Origin: Erigeron canadensis
Taxonomy: Eukaryota; Streptophyta; Magnoliopsida; Asterales; Asteraceae
NCBI RefSeq assembly: GCF_010389155.1
Contig: NC_057769.1
Coordinates: forward strand, 19,840,735 to 19,904,734
DNA length: 64,000 bases
Direction: 5' to 3'
Shown here: positions 1-64,000 of the stretch, one piece after another
Position numbering within the stretch: the first letter of the stretch is position 1
Layout: the number at the start of each line of letters is the position of its first letter
The notes under the pieces: model-generated
What the model saw: the letters and a program-made list of their open reading frames with translations, nothing else
Databases searched by the model: none
Told to the model about the DNA's origin: nothing
Program-made: the position numbers and the translations under genes

Positions 1-1
1 T

Positions 2-1809
2 TCCAGGTTTCATCATCAATGCCTAAGTGAACAAGTCCCTGCTCAGGTTCAAGCAATGATTGGTGGCAACCTTGACGCTGCTGCTTCACTTGCTGACCTG
101 TTTCATGGTGATGTTAAACCTGAAATTTCTATTCCTCCTTCCTCTTCTATTTCTCCTGAAGAGATGAAAAAGTGATATTTTGTCAAAGGACAAAATGATT
201 ATCATTCTGAAATGGATGCTGGTGCTACCCCTTCTTCCTCCACCAGCGAATCCTCTACCCCTACTGAGGTAAAAAGTGCTAATTCCTCAACTAGCACCAA
301 TAACATGTTTTCTCACCTTCCTATTGTTGGAATGATGCCACATGAAGGTAGAATTCAATACTCTCCTCCAAGAACGTTTAAAGGGGACATCTCAAGTGAT
401 GGTTATAAACCCATTGCTCCTCAACAGCTTTCCAACAAATCTGCTGAACCCTTTAAGAGAAGCACTGTTGCTGTGTCCTATGACTACAACACTACTTTGA
501 AAGTGAATTCAGTCAGTCAGCAACCCTCATGTGCTCCATCAACTTCATCTCAACAAGAGCCTGCTCATGTTAGTCATAAGGATAACCAGCATGACCGTCT
601 AATGAATAGACGTGTCAGGTTCGTTGATGATAGACTTCAGCAAGTACTTCCCTCAAGGGATGTACCTGCTGATGGTCTATCTAATCATCAGATTCCTCCT
701 CAAAACTTGTCAGCGTCAGCTAGGTCCACTCCTAGGTGTAACACTCCTCAAAGAGGAAGGTTCCCTTCTCAAAACAGGTCTACTACTCCTCAGCGAGTAC
801 ACTTGTCACATCAGCAAGTGAGACCTGTGACGCCTCAAAGAGGACACTTGCCACATCAGCAAGTGAGACCCACAACCCCACAGAGAGGACAAATGCCAAA
901 TCAGCATGCTCAATCCTCTATGTCAAACAGGGAGTATCTGCCTCATAAGCAAATGAGGTCAGCAACTCCCAATCATCAATCTAGACCCATCACTCCTAGA
1001 AGAGTGCCTAAATCTCAGCAGGGTCCCTCCTCTTCTTCCTGCCCTTCTGGAAGACAAGCATGGACAATCATTCAAGGATCACAAAATCCTTATGATCACA
1101 ATGGTCAATCCATTCTTGGTCCTGTTCCTCAGATGCCTCCTAGACTTAAACAAAGGAACAAATCAAAGTCTAAGCAAAAAGGTAAGGCATCTTCTTCCTC
1201 TAATCCTCAAATCAATGAGCTTACTCAGCAAGTCAATGATCTATCGTCTCAGCTGAGAGACTTTCTCATTCGAACCAAAAAGGCACTCCCTCTGATAAAA
1301 AGTGCTATCTATGTAGCAACAAAGGACATGTTGCCTCTAAATGTGAAAGTGTAAGCTCAAGGAATGCTCCAGAGGTTGTTATACAACCAAATTCGCCTAT
1401 GTCTGCTGGAGCATCTTCCTCGACAACTAGGATCAGTGAGAATCCTTCTTCTGAACCTAGATCCAGTGAACCCTCTTCTATCACTAAAACAAATGTTGCT
1501 GAGTATATCTCTTCTCAGCACATTGAAATTCCTCATTCCCAAAGGGTCATTTCCAATGCATGAGGACATCCAACTATGTTGATTGAATACAGTGCTCCTG
1601 ACGTAGTCATCAGCTATGTATATCTTCAAAGCAATGAGACTAACATCATGCCCTTCGAAGAAAATGATCCCTCCTTTGGACATGTCAATGTGGGTAACTA
1701 TCCCACTCTTGAGGATGCTCTCTCCACAGAGCCAACAGTTATCTCTGATGTACCTATCCTTAACCTTGTTGATAGGGCCATCGATGAGTTCCAAAGCGAA
1801 CTTGCCTAA
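2..1809 (+). pseudogene. gag: gag of element A, 5'-truncated, frameshifted
   Basis: Gag builds the virus-like particle and binds the element's RNA. Visible are a Pro/Gln-rich segment with imperfect tandem repeats of about 17 residues carrying TPQRG and LPHQQVR (roughly 715-990), a short helical stretch, and a CCHC zinc knuckle (C-Y-L-C, H, C) at 1303-1344. There is an in-frame TGA at 173-175. The zinc knuckle lies in a different frame from the preceding 212-1302 stretch, so there is a frameshift just upstream of it. A further stop lies near 1561, and the frame ends at 1809 shortly before the protease. Confidence 0.8.
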
Positions 1810-1826
1810 ATCCTTCTATTATATCC

Positions 1827-2465
1827 ATGCAGGGCTCGCTGGGAAAAGGAGTGTGGTATTTGGACAGCGGCTGTTCAAAACACATGACTGGCTCTAAGTC
1901 CTTGCTGGATAACTATACAGAGGCACCTGGTCCTACTGTAGTGTTTGGTGATAACTCCACTGGACAAACCAAAGGGTATGGTCTTCTTTCTAATGGTCTT
2001 ATAAAATTCTCCAAAGTTGCTTATGTAAATGGATTAAAGCATAATCTCATAAGCATTAGTCAACTTTGTGATGCTGACTACAAACTGATTCTAGATAAGC
2101 GTCAAGGCACTGTTGTAAATATTAACAAGGAAGTCGTCTTGGTAGCACCAAGAAAAAGAGATGTATATCTTGTAGACTTCACTCCTATTAAAACTGATAG
2201 TGAGACTTGTTTCTTTGCAAAGTCAGCATCTGAATTAAATTGGTTATGGCACAAGCGTATGTCGCATGTGAATTTAAAAACCATTAACTCACTGGCCAAA
2301 AAGAAAACCTTGTTCGTGGCCTTCCTCCTCTCTTTTTTGAAAAAGATAGACTATGTGGTGCTTGTGAAAAGGGTAAAAGCCATAGATCTACTTTTAAAAC
2401 AAAACAAGCCAACTCTGTTAAGGGTTGTTTTCATCTTCTTCACATGGACATCTTTGGTCCAGTAA
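1827..2465 (+). pseudogene. pol: protease and GAG-pre-integrase region of element A
   Basis: Aspartic protease followed by the zinc-binding start of integrase. The catalytic motif is visible as DSGCSKHMTG near residue 16 and is intact. Next is the Sirevirus-typical stretch ending LISISQLCD, then WHKRMSHVN, the His part of the HHCC zinc site. After about 2310 the frame shifts: the Cys pair and the following integrase continue in another frame (2444 onward). This region is a pol fragment that cannot be translated through. Confidence 0.85.
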
Positions 2466-3439
2466 ATGTCCAAAGTCTAAAGGGTAGCAAATACACTTTA
2501 GTTATCGTGGATGAATATTCACGATATACTTGGACTATCTTCTTTTATTCCAAGAGTGATGCTGCTAATAAAATAATAAAATTTATCAAGAAAATGGAAA
2601 ATCTCAACAACATAAGGGTTAAAGAACTCAGAAGTGACTATGGCACTGAGTTTAGAAATCACACTCTTGAATCTTTTTGTGTTGATCAAGGGATCTCACA
2701 AAACTTCTCTTCTACTAGAACCCCTGAGCAAAATGGTGTTGCTGAAAGGAGAAACAGAACGCTCATTGAGGCAGCACGTACCATAGTCAGTAAGTCCTCT
2801 CTGCCCAGCAGGTTTTGGGCAGAAGCTGTCAGCACTACTTGCCACACTCAAAATCGTTGTCTTATTGTTAAAAGACGTGACAAGACAGCGTATGAAATTT
2901 TGAGAGGCAAGAAATCTCAAATCAAATACTTCCATGTATTTGGTTGTCCTGTCTTCATTCTTAATAAGAAGGACCATCTTAGTAAATTTGATCCTAAAGC
3001 TGATGATGGTTATTTTGTTGGATATTCTACTATCAGCAAAGCTTTCAGAGTATTTAATACTCGTCTTCAAAAAGTGGATGAGTCCATCCATGTCACTTTT
3101 GATGAAAGCTCATCACTTAAAGATATCCAATCTTCCTCTAATGAAGTTATATTCAATGAGCTCACTGATCCTCCTATGGAGGCTACTGACTCATTTGTTG
3201 ATGCCTCTTGCTCGCTACCTCCTGTCAATCAGCAACCTATAGAGGAAAGCTCAGTAGAAGCTGAACTTGAGCAAGTTGCTGCTCATATCTACACGATTGA
3301 GCCAGTTGAACCTATTTTGAGGTCAATCCATGTTGCATCAGCCAAACCTAGATCTCTGGCTGATGATGTGCAAGTTACTGACTCTGCTGAAGAAGAGTTT
3401 CATGATGCTTCAGCTAATGCTAAAGATTTAGAGTGCTGA
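2444..3439 (+). pseudogene. pol: integrase of element A
   Basis: Integrase core (rve fold) that would insert the cDNA into the genome. The catalytic acidic residues are recognisable: D in MDIFGPVN, D in RSDYGTEF and E in PEQNGVAERRNR. A C-terminal segment resembling the copia GKKSQIKYFHVFGCP region follows, then a low-complexity linker. The frame overlaps the preceding protease fragment by 22 bases because of a frameshift and ends at 3437-3439 in the variable linker before RT. Confidence 0.87.
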
Positions 3440-5273
3440 TGACCCCAACACAACTTATGACTCGAACCAGTCAAATGGCTCCACTGATCAAAGTCCTATT
3501 GAACCAACTCTAACTATAGATCTCTCTTCCGATAATTCTCCTGCTGATCCAATTCCTCAATCTTCCGCTGCCCATCTACTTGGTTCATCAAGTGTTCCAG
3601 CACTTAAATGGACGTCTAGTCATCCTGCTCATCAAGTAATTGGTGATCCTCAGTAGGGTATTATGACTCGATCAGCGACCAGAAATTCATGTCTCTATGT
3701 CAATTTCTTGTCAATAATCACTCCTAAAAATATTAGAGAGGCTATAGTTGCCCATCTTGGGTCGCTGCCATGCAAGAGGAACTAACCCAATTCCTAAGAC
3801 AGCATGTCTGGTTTTTAGTCCCTCTACCTCCTAGCAAAGAACCCATTGCAACTAAGTGGGTTTTATAGGAATAAAATGGACGAAGATAGTGTTGTTATTC
3901 GTAACAAAGCTCGGCTGGTTGCACAAGGTTACCTTCAGGAAGAAGGCGTTGATTATGATGAAACATTTGCACCAGTGGCCAGACTTGAGGCTATAAGATA
4001 ATTCGTGGCACATGCAGCTTATCGAAACTTCACAGTATATCAAATGGATGTAAAGAGTGCTTTTCTAAATGGAAAACTCGAAGAAGAAGTTTACGTGGAG
4101 CAACCACCTGGTTTTGAAGATCCAGCTAAGCCACACCATGTTTATCGTCTGTATAAGGCCCTATATGGTCTTAAACAAGCTCCCAGAGCTTCGTATGACA
4201 CTCTCTCTGAATTCCTTCTTTCCAATGAGTTTCAAGGAGGATCCATTGACAACACCCTCTTTATATATAGAAAGAGTGTCACTGATGTCTTCCAGCAAAT
4301 CTATGTAGATGACATTATCTTTGGATCCTCCAACAAGAAACTCTACAAGAAGTTTAGCTCACTGATGTCTTCTCACTTTGAGATAAGCATGATGCGTGAA
4401 CTAACATTCTTCCTTGGTTTACAAATTCGTCAACTCCCTGATGGCATTTTTATAAACCAAGAAAAGTACATTCGGGACATGCTGGCTAAGTTTGATATGA
4501 CAAATATCACTCCTAAGCCCACTCCTATGTCTCCTCCAAATAATCTCCATGCTGACCCAGATGGGAAGCATGTGAACCCCACTCACTATCGTGGGATGAT
4601 TGGCTCGCTGATGTATCTCACAGCGAGTCATCCTGATATCATGTTTACTACTTGCCTTTGTGCAAGATATCAAGCATCCCCCAGGGAGTCTCATTTACTC
4701 GTTGTCAAGCGTATCTTCAAATATCTCAAAGGGGCTTCCTCCTTAGGTCTTTGGTATCCCAAAGATTCAAACTTTGACTTAATTGCATACTCTGACTCTG
4801 ACTATGCTGGCTGCATGTTAGATAGGAAAAGTACCAGTGGTAGATGTCAACTGTTGGGGGGAAGGCTGACTAGTTGGTCTAGTAAGAAACGGCATACGGT
4901 TTCCATCTCTACTGCTGAAGCAGAGTATGTATCTGCAGCGAGTTGTTGCGCTCAAGTCCTCTGGATGAAAAATCAACTTGCTGACTATGACTTAGATTTC
5001 TCTAAGATCCCCATCATGTGTGACAATACAAGTACTATTGCCATTACACATAATCATGTTCAGCATTCCAAAACAAAACACATAGATATTAGGTATCAGT
5101 TCATTCGTGACCATGTCATGAAGGGGGATGTTGAAATCTACTTCATCCCCACTGATGATCAACTTGCTGACATTTTCACTAAACCTTTAGATGAAAAAAG
5201 ATTCAAGGATCTAGTCAGCAGGTTGGGAATGCTGAATGGTGATTCTGCTACTTACATCTCTCTTGTAAGTTAA
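3440..5273 (+). pseudogene. pol: reverse transcriptase and RNase H of element A
   Basis: Linker, RT and RNase H of the copia pol. From 3440 to 4004 there are several stops and frameshifts (for example TAG near 3655 and TAA near 4000), although fragments such as [11 protein letters not shown] remain readable. From 4005 a 422-codon open stretch carries [20 protein letters not shown], the catalytic YVDDIIFGS box and the RNase H motifs SDSDYAG, STAEAEY and [16 protein letters not shown] tryptophan usual after QAPRA is replaced by Ser. The frame stops with TAA at 5271-5273. Confidence 0.9.
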
Positions 5274-5343
5274 CTCTTGACCCTCGTCTAGATCACTTCA
5301 GCAAGTTCAAGTATGTCTTACTTGCTGAACAATAAAGCAATAG

Positions 5344-5626
5344 AGAGCTAAAAGTCTCTATCTAGTCCAGCAGCAAACGGTTGCTGGTAAAGACAAATAA
5401 AATGCGTTGATCCCTGATGCTTTGGGAAAAAGCATAAAAAAAGTAATAGGGTGCTGAAAGTCCCTATCTAGTCCAGCAACAAATGGCTGCTGGTAAAGAC
5501 ATCTAAAATCCGTTGATCCCTGATGCTTTGGGAAAAAGCATAACAAAAGTAATAGGGTGCTGAAAGTCCCTATCTAGTCCAGCAGCAAACGGCTGCTGGT
5601 AAAGACTTCTAAAATCCGTTGATGGC
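5344..5626 (+). repeat. 106-bp tandem repeat, about 2.6 copies, in the pol-ORF3 spacer of element A
   Basis: The string CTATCTAGTCCAGCA recurs at 5358, 5464 and 5570, exactly 106 bases apart, with few substitutions. Each unit contains three small inverted repeats: CCAGCA/TGCTGG around a loop with AAACGG or AAATGG, ATGCTTT/AAAGCAT, and ATAGGG/CCCTAT. The array begins about 70 bases after the pol stop codon. The rest of 5627-6035 is AT-rich DNA in which I see nothing else. Confidence 0.85.
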
Positions 5627-6035
5627 TGACAATTTGCCAAAAATTGTTTAAAGCCAGTCAGCGACCACCTCTTTCCTTCGTTATGTCGCTGACTAAAAAC
5701 TTGGTAACCAAAATTTCCATTTTTAAGACTCTTCAGTGGATACCTTTGGTTATCCTAGTGTATTCCACTACGTATTTTTACTAATATTTTATTATATATC
5801 TCAAACGGTTACCTTGATTTTCTCCCAAATGGGCAACTTGTACACTGTATGCGCCGTATGTACTCAAGTACGGTTGAAATCGTGATTCAAGTTGTCACAT
5901 CATACAACTCACATACGTTACTCACATATGTACATTTATACAGTTTTATTTATATAAAATAACATTTTATTTGCCACGTATGAAAGAGAGTACATGTGAC
6001 GACTCACTTTTTGCAGTCATCAGGCCCATATCCAT

Positions 6036-6199
6036 GCCATATATATGCATATCTCTTTCACTTCTCCGTCTTTTACGTTCATTTTTTCTCTCAAATCTTC
6101 CCAAATTCTCTCATATTTCCCAAATCTTTTCAATCTCTCCAAATTCTCATTCTCGTTCATATCATCCTCTTCATCTTTACTCCTATCTTCATCATTCAA
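6036..6199 (+). promoter_or_regulatory. candidate internal promoter and leader of ORF3 in element A
   Basis: A TATA-like string (CATATATATGC, 6038-6048) lies about 160 bases before the ORF3 ATG at 6200. It is followed by a pyrimidine-rich leader dense in TCTC and TTCC. The same layout and distance are seen before ORF3 in elements B and C. Promoter activity is inferred, not shown. Confidence 0.4.
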
Positions 6200-6480
6200 A
6201 TGGCTTCTCCATCCGAAAATGTTCCTGAACAACAACAACAACAAATCCCTAAAAATAATCTCTGTTATCTCACATCTAAAGTTTATGATAATGAAGGCAT
6301 TTGTCCTTCTAATCAAGTGTCTTTTCAAGCTTCTAAATTAGTCATAAAAGCCAATAACTATCTTGGATCTGAAGAAATCCCATCTAAAATCAAGGGATAC
6401 TTCTCAATGTTTGACTTTATTATGGGATGCCCTATAAGAAAGGCTATTTACAGTGATCCCAGAGAAATGTGTGTCCACTT
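6200..6480 (+). pseudogene. ORF3 of element A, 5' part, split by element D
   Basis: The reading frame starts MASPSENVPE at 6200 after the pyrimidine-rich leader and runs open to 6480. There element D is inserted between two bases of a codon. The frame resumes in register at 17915 once the duplicated CACTT is discounted. This part is the start of the N-terminal domain of the ORF3 family also found in elements B, C and D. It has a poly-Gln run near residue 12 and no signal peptide. Function unknown. Confidence 0.75.
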
Positions 6481-6770
6481 TGTTAGAAATATAAATAGTG
6501 CTTAGTTGTAGTTAAAAATAATGTATGTTTATGTGCTTATTCTAAGGTTGAGGGGGAGCTTTTGTAAGTTTCCTTACAGTATAAATACCCCTCAAACCTT
6601 CCTTCTTTGTAACCTGTTAACTTATTTCCCACACATTTTACATATTGAATGTAATCAGATCATTCCACACACACACCTTTCTCTCTCAAGAACACATACT
6701 AACACACACATTCTACCATTGTTGAATATCTTACTTCCGCATCAAAACACGAATCAATTACAGTTTTACA
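6481..6770 (+). repeat. 5' LTR of element D
   Basis: 290 bp, TG...CA ends, matching 17620-17909. A TATA box (TATAAATA) lies at 6580-6587, preceded by TTGAGGGGGAGC, a purine run similar to the polypurine tract. The downstream half is rich in CACACA and TCTCTC and would form the RNA leader. Confidence 0.95.
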
Positions 6771-6772
6771 TG

Positions 6773-6784
6773 TAGTATCAGAGC
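6773..6784 (+). other. primer-binding site of element D
   Basis: TAGTATCAGAGC just after the 5' LTR resembles the usual copia PBS complementary to the 3' end of initiator tRNA-Met (TGGTATCAGAGC), with one G-to-A difference that could weaken priming. Confidence 0.75.
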
Positions 6785-7216
6785 AAAACAACAATCTGTT
6801 GAAGATCCAGATCAAATTCTACACAGATTCGTGTTGATTTTGTTAAAAAATTTGAATTTCGTGTATAAACATAACCGTTTCTGTTTTCCATCATTTCTAC
6901 ATCAATTTTCACTCAATTTTCCTGTTTTTGTTCACAAATCCATTCTAAATCACCTCAGAAAACATCGTGTTAAATTTCAGAATCCAATTCACTGTATTCA
7001 TCAAAATCCGAAATTGTGGGAAAACCGCCAAAATTTTGGGTTTGAATTTGAGTTGATTTGAGCTATAATTTTGTTTCTAGGGTTGTGCGCGATCATATTC
7101 TGAACATTTTCACTTTTGAATCAAGTTCTAACTCTCAAAACTAAGTGAGAAAATAGAGATTTAGTGATTCTGCACGACTATTGTGTCTTATTTGTTGTTC
7201 TTGAGGAAAGTCCTTT

Positions 7217-7700
7217 AAAACGATCTTCGCTAAGACCGTTTCACTTATTTGTTCTAAGACGATCTTCCTCAAGATCGTCCTAGTGATATTTTGTTGTGGT
7301 ATTAAGACGATCTTGCCAAGATCGTCCTAGCATCTGTTGGTTCTGTGTGAACAGTGTGTGGTGATTTGATTGTTCGAAGTTACTGTGATTGGGAATCACA
7401 CACTTCCTGGGTAACTAATCTCTTTGAGATTGGTTTTGCTCAAAAAATCCTGAAATCCTAAGCAAAATTTTGTCCAAATTTCCAAAGTTTTCATACTTAG
7501 AATATTTTTTTTCTCACAAGTGTTCTAAGACGATCTCCCCAAGACCGTCTTACTTTATAACTTAAGACGATCTCTTTCAAGACCGTCTTACCTTCCTGTC
7601 TTCCATACTTAGAATTTTTCTGTCATTCGTCCTAAGACGATCTTATTCAAGATCGTCCTAGCTTCCTTTCTTCAATATGATTTTTTCAAGATCGTCTTGT
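7217..7700 (+). repeat. cluster 1 of imperfect palindromes AAGACGATCTT/AAGATCGTCTT in the gag leader of D
   Basis: At least six units of the form AAGACGATCTT, 3-6 bases, then AAGATCGTCCT or AAGACCGTCTT occur at 7217-7240, 7256-7283, 7304-7331, 7527-7552, 7564-7590 and 7634-7661, plus a half unit at 7687-7700. Each could form a hairpin of about 10 bp. They lie in the untranslated leader between PBS and gag. The same family recurs before ORF3 (11441-12363). The flanking leader 6785-7216 has no gene that I can see. Confidence 0.9.
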
Positions 7701-7756
7701 CTTCCAAACTTCAAAATCAACAAAAATAAATTCCAAATCATTGTTCATTCATTTCA

Positions 7757-10411
7757 ATGACAACAACCAACATTGATCCAATGATGTCAATCATCAGACC
7801 CCCAACATGGATTTTCTTGATACAAAACCAAACGGTGTCTTCATTAAGCAATCAATTCTTGAAGGTCCAATTCAATTCAAACATACTCTTGGAATTCTAC
7901 TTACCAATGACCAACTCAATGATGATCAAAAAGCAAGAATTCAAGCTGACAAGCAAGCCAAATCCTATATCTATCAATCTCTTTCAGATGAGATTTTCTC
8001 TGCTATCAATCATGATCATAATGCCAAAGAGATATGAGATGATTTACCAAAGTTTGTTGCTTCTGAAAATGTCAACTGCTTGATGACTTCAACAACCAGT
8101 TCTTCACAAACTACCTCACAAGCAACACCAAGTGTGGTAGATTTCATTTCTAAAGATGATTTCTTGTCTGTCCAAACAACTGCTGACACTCTGACAAAGC
8201 AAAACATTACTTTGAAAAACAATTTGAAAATGGCTAAACAAGAGTTTGATAAAATCAATGAATATTTTTCAGAACTCTCAATAGCTCATGAAGCTCTCAA
8301 AGTGAATTATGATTCTTTGAAAGAAATGCATTTGTCAAGTGCCAGTTCTCAAGTTGTTTCTCCCAATGCTCATTTAACTAACAAATGTCAAGATCTTGAA
8401 GAGACTGTCCATTCACTCAAGCAAACAATTGAGACTTTAAAGCTTGAGAAAACCAATGAGTGGATAAGATCAAATGCAAGACAAGCTGATGTTGAGTTTC
8501 TCACAAATAAAATGAAAGATTTTAGACCCAATTATGAAAAACATGAAAGACAGATTTCTGATTTAAACAGTGATTGTTTTCTAAAAGGAGTTGAAATTGA
8601 AACTCTTCAAAAACAAGTTGAGGAGTTGAAAGCAAATGTCTTGTTTTACCAAGAAAAAATCTATAAAATTGAACAAAATCCTCTTCTGAATTTCACTGCT
8701 TTTTACAACAAGTCAAAGATAAATAGGTCAGAACTTCTTCTTGGTTTGGGTTATGAGAATCCAGCACACTTGGAAAAAGCTCAAAAAGAAGACCTTGGTC
8801 CTCTGTATGATGAAAAGCTTCTGAGACTTGGCATGATTCAAGAATTCATCAGACCATCTGAGGATGACTTTGAGTCAGATGATGTTGAAAGACCAAAAAC
8901 AAATCAGATTGGTATTGATTATGTTGCTCTAAATGATACATACAAGAAAACTCATAAAATGATGTTGAAAGACCAAAAACAAATCAGATTGGTATTGATT
9001 ATGTTGCTCTAAATGATACATACAAGAAAACTCATAAAAGATCCATCTATGAGTTAGAAGAAATAGACAGCATTTCAATTCCTGAAAATGATTCTCAAAA
9101 AGATTGTTTAAAGCCAATTTCACAAAGAGCTTATATTCCAACTACCATATTGGAAAAAGAAATTGAAGGTTTAAAACAAAAAATTGAGTCTCAACAAAAG
9201 GTCATTGAACATCTGAAAACTCAAGATTATACTCCAAAGGTAAGTAAGACCATCCCTACCCAAATGTTGCATGATCTTAATTCTGTTAATTGCTCCACAC
9301 CATCCCATGGGTGTGAGAATTCTAAAGATATGCAGAATGATAGCATTTCTCCTCAAGAGATTCATGATATGTCTACCTCAATGCTATCATCATTCTTCCA
9401 AATTGAAGAGAAAGTTCAAACTTTGAAAGCAAAAAATCTTGCTTCTGTCAAGAAGATACTTTCTTTTGATACTCCAATGACCATCCCTGTTGAACAAAAT
9501 AAAGTGAACTTAGAGCAAAAGATTGAGACTCCTAAAGATTTTAAGGCTAAAGCAAAAGCATTAATTGAAAATATTACAAACAAAACTGTTTCCAAACCCA
9601 AAGTTCAACAAAAAGCTTCACCATTTTCTTTTCCAGATTTTTCTGTTAAAGAACTTGATAAGTTTTTGGAAACTGAACATGTTTTTGCACCTGAAGTTGA
9701 GAAAGAACTTGCAAAACTTTCAACCAAAAAGCCTAAAATTGAAAAAATGAAGGAATCTAGGTCTAAGGTTGCTCCAAATTCATTTTATTCACCCAAAGGT
9801 CAGCATGCTTCAGCTGTCAAAGAAAAAAAGACCATTCCTTCTACCTTAAAGGTCAAGTTTGATATTTCATCTGTTTCTTGAACTGCTGCTAATAATTTTA
9901 TTTCTAAACCTAGTTCTTTATCTAAGCTGTCTAAGTCTAGTCAAAATTTGCTAACCAAAGACAAATCAAATGGTATGACTAGATATAAAGATCAGTATAG
10001 TTGGTTCTCTGTTGCAACTCCAAAGAAACAGACTGCTAAATCTTCCATCAAACAAGGCAAAAATCAGAATGTATTTTTAGCTAGTAACTATAAGTGGATT
10101 TCCAAATCATCATTGATAAAATCTACTAGCTATGTTAAAACACAAGGGTATACTAAATCACCAGTTAGAAGAAGTTGGATAGCTAATGATTACAAGAAGA
10201 AATTTCCTACTAGGAAAGTTGATTCAAATTTGTGTAATTTAGCTAAACCATGGTCTGTAATAAATTCTAAATCTTCTACTGTGATTTCTAAACCTCTGGT
10301 TATTAATGCAAATGGGATTGTAATGAATTTGACGAATAAACCTCTTGTTCGAAAACCCCATTTGTATACCTTGAATGTTTCCTCTAACCCAAAAGGACCC
10401 ATTCAAAAGTA
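7757..10411 (+). pseudogene. gag: gag of element D, broken by frameshifts and a duplication
   Basis: An extended Sirevirus-type gag. It starts MTTTNIDPM at 7757; a frameshift near 7800 moves it to the frame reading MDFLDTKPNGV. A long central part (8080-9012) is strongly coiled coil with heptad-like Leu/Ile spacing. An 80-bp tandem duplication at 8880-9039 breaks the frame again. It continues from 9150 (MEKEIEGLKQK) to a TGA near 9881 and on to 10411, where Lys/Ser-rich sequence resembles the gag-protease linker. No clear CCHC zinc knuckle was found, unlike the gags of A and C. Confidence 0.8.
8880..9039 (+). repeat. 80-bp perfect tandem duplication in D gag
   Basis: The block starting TGATGTTGAAAGACC occurs at 8880-8959 and again at 8960-9039 with no difference visible. 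Eighty is not a multiple of three, so the duplication shifts the gag frame. It looks like a recent replication-slippage or template-switch event. Confidence 0.95.
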
Positions 10412-10720
10412 GGTACCAAAACAAACTTAATTGTGTTTTGCAGGTGATAAAGGTCTATGTTTAGCATTTCAATTCTGGATGCTTCTCAACACATGATCCT
10501 GGAATAAGTTTCTTTTCAAAAGAAACAATCTCGAATAAGTGCTCATTACCAATGCACTTACTTGCCTCTAAATGTTCTGTACAAATCCTTCATCTCTTTC
10601 CCCTTCATTCATTATCTGTCAAACATTGATGCTATGCTTATGTGCAATGTGCTTAAATATCATGCAATGTTTGAGGGGGAGAAAAAGAATAATTCATGAA
10701 TCTAGGGGGAGTTTGTGTAT
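10412..10720 (+). pseudogene. protease vestige and pol deletion scar in element D, with two polypurine tracts
   Basis: After the gag stop a short stretch still echoes the protease start (bases around 10465-10495 resemble a frameshifted D-S-G-C...H-M motif), then coding similarity ends. Integrase, RT and RNase H are absent. Two G-rich purine runs, GAGGGGGAGAAAAAG (from 10673) and TAGGGGGAG (from 10703), match the multiple polypurine tracts typical of Sireviruses. Sequence from 10720 to about 11060 is AT-rich without a gene. Confidence 0.65.
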
Positions 10721-11092
10721 TTGCACTATTTGAAGAGAAACTTATTGTTAATTTATTTTAGGAAAACAAATAAAAAAATTAAAAAATGAAAAATCCATAA
10801 AAATGATAAAGTCAAAAACCAAAAATTTGTTTTGATTAGTTGTTTCATTATTTGTTTTGCTATATTTTTTTTTGTTGTTTATCATTTGTCTTGATAAATT
10901 CTGTGAGCCCAAATTTTTTCCTAAAAACATCAAGTCTAGTTCTAAAGCCCAATTGTTACATTTGAGCCCAAACCTTTTCAAATCGGGTCAATACCCATTC
11001 GACCTGACACGATTCAAGTCTTCTACAACAAGTTGGAGGGAAGAATTATTTTTTCTTTATCCTCATTTCTTTTACCCATAAAACAAACACTC

Positions 11093-11120
11093 AATCTCTC
11101 TCTCTCTCTCTCTCTCTCTC
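11093..11120 (+). repeat. TC microsatellite in the ORF3 leader of D
   Basis: An uninterrupted run of TC dinucleotides lies just downstream of a TATA-like CCATAAAACA (about 11076-11085). Such pyrimidine tracts are common in plant 5' leaders. Confidence 0.9.
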
Positions 11121-11440
11121 ACAAAATCACTTTAAAAAACTTTTGTGTTGATCATCGAAACAAGAATAGGGTTTTGTTACCGTTTTCACGCTGATCATTT
11201 CATTCCATAACAACTTTGTCATCTAATCACATCTACAGGTAATAATTCGAGTTTGTATATAAATTTTATTGTTTATCTTTTTTCTCGAATATTATGCTTC
11301 TGTTGATGATTCTGTGATTTTGGAATGTTTTAGAAGCATGTTTAGGTAATGTGAGTAAAATTTTTACATGTTTAAATGCCTAAAATTTTGTTTTTGAAAA
11401 GTCAAAAATATGAAACCCTGTTCTTGTGAAGAAGATGACC

Positions 11441-12363
11441 TAGGACGATCTTCAAATCGTTCTTGGTTATTTTTCTTGATTTATGAGTTTTGAATAGTTA
11501 GATTTTGGTAAAAATGATTCAAATAAGAATATGTGCTATGCTAGATGTTAATATGAATCATTCAGTGATAAATGTTGTGATTTGTGATAATTGAGTGGAA
11601 ATAGGACGATTCTGGCAAAGGATCGTATTAAATTCAAGTTGGGTTGGTTCTGAGACGATCTTGACCAAGATCGTCTTGGTTCCAAAACGACTTGGAAATG
11701 AGACGATCTTGCCAAGACCGTCTTAGTTCCACTTATGTGTTTTTCCTTTGTAAACCCTGAGACCAAGACCAAGACGATCTTGACAGGATCGTCTTAGGGT
11801 CTGTACGCTGTGTGGTTGATGGAAAAAAAAATTTCAAAATTCAATTGAATGGGTAACTGAACTCGTAAGAGATCGGTTTTGCTCAAAACTAATACTTTCA
11901 AATATAAGGGGAAATTATGCTCAATTTTTTTTCCAGAAATTGACATAATTTCAACTTACATTTCTAAATATTAGAATTTTTCAAAAATAAAGTGAAGTAT
12001 TTTATCACTTGGTTTCCAAGAAGATCTTGTCAAGATCGTCTCAATATTCCTTCACTTCAAAAGGTTTTCAAGAACAAACCTTGAGACGATCTTCACCAAG
12101 ATCGTCCCATTTTCCTTTCCATTCTTAAACTTTTTCAACAAAAATTCAAGACATGGGATGATCTTAACTAGATCGTCCAACTGCCTTTTCAAGTCTTAAC
12201 ATTTTTCCAAATGTCAAGACGATCTTCATCAAGATCGTCTCACCTTTTATTTTACTATACTTAAACTTTTTCACCAATTCAAATATTAAGACAATCCATT
12301 TCATAGTCGTCTTGTTTACAAACCTGAGTTCACCTCGGGACGATCTTCTTCAAGATCGTCCTA
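11441..12363 (+). repeat. cluster 2 of imperfect palindromes in the ORF3 leader of D
   Basis: About eleven units of the same GACGATCTT...AAGATCGTC family occur, starting near 11441, 11600, 11650, 11699, 11770, 12018, 12081, 12154, 12216, 12287 and 12338. Several are degenerate but most keep arms that can pair. A non-palindromic segment (GGGTAACTGAACTCGTAAGAG..., near 11850) also resembles the gag leader near 7411, so the two leaders share ancestry. Confidence 0.88.
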
Positions 12364-12475
12364 GTTTTCTATACTTAGAAAATTTTTCAAGTTTGTTCAA
12401 AAAAATTTTTTTCTTTAGTTTTTGTTTTTGTTGTGGGGTGTGACAAAGTGCTTTGTATTGTCATATAATTGCAAT

Positions 12476-12753
12476 ATATTTGAAATATGAGGAATTGAAC
12501 GCCTTTGTGTACTTTACTATTCTCAAATATCGTGTACTTATATGATTCTACTGTATTTTCAAAGTTATATATATATTTCTATATATAAAAATATAAGGAA
12601 TTGAACGCCTTTGTGTACTTCCTTACTATGTTTATATATGGAAATATGTATCTAACTATTCTGTGTTTTTTTTTCTCATATCAAGTTATTTGTATGGAAT
12701 ACACTGAGTTTATCGCCTTTGTGAACCTCTTTGTATTTTAGATAAATCACTTG
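12476..12753 (+). ncRNA. three candidate stem-loops with conserved loop GAACGCCTTTGTG in element D
   Basis: Hairpin 1: arms ATATTTGA (12476-12483) and TCAAATAT (12523-12530), core 12497-12512. Hairpin 2: arms ATATATAAA...AAGGAA (12581-12600) and TTCCTT...TTTATATAT (12619-12639), core 12603-12618. Hairpin 3: arms CAAGTTATTT (12682-12691) and AAATCACTTG (12744-12753), variant core TATCGCCTTTGTGAAC. The loop core is conserved while stems differ in sequence yet still pair. Related units occur in elements B, C and E. A structural RNA role is inferred. Confidence 0.55.
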
Positions 12754-12837
12754 TATGAAACTTGTTATTTGCTATTCAAACATTACTTTATGTGTACGTT
12801 AAACTGTTTTATATCTTAAAATCAGAAAAATTAAAAA

Positions 12838-15800
12838 ATGGAACATCAAGATCAAGTTGAACATGATGAAGAGATTGCTCTAAATGCATCCATTGAAGAA
12901 ATTCTTGTTGCTGGAAACTCAAAGAACATGAGAAACAATAGAGCTCTATCTGATCCATTTGTTGCTCCGGGATTCCTAATTGTCCCGAGAATTTTTCACA
13001 ATCATCCACTCTCATATGTTCTTACTGTCGAAAGAGACTTGCCTGAAGTTTATCAGTTTGAGATGTGGAGAACCATAAGCTTTGTTCAGCCTCAAGATCC
13101 ATCTTCTTCAAGATCAAAACCTAAACATAAATCTCCCGAACTTCGCCATCAAGGGTTCTTCCAATATCAAATGAGCTCTGGAGATAGAATATATGACTTT
13201 GAGTTCAATCTTGATGACTTCAGAAGAACTTTGATGCTTCCTAAAGCTAATTCTAATGGACATGCTAATTTTGATGAGTTTGAGTCCAATGATATAATCT
13301 TTGCTGCATTAATCTCACTTGGGTATGAAGGTCCTTTGACCAAGACTAGAGACTTCAAGCTGAAGAATCTACCCAAGATCTGGTATTATGTATACTCTAT
13401 CCTCAGCAACTGCTTGACTCCGTATACAAGAGGGATGGATAATCTGACTCAGCCTATGCTGCATATCTTTTATGTTCTTATCTTTGATAGACATTACGAC
13501 ATTGCTCAACTTCTGTGGGACCAATTGATAGTATTGGTTAATGGAAAAATCTCAGCTCCCAAGAAGTATATTCCATTTATCAGATTTCTGACAGTAATTA
13601 TCTATGCTGCGGTCAGACATGAGAAAAGCATTCCAAGACTTCATGATGATACAAAAGTTACACTCCAACAGTACAAGTATGTTAGAGACTCTGGAATTAC
13701 AAGATATACATACTTAATTCCATCACATTTGCTGGATTTGGTTTCTGAGTCTAATGATGATTTGAAAGCTTACCTGGACTGGATTAGAACAACTCTGGGA
13801 CCAGAAAGCCTCCCGGTTCTTGCCGAAGTTGTGCATAGGACACCAAGTGAGGGGTCTAAGAGGAAAAGAAAAGAGAGTGAGGGTGCATCCAGTTCCAGTG
13901 AGCCTAAGAGAAGAAAGATTGTGAAAAACCAAAGATTTGTGTTGAAACTTAATCAACAAGTGTTTCAAAGAAAGAAGAAGGGGAGTTCGTCAAAGAAATT
14001 GAAAAGAAAAACTCCAGCTGAACCTTCTTCACCAGCATCTTCTGAGGAGACAATTTCTGTTAATGGGTCTCCAAAACCAATCAGATCTCCACCTCCTAAA
14101 ACAACTACTTTGAGATCATCTTCATCACCCAAAACACCGTCACCTCAAAGATCATCATCTCCATCTTCTCCCAAATCACCTAAAACACCTCAAACACCTA
14201 TTCATCAATCTTCACCACTTCCCGAAATCATTTCACCAATACCACCAACAATGGAACAAACTCAACCTCAAACCGTTGTATCACAAATTCATTCATCATC
14301 ATCATTTCCTTGATCTCCTCCACCTACATATTTTCAAGGCTGAATGAAATCAATTCCTGTTAATATCCGCAAAACATTCAAAAGATCTCGTTTTGAATAT
14401 GATCGATTTCAAACAACTGAACAAGAAGATGCAAATGATTCAAGTATTGGTGAATCAGATTCTGATGATGCAAATATGTTTGCAGATGATGTCATGGACA
14501 TCCCAGAGGGACAAGGAGGAAATGAGGGAGGGGTTGAAAATACCAGAGAGGATGAGAGGTCAGGGCTAGGTGAAAGGCAAAAAGAAAACATTGGCCTCCA
14601 TTTAGTTACAAACGTTTTTCAACGCCGGGTTCGCCCTAGGATAGAAGCCGAGAGCTCCCAACTCTCGCAAGGTCAAACCTCCGCTATCCATTCGGAATTC
14701 TCTCAACAGACTGACGTCTCATTAATGCACGAGCAAAATCCACGTACTCCATTCCATTCTCCTTCAGAGTGTGTGAATGTTGAAACACAAGACACATTTG
14801 CTCCTCTCTTGGACTTCATTTCTGCACGATTGTCTAGTACCCCACTTAGGACACCTTTTGCACCTATTGTGATCCCATATGCACATCTAGGTGATGTTGC
14901 CGGAACAAACATAGAGAGATCGACTATTGTGCCCTCTCGAGGATTGTTTGGAAGTCCTTCCATTGCTAACGTCACGCCAGCTTTGAACGAAGGCGCCTTA
15001 GTAGCTAGATTAGCTGTGCGACAGTCTGAGTTCCTTCGAGCTCAATCAGCTGCGTCAGCTCTTCGTGCTTTAGGCTTAACAATAAGTCTAAGTGACTCCG
15101 GAGTTATTCACCTTCATTTCCCAAAAGATTCTGGTTGTGAAGCCGAATCATCAACTGTTGTTCATACTTTTGAACCAACAGGAAATCCTGAGACAGTAAT
15201 GATGTCTTCGGGTCACTCAGTAGAATCACTTGAGACTACTGATGTGCCAGATTCTGCTATTCCATTACCGATTGAAGCACAAATGTTGATATCTCAGTTT
15301 GTTGGAGGAATTGAAGAAGGTCAAAGAAGTGAATTGCTTGTTTCTAGAAATATCTTAACCGGAAAACTTCCTGCCACCGAATCAAGTTCACCATCACCAA
15401 GATTGCTTACTGGAGGTGCTTTACGTATTGGTACTCCAGTAGCATCTTCATTACCACCCTGTGTAACACCAACAACAACAATCCAAACAACAACAACAAT
15501 TCCATCATCACCAATTCAAACAACACCGATAATTCCAACTATTCCACCAACAACAACACCAACACCAATTACTCAATCATTTCCCGATCCTAGTTCACCG
15601 CATCATTCTTCCAGTTCTTCTTCCGACTCATCTAGTTCTGCCGAATATTTAAGTGATTGCTCACCGAGACGAATTGCCACCAGTGGTCTATCAACCGATA
15701 CTCTCATTGTTGCCCTCATGAATCGGTTGAGATCCGAAGAACCACATCTCACTTCCCATAAACGATCAATCTTTCAATCACTCCTTGCATACATGTCATT

Positions 15801-17580
15801 TCAAGCTACACAACAAGAGAATAGAGCTGAAGTTGAAGCTCTTCAGAAGAGAATCCGTGAACTTGACCAACAATGTCGACTGGCCGATATCTCCAGAAGT
15901 CGGGATGATCAAGATCCTGATTATCAACCCGAGAGGGAGAATATAAGAGATATCGGAGAGGGTCATGAAACTCAAGAACAAAGTGGTCAAGAACAAACTG
16001 TTCAAATTGTGATTCAAGATCAAACAAATCAAAATCAAGATCAAATACAAGCTCAAGCTTCTTCAACTCATGTTCATGAATCGGATTCAGATGATCTACC
16101 CCCACTTGTCAGACATATTTCACACTATTATTCCACAACTTCAAGTTCTGATGAGTCAAGTGATCGTGATCCATTTCAACCTGAAGATGATGAGTCTAAT
16201 TCATCTGATTCTGATGATCCTGATAATGCTCAAAGAAGTGAACAATCTTAGCAAGAAACATATGGAAAAGACATCTTTGAAGAGATTGTCTATCATCTGA
16301 AAAACCCAGAAAATCTTGAGACTCCTAGTGAGCTTGCACAAGGAGTCAAACATCCAAGAATTTCAAGAAGTAGAATTTGGCAGATTAATGAGGGTTATTT
16401 CACTGAGAACTATGAGCAGATCTTGGATTTAAGTACCAAGCCTGAAGAGATTGTGTGCAAAGCAAGATATCTTGAAGAAAGAGCTTTTCAGATTTATTGC
16501 ACGCTAGATGAAAGATTAAACATGACATTGAATCATTTGAAAGCATTCTTTTTGTTCAGACATAAAGATCAAAGAGATGCGTACATGGAGTTGATGAATG
16601 CTGTAAGTTCTGTGAGAGAAGAATGGTGGTATAGGCAGTTTGAAAGACCAATCACAAGAGTGCTAGAGTTGTTTGTTCCCTTGGTAACTCACAACATAAG
16701 ACTTGTTCGATTCAAAGTTCGCAGAGCAGATTGTTGTATGTATGTTGTTCAAGAAGAATCTTTCCAACACTTGAAGATCTCAGACATCCTGTTCCTCTAC
16801 AATCAATATGCATATTTGATTATCAAGACTCCTGATCAACTTCAAGCCTATAAAGCATTGAAAAGCCACATTCAAGCCTTAATCAGATTTTATGAATTCA
16901 ATGACTTTCAGATCGGCTTAGAAAGAAGAACTAGCAGGATTAACCTCACAAAACCAAATCAAAGAGCTGGAGGTTATGAGCTAGATTCATTTCAAATTGG
17001 AGATGTGATTGAAGACTTGGATGGGTTTGTCTTCATTAACCGTTTAAAGAGAAAGATCTTCATTCGTGCTTCAGATTTTCCCATGTACTCTGATGGTACT
17101 TTGAACTATTGCTTGTCCATTCTAAGTGCATTGAATGAAGATTCTGATGATGAAAAAGATGATCACATCAAGTCTCAGAGAGGAAATCATATAAGACGTA
17201 TCAAAGCTGTTCTTGAGATGCGTCAAAGAATAAGAGATCTTATTGTTGAAAGGACTCCCAAGGCTCAAGAAGGAGTAAGACATACTGAGACAGGCTCATG
17301 GGTTCTTTGGAATCCTAGTCACAAACATGGTCCTCATAACATTCCACCAGTGAATTTCCAAGACAACATTCGATTGCCAGATGAACGTCCTGAAGGTGAT
17401 AACTGGCATTTCATTCCAAAGAAGTATTGGAAAGACACTTGGAATAGTTATAAGAAAAGAGCCTTCTGGAACTCAAAGATTGACAAGCCTACAACATCAA
17501 CTGCTGCTCAAAGTTATAAGAAGAGAAAGAACAAGCAAAGGAGAGCAAGCATGAGGAGAAGATATCAAAGGAAGAGATAA
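12838..17580 (+). pseudogene. giant ORF3 of element D, one frame with three stop codons
   Basis: A single frame of about 1580 codons interrupted only by TGA at 14311, TGA at 14341 and TAG at 16249. The N-terminal 300 residues share the ORF3 domain seen in A, B and C (F.F..DDFRRTL.LP, then LPKIWYYV...L..CL, then ML.IFYVL...YDIAQ). Next come a bipartite basic stretch (KRKRK...PKRRK, about residues 341-360), an S/T-P-rich region (about 415-460), long Ser/Thr/Gln- and Asp/Glu-rich low-complexity sequence, and a C-terminal helical domain (GLERRTSRINLTKP...YSDGTL) ending in a very basic tail. No membrane segment. The stop 29 bases before the PPT fits retention of the whole frame. Function unknown. 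Confidence 0.7.
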
Positions 17581-17608
17581 TGGACAACCAAGCTCACAAC
17601 CAAGCACT

Positions 17609-17619
17609 AAGGGGGAGAA
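17609..17619 (+). other. polypurine tract of element D
   Basis: AAGGGGGAGAA directly precedes the 3' LTR at 17620, as expected for plus-strand DNA priming. Confidence 0.9.
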
Positions 17620-17909
17620 TGTTAGAAATATAAATAGTGCTTAGTTGTAGTTAAAAATAATGTATGTTTATGTGCTTATTGTAAGGTTGAGGGGGAGCTT
17701 TTGTAAGTTTTCTTAGAGTATAAATACCCCTTAAACCTTCTTTCCTTGTAACCTGTTAACTCATTTCCCACACATTTTACATATTGAATGTAATCAGATC
17801 ATTCCACACACACACCTTTCTCTCTCAAGAACACATACTAACACACACATTCCACCATTGTTGAATATCTTACTTACGCATCAAAACACGAATCAATTAC
17901 AGTTTTACA
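17620..17909 (+). repeat. 3' LTR of element D
   Basis: 290 bp, same ends as the 5' LTR, with TATA box around 17719. About nine substitutions separate it from 6481-6770. It is followed by CACTT, the target-site duplication. Confidence 0.95.
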
Positions 17910-20900
17910 CACTTCCTAAGGGAGTTTTGGTGGATGTGTGATTACAAAGTTGCCAGCAGTACCATTACTGGCACCGTAATAAAAGGAGAACACTCCATCT
18001 CCATCTCAGTTGATTTGCTGAGAGATGTTCTTCGTCTTCCCAAACAATCGGAAGAGCATCCATATGTTGATTTAGTCCCCACTGCAGTCTGGAAGGAGTG
18101 GTTGTTAACCATTGGGTATGGGACCAACATGGAACCAGCACAACCTGTGCACAACAATCCTCAGAAGAAGTATTTGCCAGGTGTATGGAGGTTGCTGTTC
18201 ACACACGTCATCCAATGTCTTGGTGGCAACAGTGGTTCCTTTGATAAAGCCACTGCTGCTCAAATGCAAATAATATATGCGCTGGCAAATGGTCGCAACA
18301 TTGACTTTGCCAGCGTCATTTTTGAAGACCTGAAGGGAAAGGTCACAATAAAGAATCGATCGCGCTCAGTGCCCTTTACCCGATTCCACTCGCTGATCTT
18401 TAGAAGAGAGCTCAAGGAGAAGTATATGCCTCATGGTGCTCAATTTATTCTCTCTCCAAGGATCGCTAACACTGTATATAAAGTTCCATCATGTGATCTT
18501 GAGCAATTTGAAGCAAGATATGCTTCTCTCACTCCGGCGATGAATCAGATACTACTAGCTGTATACCCTGAAATATACAAATCTAACCCTTCTGGAGCTG
18601 GTGTGCTGGTAATCCCCCAGCAGCCTCCAAAGCTCCCTAGAAAACCAAGAAAGCACAAGTTACACCTTCTTCCACTTCACCTCCTGCTGCTGTCCCAAAA
18701 CCGCAGCAACGAGTACCAAAGGGCCAACCCACTAAGGTTAAGAAGTCCTCACTACCCAAGGACACTAGAAACCCAGCTAGCCCATCAACAGTCTCAAAAA
18801 AGGCTGCTGACGAGAAAAAGGGTAACCGTAAGCAGGCACCTCAATCTTCTGTAGGTGAGGTTGGTGAAGATCAAGGGCCACCCCAGCCCATTAGAGTTGA
18901 GTCTACCACTCCCATACTTCCCTGTTCTTCTCAACCCTCTGAATCGTTGTCAGCAGCCATATTACAGGTGATGCTAGAGACAACAAAGTCTACGGCCGAT
19001 GATGTTTTGGTGCAACAACACACTGAAGCTGAGGCACCAGGTTCCCCTACCCCTTTAAATTTCTCAATGGAGGAAAGGATGGGTGTTGAAAGTGAAGGTG
19101 CTGGTGTAGGATATACAGTTGAATATGGTGAGGAGGTCGCACAAGTTGAAAATGTAGATGCAGGATTTGGTGTTTGTACTGATGTTGGTGTTGATGATGA
19201 GGAGACTGACCTGGAGTTAGGTGATTTTATGGTTGATGAATTCCAGTTGGATTCCTCCAACGAGGTTGATGAACTTGAAGCGAGTGATGTGGAGGTTGAT
19301 GCTGAAGAGGCTGATGCTGATGAAAATGCAGCAGCCATCATTGAAAATTTTGAAGAAGCTGCTGCTAATGATACTGCAGCAGCAAATGTTGTAGAAACTG
19401 AGGTGCTGACTCTTTTTGCCAGACCTCAGACTCCACCCATGCAACCAATGAACACCATGCTTTCCATTGGCATGCCCTCTTCCTTCCTAAGTGTTCCTGG
19501 CTGCTCATCTGCTGCCATGCCTATCGAACCTCAAGCTGCCAAAGAGTTGGGTATCTCCTTTTCAACCCACTCTTCGGATAGGCTGGCAAGGGTGGAGAAC
19601 CAGCTAAATGATCTCACCAAGGCTGCCACACTTGCTGTTCAAATCAAAGATCATGAAAATGACAGCTTGGTGAAGATATTAGAAAGCTGGTATCAAAAGT
19701 AGAATGACAACACTGCCAGCATCGAGACACTTAAAGACAAATCAGTTTCGATGGCTGCTGATCAAGATAAGCTGCGCACTTACACTAATGTCATCAAAAG
19801 AAATCAGCAGGCCATCCGAGGTTTCTCTCAATTGCTGTGCAAAATTGGAAACATTGTTCGCTACTTAGCAACGAAAGCAGCCACCAGCAGTGACCCTGCT
19901 GCTGCAGTCAAGAAGGTTGCTGACCTGGTTTCTCCTCTCATCTCCCAGGTCGAAAGCAACACCAAGGCTATAAATGCCTTGGAAACTCAAGTGGCCAGTC
20001 TTCCTCCTCATGTGTCATTCACTGAGGAAGATCGTAAGCGCCAAGAGAACTTAGAAAAAGAAGTCGGGGAAATCAAGCATATGGTCCCAACTTCTTCAGC
20101 AGCAGGCAGCTCCAACAACAACAGTGGAAGTTGTTATCAATGATACAACCTCCAAGGGGGAGAAAGTGGATGTTGCCATCCTAAACCTTGTCACTGAGGC
20201 AGTTCACAAGGCGGTAAATAATGTTTATGAAGCCTCAGCTGACAAGGTACTTGAAGAAAAACAAGATAACACTGCTGCAGCCACTGAAACACAAAACAAT
20301 GAACTGGCAATAGTGGCTGTCAGCGAGGAGAATGTGAACGCTCCCCCTGGTGGTGCTGAGGGGGAGACAAAAATGGATATTGAAGCTCCCCCTGTTGGTG
20401 CTGAGGGGGAGACTGAAGAAGTAAATGCTGAAGGGGAGCAGATTGTTGTTGCCAAGTCTCCCCAGCTTGAAATTTTTGAAGAAGCTAAGCAAATGTAACC
20501 TGAAACCATCAAAGTTGTATGGGAAGCTGGATTCGCTCAGGAAATGGCTGTAGACAGATCACGTGAAATGTTGCCAATCTTTCACAGTCGATATCTGGCA
20601 AACGCTGAAGTCACTCCATTGACTGATAGTCAGAGGAGACAGCTCATGGGATCTGGATTCTTTAAGAAATCTCTAGCTGCTTCCACCTCTCTCTCTCTCT
20701 GCTGAATCTCTGACCATGCAATCCTCACCAGGTCATCAACATCAAATGATTGACATTCTAGCCTTGACTGCTGAGGGTAAAACTCAAGAAGAAGCCATCA
20801 AGGAGCTGGACAGAATCAAAGAGAACCAAGAAAATGAAAAGAAAAACATGGAATTCATCAGACAGCTGCCACTCCTTGAAAAAGATCAACTGGATGCTAA

Positions 20901-21774
20901 GCAGAAAATGATTCTGCAGACTGGTGGTGTTGAGGCTCTCTACAGGCATAAACATGATGAAGTAGAGAAGCAGCTGAGTGAAAAGAGAGCCAAGTTTAAT
21001 GAAGAAAATGCTAAGTGGCTGAAATACATGAATGACTGGAGGAAGCCACAAAGAATAGTGGCTGCTGAAGCCTTTCGTACTGACATGGTCTTGAAAACTA
21101 ATTTGAAGATATTAAGAGAAGGTGCTGACAAGCCTGTCAGATATCAAGGTGTCAAGGCAACCACATTGAGTGCCTCTGAATGGGCTGAAGTGTACATGCT
21201 TATTGAAGACAAAAAGGCTCCCAGCTACGATCAACTGAAGAACATGCCGAGGGAGTACTTTGAGAAGGCAAGAGGCTTTGAAACTAAGTTCAAATGTGAT
21301 TTGCCTATGCCGAGGCTAGTATTTGGAGCTCCAGCAGCTATCTCAATGTCTGCTGGCAAGAAAAATCAAAGGAAAAGAAAAGAAATGCATCAAGCCTTGC
21401 CAACAACCCTTCCTCCTCTAGCTGGTAACGCCACTTTAAATCTTCGATTGCCTCCCAAAAGTGTATTTGAAGAAGGGAGAGTATTGGAGTCCCCTGCTTG
21501 CATATTTTTCCAAAACTTTCAGAATGATCAACTCTTCTTCAGACTGGCAGAAATTGGAAAAGCTTCCACTGGGTTTCTCATCAGCATCAGAAAGAGATTC
21601 TCCAAGTTAGCAAGTGCCACATGGTTCATCAGCAAGATTGATGAAGAGTTGTTGAAGCCTCATAGAAAAATAGATCCAGTGCTGAGTTTTGCCAAGCAGG
21701 AGGACACTTGGGAGATTGAAGCTGCTAATCTTTATATGTCTATATTTGTAAAAGCTTTATGCTTCATCTTGTAA
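17910..21774 (+). pseudogene. ORF3 of element A, 3' part
   Basis: Continuation of the frame begun at 6200. To about 18650 it carries the rest of the N-terminal domain (LLRDVLRLPKQ, LPGVWRLLFTHVIQCLGG, then a hydrophobic helix pair). The family then becomes low-complexity: a basic Lys/Pro stretch, a long Asp/Glu/Ala-rich acidic part (19040-19430), coiled coil (19580-20090) and a C-terminal basic/helical domain (20716-21774) with KKNQRKRK, a nuclear-signal-like patch. Frameshifts near 18650 and 20120 and a TAG near 19700 break it. GGGGGAG runs near 20155, 20360 and 20406 lie inside the coding part. Function unknown. Confidence 0.72.
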
Positions 21775-21860
21775 TATTCTTTGATGGTATAAAAGACATC
21801 TTCCTTCCATACTTCATTCTTTTCTAAGCCTTGTCTACTCAGCAAGTCTCCTCAGCGAAT

Positions 21861-21916
21861 AGGGGGAGATTGTTGAGTCATGGATTCGTTGACCAGACTT
21901 GCTCGCCGACGTGTGT
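21861..21916 (+). repeat. polypurine tract and first 46 bp of the 3' LTR of element A
   Basis: AGGGGGAGAT (21861-21870) is followed by TGTTGAGTCATGG, the LTR start. Element B is inserted 46 bases into this LTR, with TSD TGTGT at 21912-21916. The LTR continues after 29089. Confidence 0.75.
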
Positions 21917-22895
21917 TTTTAGGTCCAGATTTACTGGACTCGCTCCAGATGTGACTACTGGAGCCCTCTGAAGATTTGTCCAGAAATTATGTGAAGACCA
22001 GTGAACAACTTACTTGTACAGGAATCTGGATTCCACCAGATTTGTTCACTGGACTACACTCCAGTCAAGATCCTTCCACTGAAGAACATTCTCACTAAAG
22101 TTGAAGACTGAAGTCTGAAGAAAGAAGTCTAACATATAGCGGAGCTCACTGGCAGGCTTACCAGATCTCCTGACTGGAGTCCTTGACAGTATTCTAGACC
22201 TTATAAGTCTGAACACTGATTACGAGGAATTGACTTTATGCCTTTACATGCTTTTACCCGGACAATCCATTTGTCCTTTGTTAAAAGCCTTACACGCATG
22301 TAAAGGTGGTTGGTTAATCAGAAGACAAGTCACTATCAAGTGACTTTATTCTTGTACTTTAATCAATGCATTTAAGAAATTAAAGTAATTTCCTTAAATG
22401 CATGTAACCATATTTGTACGGCAAAAAGAATATCATATTTATTCTTTTTGCCTATAAATATCAAGTCACTTCCTTCGTCCAAATTACACTTTTGCAATTT
22501 GGTGCTTTTGCTCAAATACTCTCGATCTAAACAGTTATACTTCACAACTTTAAGTATTTCGATCAAGGAGTTTATTTAGCAATATTAGATCACTTGTAAT
22601 TCATTGTTTATTTAGATACTTACTTTGTAATATCTTGTTCCGCAACAACCTTGTATGTTATTTAACATCAATAAATAAAATACACTTGAAAATTACATTG
22701 TGTCTCTACTTGCTTATCTTTATATTGTTTAAGTACGTATTACTTTATATATATTCTTGCATTTATATTTATTGTAATACTAGTCCAATCTAGTGCTTAC
22801 TTGACTTGTCTCATTCATACTAGTCTTATCTAGTGCTTACTTGACTTGTTGCATTCTACACTTGTGGGTTAAACCATCAAATGAGGGACTTCACA
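21917..22895 (+). repeat. 5' LTR of element B
   Basis: Matches 28095-29084. TATA box CCTATAAATA at 22451-22460. A roughly 40-bp internal direct duplication with ACTAGTC...TCTAGTGCTTACTTGAC lies at 22780-22856. Ends in TTCACA just before the PBS. Confidence 0.93.
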
Positions 22896-22896
22896 A

Positions 22897-22915
22897 TTGG
22901 TATCAAAGCAGAAGG
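22897..22915 (+). other. primer-binding site of element B
   Basis: TTGGTATCAAAGCAGAAGG resembles the initiator tRNA-Met PBS (TGGTATCAGAGC) with one change, one base after the LTR. Confidence 0.85.
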
Positions 22916-22947
22916 CTAATATACTTGCCTTGATCTGTATTTTCTTA

Positions 22948-23301
22948 ATGGCCAACCCAGAGAATGACCCAAGCTGGGTGATAGCTATGCAAGAAGAGCT
23001 TCACCAGTTCGAACGAAACAAAGTTTGGAATCTGGTTCCTCCTCCAGTTGGCAAGAAAGAACCAATTGGAACCAGATGGGTCTTCAGAAATTAGGTTGAT
23101 GAAGATGGACACTTGATAAGAAATAAGGCCAGATTAGTGGCACAAGGATACGTCCAAACAGATCTTGACTTTGAAGAATCATTTGCACCAGTAGCAAGGC
23201 TAGAAGCCATCAGAATATTTTTAGCCTTTGCTGCTCATCATAAGTTCAAGGTCTACCAGATGGACGTAAAGAGTGCATTTCTGAATGGAACCTTGTTATG
23301 A
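22948..23301 (+). pseudogene. pol: RT N-terminal remnant in element B
   Basis: Starts MANPENDPSW and carries the first third of copia RT: IGTRWVFRN, then TAG, then [22 protein letters not shown] and [12 protein letters not shown]. It ends abruptly at the deletion junction with TGA at 23299-23301. Everything from gag to integrase upstream and from the RT catalytic box to RNase H downstream is deleted. The following bases match the sequence just after the RNase H stop in element C, which places the right breakpoint near the end of pol. Confidence 0.88.
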
Positions 23302-23407
23302 ACGCCTTTGTGACACTGGCAGGGCTCTTCGATTTCAGATTTATAAATCTATACCAGTAAAGCTATCAAACGCCTTTGTGATACTATCTTTACACTGATA
23401 GATTTAT
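23293..23407 (+). ncRNA. candidate stem-loops with conserved GAACGCCTTTGTG loop in element B
   Basis: Copy 1 core TGAACGCCTTTGTGACAC is at 23299-23316; its left arm was lost in the pol deletion. Copy 2 forms a long hairpin: ATAAATCTAT (23343-23352) with ATAGATTTAT (23398-23407), CAGT with ACTG, AAAG with CTTT, and TATCA with TGATA closing the loop AACGCCTTTG (approx. 23369-23378). DNA from 23408 to 24080 is AT-rich without a gene. Confidence 0.6.
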
Positions 23408-24080
23408 GGATCACCATTCCAGGGGGAAAGACTCAGACCACATTTTTTTTTATATATATCTAAGTTTCAAAGGGAATTTATAAATTTATTTTCTCACTGG
23501 GCAAATTTTTCTGGAAAATGTTTCTAGTACCTTGTAAATGTGTCCCTCTCATTAATATTAGATAAGTTGATGTGCATGTTTGAAGTGACTTCAGTCACTT
23601 TGTAAATGTGTCCCTCTCATTTGTTTATATTAGTTGATGTGCGTGTTTGAGGATAACCAAAATGGTCTAATCTGGGTACGTACTGGAGTGTACCTCCAGT
23701 GTACCATCAGTGCATATTCTACTAGCCTAATCCACCAGTGAAACTGGAATGTCCAGTCCACCTCCAGATGCATTGAAATGAGTCTTTGTGTGTCAAGTCA
23801 TAATATTTTAATACTTGATGCTAGTGCGTGCCATCCATACAAACTTTTTATCTGGACAGTTACTGTTCACATTACGTGGCATGACTTTTTCAACTTAAAA
23901 TGATGGTTTTGTTACCTTGGGAAGACAAAAAGTGCAAGTTGGTAATTTTTGTGGGCTGTCAACCGTCATATATTTATGTGTGATGGGAAACATTAAATGC
24001 GGACGTCAAAACCAATCAAAACTGTTTTGAATTTTTTGTTTTTCAAACTTACCTTTTTGAATTCCATAATGTCTTTCCTC

Positions 24081-24259
24081 TATAAATACCCATACTTATA
24101 TCACTTTTCAGTTTTATCTCGAAAATCATTTACTCCCAAATCTTCAAAATTCCTTCATTTATTTCCTTCTTCATTTACTCTCCAATCATCATCATCTCTC
24201 TTCTTAAATTTTTTCCTTATCAATTTTAAATTCTTTCAGTTTCATCTTCATAAATCTCA
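24081..24259 (+). promoter_or_regulatory. candidate internal TATA promoter and leader of ORF3 in element B
   Basis: CTCTATAAATACCC, a canonical plant TATA box at 24081-24088, lies 179 bases before the ORF3 ATG. It is followed by a pyrimidine-rich leader with repeated TCATC and TCTTC. The same arrangement is found in element C (minus strand). This would let ORF3 be transcribed without the LTR. Confidence 0.5.
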
Positions 24260-27200
24260 ATGGCTCCCAAACCATCTCCTAAAAATCTTCTATCTGCTAA
24301 TTATGCTCCCTTAGACAATGTTAAAAAGGCCAATCACATCTCTCTCTCTGTCGACGCCATCAGAATCAATATGAATAATTGGATGGCCAAACTCTCAACA
24401 AATCATTCGGCAACATCCATTATAGGAAGGTTAAATACCTTTTTCTTGAGCAGTCCTTTATATGGTGCCCTAACCTTGAATCCGGGCAAGATGTACCACG
24501 ACTATTTATGTGAGTTTTGGTACACTGCCGTGTATGTGGAAAGTGATGAATCCATCCACTACACACTTAAACAAGGCACGAAGAGTTTCACCATTACCGT
24601 TGATTCTCTCAGAGATGCCCTGAGAATGAACTACTTTGATGAGAATGAGATGCCCATTGAAATTCCTTCTGGCATCAATACCAGGGAAGTATGCAGGCTG
24701 ATGGGGCATACTGAAATTGTAATATGAATGGACAACTGCTCAGGAAGGGAACTGTATATATGAGCAGGCTAACTGACTCTTGGAGATATTTTTTCACTCA
24801 TCTTGTTGAATGCTTGGGTGGCCTTTCTGGAGGCTTAGATCAGATAAACCAGACGCAGCTCCAGATTGCCTACTGTTTATGGCATGGATATAGGGTGGAT
24901 TTTGCCCAAATTTTCTTTAATGATCTGGTGGACAGATTGAAGGTCAAGAGCAGAAAGCCTTCATTCCCTTCATTCGTTTTTTGTCTATTATATTCAGAAG
25001 GGCTTTGAAAAATGAGTATTCTGTAAATACAACTCATTTTTCATTATGTGAATATCTGAGGGATCTCAACCAGTTGACCTCATCTCCTACTGAGGTTGAC
25101 ATTCCATCGGTGATGTTGTATCAATTCAGAATACAAGAAGAAGAAGAAGAAGCAAATGCATCATCACAAGATGAAGAGGCTGTAGGTGAGCCTCAAAGCA
25201 ATGAAGAAACCATTGAAGTTGTTACTGCTGAAAGGGTGCTACCCATTACTCAAGTAGCCCCTAATCTCACCAGACCAAGGAATAGAACTCGTCGTTTTTA
25301 GGAGAGACAGAGTTTTGGTGTCATCTCTTCCAGAATCTTCTCAACTGGATTCTGGAGATCTTGATCAGGGAATTGCCCAAGCAACCACTTCCACAGCTCT
25401 TGTAGAAGGAAGTGGTGAAGAAGAAAGAGGGTCTGGCTCACCTCTAATTATACAGTCTCAAATTATGGAAGTGGGGACATCATGGCTGCTGATGGGTCAT
25501 TAATTGTTGAAGGAGTTGAGGGGGAACAAGCTGAGCAGATTGGAAGAGAGAATCTGGAGCAAGGTGCTCAGATTGACTTGAACAAAGTGGTTGAGAATGT
25601 ACAAGTAGAGGACCAGGCAGGTGGAACCGGCCCAGATTGGGATATGGTTGATTCTCCACTGTCTGAAGACAATGATTTTGATGTGAACATGAGTTTTCTG
25701 GGAAAAGAAGAAGTTAATCGCACTATCCATTCTGTCTCTCAGTCAATTCTTTCAAAATTGCCTCATCCACCTCCTGTAAAATACACCAACACCTCCTCCA
25801 GAACAAACAACAACAACACCAACAATTTGTGAATCACCTTCTACACCAGAAAATCAACCCCTTCAAACTTCTGAACCACTGGTAGTAACCCAATCAACTG
25901 AAAATATCACAAGGGTGTTGCCAGTATCTTCTATCTCCAGAATCACCAATCCTTCTAGTGGTCTCTCCTCTTCTTCTTCAACCGAGGTCCAAGGCCTTTT
26001 TGATAAGGTGGCGGACCTGGAGAGATCAATCCAGTCTTCTTCTCAAGTTATTTCTGACTTCAAATCTCTAATTTCCAATAATCTTAAGTCAGAAATGTAC
26101 ATGTTTCCTGGTAATGAGAAGATGGTCTTTGAGAAGCTGGATGAACTTGTTGTGGCAACAAATAAAAACTCTGAATTTATACAAGTTGCAGTCCAGGGAA
26201 TAAAGGAGGATATGGTGACAGCTGTTCAGACTGCCATCTAAGCCGAAGTTGTTCAACCTTTGGCGAGTCTGACTGGTGAGGTTCAGAATTTGACCACCAG
26301 AATAAGCTCTCTGGAAAGCAGGCCAACTCTTGAGAAAAACTCTGTTGTCAGCACCCTCAGTGATGAAGTTTTGAGAAAGCAGGCCAACACTTCTCAGAAA
26401 TCTTCGTGATGGGTTGCTGCCTGAGGTAATGAAGATGATTGACACCCAGTTGCCTCGCCACTTTCCTCAGGATCTTGAGATTATCAAAAAGGAAGTGATG
26501 CAGTTGAGGAAAACTGTGAACAATATTGCTCCAGTGTCTGGTAGAACCTTTGATTCTGCTGACAGACATAAGCTGGACCAGGTGTGGAATCATCTTCAAT
26601 CTGGAGATGCTTCCAAGGGGGAAATTTCTGGAAAAGAAACTGCTGGTGATCTTCAAAAGAAAATTGAAGTCTGGAAGAAGGTGATTGGAAAAGATGTCAC
26701 TGGTACTGACGCCAGTGGTCAGGTTGAAGAAGAGGCTGTTGGTACTGATGCCAGTGAGCCAGTGTTCGAAGAGTTCCCAGACATCCCAACCACAATGAAA
26801 AAGATCAAGAGAAAGCAAGTGGTATCTGGTGAAGTAACTGGAGAAGCAGAAAAAGAATATGTATCTGCTGATGAGGCCAAGGCAAAAAGACTGGAGCAAG
26901 AGTGCATCATGATTGAAATTTTCAAGAAAAAGATGAAGGATGACTTGATTGCTCACCAGTTAGATATGGCCAGGCATGGGACTCTGGATTCTTATAACGC
27001 TGGCAGGTTGGGCGTTCAAATTGAAGTTTATAAAAAGAAGAAGGATGATCCCAGGCTTAAGAATGTCTGGATGCCTTGGATGATGTGTATATTCGATCCA
27101 TGTATGATCAAGATGAACAAGTTTATGATTCTGAAATCTATGGTGTAAGCATACTGGATCTCATTGTCTAGAGAAGAGAAGAATTGAAAGATCTCCAGAA

Positions 27201-27816
27201 TCAAGTAAGGAGTAATGCTACTGCTCTGGAGAATGAATATCGAAAGAAGATCAAAGGATTGCCTAAGGCACCAGCCAGAAAATCAAAAGCTGCCAGAGAT
27301 GCAGATCTTAGCACCTTCATTCCCTTGAACACTTCAGAAAGAATTAACAAAGAAAAATTTCAACAAGTTGCTGAACAAAGAAAGGTGTCCAGGGAAGTGG
27401 ATGATATGGTAAAGAAGGCTCAGACAAAAGAAAAGTACGAGCATTTGTCACAATTCAGAGCTGATGTCAGACCAATACTGGGTGTTGAGATCCATCTAGC
27501 AGAAAATCACGATAATTTCTCAAAGTTTCATGTCAAACTCTTCAGAGAAGGGAACTTTACTGATGAAAGAAAAGATACGTCAATCAGGGCATTTGGATGG
27601 TCAGAACTGAGAGAGATTGGCTTTTCCTACAGAGGTAAAGATGTTTCCCAGGATGTCAAGTATTTTATGAAGAGGATTGGCAAGGAATGGATGAGGAAGG
27701 AACTGATGGAGATGAAGCTGGGCTTAAGGACTACTCTAACTATATCATCATCTCCAGGTTCAAAGAGGAAGGCCACAGAAGAGCCATCTGGGCATGCTGA
27801 AAAGAGAAGGGCCTGA
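24260..27816 (+). pseudogene. ORF3 of element B, multiply frameshifted
   Basis: Begins MAPKPSPKNLL. The N-terminal domain is clear: YHDYLCEFWYTAVY, ITVDSLRDALRMNY, then after a frameshift SWRYFFTHLVECLGG, GLDQINQTQLQIAYCLWHGY and VDFAQIFF. Acidic and Ser-rich stretches follow, a coiled-coil region (25950-26600), DASG/DASE repeats near 26710-26760, and a C-terminal basic domain ending in KRKATEEPSGHAEKRR, a good bipartite nuclear-signal match. At least seven frame changes or stops occur. No signal peptide or membrane helix. Function unknown. Confidence 0.75.
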
Positions 27817-28083
27817 ATCTGATATTGTACTTTTATTTTTTTTAATGATAAAGTTGTAACTTTCCACCAGTTGATGTCTGTAAATATAAGTTGCAATTCT
27901 TATTTTTCATAAGTACTTATTCAGATTAAGTCTAGAAATTAAATTGTATAAACTGGAAATATTGATGATCTATAAAGTGGCTCTCCAGTAATTCAAGTTA
28001 GACTTAGTCAAATTTTCAAGGATTTTTCAAGCACAAGCTTGTATAGATATAAGCTTGAAGATCCTTGCATAATTTCTAAACAA

Positions 28084-29084
28084 ATAGGGGAATTTGTTAG
28101 GTCCAGATTTACTGGACTCGCTCCAGATATGACTACTAGAGTCCTCTGAAGATTTGTCCAGAAATTATGTGAAGACCAGTGAACAACTTACTTGTACAGG
28201 AATCTGGATTCCACTAGATTTATTCACTGGACTACACTCCAGTCAAGATCTTTCCACTGAAGAACATTCTCACTGAAGTCGAAGACTAAAGTCTGAAGAA
28301 AGAAGTCTAACATATAGCGGAACTCACTGACAGGCTTACCAGATCTCTTGACTGGAGTCCTTGACAGTATTCTAGACCTTACAAGTCTGAACACTGATTA
28401 CGAGGAATTGACTTTATGCCTTTACATGCTTTTACCCGGACAATCTATTTGTCCTTTGTTAAAAGCCTTACATGCATGTAAAGGTGGTTAGTTAATCAGA
28501 AGACAAGTCACTATCAAGTGACTTTATTCTTGTACTTTAATCAATGCATTTAAGGAATTAAAGTAATTTCCTTAAATGCATGTAACCATATTTGTACGGC
28601 AAAAAGAATATTATATTTATTCTTTTTGCCTATAAATACCAAGTCACTTCCTTCGTCCAAATTACACTTTTGCAATTTGGTGCTTTTGCTCAAATACTCT
28701 CGATCTAAACAGTTATACTTCACAACTTTAAGTATTTCGATCAAGGAGTTTATTTAGCAATATTAGATCACTTGTAATTCATAGGTTGTTTAGATACTTA
28801 CTTTGTAATATCTTGTTCCGCAACAAACTTGTATTTTATTTAACATCAATAAATAAAATACACTTGAAAATTACATTGTGTCTCACCATTCAACTTACTT
28901 GCTTATCTTTATATTGCTTAAGTACGTATTACTTTATATATATTCTTGCATTTATATTTATTGTAATACTAGTCCAATCTAGTGCTTACTTGACTTGTCG
29001 CATTCATACTAGTCCTATCTAGTGCTTACTTGACTTGTTGCATTCTACACTTGTGGGTTAAACCATCAAGTGAGGGACTTCACA
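28084..29084 (+). repeat. polypurine tract and 3' LTR of element B
   Basis: ATAGGGGAA (about 28085-28093) precedes the LTR at 28095, which runs 990 bp to TTCACA and is followed by TGTGT. TATA box near 28630. Sequence 27817-28083 is an AT-rich 3' untranslated stretch without a gene. Confidence 0.92.
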
Positions 29085-29690
29085 TGTGTCTTCAGCGAGT
29101 CTTCAACGAGTCCAGTGACTCTCTTCAGCGGGTTGCATGCTGCCCAAATGTTTGTCATGGCGGGAAGAATTCAAACCAGATGAAGACAAAAGTCACATGA
29201 TGGTTCTTCCAACTGTAATTTGCCTTGTATGGCTAAGGTACAGTTGAGACCAATTCGAGGGTTCTCTCTTTCATACCCGATTTGGTAAAGAAGACAAAGG
29301 CTCTTGTATGCAAGTACTTCGATCCAATGGGACATCGACAACCACCATTGAGTCACTATCATTGTAAGGTTGTGTTGCCCTAATTCTCCTCTATAAAAGG
29401 CAACACAACCATAAAAGGTGTGTTAGTCACCTTTAAAAAGTGTGTGTCACTTTTCTTGTAATTGTATAAGTTTGTAGTGTGTCTAGACTTAGCAATTACT
29501 TTGTTCATTTGTATTCTTGCAAGTCAAGTTTGTAATATCGACCATGTATTCATCGTTTAATCAATGATACATATGATTATACTTGCATAGATGTGTTACA
29601 TTTGAACTTGTTATTGTTCTTGTTGATTACCTTCTTATTTATTTTCTTGTCTAGCTTAATTATAATACAAGTTGTACAAATCTGTGAACT
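29085..29690 (+). repeat. remainder of the 3' LTR of element A
   Basis: After the second TGTGT the sequence continues CTTCAGCGAGTC, in keeping with the interrupted LTR at 21871-21916. A TATA box (CTATAAAAGG) lies at 29391-29400. No clean TG...CA end or flanking duplication of element A could be found; the boundary with the next repeat is uncertain. Confidence 0.55.
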
Positions 29691-30535
29691 GTCACGATGT
29701 ATGATGATTAAGTAGCGTAAGTTGCTTAACGTTATGTGACGATCAAGTAATGTAAGGTACTTGACCATATGTGTAGATAAGATGTGATTATGTGATGTTA
29801 ATGATGATAAAGATGATATGTTATGACTAAGTGATGAAAACTGCTTAGCTATATGTGATGATCAAATTGTGTAACCTATATGTTTAAATGATATGTTTAT
29901 AGAGGTTAATGTCAATAACATAGATGATCAAAATAAATGATGATGAATGAGATGATTATGATGATTGTGAGTTATACGCACATGGTGGGAATCAATTTCC
30001 TGTATGATGATGCTCAAGGCGAAACTGATGATTGATGTTGATACATACCTTGCACTATTTAATATGCCTTACATATATATACGAGATGAATTTGATGAAA
30101 TGTTTTAAATGGTGAATTTTTTGTCGAACTAACTTTCCATCTTACGCAACTTTAATTAGCTAACACTTGTTTCTTGAAATATGTTGTGTTTCTCAGGTTA
30201 GTGTCTGAAGAATGATGAGATGCATGTGAGACTGGGTAAACGATTAAAGATACTTAGCTATCTGCTAGTGACTACCTATTTAGATGATAATTATGAACCT
30301 TTATTATGATTATCTTGGGTTTTACAAGACATGACCATATGTTGACTTGTTTGTCATTTATGTAAGATATTGTGGATTTCTTTTATTGTTGCTATGATAT
30401 GGATTTGTAACACTAGTTTTATTGAATAACAATTCCGGTAGGAGTTGTAAAGTTTTGTTAAATGCTTCAGCTTGTTTTAACGCCGTTAGGTAAAAATCTT
30501 TAGAAATTCATATTTTTTAAACGACGGGTGTTACA
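29690..30535 (+). repeat. 3' fragment of a Ty3/gypsy-type LTR
   Basis: Ends AACGCCGTTAGG...ACGGGTGTTACA, closely like the right end of the LTR at 45409-47924 (AACGCCGTTAGG...TTGGGTGTTACA), and shares the AGCTAACACTTG...CTCAGGT segment near 30160-30200. The left end is missing or too diverged to place. Bases 30536-31320 are AT-rich and show no gene or clear promoter. Confidence 0.6.
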
Positions 30536-31320
30536 CCACAACGACATTGTCGCTTCCTATACCCAATGACATTTATCTTCTCGTACACCCACACTTATTT
30601 CGAGAAAAATGTATTTTAAGAAAACCCATGTTATTATTTTTGAAAACATTTTGCTGATACAAAAATTTAAATACAAAACCTCCAAGTCTTATCCTCTATA
30701 CTTGTTGATGGTTTATCTATTATTTACATAAGTGTCTTGTCATTTTTCAAATGAAAACAGTTATACAAAGTCAACAAAGTCATTCTGTAATCTGTACACT
30801 GTCCATTCTTAACGTCATTAATAACTAAAAGCAAAACAAACATTAAGAGAACATTAAGCTTTATAATGCCCCATTATACTACGTTGCTAATTTCATACCG
30901 TTATCATTCCATTCTTTTTAATTATCCCTTTCCGTCCTACTAAACACAGGGTAGATCCACATTTTACATAATAGATGGTATGTGAGATGAATGAATATAA
31001 ATGAGATGAGAGACATGAAAAGCATACGAACAACCAGGTTCTAGTCTTCTAGATTTGTGTCTAAATCAAGAAATTTATTACTTTGAAATTTGAATATTGC
31101 AAACTCATATTCATTTGACAAATAAAGGTAACTTATTGATAAAACAATTAAGATAAAATTTATAGAGACCGACTAATTGAAATAATTACCTTGTTCAGAT
31201 ATCATCCCCAACAACATATTAAGGACCATGACAATTTAATTTGAACAACTTTATTACAAATTTTGCATCCCTTTAGTAGTTTCACTATTTTGATACATCT
31301 ATCTCATAATCAAGAAATTT

Positions 31321-33298
31321 ATGGACGGTCAAGTTCTTCTCTGGTCATCGGCTCTATCGGGCTCCCTCCTTGACCCACCAAAAATAAAGTTACCAAGGGT
31401 TCATATGGTCCGCTCACCAGTATTACCTTCAGCATCTGGTGTCACAGCTCCAAAACGAGAGAGAGATCCCAGAAAGCGGGTTGTCGTGACAGGCATGGGT
31501 GTTGTCTCGGTGTTTGGGAACAACGTTGATATGTATTACCATAAACTTTTATCTGGAGAGAGTGGGATCGGGTCTATAGACAGGTTTGATGCTTCCAAAC
31601 TTCCAATACAGTTTGGAGGTCAGATTCACGGCTTCATCAATGAGTATATTGACACCAAATTAGACCGGGAACTTGATGATTGTCAAAGGTACTGTATGGT
31701 TGCTGGGAAAAAAGCTCTTGAACATGCTTGTCTTGGTGTTGAAGAACTCCTTAAGGTTTGTCAACCAATACATTTATGTTTTACATTGCAGACTATTGAT
31801 TACACTAATTTTCTAATATTGGGCAGGTTGAAAAAGAGCGTGCCGGAGTGCTTGTTGGATCTGGCATGGGAGGTGTTACAGTATTTTGTGATGGTGTAGA
31901 GTCACTCTTAGATAGAGATTATAATAAAAATGCACCAAGTTTCACACCTTATTACTACATGACTAATATGGGCTCTGCATTACTTGCGATAGAACTTGGG
32001 TTTATGGGACCAAACTACTCCATTTCAGCTGCTTGTGCCTCTTCAAACTTTTGCTTTTATGCAGCTGCAAATCATATTCGTGAAGGTGAGGCTGACTTGA
32101 TGATAGCTGGTGGTGTTGAAGCTTCTTTTGTTCCGGTTGGATTCGGAGGCTTTTCTGCTTGTAGAGCATTGTCTAGCAGAAATGATGATCCTCGGACCGC
32201 TTGCAGACCATGGGACAAAGATAGAGACGGCTTTGTCATGGGCGAAGGTGCTGGTGTTTTGGTAACTTTACCACCTATATTAGACTGTACATATCTGTTT
32301 TTTTGTTTATCTGCGGAGATGATATATTGGGCCTTTTTAAACCTCATCCTCCACGAAAATGAAGAGCTTACACACAAAAGAAAACTCTATTAGTTCTTGT
32401 TATTTATCTGCAGGTGATGGAGAGTTTAGAACATGCAATGAAAAGGGATGCACCAATACTTGCTGAATACTTGGGAGGTGCTATTAAGTGTGATGCATAT
32501 CATATAACTAATCCACAACCTGACGGGCTTGGCCTTTCATATTGCTTACATAGCTGCCTTGAGGATGCTGGAGTATCCGTTGAAGAGGTACTTCACCTTT
32601 CATGAAACTAACCAAGGGTGACGGCCTTTACCGAATCTTTCATGAAACTAAATCCAATGATTTTGATTGATCTAGTAATTCTTTTATATATATGTAGGTA
32701 AACTACATTAATGCACACGCCACTTCCTCCGTGGTTGGTGATCTCACTGAGTTAAAAGCTCTGAAGAACGTATTCAACCCCACTTCCCATATCAAAATGA
32801 ACGCCACCAAGGTGAACTCCGATCCCACATTGTAGTTCAAGTTGTCCCCCCCATAACATCAAACAAAAAATTTTTAGTGTATGTTATCATATATATTTCA
32901 GTCCATGATCGGGCATGGTTTGGGAGCAGCTGGAGGCCTGGAAGCTATTGCTACAATTAAAGCGATTCAAACAGGATGGTTGCACCCAACTGTTAATCAA
33001 TTCGTACGTGTTACCTCTATTTTTAGTCGATCTTTTTTTTTTCAAGTTCTCACTCACTGTTTCTTTCAACTGAAGAACCTTGAACCTGCAGTAAACTTCG
33101 ATACTGTTGCAAATCAAAAGCAGCAACATGAAATCAATGTCGGTGAGTTTGATTAATGCCATTTTTCGTTTGTTTCGTTTTTATGATGTGGTGATTCATT
33201 AATATTGATGTAGTTTTTTTGGTTATAAAGCCATTTCAAATTCAATAGGTTTTGGTGGAAACAACTCTGTTGTAGCATTCTCTGCATTCAAACGTTGA
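31321..33298 (+). CDS. 3-oxoacyl-ACP synthase I-like (KAS I), seven exons
   Basis: Condensing enzyme of plastid fatty-acid synthesis, extending acyl-ACP with malonyl-ACP. Exons 31321-31755, 31827-32261, 32414-32587, 32698-32811, 32902-33003, 33076-33142 and 33231-33298 join in frame through GT-AG introns to 464 residues plus TGA, near the usual length. The mature domain begins about residue 48 (RKRVVVTGMG). The catalytic triad is visible: Cys215 in SISAACASSN, His355 in NYINAHATS, His391 in KSMIGHGLG, with Lys386. The C-terminus GFGGNNSVVAFSAFKR is typical. The N-terminal 45 residues are a plausible but unusual transit peptide (begins MDGQ). Several conserved positions differ from common KAS I, suggesting a divergent paralogue. 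It is the only non-TE gene here. Confidence 0.9.
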
Positions 33299-34518
33299 TA
33301 TGATCGTTGGGAATTTTGAATGTCATGGATCAATACAACCTATCTTTTTGTTTAAGACATCTGATGAATTTTAACAAAATTATAAGAAGACCTGGCATTT
33401 ACAGTGTATTTTTTGGTCGAATATATTGTGACCACTCAGGAAATAATGTAAGTGGATTGCATTTCATTGTTTCGACTGGGTAAAAAGTTGTAGCTTCTTG
33501 TTGCAGAGATAATGTCAAGTGATCTCCATGCATTTTTATAATTTAATAAATTATACTACACATTTTAAACGTGTCAAAAGATTTGCAGATTGCCAAGATC
33601 AGAAAAAAGTTTATTCAAACTCTAGTTTAATTCTTGACCCGATGGTCCTTTGGACTCAACTCAACCTAATTCCTCAAGGACCAAGTCCGTGCAATGTTGA
33701 GCACCACCTTGTGTATCGAGTGTAAATCAATTGAGACTAGTACGTGACCATATTCTTTAAAGTCCTTGATGGTGGTCCCACACACGGGCGGATCTTTTAA
33801 GTGGCCCTGTCTTTTATGCGCCATTTGGGAGTTGGAACACCATAAATACGTATATAATATATACTTCTATCATACATTCATACCCATATCAATAGAAGAT
33901 TTATGGTGATATAAAGGAAGTGACGGATCAGAAATTTAAGAGGATGGGGGCTAAAAAGTTTACCATGGAAACAACCAACCTATCACACTAGTCAAACATC
34001 GATCGAAACATTTTTACTACCAAAATATTTGTCAGGGCCAATCCCGAATTTTTAATGCCCAAGACGAAATAAAAATAAAACGCTATTAAATTTAAAGACA
34101 AACAATACATTTGTATTAAGATGTTATAATCTTACTCAAACTAGCTCACTTATCTTGACAATGATTATTTCATAATAAAAATTTTTACAAACTTCATTTA
34201 TTTTTATTTTTTTAATAATGTTTTCATAAACGGACCAGAAATCGAACGATCTTTTTCTGGTTTATGTTCGAAACGGTTAGATCGGTCTGAGCGGATTAAA
34301 AAACCGGGAACATTATAAATTATAAACAATAATATATATATATACACCAATATATAATAAAATACCATATAATTATAATGAAAGATATAATACCTGTATT
34401 TTTATATAGAGCTTTGTTTATTTTTTCTATTTTTAATTGGAATAAAATTATATATTTTAAAAGTTAAAAAGGAAAAGAGGTGTTATAGAACCCATTTCCC
34501 ACGTGAGATTGCAACTTC
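33299..34518. other. intergenic, 3' flank of the KAS gene
   Basis: AT-rich DNA with no convincing gene. The first few hundred bases probably include the KAS 3' UTR. Nothing else could be supported. Confidence 0.6.
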
Positions 34519-35014
34519 GGGTGTAAATGAGTCAATCCTGTTCGCGAAGTATTCGAATTCGATTCGGAAAAAGTTTGTTTCGAGCAGAGCTTAAACGAGC
34601 TCGAGTCGAATTCGAGTTTAACTATTGACTCGTTTACTAATTGAGCTCGAGCTTCAAATACATAACTCGAATAAGCTCGCGAGCCTAAATGAGCTTTCAT
34701 ATATAATATAATAAAAAAATAATATAATAATATAAATGCATATTAATTAATATATTATAGACTAACGAGCTTTTTTCACGAACTTTTGATAATCGAGCTT
34801 AGTTAACTTACCGAGCTCAAGCCCAAGCTAGAACTTGTAGAGTTTTTTTTGACAAACGAGCCAAACTCGAGCTTGAGCTTTTTTAAAACATCGCGATCCA
34901 AACTCGAGCATAAACATGAAGGTTCGATCGAGCTCAAGCCCGAGCTTCTAAAACGAATTCGAGCTCGAGCTTGAGCTTGGCAGTATTCGAGCTCGGCTCG
35001 GCTCGTTTACACCC
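34519..35014. mobile_element. small terminal-inverted-repeat element (MITE-like)
   Basis: Left end GGGTGTAAATGAG and right end CTCGTTTACACCC are inverted copies (one mismatch) 496 bp apart. The interior is full of GAGCTCGAGC-type palindromic repeats. No coding capacity. The 8 bases on each side agree at only 5 positions, so a target duplication is decayed or absent. The ends resemble non-autonomous hAT-like elements of plants, a family call I hold loosely. Confidence 0.55.
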
Positions 35015-36831
35015 TGAGCTTCATAGTCTTTGGATTTCATCAACAAAGCTTTGACAATTCAAATATATATATACGAAAAAATAAAATAATCCGACATATT
35101 GCTTTCTCAATAAACAAAAAGAAAAACACACACAGTTACAGAATTCAAGCTTATAAACTTCCGTTTCAGTTTCTAGATCTAAGTTTAGAGATCCCAGATT
35201 GATGAATTGACATGTCGACCATTAGTGTCAACAATTGCAGATCGGAAATACAGTAGCTTTTTCAAAATGGCTGGTCCAAAGGTTCACCGGTTCCCGGGTT
35301 TAACCATCGCTTCCCATTTTAACCACCGGTTCGTTGCACATTCGGTTCAACACCTGTGACCAGACCGTTCTTCTTGCCGGTTCCCGGTTAGTCCGAGTCG
35401 ACCGGCCGGTCCGCTCTGGTCGTAAAAACACTGCTGTTTATCGATAATAAAAAGAAGAAATGTACCATATGCAAAGTTTCTTGTAATTTAGTTAGATGGA
35501 CCGAAAATAATGAATTTTGAGGTTTTTTTTTTTTACTTTTTAATAAAATAGGCATCCAATTGAACCAAATATAGAAGAAGTTGGAGTACCCTTTAAACTT
35601 TAAAGTCTCTTCCATAACAAAAAGATTAGGCGTTTTAAGTCTAATAAAGAAATTTAATTTATATACAATTATAAAACCGTATTTAACAAAATAAATAATA
35701 TAAAAAAACACGTGTCGATCAAGGATACGTCATGCGTCGTTTCAAGAACATGTCAATACTTAGTTTATTGGTAGATATGATTAGATAAAAATTTACGATT
35801 AAACGCTATGATAGATAAAATAAAAAATTACTAAATTTTTAATACAATAGACGAATGTACGTGTAAATTATAGAAAGTTTAATTATACCGTATTCATATA
35901 TTAAATTTTAAAAAAATTATCCGATAAATATGAAATGCGTTGCTTAATGTTAGTTTAACATGTAAGTTGTAGAAACCTTTTGATCGTACACAATTATCTT
36001 AAACCTTTCAAAAAACTCTTACGGAATATAGATAGATTGGCCATCATTTTTTAATTTTTATATACGATATATATTTATTTAAAAATATATTAAAATTTAA
36101 TATTTGATAATTATAAGGTAACTAAAAATTAGGAATTCAAAAGGGACAATCATACATATAATGAGCCAAGTGTCGACAAAAAAAAATTTAATCCTGATCT
36201 AGTTTTTTGGTAGATAACTAACGGAACAAATAGTCACTTGTACTAGCTAATGCATTTAAATATGGACTTTTGTCCCTTAGTTGGGAAAGCATGCACGCAA
36301 ATATGGACTTATCATGAATCATTTAATTTGGGTGATATTTTTCAGCAATGTGCTATATATTATTAATCAAAATCAACTAGCTCTTTAATTTACTTCCAAC
36401 CTAAAAAAAAAAAAGAAAAAGTGTTTTCTTTTTCATACATGACAATTTTTTATGTTTTCTATATAATTATATTCCATTCTTTTCTTTTAACAAATAATTT
36501 TTTTGTTCTTACATGACAATTTCTTATGTATTTTCCATTTAATTACATTCCAACTCATCGTATTGTAGCTTTCACATAAGCATCTAACTATGTAATTTAA
36601 TATCAAAAATACAGTTATAAAAGTGCCAAAAGTTGAGATAGAACCAATGACTTCCCGCATAGCACGAGTATCACATTATCACTTGAACCATACTATGTTT
36701 TTATTTAAACAAAACTTGTTTTATTTTTATATTTTTTGACATTTTTTTAAACCTCTCTATAATTTTGACTCATTTGCTTTCTAGAACGTATTTTCTCTTT
36801 CTCTACATTTTGTTTAAAATTATGTTCGATG
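35015..36831. other. AT-rich intergenic DNA
   Basis: No gene, RNA or clear repeat recognised. A GC-richer patch at 35260-35420 with CCGGTT/AACCGG strings may be another decayed small DNA transposon, but no ends were found. Confidence 0.5.
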
Positions 36832-36934
36832 TTGTAAGTCCCCCGGGTCTTACTGAACCCAGATTGACTTAAAGATATGTCGAGGTGCGGAAAATCCTCG
36901 AGATAACCCACGGTTTTTACATCTAGCCTTTATG

Positions 36935-36985
<51 letters not shown>

Positions 36986-37264
36986 TGCGTGAACATAAAC
37001 ACTCGTATTTGGTTACAATAGTGACATGGCTCTCCGGATTCACCTTTATCAACCAACGTGACAATTGTGAATCCACAAGGCTACCAAAGTCGGGTGTGTG
37101 TTTGCGGTTCGTGCCTGAGATCGAATATTACCCACAAGATTACTATATGAGTGTTCTTATAGTTTCTTTCTCTAGGATTTGCTCATTTCTCTCTCTACAC
37201 TCTTGTTGGAACACGCATACACACACCCTCTATTTATAGGCAAGTGACAAAAACTCTCAAATCT
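36832..37264 (-). repeat. LTR- or promoter-like fragment truncating element C
   Basis: On the minus strand a TATA box (CTATAAATAGAGG, near 37230-37242) is followed by a leader-like stretch, and the piece ends CTTACAACA at 36832. It replaces the 3' end of element C's ORF3. It does not match C's own LTR. An (AT)n(GT)n microsatellite lies at 36936-36982. The family is not identified. Confidence 0.4.
36936..36982. repeat. AT/GT compound microsatellite
   Basis: A run of AT dinucleotides passes into about seventeen GT dinucleotides. Confidence 0.95.
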
Positions 37265-39629
37265 CATTGGCACCTTTTCGATCAATTGTTGTTCTCTGGC
37301 AGCCAAGGTATCCTCAATCTTCTGACCAACTGAAGTGGCCAACTGTTGCCCAAGCTCAGTCACATTAAGACCAGGTTTTTCAACAAGATCCTTCACCTGT
37401 CTTTCTAATTCCTTCAGGTCAGCCTCTGATGATCGAACAGTGTTGGTCAGCAGGTTGGTGATTCAAGTAGTGACTTTGGATTGAGTTAAGTCAAAAGCTT
37501 CCTTTAATGATGTTGCAAGTAAATTAGAGGTGGTGAGGCTAATTCATTGAGCTTTTTGAACACCATGTCTTCATTATCTGTGAACTTGTTAATCCCCAGA
37601 TCAACCACTTTAATATTGGTCAGATGATTCTTGTGGTATCTGGAGATAGACATGGCATTTTTGTCCAGTGTCTTTTGAATATCCTCCACCCTTGTGAGAA
37701 GGTTTCGGATATCAGCCTGGAAAGACACAAACTGGATGTCCAGTGAAGGAGGGGAAGGTGTCACTGGACCAGCTCTGAATGCTACAGAGGCAACTGATGG
37801 AGGTTAACCAATCGTAGGTTCTCTAGTTGTTGCAGCATCAGATGAAGAAAGAGGAAGGGTTGTAGAATGAAGCTGAGGAGATTCCATGTGGATGTCATGT
37901 TGAGAATGCTCAGGTGTGACATCCGGCGGCGGTATGATGTGCCTATTTCTAGGCACGAATAAAGAGTTTAATAGTGATCTGGAGGGGTGAGGTGGTATTT
38001 CAGTAAGCGTATCAAAATTTGGTGAAACTGAAACTTGTGGTTCTAGGGGCTGACCAGGGACAGAAGGGAGTTGATCATGTACAAACGCATCAACCATTTA
38101 CTGGTCAGATTGTGTTCCTTCTGAATCCGAAGACTCTAGTTGGAACTCATCCTCATTTATGCCTAGATCCATAAATGTTAGGGATGGCTGAACATCAGGT
38201 TCAGACTCCTGATGACCAGTTCCAGTTGGGGGATCCATTGCCGAAGCATCTTCTCCCAGGAAAGAGGTCACTTATGCCTCAACCACAACTTCTCGATCCT
38301 TAGCTGTAATATCATGGGCCGTAGAGTCTAGAACCTCGATCTCTGGCTGTGACTGGCCAGAAACTTCGTCAGTTCGTGCTTCAAGAGTGTCAGAAATATG
38401 GCTGTGCAAGTTGATTGCTGACACGGATTCTAAGTTAGGTTGGGCTGACCCAATATGTTTTTCACCAATTCCACCTACAGCAGTTTCGAAAGTGGTTGCC
38501 TGCTGTTCATCCCTTTGACTATCTCCAGTTTCCTAAGGCGCTTCTTTGTTGTACGCTTTGCCTTTGGAACCACCTGGACACCTGTTAGGAGGTTTCAAGG
38601 TTAAGTAGGTGGAAGAACTGATAAGCTGGAGTTGGTGGGGACAGATTGCTGCTCAGTTTCGGCAAGTGTCACAGTACCAACAGACGAACTGGTGGGTCCC
38701 TCACTATTTTGAGGCCCGCCCAATTGTCTTTCTGACTCACCTTGGACTGGTGCATCAGTTTTAGAGAATGCTAGCCGCATTCTATTTGGAATTTGGACCT
38801 CTCCAGGTGATGAGGCAAGAGAGTCCAAATTCCTCAACATCTCTGGGACAGTGTAAAGAGACTGAGTGTTGTGATATGCATCATTGCCCAAGATCTGAAG
38901 AAAACAAAGTGACAAATATCTGGAGAAGGGTATACACAAACCCCTGGTACCTTTCAGCTTCTGCACAAAGCTTCTATACAAGATCTCAGCAAAGTCCACT
39001 CGGAGTCCATTCCACAAACAGTAAGCCATCTCTGATTATGTTGAGTTGATCTGGTCGAGTCCACCAGAACTTTCTCCCATGCTTTCCACCAGATGAATGA
39101 AGAAATATCTCCATGAGGGTGTGAGGCCTTTCAACATCATAACACCTTTTGTTTTCAACACCCCATTTTCCAAACATTCTTTGTTTCCCATGTCGAGGAG
39201 CACCTGGCAAAGATTGATGTTTTGGGAGATGACTACTGGAGTCTCACCTTCCATCCAGTAGTTGAGGTGCAGAGCATTTCTCACAGTATCGGTTGTGATG
39301 ACTGTTCCATCCTTAAGAGTGAAGGAAATGGATGAACAGTCTTCAGAAAGTTGTGCAGTGTACCAGAATTCACACAAGTAGTCATGGTACAACTTGCGTG
39401 GATTTAGAGAAAAAGATTCGCTAATGGGAGAAACAAGAAGAAATCGTTGGATCCTCCTGATGAGAGTATTGGCGGCTTGAACCCCTTTCAAACTAGCCAT
39501 GGGATTATTAGGGTTCAATTTAATTAGATTTGCCTCAGGGGCATCATGAGCACGTTTGATTTGAGATGATGGATTATATGCAACAGTGAGCAGATTAATA
39601 TCTCTGCTGCGAGAAGATTTGGGAGCCAT
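37264..39629 (-). pseudogene. ORF3 of element C, 3'-truncated
   Basis: Starts MAPKSSRSRDINLL at 39629, very like the start of ORF3 in element B. The shared domain is clear: YHDYLCEFWYTAQ, DTVRNALHLNYW, SWRYFFIHLVESMGE and GLDQINST, then an in-frame TAA at 39036-39038 where B has a Gln codon, then MAYCLWNGLRVDFAEI in the same frame. Pro/Ser-rich and acidic low-complexity sequence follows with frameshifts (38600, 38100, 37800), then a coiled-coil piece (37265-37396) cut off by the LTR-like fragment. Function unknown. Confidence 0.75.
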
Positions 39630-39786
39630 TTAATTCAAGAAAGTGATTAAAATTAAGAATTTTGGAATTAGGGTTTTTGATTTAAGAAGCAGAGAGAGAA
39701 AAGAAGCAATTTTGATGATTGGAACTGAATAAAGGAATGTGAAACGAAAGTAAATATGTTTGGAGTAAATAAGGGGCATTTATAGG
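39630..39786 (-). promoter_or_regulatory. candidate internal TATA promoter and leader of ORF3 in element C
   Basis: On the minus strand TATAAATG (39777-39784) lies about 150 bases before the ORF3 ATG, followed by a leader rich in TTTC and TCTCTC. Position and style match element B, although surrounding sequence has diverged. The rest of the spacer, 39787-40200, is AT-rich without a gene. Confidence 0.5.
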
Positions 39787-40223
39787 CTGTATTCACAATC
39801 CCAAAGATATACCACAAATTTTTAATTACCAAAACTCAAAAGTTGGATGATTTTTATAAATGTTGTTTTGAATTTTGAAGTAAAAATTTAATTTTCTGTG
39901 TCAGCATTAAATGCTACGACGGCTTGTATACCCACTCGCCCATTAACTTTTTACAATCCTAATAAAAAGTACATCCTTATACAATGTGGCTTTGACACGT
40001 CATATGACAGTTGTGAGTGGGTTAAAACACTCGAGTACCATCACGTGTCACAAACCAAGTATTACACAACGTTATGAAATCTGGTTGACTGCTAGTTTTA
40101 AGACAAGACTAAACATGTACACTGGAGGATTTGTCCAGTGCCAGTTTCAAACAAAAACAATTTTAGTGAGAAAAACATTTTAAGTCTATTCCCCCTAGAA
40201 TGATGACCCAGGGATCGATTAGT

Positions 40224-40338
40224 GCCAGGATAGTATCAGAAAGGTGTTCGATAGCCTGGCGAGCAAAAATCATCTGGACCTCCTTAACTGGAGAACTTCA
40301 TCAGTGTCACTAGAGCGTTCATAACAAATTCTCCAGTT
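40224..40338 (-). ncRNA. two candidate stem-loops just after the pol stop of element C
   Basis: Hairpin 1 (40286-40338) has perfect 10-base arms, AACTGGAGAA and TTCTCCAGTT, around a variant core GAACGCTCTAGTGACAC (40304-40320). Its outer arm starts immediately after the RNase H TGA (40339-40341). Hairpin 2 (40224-40260) has arms GCCAGG/CCTGGC around GAACACCTTTCTGATAC (40233-40249). Both correspond in order to the two units of element B. Confidence 0.55.
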
Positions 40339-41949
40339 TCAAGGATTTAGCATTCCCAATTCGCTGATAAGGTGTTTAAAAGTTTTCTCATCAAGAGGTT
40401 TTGTAAAAATATCAGCTAATTGTTTGTCAGTGGGGATGAAATGAATTTCAATGTCTCCTTTCATAACATGATCACGAATAAAATGATACCTGATGTCAAT
40501 ATGCTTTGTTCTGGAGTGCATCACTGGGTTGTGAGAAATAGCAATTGCACTGGTGTTGTCACAAAAGATTGGTGTTCTTTTGTATTTTAGATTATAATCT
40601 AATAACTGATTCTTGATCTAGAGAATCTGGGCACAAGAAATGGCCGCAGAAATGTACTCTGTTTCAGCAGTGGACATAGAGACTGATGTCTGCTTCTTAC
40701 TGGTCCAATTTACCAGTTTTCCTCTAAGGAAATGACAACCACCAGTTGTTGATTTTCTATCAATCTTACAACCTGCATGATCTGAATCTGAATAACCCAT
40801 TAGATTTAACCCTGAGCCTTTGGGATACCAAAGACCAAGGTTAGGACACCCTTTCAGGTATATGAAGATGCGCTTAACAACATGCAAATGTTATTCTTTT
40901 GGGTTAGCCTGAAATCTGGCACATAAGCATGTTGCAAACATAATATCTGGTCGACTGGAAGTTAAGTACATTAGTGAACCAACCATACCACGATATTCCT
41001 TTTGGTCCACTAGTTTGCCATTTGGGTCAGAGTCCAAATTTAATGGAGGTGCAATTGGTGTAGTTTTCGATGAGATTGAATCATATTTGTATTTTCTTAA
41101 CAAATCTCTGACATATTTTTCTTGGTTAATAAAAATACCATCTTTGGTTTATTTAATTTGAAGACCTAAGAAAAATATTAATTCACCCATTAAACTCATT
41201 TCCATACTCAGTAGACATGATTTTTGAAAACTTTTTACACATTGCATCATCAGTTGACCCAAATATAATGTCATCAACATAAATTTGTACCAATAAGATA
41301 TTAGCGTTTTCTTTCAAAATAAATAAGGTATTATCTATTGCACCTCTTTGAAAGCCATGTTTAAGAAGATGTTTAGTTAAAGTGTCATACCAAGCTCTTG
41401 GTGCTTGTCTAAGACCATACAAAGCTTTGTTCAGTCCATATACCCAGTGAGGATGCTTCTCATTAATGAAGCCTAGAGTCTGCTTAACATACACTTGTTC
41501 TTCCGATGTTCCATTTAGGAAAGTCTCATAGACTATGAACTGCAGATGGGCTGCAGATGGGCTGCATAGACTATGAATTGCAGATGGGCTGCATAAGCCA
41601 AGAAGATTCTTATGGCTTCAAGTCTAGCAACTGGAGCAAAAGTCTCATCAAAGTCAACTCCTTCAGCTTGACAATAACCCTTGGCAACCAATCTGGCTTT
41701 GTTTCTAACAACATTGCCATCTTCATCCATCTTATTCGGTAGACCCATCTTGTACCAATGGGTTCTTTCTTCAACCCTGGTGGACAAGGAGCAAGTTCCC
41801 ATACATTTTTCCTTTCAAACTGGATAAGCTGTTCTTGCATTGCTTCTACCCAGCTTGGGTCTGCCATAGCCTCATCAATTTTCTTCGGTTCAATCAGTGA
41901 TAAGAAGGTGACGTTCAAGCATTACTCACTTGTGGCTCTTCTAGTCTGA
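40339..41949 (-). pseudogene. pol: reverse transcriptase and RNase H of element C
   Basis: RT pieces in order on the minus strand: MADPSWVEAMQEQ (about 41870), [34 protein letters not shown] and the catalytic YVDDIIFGS (41183-41494). RNase H follows with YRGMVGSLMYLTSSRPDIMF, SDSDHAGCKIDRKST, STAETEYISAA and KHIDIRYHFIRDHV, ending LGMLNP-TGA at 40339. Several frameshifts and stops are present. A local duplication of GACTATGAA(C/T)TGCAGATGG at 41530-41592 has disrupted the MDVKSAF region. Confidence 0.9.
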
Positions 41950-43500
41950 ACCCCACTACTTGGACCTCCAATAATCTGCTCATTTGGATGTGCAGCAGTC
42001 CATTTAGTGTATTGAATAGGTTGATGAACAACAATATCAGTGCAAGTAACCTGATGACCCTCCCCAGTTGTTGCAACTGGAGACGGATCAGTCCAAACTT
42101 CTTCAACATCCTCATCAGAGTCAATGAGGTCACGATTTGCATCATGAAATTCTTCAGTTTGAGACATTTCTTGAATAACTGGAGAATTCAGGATTTGAAC
42201 TGGTTCTGATATTGGAGTGGCACGAATATCAGATCCAATCACCAGTTTTTGTGGTAAATTAAAACTGACGGAAGGATAAAATGGAGTGTCACTGGTGGAA
42301 TTCTTCTTTGAAACTGGTTCCATGTCTTTGTGACTGGAAACAACAACTGGTGGAGTATCTAACCGATGGACTTGGTCAGATTCACCAAAACTGATTGGAG
42401 AAACTAGAGAAATATCAAGGTTTAGTCTTTTATTAATTGCTTCGTTTGATTCATCAAAAGTGACATGAATTGACTCATGAACCTTTTGGAGTCTATAATT
42501 GTAAACTCTAAAGGCCTTTCTAATATCTGAATAGCCTACAAAGACTCTCTCATCAGCCTTTGCATCGAATTTTCTAAGCTGACTGGAATCGTTTAAGATA
42601 TAAACTGGACAACCAAATACATGAAAGTATCCAATATTTGGTTTTCGATTCTAGAGTACTTCGTATGCAGTCTTCTTGTGTCTCTTGATGTAGACTGGCC
42701 TGTTTTGGGTATGACAAGCAGTTGCCACTGCTTCAGCCCAAAAACTGGTTGGAAGACCAGATTCAGATCACAAACTTCTTGCAGCTTCAATCAAGGTATG
42801 ATTCTTTCTTTCAACAACACCATTTTGCTCTGGAGAGTGAGCTGAAGAAAAATTTTGAGAGATGCCAGTGTCATTGCCGAAGTAAAAGTGTTTTGTTCTG
42901 AAATTTTGTACCATTATCACTTCTCAACTAAGACACCTTGTGAGTATACTTGAGTTCAATTCTTTTGATAAGGGAGATGATTTCAGCAGCTGTATCACTT
43001 TTGGACCTGAGAAATATTACCCTACCAAAACTGGTGTATTCATCAACCACAACTAGAGTGTATTTCTTGCCAGCTCTAGGTTGAACATTCACTGGACCAA
43101 AAAGATCCATATGAAGCATGTGAAGAGGTTCAGTAATGCTAAAATTTTGCCTTGTCTTGAAACTGGCTCTTTTCTGCTTGCCCATTTCACATCCTGGACA
43201 TGGCTTTTCCTTTTTAAAGGAAACTAGAGGTATCCCATCCGCCAGTAGTTTGCGAGACAACTTGTTAATATTTTTGATGTTGAGGTGGGATAACCTTTTG
43301 TGCCATTGCCAGTTGGTGTCCTCATCAGCCTTGGTATAGAAACACTGCTCTTTTGGAGCTGGTTCCATATCCATGATGTACACATTTCCCTTTTTTGGTG
43401 CAATCTTCACCACTTGCTAATCCTTGTTAAATATGGTGCCTTGTGCAATATTGAACAAAACTCTGAAGCCATCCGTCCATACCCGAACTTGTTGATTTTT
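41950..43500 (-). pseudogene. pol: integrase of element C
   Basis: The zinc-binding start is intact (HKRLSHLN, CPGCEMGK, 43200-43340), followed by LHMDLFGPVN with the first catalytic Asp and VVVDEYTSFGRV. After a frameshift near 42930 the core continues with the SPEQNGVVER glutamate motif (about 42830), then the C-terminal HVFGCPVY region and an acidic, Ser/Thr-rich linker to 41950. On its upstream side the pol is broken by the gypsy-type insertion at about 43505. Confidence 0.85.
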
Positions 43501-43504
43501 AATT

Positions 43505-45408
43505 GATGGGGGACGTTTTGTTGCTAGATTTGACGATTTCGGGTCATTCGGTGATTGTTATTGCAATCAATATGTATCTTGAGATCCCTACAGGTATGAA
43601 GTTGCTTCCAAAGTCATTTTAAATGTTCAAATGGAACCAATATATGGTTCACATTTGGTCTTAAGGCTTGTATGGATTCGATTACGTTTGTAAGTCGATT
43701 TAGGTCAATCGGGCGTCAAATCGGATGTAGAAGGAGTATAATGAATCTGTGGCTCAATTGATGATTTCATAATGATAACCAGGTAATAATTTGATGTGTG
43801 TGAGCTGTAAAGGTCGTTGTGGCATGACTGGAAAGGTTGATGGCGGAAATGGTTTGCAAAACAAAGAGTTTATTGGTCTGAAAATTCAGTCATATTGAAA
43901 GAATGATATCTTCCTTATATGAACGATTTAGAAGTTGAACCTTACCTTTCTGGAAACCTCTATGTGTCCCCTAAATTTGATATGAACAAAGTTTCTTGTG
44001 ATTTTACCCAGAGATATGCGAAAAACGTCGATTTCCAGAAGTGGTCAGGTTTCTAACGAATTCTGCAGACTAGCCTTGCAAATGTCACAACTTATGCATT
44101 AGAGCTCTTCGAGAGTTAACCCTTGCATTTTTGAAAAGGTCTTTGAGTTTTATTCATTTATTAAGAATTGAGTTTTGTCTCGTTTGGTCATCTTATGACC
44201 CAAAAGTTGTACTTAAGGAGGTTTATGAACCATGGTGACGTGCTTACTTGGATGCCATCTGAAACGTGATACGACCTATTGTGATACGACGTGTTGTAAA
44301 TCTTTTATGTGAACGTGTGATGGGGCTAGAAGCCTAGACAGGACGCTGAAAGTTCCGCTACAAAAGTAATTATTTAATGATCCCTTAACGAAAGTGAGGA
44401 GGCGCGTCATTTATGGACTAAGAGACGAAATTTTGTGGGAAGGTTGAAGGTAATGATATGAGCCATTATTAAATTGGTTAACCAAGAATGTTTATTCCCC
44501 GATGAACTATTGTACCATTCATTGGACATGAAAGAAAAGGAAGTTCGTTAAGAAGTTCTCTTAAAGTGTGAAATCTAATTGTTGAATGCTTCGAATTGAG
44601 ACGACTGTTATGTAAACAAAATTTTTAGATATGTTTTGGAAAAGTATGTAAGGAATGGTGAATTCAAATGGTGTCTATAACCCTTAGATTGATGGGAACG
44701 AGAAAGGATAATTTAGAAACTTGGGAAAATCATATGATCATGTGTTAGTGCGTTGAGATTTTCATATACCATTGTTGAGTTCACATATAATGGCAACTAC
44801 GATGTAGGTGTGGATGTCAGTTCATAATATGACCTATTATTGAAAGGAAAGTTGTAGAGCCATATGACATGAAATAGCCGCTCCTAAAGTTAATATTGTT
44901 GAACGAGTGTTTAATTAGCTCAAAACCGACCAAAGGTTTTGTAGTGAGCAAAGAAAGCTTATGTTGAACAAGTGAGTATAATGGTTTAACTATAAGACCC
45001 TATGGAGGGATATGTTATGCATCGAAAGTCATGGTGAGTCAAACCTTTGTTCAATGAATCGTGTGAATTATATTAGCAAGTTAATGAGAATAGGTGTCGA
45101 AAGGGCTTCTTTGCCAAATGAATAGTCTTCTCTGAATGTAATGTGTATACTACTTATGAAGGTTGGATAATTGGGTTGAATACCTAGTTGACTTAAAGAT
45201 TGAACCAAAGAAATGACGAAACGGTTAAAATGAAAAGTGAAAGTAGAAAAGACTATGTAAGGAGCTAAATGAGTTTGGCCATGCTAAATTAAAGAACGAC
45301 CTAAGGGAATCCTGAAATGATATGATAAAGTTAAGGATACAGACAAGTTATTTATATACGAGTGGCGAAATGATTCCGAGGACGGAATCCTCTTAAGGGG
45401 GAGGTAAT
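43505..45408 (+). mobile_element. truncated internal 3' part of a Ty3/gypsy-type element
   Basis: A plus-strand segment between element C's integrase and an LTR at 45409. It ends with GAGGACGGAATCCTC and a polypurine tract TTAAGGGGGAGG (45393-45404), as in plant chromovirus-like elements. No readable pol domain was found, and no 5' LTR is present, so the left side is deleted. No convincing target duplication exists. Confidence 0.65.
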
Positions 45409-47924
45409 TGTAACATCCCGAACTTTTAATTAACGGTTGACTTGAGTCGTTAAGTCAACACAACGTGTCCGTTAAGTCTCTAAGAGATTTAATGTTTATG
45501 TGTGATTAATGTGCATTATGTGTAAGGTTTTAAAGCCTTAATGATTAATGTGTTAATGTGTTTAAGATGATTAAATGTGATTAAAGTGTTAGTAAGTATT
45601 CCCGTTAAGTCGTTTAAGCCTTAGATGCGAAGATGTAAAGTTGAGGGGCTTAAGTGTAAGCTTTAGAAAGGTTGGTCTAGCTGATTGGGGTTCCTTTAGC
45701 CCTAATCATAAACAAAAATATCAGTTGTTGGCCTCTCCAAACTGTTCCCCCTCCTCTCCATTCGATTCCTTTGCAAAAGCCTTCAAAACGTGTGATTTCG
45801 GGTGTGTTTGATCAAGTCTTTTGCATCCTTCTTGTAATCTACAGGTAGTAAAGGTATAACAGAATTGATTTTATGTTATTTCAATCATATAATCAGATCC
45901 ATAACCGATTTAGGTCATTAGATGATCAATTGATGTCTTAAACGTTGATTCGTTGACCTAAAACGTTTAATTATGTGATGCAAATCAAGTAAGGATTAAT
46001 CAATAATTTCATTGCATCATTAGGGTCTTAAAATGCTGAATTTTGAGGTATAAAAGTCGTTCATAAGGTTATGGGTCGTTTGGGGTGTGTTTGGTTAAGT
46101 TTTGGAGGTTAAACAATGAGGTTTGTGCAGATTCGGGGCTAGCTGCGGCGCAGCTACTAAGCTGCTGCGCAACTAGAAAACAGTGACATATAACTACGAC
46201 GCAACTTGGTAGTTGCAACGCAATAGCGACAGAATTTTCAAAAGGCCATAACTTTTGAACCGTAACTCCGTTTTTGACAAATAAGCTATCCACGGAATCG
46301 TGAGAGAGTCTAATTTCTAATGGTAATACTTTTAAAAGATGATGATGATGTCAAGTTTCCAGAAAGTTTAACTTAGTGGGTGAATGTCGAGTTCCGTCGA
46401 GTTATGTAAGCCTTAAGTATTAAACGAACCTCCAATGTATCAAGCATTGTCATGAGTCATGTTTATAGGTATTTAGACTTGAGTCATGACCATAAGTGAG
46501 TGGGTACTTATTAGCTCATTATGTCGTTTAACTTACGTTATCATTTGCTGTGCTCTTCAACGAGGTAAGATACACTACTTTGACACGCTGAGGGTTCAAC
46601 ATAAACATAGTTTTCATAATCCCAAATGGTATCTTGTTTGCTTATGGGTATTCGGGATTATACGGGAGGTGATATGGGATATGTAGATGCATATAAAAGC
46701 CTGAAATGCTACCCCAATGATACGTATTGCTATGAGATGTTATGTATGCTTAATAGATGATATGATATGAAATGATGTACGATCTAAGATGATAAATGTT
46801 ATGCAATGTTGTAATGATATACGATATGCAATGATATATGACGATGCACGTGATGTAACAATGTATGCGATGTGATTATATGTGAAATGTGCATGATTAC
46901 ATGGCTTGTTCATCTAGTTCACTAGACTTATTAAGTTGCCATGACACGTGCACGTTTAAGGCCTATACGTAAAGATGTATATATGTGATGATTGTTTAGG
47001 TTGTGTAAACACCTAAACTATATGTGATGTGAAATCGAGCTCGTAAATTTAACATGAAAGTGTTAAGCTTAACCCGTACTTGCCCTAGCCCGGTTAAGTG
47101 CGTTGATGTGGTTGCTCGGGTGGCTCCTTGCAACATGGTACAACGTGAAGAGTAATACAGGAGGTCTTACCAGCCCCATTGTCATTGAACATACGGATTA
47201 CTCCTGGATTGGCTTGCAATTCCTTAACGACATTGATGTACTACTGAATGGTGGTTCATTTAGTCGGGTGCGACTTATGTCACACTTAATGAGATGCATA
47301 TGTTATATGAGATGCGTGACTTTTGTCACAATTATAAAGATGTTCAACTGTGATATGTGATGATGCAAAAGATGACTAGGCACATTTAGGATGACCCATC
47401 CTAATATGAATGATGTTGATGATATGATATGTAAGTGTGATGATATATTTGAGGATATGTGCCTTAACGACTTAATATGACTTTTATATAATGTTTTAAA
47501 TGGACAAACGTTTTATAACTTATGTGTTATCTTACTTAGCTAATTCGTTAGCTAACACTTGCTCTTTTAAATCTGTTGTGCCCTCAGGTCCAACATTAGT
47601 GAGCAGGTAGATGTGAGAAGATGTGAGGCATGGGTAGATGATCTTGAAGCTAGCTATAGTTTGCCCATAGTGGCTGCTCGCTTTAGACATTTGCTTTATG
47701 TTTAAATATTAATGACGTGTATTGATAATGTACTCGGTTGTTTAATGTTGGGCAACCGATGGATTTCCATTTAGACTTATTTTGATGATATGACTAGTAA
47801 CACCATTTAATGAATAAACCATACAGATTTTACTGGTTTGGACTTTTAAAGTTAATTCCGCTTCTTTTAACGCCGTTAGGCAAAAGTTTTTGGAAATCCT
47901 TGTTTTTAAATGTTGGGTGTTACA
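45409..47924 (+). repeat. Ty3/gypsy-type LTR, 2.5 kb
   Basis: Starts TGTAACATCCCGAAC and ends TTGGGTGTTACA, the typical ends of plant gypsy LTRs, directly after a polypurine tract, so it is a 3' LTR. It holds CATAACTTTTGAACCGTAAC near 46248 and AT-rich ATGATA repeats at 46690-46900. Its right end abuts element C's protease at 47925. A related fragment is at 29690-30535. Confidence 0.8.
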
Positions 47925-48190
47925 CCATCATCACACAATTGACTTACACTGATCAGGTTATATTTCAAACCATTCACAAATGCAACCTTGGTGAATTTGA
48001 CTTGTCTATTATTGAGCACACCATATCCTTCAGTTTTTCCACTACCATCATTACCAAATGTCACTGTCGGTCCATCTTGGACAGTGAACTCCTCCAACAG
48101 GAGCTTACATCCGGTCATTGTCTGGCCAGCAACGCTGTTCAGATACCAAGTATGCTTCTTTCGATTGCCCTGCACATCCACAAAGATCAT
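47925..48190 (-). pseudogene. pol: protease of element C with a lost active site
   Basis: Carries GKTEGYGVLNN, VKFTKVAFVNGLKYNLISVSQLCDD, aligning with element A. The catalytic DSG-C motif is replaced by NSVAGQTMTG, so the aspartate and glycine are gone. The frame runs into the gypsy LTR at 47924. Confidence 0.85.
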
Positions 48191-48392
48191 TAGTTATTTT
48201 TGTGAACCAATCTTTTTTTGATGGGTTCACTGGACTTCTCACGAGAAGCCTTAGTTGGTTGTTGTGTTGAAGAACTGGAGGCTGAATCTGGAGCTTTTTC
48301 ATCAGCTCCAAGTCTAGGAGTAAAAACAATTGGTATTTACTTCCTTTTTTCTTTTCATTTTTAGTTCCAGTTGGAACTTTTTGTTTTTGTTT

Positions 48393-49310
48393 TCAAGGAA
48401 GTTTGACATTTTTTTTTTCAATTGATGGAGACAAGGCTCCTTCCAGGTTTTTAATTCTGGCAGCGCAACTCTGAACCTGCCTAGACAAAAATTGGAGTTG
48501 ACTGTCCAGTTTTAACAAAATATCATTTTCAACTGGCAACTGAACCTTGGACCTTGGTTCAGTTTGGTTCTTTGTCTTGGGATTCTTAGGCTCCTTTGAC
48601 TTTTGAGGTAAAGGCTTTTCACCAGCAGCCTTTTTGCCTGGAGCTTTAGCCTGATTAGCTCCAGTTTTAACCTCAACAGGGGTGGTCTTTTCAGGCTCAG
48701 TCTTGACAATCTTGGGATGGTCATATGGAGTCTCAACCCTAAGATTTAAAGGTAATGCATGAAGATCTGGTATGAGTGCAACCATTTCTACATCTCCAGA
48801 TTTCCATGCATATTTCTGGGCATCAATGGTTCTTGAGAATGCATCATAATTCTTTTCAGATGCCTTTACCCACGACTTGATAATCATTTGTTCCTTTTCA
48901 AGATCAGATTTTAACTTTTGATTTTCAAGTTCCAAAACCTCATTTTTCAAAACTGACTCCATAAGAGCCAACTGGATGCTTTGCAAATCATTTAATTGGG
49001 GTTTGAAGTTGTTTAATTTAGTTAAAATTGTTTCCAGATATCTTTCACTATCAGTTCTAACAGTTTCAACAAACAATAGATTACCATTAAGTGATTCAGC
49101 AATGTCTAGTTTCAGTTCTGGGTTAACCTGGTTGTCATAATCACATACCTTTTTCAAAATGATGTCCACCCATCTACCAGCAATGACATCATCCTTCACT
49201 ATGTGTTGCTGCTGTTCTTCCAATGCCATGAAACACATATCCCTGATCTCTTCATCATCATCAGATGAATCATCAGAGAGTTTCCATTTTTCTTCAGTGT
49301 TTGCCATCAT
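48393..49310 (-). pseudogene. gag: gag C-terminal extension of element C
   Basis: A 305-codon open stretch, acidic at the start (SDDSSDDDEEI), then coiled coil (LKNEVLELENQKLKSDLEKE) and a Lys/Pro-rich part with KAPGKKAAGEKPLPQKSKEP. Such long gag extensions are typical of Sireviruses. Fragments of this stretch, including SLNG(N/D)LLFVETVRTDSE, recur three times in the tandem array at 56035-60148. The stop at 48393 separates it from protease. Confidence 0.8.
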
Positions 49311-49396
49311 GCACTTGTTCTTTTCTTTTTCTCTTTCAAGTGACAGGAGGGCAATCTAGGCCTTAAGCTTTTTATATTTAGCTTTATTAGCTATCA

Positions 49397-49972
49397 TCAG
49401 GCCTGAATAAAATTAGGGATAGGGGGACCAGTTTGGTTGTTCATCTGACTAGATCTGCATTCCTTCATAAAATGGCCTTTCTTACCACACTTATAGCATG
49501 TAAGATTGGCTTTGTCCAGAGAATTGGAGCTGGAAGCATTGTTGGAACCATTAAATCGATTAGATTTATGCTTAAACCTGTTGACAGTCTCAGCAATCAT
49601 GGCCACCAGATCATCATCGTCAGTTTCATCACAACCATCACTGATTTCAGTGGTCAGACCAGAGTTCAAGAAGCTGTTTAACATCTCCTTCACAGAATGT
49701 GGCTGGACATTCTCAGCAGATATTAAACAACACAGGGTTGCACAGTAGTACTTGCAATCCTGGAACTCTGGGCATGGTTAATGGAATCTTGCTCAGCCAC
49801 CAACCTTGCAGCATTATTATCTTTAGTGAACCTGAAAGCTCCATAGAGGGATGCAAGGGTGTGGCTATGCAGGGTTTTACCTTGTCTTAAGACAAGAATC
49901 ACATTTCCCATTTGGAAGGAAGAATATTACAAAACTTTTCAAGAAGAATATCATTATCCTTTTCTACACCTA
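49397..49972 (-). pseudogene. gag: gag middle part and zinc knuckle of element C
   Basis: From 49911 down: a UBN2-like tail (TLASLYGAFRF), then MKEMLNSFL, an acidic run and the CCHC knuckle C-Y-K-C-GKKG-H-FMKE-C (about 49450-49495), stop near 49397. Upstream it is interrupted by the solo LTR at 49973. Confidence 0.82.
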
Positions 49973-52900
49973 TGTAACAACCCTCAATTTTCGACTAGGA
50001 CAACTTACTTATATTTATCCAGGTATCTATCCCTAGAGTTTTATTAAGAAAATTGACCTTCTAAACATTTAAGACATAGTGATAGTTGCCCTCTAGCTCA
50101 ATGAAATGCCTATAGATGACTAATTATCTTAGAGATGCCATAGACAATAATTATCAATATTCAAGTCAAAATACAATGATGAATAACAAGTTAAATGATA
50201 TATAATCATTCCAAATAATTCAACAACTCAAATAATAACAATGCACAACAACAAAATTTACAAGTCAAATACATGTATATGTAGTACAACATTTTAATAA
50301 GTCTTGCAATTGGAAGATGTACATACAACTTAAACTAATTATAAATATAAACACTTATAAAATCCAGCAATCATATTCCAACTAATAACATGCATGCTAG
50401 AACTCCTCATGGACCACTTTAAACACTACACACCAACCATGGTTAACCTTTTTCTACCCTTGTCAACCAATGAACAAGCACCTAGCCCACTTTCTCCCTC
50501 CCCCTCTCTCTTTTACAGTCACACACACACACACACTCACTTCTCTCATTTTTGTAAGACACAACAAACACACACTTCCCCATTCTCTCTTAATTCTCTC
50601 CCACTTTTCTCTTTTCTCTCAAATATTTTCTTTCAAGAACTTCTTCCTTTTCTTCTTTAAATTTTCAGCCATGCAACACAAATTGGAGCTAGAAATTCTA
50701 ATAAAACAACAACAATAATAAGGGTCTTAGTTAGATTACATCAAGGATTGTTGGGAGCAAATGTTGGAGCTTATTTGGTGTCACTTTGGAGCCTTCCTGG
50801 TTGAATTTTCTGCCAATTTTCCAGCCCCAAAACAACCCCCAAAATCGGTCCAAAAAGGAAGCAAGAACAAGGCAAGAATCAATCTAAACTTATAATAATA
50901 ATAAGGGTTTGTTAAGGGTTAATCAAGGGTTAATTGAAGGTATTATTAAGGGTTATTTTGAGCAAGGATTAAGGGTTATACGGAGCTTATAAGGTCACGA
51001 AATTTCTGCCCAAAATCATCTCCAAAACCGAATTCATCAAGGGTATAAATCTTCATCTCTTTGTTTAATCTATCTTTTTTTTACTTATACTCAAAGATCT
51101 TTATCAAAAGGTTATATTTTCTTCATGTTTTCTTTGAAAAACACACTTGATGAAGGCAAGTTGATAGAATCTTCTTCATCATGCTCATGCATGTCGAAAT
51201 CTAGAAGAAGATTCAAGGATTCAACCTTGGTAAGACCCGAAAGTGTTGATTTAGTGTAAAAGCTTGGAAAGTTGTGATATGGATACTCATAGGTCCGATT
51301 TTTACAAGTTATTTAGCTATGTTATCTGTGATTTTTCATCAAGAATGATATTTTCAAAAGTTGGATTAAAGTTTATAGCTTGATCTTGTTTAAAAGTGTT
51401 AGATCTTAACATGCATGCTAAGATTTATGCTAGTTTATGTTGATTTTGAGTTGGGATTTGAGATGGATCTTTGGATTGATGATTTTATATATATATATAT
51501 ATGAATATTAAAATATGTATAATAATCTGGACTTTATAAATATATTGCAAGAAATATGGATAGTATATGATTTAAGGCAAAACTATGCACAAAAATCACT
51601 AACCGAAATCACAAGAACACAAATATAAATTTATCATTTTCATCACATGATTTTTCCATAAAATATGAAATAAAATCTGGAGAAAACACTAATGAAAGAT
51701 TAAGAGATGAATTAGGATGAATAAAATGTATTGGGTTTGCCAAAATAAGTATTGGGTGAAGCCATAAAGTAAAGGCATGCATTGGGCAAACAAAGTAAGT
51801 TGACAGAATCCATCTTCTATCTTTAAACGGGCAAACTGGGCATGTGAGGGCAGATTCAAGAAAAACTTTCAAAATAAAAGTTGTAGATAAACGAGTTAAG
51901 ATTAACCTCCAACTGGAATTACTCAAAAATACTGAACTAAACGAAAGATATGATTTTTCTACTGAAACTGGTCAAAACTGTAATTTTGTATGAATATTTA
52001 ATAAACTTTAACAATTTTTATCTCCTAAACCAAAAGGATCCAGGAGGTCATACTTGGTGGGAAGTAATTTAAATGTGACCTGAACTTAAAATAAAATCAT
52101 GGGATTTTTCCAACAATCAAAACCCAGAGAACTTTTATAAAACTTCTGATGTCGCAAGCAGTGCCCATTCGGGACAGTTTGTGTTTGGATAATTATTAAG
52201 GACATCAAAAGTTGTCTAAAAATTCATAAAAAATTCAAAAAAAATAGGATACACATATAGGTTAATGTATAAAAATCAGGAGGGTCTAAATAATTATACT
52301 TAACCCCGAATTAGTGATCAACATTTCATAAACCTGATGCATAAAAACAGAAAATTTTAAAAGAAGCTAATCATTTGTGTAATGGGCTAAAAGATGCACT
52401 AAGCAGTTAATGGGCTAGCCCGGCCCAATTAATGAACCCATAAGGAACATAAATCAGTAGGCCCACTTGGCCCAATAAACCATATAGCCCAATAACCAAT
52501 ATAACCCCTTTAGCACGTAACCCAATTAAGGTTAATCCCAATAACTAAACTAAACCCAAATCACTTAAAAGCCCATAACAATTAAATGAATTTCGTAAAC
52601 CCAAGTAATCATACGACATATCGAGAAATATGTAAGTTAAAAGATAAGTGCAAACAAAGTAGCACGAAGGATAATTAAGTGGGATGGACATAAGTAATTA
52701 CGTTAACCAAACTATAAAGTGATACCACAAATGTTAATTCGTATTAAGAATTGGTTACACATCCAATAATGTTTAAGAGAACATAACTTAATATGGCATT
52801 CACATATGATAACCTAAGATGCCAAACGAAACCACAAATAAAGGCAACTTACTGAAATTTCTAACAACTTAAAACTACATGTATAATGAAAGTGACCTTC

Positions 52901-54395
52901 TACACCATCAATCTCTACAACCGAAAAGATGTGAATATTAGCAATACACTTGGATCCCATAATTGATGACAATATAATGAAATTGACATTTCTAGGTAAT
53001 GGCGTAAGATAGGAACTTATGTATATTAGTCCTCTCGTAGGGATAGTCTTGACTTTGAAATGTGGATGAGGACCATGATGGAATACATGATCAAGGAAGT
53101 ACCTATTTTGGATAAGTATATATAATGCTCTGCATATCAAGGTGAGTCATAGCCCCCTTTCAAACTATTTTATGTGTTTAACTTTCGGGGTGAAAAGCAT
53201 GATAAATAAATAAAATTGCTTTCTATATAAGAAATGATTCTTGATAGTATGATTATGAAATGGAATTATGATGTATGTTCAATGTGATAAATGTTATATG
53301 ATGAGCTTGAGTTTTGTCAAACAGTTATATTTCGGTACACTACTATTTACTCCGAAAGGGGAGGCCTGTAGTTAGAGGGTTGCGCAACTAGGAGTCGTCC
53401 ACTCACCCAGAGCGTAACGGTGGAATGTTGGTTGCCTTCGTGACGACCTTCACTTCCAGTCTGACCAGAGCGGTGCTCTAGCTACTTAAAATTTAAACGG
53501 TCGTCTCCATGGCACGACCCCAATTGTAATTAAAGCACTTGATTGACAGCTTGTGCTATGAAATGAAATAATATAATGTTGGGACATGAAAAGGTAGTAG
53601 TAGTGGCTCAAGCATTTACTCATCAAAATTATGTAAATTATGCCCTTATTGGCTAAATGAAATTGATATTAATATTGTGGATAATCAAAAATTGTTTGAA
53701 CATACGGTTTGGGCATTGGACCCTATATGGAAATTCAGAAAGTTGTTAAAATCGGCAATATTGAACAATTGATAACCGAATGATTTTGGTATGATAAATG
53801 ATTAATCGATTTATATACTTTTCTCTCATGATGATTTTGACAAATGAGAACTTTATAAGTTACCATGTAATTTTTCAAGTCTTGAAATGACATTATGGTA
53901 TTTGAAAAACTTGATATTTGGAGATGAGAATTTTTGCCCGACATATGGTTTGGGTATGTTAATATCTAATAATATGTTTTCTAAGTGTTTAAATTGTTAT
54001 GCAACGAGATTAGTTAAAAACCTATGCACTCACCAGCTACATTTTCGTAGTTGACACTTTCTTCATGTTTTTCAGGAATTAGCATAATCTTTGAGGAATT
54101 ATATGCATCATGATTGTTTGCATCGCACTTTAGAGTCTAAGATCAAACCTTGTGATGGGCAATGGAATCCGCCTTGATCATTGTAGTATACTATTTCATG
54201 TGCTTGTTATTTGTTTCGTGAACTTAGTATCCAAGTATGGTGGACGCATTCGTACTTAGAAATTGGTTCACATGCTTGTACATTTATAAATTCTCTTTAT
54301 CAAATAAAGCTATGGTGAATGTTATTTATAATCCTTTGTTTTGAATACTCGACTTTCTGTACATCTCGTCATTCCGCCTTAGTTGGGGTGTTACA
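49973..54395 (+). repeat. solo LTR of a Ty3/gypsy-type element, 4.4 kb
   Basis: Begins TGTAACAACCCTCAATTTTC and ends TTGGGGTGTTACA, flanked by a perfect 5-bp duplication ACCTA (49968-49972, 54396-54400). No PBS, polypurine tract or pol is inside, which is the signature of LTR-LTR recombination. It lies within element C's gag. A run of AAGGGTTA-like words at 50900-50980 and (AT)n near 51490 are internal features. At 4423 bp it is long for an LTR but within the plant range. Confidence 0.85.
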
Positions 54396-55022
54396 ACCTA
54401 AGCCTCTTAGTTGGTTGATGAGGCTAGTAAATTTGGTGTAAGTAGTTAAACTTTCACTAGGCAAAGCAAAGAAGGATTCATACTTCTTGTTTAGGGCAAC
54501 TTTCCTAGTGACAATGGTTTACTCCTCCTTCAAATTGAACGACCAGTTCATCCCACATGGCCTTGGCACTGGGATACAACACAAGTGTTGGAATAAGGTC
54601 TTTAGGAATAGCCGCAAGGATCATGTTTTCCAATCTGGTATCCAAGTCTACTAGTTTGCGATCCTCATCAGACCAGTGGTCTTCAGGCTTTTCTCTGGTG
54701 CCTCTTCTTCCCGTGGGATCAAAAGAGGAGTTACCCCAAGAAACATGGGTATATAAAGTCCATCCTTAAGGATTTTCAGCATATACCTCTCTATCCCACT
54801 AAAATGCAAGAGCATTTTGGCCTTCCATGTTCCAAAAGTTTCAGCACTCCCATCAAATTTAGGAACAAGAGTGTTAGAATTATGGACATGGACATGATTA
54901 GGGGCATTAGGAGGGGGAGGAGGATTAGTGTTCACATTTTGATTAGGTGTACCAGGAGGAACATTAACATTAATGTTTCCAATATTAAGATAAGAACCAT
55001 TCTCACCTTCAGTAGTAGACAT
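54396..55022 (-). pseudogene. gag: gag N-terminal part of element C
   Basis: Starts MSTTEGENGSYLN at 55022, 28 bases after the PBS. Pro/Asn-rich leader, then LVPKFDGSAETFGTWKAKML, the conserved start of the copia gag domain. A frameshift occurs near 54660, and the domain continues brokenly to the solo-LTR insertion at 54396. Confidence 0.82.
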
Positions 55023-55049
55023 CCTAGCAGATCAAGGAAAGTGTGTTAG

Positions 55050-55067
55050 CCTTCTGCTCTGATACCA
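55050..55067 (-). other. primer-binding site of element C
   Basis: Minus strand TGGTATCAGAGCAGAAGG matches the usual copia PBS for initiator tRNA-Met. Confidence 0.9.
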
Positions 55068-55068
55068 C

Positions 55069-56034
55069 TTATAAGTTTCAACTCATGAGATGGTACTAAC
55101 TGAAGACACCTCTATGTCAATGGTGAGATAACTTTGCAATACGTTCACTGTATCTAGACGTGACCAGTTGCAGTAAACAGTATGCCAGGTTACTGGAGGT
55201 TTACTTATTAAGGTGACAAGTTGAATAAGTAAATACAATGCAATAAAGTAAATAACTTGTAAAGTAAATTGGTGAGACAATATGTAATTTTCAAGTGTAT
55301 TTTATTTATTATGTTTAAATAAAATACAAGATTGTTGCGTAACCAAGATAATAGACAAGTGTAAATATCCTAACAAGCTATGAAATAAATTGATCTAATA
55401 CTTGGAAATTCTCTTAACAATCGAAACACTTAAAGTTGTGAAATGTTTCTTTTTACGATTGAGAGAATATTGCACAAGTTCACCAAGAATACTGCAAAGT
55501 ATGAGAATGCAAAGTTGTATTCTTGTTGTGCAAAACCCTCTATTTATAGACAAAGTTGGCATTGGGATTCCAACTTTGTCGTATGGATATGGTTGATAGC
55601 ATTTAAGAAAACTAGTTGAATTCTTTTGAAATGCTTGATAAGGTAAGTCAAGATGTTACTTTATCCAACCTGCTTTATGCACTTTTGCACTTTAATCATA
55701 GTCAAATGATATTGTCTGTATAAAGCTGCATAAAGCAAAAAGGTCTTCCTTGTAATCAGTGTAAAGCGTTGTAAAGGCTTTAAACTGATGCTCTCCAGTT
55801 TCTATCTGAATAGAATGCCAACTAGGCTTCGCTGCCATTGTTATTCTCCATCTTCCACTTGTTGTCTTCGACTCCAACTGTAATGTCTTCAGGTTTGATC
55901 AGATCTCAACTGGCGGAAGTCTTCAGTTGCGTTAGTTGTACATTGCAACTGGACTTCAGATATTTCTGGACAATTCTTCTGGTCTTCAGTTACAACTGAA
56001 GAGGCTCTAGTTTTCAGTAAAACTGGACCAAACA
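55069..56034 (-). repeat. LTR of element C (array copy 1)
   Basis: Minus strand starts TGTTTGGTCCAGTTTTACTG at 56034 and runs to the PBS, about 965 bp. TATA box CTATAAATAGAGGG near 55541-55554. The PBS-proximal 200 bp differ clearly from the other three copies, whereas from about 55400 onward it is nearly identical to them. Confidence 0.8.
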
Positions 56035-56784
56035 CTTTTTCTTTTCAGTTTTAGTTCCAGTTGGAACCTTTTGCTTTTGTTTTAAAGGGAGTTTGACAGT
56101 ATGTTTTTCATTTGAAGGAGAAGAGGCTCATTCTAGATTTTTAATTCAGGCAGTGCAACTCTAAACCTGCCTAGACAAAAGTTGGAATTGATTGTCCAGT
56201 TTTAACAAAACATCATTTTCAACAGACATCTGAACCTTGGACTTTGTTTCAGTTTGGTTCTTGGTCTTGGGATTCTTGGGCTTCTTTGACTTCTGAGGTA
56301 AAGGCTTTTCACTAACAGCCTTTTTACCTGGAGCTTTAGCCTGATTGGCTCTAGTTTTAACCTCAACAGGGGTGGTCTCTTCAGGTTCAGTTTTGACAGT
56401 CTTAGGTTGGTCATATGGGGTCTTAACCCTAAGATTTGGAGGTAATGCATGAAGATCTGGTATGAGTGCAGCCATTTGCACATCTCCAGATTTCCATGCA
56501 TTTTTCTAGGCATCAATTGTTCTTGAAAATGCATTATAATTCTTTCCTGATGCCTTTACCCATGACTTGATAATCATTTGTTCCATCTCCAGATCAGATT
56601 TTAATTTTTTATTTTCAAGTTCTAACACCTCATTTTTCAAAACTGACTCCTTAAGAGCGAACTGGATGTTTTGCAAATAATTCAACTAGGGTTTCAAGTT
56701 GTTTAATTCAGTTAAAATTGTTTCCAGATATCTTTCACTATCAGTTCTAACAGTTTCAACAAACAATAAATCACCATTTAGTGA
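56035..56784 (-). pseudogene. deleted gag fragment, array unit 1
   Basis: Homologous to the coiled-coil and Lys/Pro-rich gag extension at 48340-49100. The upstream junction fuses LTR sequence to the codons SLNGDLLFVETV. The downstream end is a purine run (GAAAAGAAAAAG on the minus strand) directly against the next LTR. Several stops are shared with the other units, for example in the Trp/Gln codons near 56150 and 56510. Confidence 0.85.
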
Positions 56785-57717
56785 TGGTACTAACTTAAGA
56801 CACCTCAATGTCGATGGTGAGATTTCTTTGCAATATATACACTGAACTGGAGACAACCAATTACAGTGAGTGTATACAAAGTTGTTAGTTTGATTACTTA
56901 AGGTGACAATAAGTAATGACAATGCAAAAACTAAATAACTTGTAAAGTAAATTGGTGAGACAATATGTAATTTTCAAGTGTACTTTATTTATTGTCTTTA
57001 AATAAAATACAAGGTTGTTGCGGAACCAAGATAATACACAAGTGTAAATATCTAACAACCTATGAAGTACAATTGATCTAATACTTGGAAATTCTCTTAA
57101 CAATCGAAACACTTAAAGTTGTGAAATGTTTCTTTTTACGATTGAGAGAATATTGCACAAGTTCACCAAGAATACTGCAAAGTATGAGAATGCAAAGTTG
57201 TATTCTTGTTGTGCAAAACCCTCTATTTATAGACAAAGTTGGCATTGGGATTCCAACTTTGTCGTATGGATATGGTTGATAGCATTTAAGAAAACTAGTT
57301 GAATTCTTTTGAAATGCTTGATAAGGTAAGTCAAGATGTTACTTTATCCAACCTGCTTTATGCACTTTTGCACTTTAATCATAGTCAAATGATATTGTCT
57401 GTATAAAGCTGCATAAAGCAAAAAGGTCTTCCTTGTAATCAGTGTAAAGCGTTGTAAAGGCTTTAAACTGATGCTCTCCAGTTTCTATCTGAATAGAATG
57501 CCAACTAGGCTTCGCTGCCATTGTTATTCTCCATCTTCCACTTGTTGTCTTCGACTCCAACTGTAATGTCTTCAGGTTTGATCAGATCTCAACTGGCGGA
57601 AGTCTTCAGTTGCGTTAGTTGTACATTGCAACTGGACTTCAGATATTTCTGGACAATTCTTCTGGTCTTCAGTTACAACTGAAGAGGCTCTAGTTTTCAG
57701 TAAAACTGGACCAAACA

Positions 57718-58467
57718 CTTTTTCTTTTCAGTTTTAGTTCCAGTTGGAACCTTTTGCTTTTGTTTTAAAGGGAGTTTGACAGTATGTTTTTCATTTGAAG
57801 GAGAAGAGGCTCATTCTAGATTTTTAATTCAGGCAGTGCAACTCTAAACCTGCCTAGACAAAAGTTGGAATTGATTGTCCAGTTTTAACAAAACATCATT
57901 TTCAACAGACATCTGAACCTTGGACTTTGTTTCAGTTTGGTTCTTGGTCTTGGGATTCTTGGGCTTCTTTGACTTCTGAGGTAAAGGCTTTTCACTAACA
58001 GCCTTTTTACCTGGAGCTTTAGCCTGATTGGCTCTAGTTTTAACCTCAACAGGGGTGGTCTCTTCAGGTTCAGTTTTGACAGTCTTAGGTTGGTCATATG
58101 GGGTCTTAACCCTAAGATTTGGAGGTAATGCATGAAGATCTGGTATGAGTGCAGCCATTTGCACATCTCCAGATTTCCATGCATTTTTCTAGGCATCAAT
58201 TGTTCTTGAAAATGCATTATAATTCTTTCTTGATGCCTTTACCCATGACTTGATAATCATTTGTTCCATCTCCAGATCAGATTTTAATTTTTTATTTTCA
58301 AGTTCTAACACCTCATTTTTCAAAACTGACTCCTTAAGAGCGAACTGGATGTTTTGCAAATAATTCAACTAGGGTTTCAAGTTGTTTAATTCAGTTAAAA
58401 TTGTTTCCAGATATCTTTCACTATCAGTTCTAACAGTTTCAACAAACAATAAATCACCATTTAGTGA
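57718..58467 (-). pseudogene. deleted gag fragment, array unit 2
   Basis: Near-identical to unit 1, with the same two junctions and the same internal stops, showing that the unit was deleted once and then multiplied. Confidence 0.85.
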
Positions 58468-59398
58468 TGGTACTAACTTAAGACACCTCAATGTCGATGG
58501 TGAGATTTCTTTGCAATATATACACTGAACTGGAGACAACCAATTACAGTGAGTGTATACAAAGTTGTTAGTTTGATTACTTAAGGTGACAATAAGTAAT
58601 GACAATGCAAAAACTAAATAACTTGTAGTAAATTGGTGAGACAATATGTAATTTTCAAGTGTACTTTATTTATTGTCTTTAAATAAAATACAAGGTTGTT
58701 GCGGAACCAAGATAATACACAAGTGTAAATATCTAACAACCTATGAAGTACAATTGATCTAATACTTGGAAATTCTCTTAACAATCGAAACACTTAAAGT
58801 TGTGAAATGTTCCTTTTTACGATTGAGAGAATATTGCACAAGTTCACCAAGAATACTGCAAAGTATGAGAATGCAAAGTTGTATTCTTGTTGTGCAAAAC
58901 CCTCTATTTATAGACAAAGTTGGCATTGGGATTCCAACTTTGTCGTATGGATATGGTTGATAGCATTTAAGAAAACTAGTTGAATTCTTTTGAAATGCTT
59001 GATAAGGTAAGTCAAGATGTTACTTTATCCAACCTGCTTTATGCACTTTTGCACTTTAATCATAGTCAAATGATATTGTCTGTATAAAGCTGCATAAAGC
59101 AAAAAGGTCTTCCTTGTAATCAGTGTAAAGCGTTGTAAAGGCTTTAAACTGATGCTCTCCAGTTTCTATCTGAATAGAATGCCAACTAGGCTTCGCTGCC
59201 ATTGTTATTCTCCATCTTCCACTTGTTGTCTTCGACTCCAACTGTAATGTCTTCAGGTTTGATCAGATCTCAACTGGCGGAAGTCTTCAGTTGCGTTAGT
59301 TGTACATTGCAACTGGACTTCAGATATTTCTGGACAATTCTTCTGGTCTTCAGTTACAACTGAAGAGGCTCTAGTTTTCAGTAAAACTGGACCAAACA

Positions 59399-60148
59399 CT
59401 TTTTCTTTTCAGTTTTAGTTCCAGTTGGAACCTTTTGCTTTTGTTTTAAAGGGAGTTTGACAGTATGTTTTTCATTTGAAGGAGAAGAGGCTCATTCTAG
59501 ATTTTTAATTCAGGCAGTGCAACTCTAAACCTGCCTAGACAAAAGTTGGAATTGATTGTCCAGTTTTAACAAAACATCATTTTCAACAGACATCTGAACC
59601 TTGGACTTTGTTTCAGTTTGGTTCTTGGTCTTGGGATTCTTGGGCTTCTTTGACTTCTGAGGTAAAGGCTTTTCACTAACAGCCTTTTTACCTGGAGCTT
59701 TAGCCTGATTGGCTCTAGTTTTAACCTCAACAGGGGTGGTCTCTTCAGGTTCAGTTTTGACAGTCTTAGGTTGGTCATATGGGGTCTTAACCCTAAGATT
59801 TGGAGGTAATGCATGAAGATCTGGTATGAGTGCAGCCATTTGCACATCTCCAGATTTCCATGCATTTTTCTAGGCATCAATTGTTCTTGAAAATGCATTA
59901 TAATTCTTTCCTGATGCCTTTACCCATGACTTGATAATCATTTGTTCCATCTCCAGATCAGATTTTAATTTTTTATTTTCAAGTTCTAACACCTCATTTT
60001 TCAAAACTGACTCCTTAAGAGCGAACTGGATGTTTTGCAAATAATTCAACTAGGGTTTCAAGTTGTTTAATTCAGTTAAAATTGTTTCCAGATATCTTTC
60101 ACTATCAGTTCTAACAGTTTCAACAAACAATAAATCACCATTTAGTGA
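59399..60148 (-). pseudogene. deleted gag fragment, array unit 3
   Basis: Near-identical to units 1 and 2. Followed upstream (higher coordinates) by a fourth LTR copy cut at 60640 by element E. Confidence 0.85.
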
Positions 60149-60640
60149 TGGTACTAACTTAAGACACCTCAATGTCGATGGTGAGATTTCTTTGCAATAT
60201 ATACACTGAACTGGAGACAACCAATTACAGTGAGTGTATACAAAGTTGTTAGTTTGATTACTTAAGGTGACAATAAGTAATGACAATGCAAAAACTAAAT
60301 AACTTGTAAAGTAAATTGGTGAGACAATATGTAATTTTCAAGTGTACTTTATTTATTGTCTTTAAATAAAATACAAGGTTGTTGCGGAACCAAGATAATA
60401 CACAAGTGTAAATATCTAACAACCTATGAAGTACAATTGATCTAATACTTGGAAATTCTCTTAACAATCGAAACACTTAAAGTTGTGAAATGTTCCTTTT
60501 TACGATTGAGAGAATATTGCACAAGTTCACCAAGAATACTGCAAAGTATGAGAATGCAAAGTTGTATTCTTGTTGTGCAAAGACCTCTATTTATAGACAA
60601 AGTTGACATTGGGATTCCAACTTTGTCGTATAGATATGGT

Positions 60641-60954
60641 TGTCATAACACGATTTCTGCACCGAATTCACGTCATCAATGGCGGATTTGAGGTTTGTAT
60701 GTTCTTGGTGTGCGTATGTGTTTTGAGAGAGAAAGTGTGTGTGATTGGAAATTGGCTGATTGGAATTAATGTGTGTTAAAAGTTTTCCAAAGGTTCTGAT
60801 TTCCAAGGTGTGAGGGGTATTTATAGTCTAAATACTCACATATGCTAAATATCACATTTAGCCCCTCAACCTTAGTGATGATTTATCTATGATTTAACTA
60901 CAAGTAAGTTCACTATTCTAAATTACATTTATCACTATTTTTGGATTTCTAATA
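60641..60954 (-). repeat. 3' LTR of element E
   Basis: 314 bp on the minus strand: starts TATTAGAAATCC (TG changed to TA) after the purine run CTAAGGGGGGGAA, TATA box ACTATAAATACCCC near 60818-60830, ends GTGTTATGACA at 60641. Related to element D's LTR in order of motifs and overall length. Confidence 0.75.
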
Positions 60955-63340
60955 TTCCCCCCCTTAGTGATATATTGTAAATGAATGAAGTACGTGTTAT
61001 GTTGTCTTGTAGGAATGAATCTGATGAGCCCGGTGGTGAAGACAATTGGTGTGTAGAAACAAGTCTTTAAAGTTTTCTCTTTTGTCTTTGGAGAACTTGA
61101 TTCAGTCTTGGTCTTGGACTTCTTGAAGTTAAATCATGTGGTGATTCTCAAGTTTTTTTTTTTAACAGAGAATAACGAGTGTGTGTGTGTCTTGAATCTT
61201 TGAAGATTGTTGAATCATGATTCAGAGTTGTCTTTGGAGATGCGGAAGGTATGAACTTGGCTTTGATTCTTCATTCTTTGATTCTTGAGTGAAATTCAAC
61301 TTTTTGAAATGAAGTTTCATGAATATGTACTCTCCCCCTTTATGTGTGCATTAGAGCTTTTTGATAATGTGTTATTGTATGACTTGAAGATCTTGAATGA
61401 AGTATGTTGATGAAGACTCTTTTGGAGCTTTACTTCTTTGACTTGAATCTTCTTAACCAATCTTTCAACTTTTTAAAGCTTCAATCTTTGTCACATCAAC
61501 TTGAACACTTTGGAGAGTAAGCATATGAATGAAGTTTGGATAAGTCTCTTATGAAGTAATCATGCTCCCCCTCAATTCATGAGTATAAACATTTTTGGAG
61601 CATCTTTGAACTTTTGTACCATCTTGAGTGAATATCCTTTCATCTTCGGTCTCATTCTTATCTTTGAAATCAATTCAGATTTTCTTTATCAAGCCAAGAT
61701 TTCAATCAATTAAGATCAAGTGAAAATCTGAGCTCAACTAAGATAACCCTTTGAAACAACCAAACACAACTTTTCTCTTTGCTGTCCTTATCAATCATTC
61801 TTATTTCTTCCCCAATCAATCATAATATTTTCTCCCCCTCATAATGACAAAGTTGGGAACCAATGTCATTATGTAGACATTGCTTGATAAAATGTCAAAA
61901 GAAATAACACTATCCAAAACTAGATTTAGTGCACATGGAGAAATGTCGACCATCGAAACATCAACCCAAACCATTAGCCCAAACCAACGAATTCTAGAGG
62001 TGACTAAAATGTAAGGTTGAAATTGTTGGTACAAACGTTATAGCATAGTGTTGTGTGTTTGTGAGATGAGAAATGAAACCGGATAAGAATGATCCGTTAG
62101 CATGTTCAAACATCTAAAGGATTAATGAAATGTATCATTTTTCGGATTTCCTATGTATCATTGAGATTTGCACAAAGCAATACTCTAATCATTTCGGTCT
62201 GCGGCTTTTCAACCACGAGATTGCTTCAAAGAATATAAATCATGGTTAGTACAACCGAAGCGTTCGATAACCACAATCTTTTATCCTTAAAGACTTTTAT
62301 GAAATAACCGAGGTCACATTTAGACTTCTCGTTAACTCAATAACCACATAAATGTAATTATGAGACCTACTTTCAACGTTGGAAAAGATGTTAGCATTGG
62401 TAGGATTTCCATTTGATCATCGTGAAATATCAATTAAGATATCACTACAAATGTTCCGGCTATATTACAAAGATAAACAATAATATCACAAAGATATGAC
62501 TCGAATGTGTCCTAAAGAAATGGATAATGATCAACTTAATGACCAATGAAGATAGCTCTAGACACAATGTGATCAAATGAAGTCGGGTACTGGAGCAGAG
62601 TGTCGCCCTTTTTCAATATCAACAACTTCCAAATGAAGAGTCAATAGAAATTTGAAAATCTCCGTAAGAATTGAAACAAGTATTTGTTAAGAAACACTTG
62701 AGTGGTTAGGTAAAGATGCGCATCGCTTCAATGGGTTAATGAAGACTTTTTCAATATCGATAATATCGAGATATCAACAAATGACATCCGATAGAAACTT
62801 GTTTTACCCGGCGATTTGAGAATTTAGGGAAGGGTATTATTTCTTTTAACCCTTTTCTCTCAACATATCACCTTAACCTGTCACTTTTCAACTTTACTTC
62901 CTCCATCCTATTTGCACAAAAACATCATCACTCAAAATACCCTCACTATCTAATGAAAGAAGTGAATACTCCGGGGTTAGAACTCATCAGCGATGATGAA
63001 ATTCATGGAGTGAATTAACCGCTCATGTGCAAACTAATCACCGAACTTCAATTGATTGAAAATCATTTGAATATCATCAAACGTTTGTAGAAAATGTTTA
63101 AAATATATTTGAAGTTTTGGGAGTTTTTGAAATCACAAACTCCTCCTTAATCTATGCAAGAATAGATCAAAATGTTTTCCATAGAAAGGTGGAGCAAAAA
63201 TCGGTTTTTGTGAAATCAAAAAGAGTAAAATCTTTTTTGTGATATTTTCAGAAAACTTGAGAGTCTATTGTGAACAAGATTTTTCAATTGAGAAGCACAC
63301 AGTTTTGCTTCAACAACAATGTTCATAGTACGACTGCTAG
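60955..63340 (-). other. non-coding 3' spacer of element E with multiple polypurine tracts
   Basis: I see no open frame of note. Minus-strand AGGGGGAG-type purine tracts occur at about 61332, 61565 and 61832, and the terminal one at 60957-60966. Repeated polypurine tracts are known in Sireviruses. No ORF3 domain could be recognised here. Confidence 0.55.
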
Positions 63341-63605
63341 GGAGTACAACAAGGCTTTCAATCCGTCACATCTTACATCAACAAGTTGGAGGCAATAAAA
63401 CAGTTAAGTAAACTTTAACTCAATCAATTGTTCAAAATGAGACAACTAGGGAGTACACAAAGGCGTTCGATCCTTCACTTCTCATATCAACAATTGAGAG
63501 TTTGAAAAACTTTATTTGAAAGCAATTAACTGCTATTACACATACATATTCATATAAGACTACTTGGAAGTACACAAAGGCGTTCGATTCCTTGTTGTCT
63601 TATAT
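63341..63605 (-). ncRNA. three candidate stem-loops with conserved GAACGCCTTTGTG loop in element E
   Basis: Unit 1: core 63570-63585 (GAACGCCTTTGTGTAC on the minus strand), arms ATATAAGAC (63552-63560) and GTCTTATAT (63597-63605). Unit 2: core 63453-63468, arms TCAATTG...ATGAGA (63424-63442) and TCTCAT...CAATTGA (63480-63497). Unit 3 (63341-63375) is degenerate (GAAAGCCTTGTTGTAC). They lie about 110 bases apart, 3' of pol, as in element D. Confidence 0.58.
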
Positions 63606-63831
63606 CAATCTATATGTATAACAACAGGATCCTAGAATGTATAAACATTCTAAAATAAATAAAGCATTGAAGAACGGGTTATACACAGAGTATGTATAAG
63701 CCACTTTAAAATAAATAAAATCTTTTTGTTTATTTTTGAAAATTTATATTTTTGTATTTGATTTTATCTTTTCAAATTTTGTATTTTAATTTTCTAGAAT
63801 GTGTCAAGAATTCCTTCAAAAGTAAAATGAT

Positions 63832-64000
63832 TTAAGTTTCAAGATTTAACATACCAAGCTTGGAGAGAAGAAAGTTAAACGTCTTTTCATCCAATGGTTT
63901 TGTGAACAAATCTGCAAGTTGATAGTCAGTTCCCACAAAGTAGAGCTCCATGTCACCTTTCTCAATATGATCTTTGAGAAAATGATATCTAACATCAATA
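63832..64000 (-). CDS. pol: RNase H end of element E pol (partial)
   Basis: Open on the minus strand from the window edge to TAA at 63832-63834. Readable motifs are RYHFLKDHIEKGDMELYF, DYQLADLFTKPLDE and LSKLGMLN, the conserved C-terminus of copia RNase H. No stop is seen in this part, so E may be better preserved than A or C; the rest lies outside the window. Confidence 0.88.
   Translation of the reverse strand, partial: IDVRYHFLKDHIEKGDMELYFVGTDYQLADLFTKPLDEKTFNFLLSKLGMLNLET

Follow-up and report, generated by a model that had tools for sequence, protein, structure and literature searches.

Large portions of many plant genomes are made up of Sireviruses. The packaging stem-loops of retroviruses and the bulged stem-loop of yeast L-A are short structures with a conserved tip, often arranged in tandem and read by a capsid protein. 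The repeated motifs (RMs) of Sireviruses are palindromic, 12 of the 13 listed having a CGG-CCG core, and are mostly well conserved within an element and abundant in LTRs as well (Bousios et al., 2010; PMC2829016, excerpt). Palindromic miRNA-like regions of maize Sireviruses have the palindrome CACCGGACNNNGTCCGGTG in common and are linked to small RNAs (PMC10760457, excerpt). In the plant copia pair BARE1/BARE2, the gene-lacking parasite retains packaging signals and is packaged in trans (PMC3735527, excerpt).

Here we describe a family of predicted hairpins in retroelements B, C, D and E of a 64-kb stretch of the Erigeron canadensis genome (the window). Compared to the retroviral and L-A stem-loops, the hairpins have a similar bulged form and a conserved tip but differ in sequence, host and position, and binding is here a prediction. 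Like RM boxes, they are repeated, dyad-symmetric, located 5' of a presumed envelope-like gene in B, C and D and element-specific in sequence (PMC2829016, excerpt), but their stems vary even within one element, whereas the loop is conserved. Like the maize regions, they are strong predicted hairpins in non-coding sequence, here of putative Sireviruses, although a conserved loop with free stems does not feature in the excerpt on the maize regions (PMC10760457). No earlier description of the family was found in the literature searched, and Rfam yielded no matches at gathering score across the whole window.

The core GAACGCCTTTGTG is found exactly at +12497, +12603, +23300, -63585 and -63468, with one mismatch at +23368, with two at +12711 and -40249, and with three at -40320 and -63359; six matches with at most one mismatch compare to 0.06 expected in the window. 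The core and its near copies cap predicted hairpins of about 65-98 nt:

12460..12546, plus strand: hairpin D1, core at 12497-12509
12563..12656, plus strand: hairpin D2, core at 12603-12615, arms with about 40 paired positions each
12675..12758, plus strand: hairpin D3, variant core TATCGCCTTTGTGAAC at 12711, U-A in place of the apical A-U
23286..23335, plus strand: B1, core at 23300, inner stem retained, outer left arm missing (pol deletion)
23338..23412, plus strand: hairpin B2, core AAACGCCTTTGTG at 23368
40281..40345, minus strand: hairpin C1, variant core at 40320, pol stop codon within the left arm
40202..40282, minus strand: hairpin C2, variant core at 40249, inner stem GCCAGG/CCTGGC
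63530..63627, minus strand: hairpin E1, core at 63585
63424..63497, minus strand: hairpin E2, core at 63468
63314..63388, minus strand: hairpin E3, degenerate core at 63359

B1 is damaged, as the pol deletion in B took its outer left arm and left the inner TGGAACCTTGTTAT, which is common to other copies of the B1 type. An earlier note had named ten core positions and six stems of inverted arms; the positions agree with ours within 4 bases (minus-strand positions taken as the low end), and all six stems are present, with predicted folds that reach beyond the arms named. The hairpin family is confirmed and is larger in extent than that note stated.

The exact core is present in 2,651 copies in the 426-Mb genome, and its reversed control in none. 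We sampled 66 clusters, the first listed on one contig and thus non-random, each with at least one exact core; core matches at or past position 2000 of a locus were disregarded. Pol lies upstream in 50 clusters, ORF3 downstream in 27 and either of them in 62, and the tie of the core to the pol-ORF3 spacer, which the earlier note had put forward as a control, thus came out positive in 62 of 66. All 100 exact cores in these clusters are in the sense orientation, with none antisense, and there are no wrong-side or antisense matches to pol or ORF3. Among 20 control stretches, three have a pol match (one of them weak), one of these three also matches ORF3, and none contains the core; control stretch L115 overlaps the sampled locus L094, and L023-L030 and L103 were outside the analysis.

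Position and strand bear on the possibility that the family is a variant of the RM, acting as a regulatory box at the DNA level or giving rise to small RNAs. RM boxes likewise cluster 5' of the envelope-like gene (PMC2829016, excerpt), as the hairpins do in B, C and D if ORF3 is taken as that gene, and small RNAs are drawn to palindromic LTR regions of maize Sireviruses (PMC10760457, excerpt). However, the conserved part is here a non-palindromic tip flanked by variable arms, CGG-CCG matches in the window fall away from the hairpins, and the core is confined to the sense strand. Furthermore, model R1 recovers at E<0.01 only the ten linker copies in the window, in which LTRs were delimited for A/B and D (the next match, E=0.028, lies at 25892-25936 on the minus strand, inside B), and D has a separate GACGATCTT/AAGATCGTC box family too. 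An RM variant appears decidedly unlikely.

Hairpin strength by itself is unexceptional in the window: in a z-score scan of 4,262 90-nt segments on both strands, only D2 (rank 17, sense strand) is among the top 60, and most core hairpins fall outside the strongest folds. For the window copies, own-arm duplexes average -22.5 kcal/mol versus -9.6 for swapped arms, with none of 20,000 permutations as low, and the combined tail probability against random sites in the same window is 3.6e-10, the ten copies being treated as independent. The swap test on 20 group representatives gave -20.3 for own and -11.3 for foreign arms (0 of 20,000 permutations), the own arm being the single best partner in just 8 of 20 and 11 of 34 representatives. 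Flank pairing in 16 representatives averages -20.2 at the core versus about -8 at offsets of 36-56 nt; this curve is without L066.1 and L066.2, where a deletion fuses two hairpins, and without the two window representatives, all of which are included in the swap test.

Changes within the stems are in part compensated. Between copies that are 50-85% identical, 735 of 1307 pairs changed at both positions still pair, compared to 4050 of 10294 (39%) for non-partners, with every comparison entered in both directions, a moderate excess of true partners. For instance, copies L044.1 and L065.2 differ by double changes at 11 of 32 pairs, with two pairs broken; B2 and C2 show four double changes, yet 9 of 33 pairs are broken. 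The helices of D and E display double changes at three pairs, with a covariation score matched by 5 of 500 shuffles, whereas the apical helix alone, across the ten window copies, covaries no more than shuffles do. Among 20 D-type tips with an intact CGC-CTTT-GTG, the apical pair is A-U in 11, U-A in nine and mismatched in none, and the U-A form has 292 genomic copies. Tree-based analysis identified two within-family covariation events versus 0.08 expected, and a grouped test two versus 0.24; such tests had almost no events to work with, since within each family the copies hardly differ, and the families are too diverged to align. B1 was omitted from the first alignment and from the grouped test. 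Copies from 60 of the 66 clusters entered the first tree-based test, the swap test of representatives and the pair-change comparisons, and 43-nt gapless core alignments were adopted, the long-arm alignment having misaligned C1.

Selection for RNA structure, as the earlier note had proposed, is well supported by the swap test, the centring of pairing on the core, the double changes between some diverged copies and the sense-only orientation, and the family is very probably a structured sense-strand RNA element. Pairing could also be maintained by mutation rather than selection, if template switching during reverse transcription repaired imperfect palindromes and the core were a short relic of shared descent. 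Such template-switch repair of palindromes is known, and other inverted repeats abound in these elements, several with stronger folds by z-score. Repair would, however, leave unexplained a near-fixed 13-base tip between elements whose spacers align poorly outside the core, its recurrence in two or three copies at one place, the bulge and the conserved G-U, and we regard it as very improbable.

The surroundings of the hairpins differ among the elements, as seen from the following features:

63844..63999, minus strand: E pol, C-terminal end (52 aa at 67% to A pol), located upstream of E1
40345..41554, minus strand: end of C pol, from reverse transcriptase through RNase H, its stop codon lying at the base of C1
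12838..14313, plus strand: first part of D ORF3, start 80 nt past D3
24254..24730, plus strand: N-terminal part of B ORF3, about 840 nt past B2
39036..39629, minus strand: N-terminal part of C ORF3, about 570 nt past C2
5299..5700, plus strand: other hairpin array of element A, after pol, a 106-nt tandem repeat without the core
8080..10412, plus strand: D gag region in three reading-frame pieces, no pol after it

The earlier placement of all hairpins 3' of pol holds for B, C and E, whereas D has no pol; that before ORF3 holds for B, C and D, with no ORF3 found in E. The fifth element, A, has its own post-pol hairpin array, from which the core is absent. Two terminal traits of the genus Sirevirus were compared. 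One is a AGGGGGAG tract followed by an AT/TG attachment site: A fits at 21861, D has AA in place of AT, and the tract is shortened in B. The other is CA/ATTGG followed by a TATCAGAGC primer site, where B reads CA ATTGG TATCAAAGC and D reads CA TGTAG TATCAGAGC. Pfam searches with ORF3 and gag returned nothing above cut-off. The spacer linkers contain stop codons in all three frames, and coding constraint on them is therefore unlikely. Readthrough of the C stop codon into ORF3 is also thought unlikely, with the ORF3 start about 700 nt beyond the pol stop.

The hairpins might control how ORF3 is translated or expressed, for instance through reinitiation or by ribosomes shunting across them, given that they precede ORF3 in B, C and D and that only 80 nt separate D3 from ORF3. 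However, this gap widens to about 570 nt in C and about 840 nt in B (overall range in the window, about 80 to about 850 nt), and an ATG-started frame of 80 codons follows the last core in only one of 39 loci without an ORF3 match versus 23 of 27 with a match (about 1.1-1.4 kb inspected). No ORF3 match was obtained in three E-type copies traced for up to 5.1 kb more, although a strongly diverged ORF3 is possible; two of the three contain frames of 103-614 codons, one of them gag-like. The interpretation in the earlier note thus stands as to structure-selected RNA and fares poorly as to ORF3 translation, given the distance range and the lack of a detected ORF3 in E; we consider this role quite improbable.

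Distances to pol are equally variable. The Rous sarcoma virus stability element provides a model in which hairpins by the pol stop would recruit a host protein and shield the long 3' RNA region from nonsense-mediated decay. Consistent with this model, C1 spans the pol stop codon, and pol homology stops 2-46 nt ahead of core 1 in two-core B/C-type copies with a pol match. By contrast, it stops 221-695 nt ahead of the first core in E-type copies, D without pol keeps three hairpins about 2 kb past its last gag piece, and the core is absent from element A of this host, so that a stability element seems unlikely. Because pol and ORF3 distances vary and no ORF3 was found in E-type elements, termination or ORF3-translation roles fit less well.

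We favour the reading of the family as an RNA element that acts in cis. Its most likely role would be in packaging or genome selection, as a signal that Gag is predicted to read, and to this role we assign a probability of roughly 0.4. Each retroelement RNA would expose two or three bulged stem-loops in the post-pol spacer. The recognised part would be the tip, comprising a 5' bulge with GAA at its end, a CGC/GUG helix of three or four pairs that includes a conserved G-U, and a CUUU tetraloop, whereas the long stems would merely hold it outward, allowing stem sequence to drift while pairing stays. A protein of the element, most likely Gag, may bind the tip and thereby mark full-length RNA for packaging.

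A packaging signal would be expected to persist in copies that rely on proteins from a different element, and the pol-less D-type clusters retain the hairpins. Assigned by ORF3, D-type copies account for 11 of the 66 clusters, with pol absent from the stretch in all 11; in three copies followed 7.1 kb further upstream, D gag was found in all three, and queries for pol, integrase and protease gave no match. E gag aligns with D gag at 61% over 141 aa and has no BLAST similarity to A gag or the presumed C gag. D, which keeps gag and hairpins, could be copied by the enzymes of E-type elements, with which it has a Gag lineage and a hairpin subtype in common. The situation differs from that of BARE2, which cannot make Gag, in that D lacks pol and its packaging is a prediction (PMC3735527, excerpt). 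Among the roles proposed in the earlier note, a cis signal that persists in pol-less D fits. B is a single damaged copy and alone no demonstration of trans-use; the D family is the better case.

Some observations sit less easily with packaging. In retroviruses, the packaging signal is usually found in the 5' leader. Moreover, the tip is common to B/C and D/E although BLAST detects no similarity between the presumed C Gag and the Gag of D/E, a poor match to strict co-evolution of Gag and tip. A dimer initiation loop of the retroviral type is not apparent, neither GAACGCCTTTGTG nor the CUUU tetraloop being self-complementary. Kissing or long-range pairing of the tip was also considered and rejected, as the D, E and C stretches contain no Watson-Crick complement of at least 8 nt (G-U pairs disallowed).

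Outside the source genome, the core with open positions matched 19 loci in IMG/VR, with GC of 0.43-0.59 versus 0.37 in the window and the primer-site string in none, and their context led us to judge them chance matches; tblastn found no Sirevirus relatives in viral contigs. In a bacterial genome collection, three loci were retrieved, of which L020 and L021 are apparently plant contaminants in a Labilibacter assembly and the third, L022, is a distant copia; model R1 reached at best E 0.017 on them, on the minus strand, and the match was rejected as a copy. In two Sirevirus-like contigs, probably from another plant, a different hairpin motif is repeated in the same spacer.

To our knowledge, no packaging or selection signal of any Sirevirus has been described, and the literature searched gave nothing contrary. 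A broader conjecture, which we hold to be doubtful, is that Sireviruses carry a lineage-specific RNA address, in which bulged hairpins arrayed in tandem between pol and ORF3 present a tip that their own Gag reads. The tip of one group would be GAA-CGC-CUUU-GUG, tips such as CCCUAGAA-GCAUGC-UGCU-GUAUGU would serve elements of another plant, and a third type would belong to element A. Copies of D, which have no pol, would bear the same address as E and thereby be carried by its machinery; the address would lie 3' of pol and could move freely. With thousands of tip copies and a natural pol-less family that keeps the tip, the choice of RNA by plant retroelements would become directly testable, through binding and the RNA content of particles, and the dependence of non-autonomous elements on particular partners could also be told.

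Five Ty1/copia retroelements with Sirevirus-like features lie in the window. The core, a near-fixed 13-base hairpin tip with variable flanking arms, occurs in four of them (D1-D3, B1/B2, C1/C2 and E1-E3).

Plus strand, element A: pol to 5273, 3′ LTR from ~21871
6481-17909, element D: LTR copies of 290 bp, primer site at 6776, gag pieces, ORF3 from 12838
7258-7696 and 11444-12360, plus strand: palindromic GACGATCTT..AAGATCGTC boxes of element D
Element B: starts with the LTR common to A; most of gag-pol lost
Minus strand, element C: pol end at 40345, ORF3 at 39629
Minus strand, element E: enters past the right window end; pol homology stops near 63844

The insertion of D, in which no pol was found (6481-17909), interrupts the ORF3 of A, and the gag, integrase and reverse transcriptase of E were found in the adjoining genome stretch L124. 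Pol identity to A is ~61% for C and 63-67% for E, compared to 33% for a distant copia (L022). The gag at 49310 presumably belongs to C, across a gap between 47930 and 43467. A single LTR (21861-22911) apparently ends A on its 3′ side and opens B on its 5′ side, which suggests that the two have recombined; the A/B LTR (22327-22502, 28505-28680) contains several inverted repeats that differ from one another and have unlike arms. At 55089-60642 there is a head-to-tail array of mostly near-identical units of ~1.68 kb, several of which include a segment with 78% identity to the gag-like frame (48393-49310).

The earlier note had reported the core at ten sites, most of them enclosed by arms that differ from copy to copy yet still pair, and both observations hold. 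The core is exact at five sites and has 1-3 mismatches at the other five; six matches with at most one mismatch were observed in the window against 0.06 expected. Folding places the copies in hairpins of ~65-98 nt, and the two 36-nt flanks of a copy pair with each other at a mean of -22.5 kcal/mol versus -9.6 for foreign flanks, a mean own-flank pairing reached in 0 of 20,000 permutations. The left arm of B1 is reduced to its inner part, TGGAACCTTGTTAT, because this is where the pol deletion of B stops. Hairpin strength calls for caution: when 4,262 windows were ranked by z-score, D2 (rank 17) was the only core hairpin among the 60 strongest on the sense strand, and stronger folds occur elsewhere in D and in the A/B LTR.

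The association with the region 3′ of pol and before ORF3, also claimed from the window, extends across the genome. Among named protein matches, those from Erigeron canadensis have the highest identity (79 and 89%), in line with that species or a close relative as host. In the 426,212,758 bases searched, the exact core is present in 1,347 + 1,304 copies and the reversed string in none. Among the first 66 clusters listed, all of which were retrieved, 62 have pol upstream or ORF3 downstream (50 with the pol homology, 27 with a B-, C- or D-type ORF3), with no antisense or wrong-side match, and 100/100 exact cores are on the sense strand. Of 20 control stretches at round coordinates, none contains the core and three match pol (one at ~26-30% identity), one of these also matching ORF3.

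Layouts differ by type. B/C-type cores come in pairs 68-71 nt apart (16 loci), with pol homology, where found, stopping 2-46 nt ahead of the first core. The 11 D-type loci, none with a pol match within the stretch, carry 2-3 cores spaced by 103-111 nt, and ORF3 homology begins 126-397 nt past the last core found. In E-type loci, spacing is mostly 108-129 nt, with some gaps of 145-188, and pol homology, where found, stops 221-695 nt ahead of the first core. An ATG-started 80-codon frame follows the last core in 1 of 39 loci without an ORF3 match versus 23 of 27 with one, and three E-type copies traced up to 5.1 kb further yielded no ORF3 match. The extended stretch of one of them includes a gag-like frame, 614 codons long and 82% identical to D gag across 273 aa.

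Pairing is preserved across families. We sorted 140 copies (60 clusters plus the window) into 20 groups by arm identity. With one copy per group, own arms pair at -20.3 versus -11.3 for foreign arms, and 34 copies below 85% identity give -20.9 versus -11.4 (0/20,000 permutations each); the own arm is the best partner in 8/20 and 11/34 copies. In 16 representatives, mean flank pairing peaks on the core at -20.2; it weakens to -16.4 and -18.4 when shifted by 4 nt in either direction and to about -8 at shifts of 36 to 56 nt. The clearest case of compensation is the D-family pair L044.1 and L065.2, in which 11 of 32 pairs are changed on both sides and still paired, 16 are the same, three are changed on one side and two are broken. 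The right arms of B2 and C2 align without gaps as far as the polypurine tract; there are four double changes, three of them in a six-pair stem (GTAAAG/CTTTAC versus GCCAGG/CCTGGC), and 9 of 33 B2-fold pairs are broken in C2, seven of these in the outer part, where the left-arm alignment is uncertain. At 50-85% identity, with every comparison entered in both directions, 735/1307 both-changed pairs still pair versus 4050/10294 (39%) in non-partner columns. Tree-based covariation events (2 versus 0.08; 2 versus 0.24) are too few to weigh.

In the six D/E tips, the helices formed by columns 9-12 with 31-34 and 17-20 with 25-28 are paired in 87.5% of 48 cells (21/500 shuffles as high), compared to 31-56% for slid versions, with double changes at three pairs (39/500) and a covariation score of 0.342 (5/500). 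The apical helix alone shows no excess over shuffles across all ten window copies (255/500), because it hardly varies; the inner helix adjoining the tip differs in B/C copies. In 20 D-type tips from the genome sample, the pair next to an intact CGC-CTTT-GTG is A-T in 11, T-A in nine and never mismatched; in B/C-type tips this position is A-A. An exact search of the genome gives 292 copies of GATCGCCTTTGTGAAC and none of its reversed control.

Other hairpin arrays follow pol in related elements. The pol encoded by L020 and L021, two contigs of a Labilibacter sediminis assembly that most likely represent contaminating DNA of another plant, is Sirevirus-like (58 and 57% to A); the contigs share 70% DNA identity. 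Their post-pol spacers lack the core; instead, they contain repeats of CCCTAGAA with a small hairpin after it, for example GCATGC-TGCT-GTATGT (from 6438 and 3368, respectively). CCCT[AG]GA occurs there four and two times, and neither upstream in the contigs nor on the opposite strand; no similarity between the two spacers was found outside this motif (matches of 32 nt at 97% and of 52 nt at 85%). A third array type, of 106-nt tandem hairpins, is present in element A (5299-5700, plus strand); there, one stem differs between copies (ATAGAGA/TCTCTAT versus ATAGGG/CCCTAT), the two arms having changed to match. From these few elements, we read one shared layout with lineage-specific tips.

An RM-like DNA function is one rival to an RNA role. 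RM boxes, the known palindromic Sirevirus boxes, are described by Bousios et al. (2010; PMC2829016) as repeats that in most elements are of high identity and that also occur in LTRs, whereas core hairpins vary in their stems and keep the tip fixed. The GACGATCTT..AAGATCGTC boxes of D occupy the 5′ leader and the stretch separating gag from the three hairpins, where the window also has its strongest local fold (11651-11740). They resemble RM boxes in symmetry and place but lack CGG-CCG; D therefore holds both kinds side by side. The core hairpins have no Rfam match. The exact core string was absent from the open-access main texts searched, and the open-access Sirevirus literature on hairpins, stem-loops, packaging and RNA structure, as far as covered, gave no recognisable account of such hairpins.

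Strand, spacer and tip are constant across copies, whereas the distance to the pol stop or ORF3, the presence of pol (D) and a recognised ORF3 (E) are not; a cis-acting mark thus suits the hairpins better than a role in termination or in ORF3 control. D and E, which carry the same hairpin subtype, are of common Gag ancestry: their gags match at 61% over 141 aa, with additional pieces at 40-71%, and neither is matched by the A gag or the presumed C gag. This would suit recognition by Gag. A reservation is that C has the same tip though its presumed Gag differs. A zinc-knuckle pattern was identified in A, C, E and L020, whereas B, D, L021, L099 and L100-L102 gave none; the Gag of D may therefore be without the usual RNA-binding motif, which would count against it as the reader of the tip. 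Besides the DNA function and ORF3 control, stability and mutation-driven palindromes are rivals. We prefer packaging, tentatively and at a probability of about 0.4: the hairpins would mark the element RNA for packaging, their tip being recognised by Gag.
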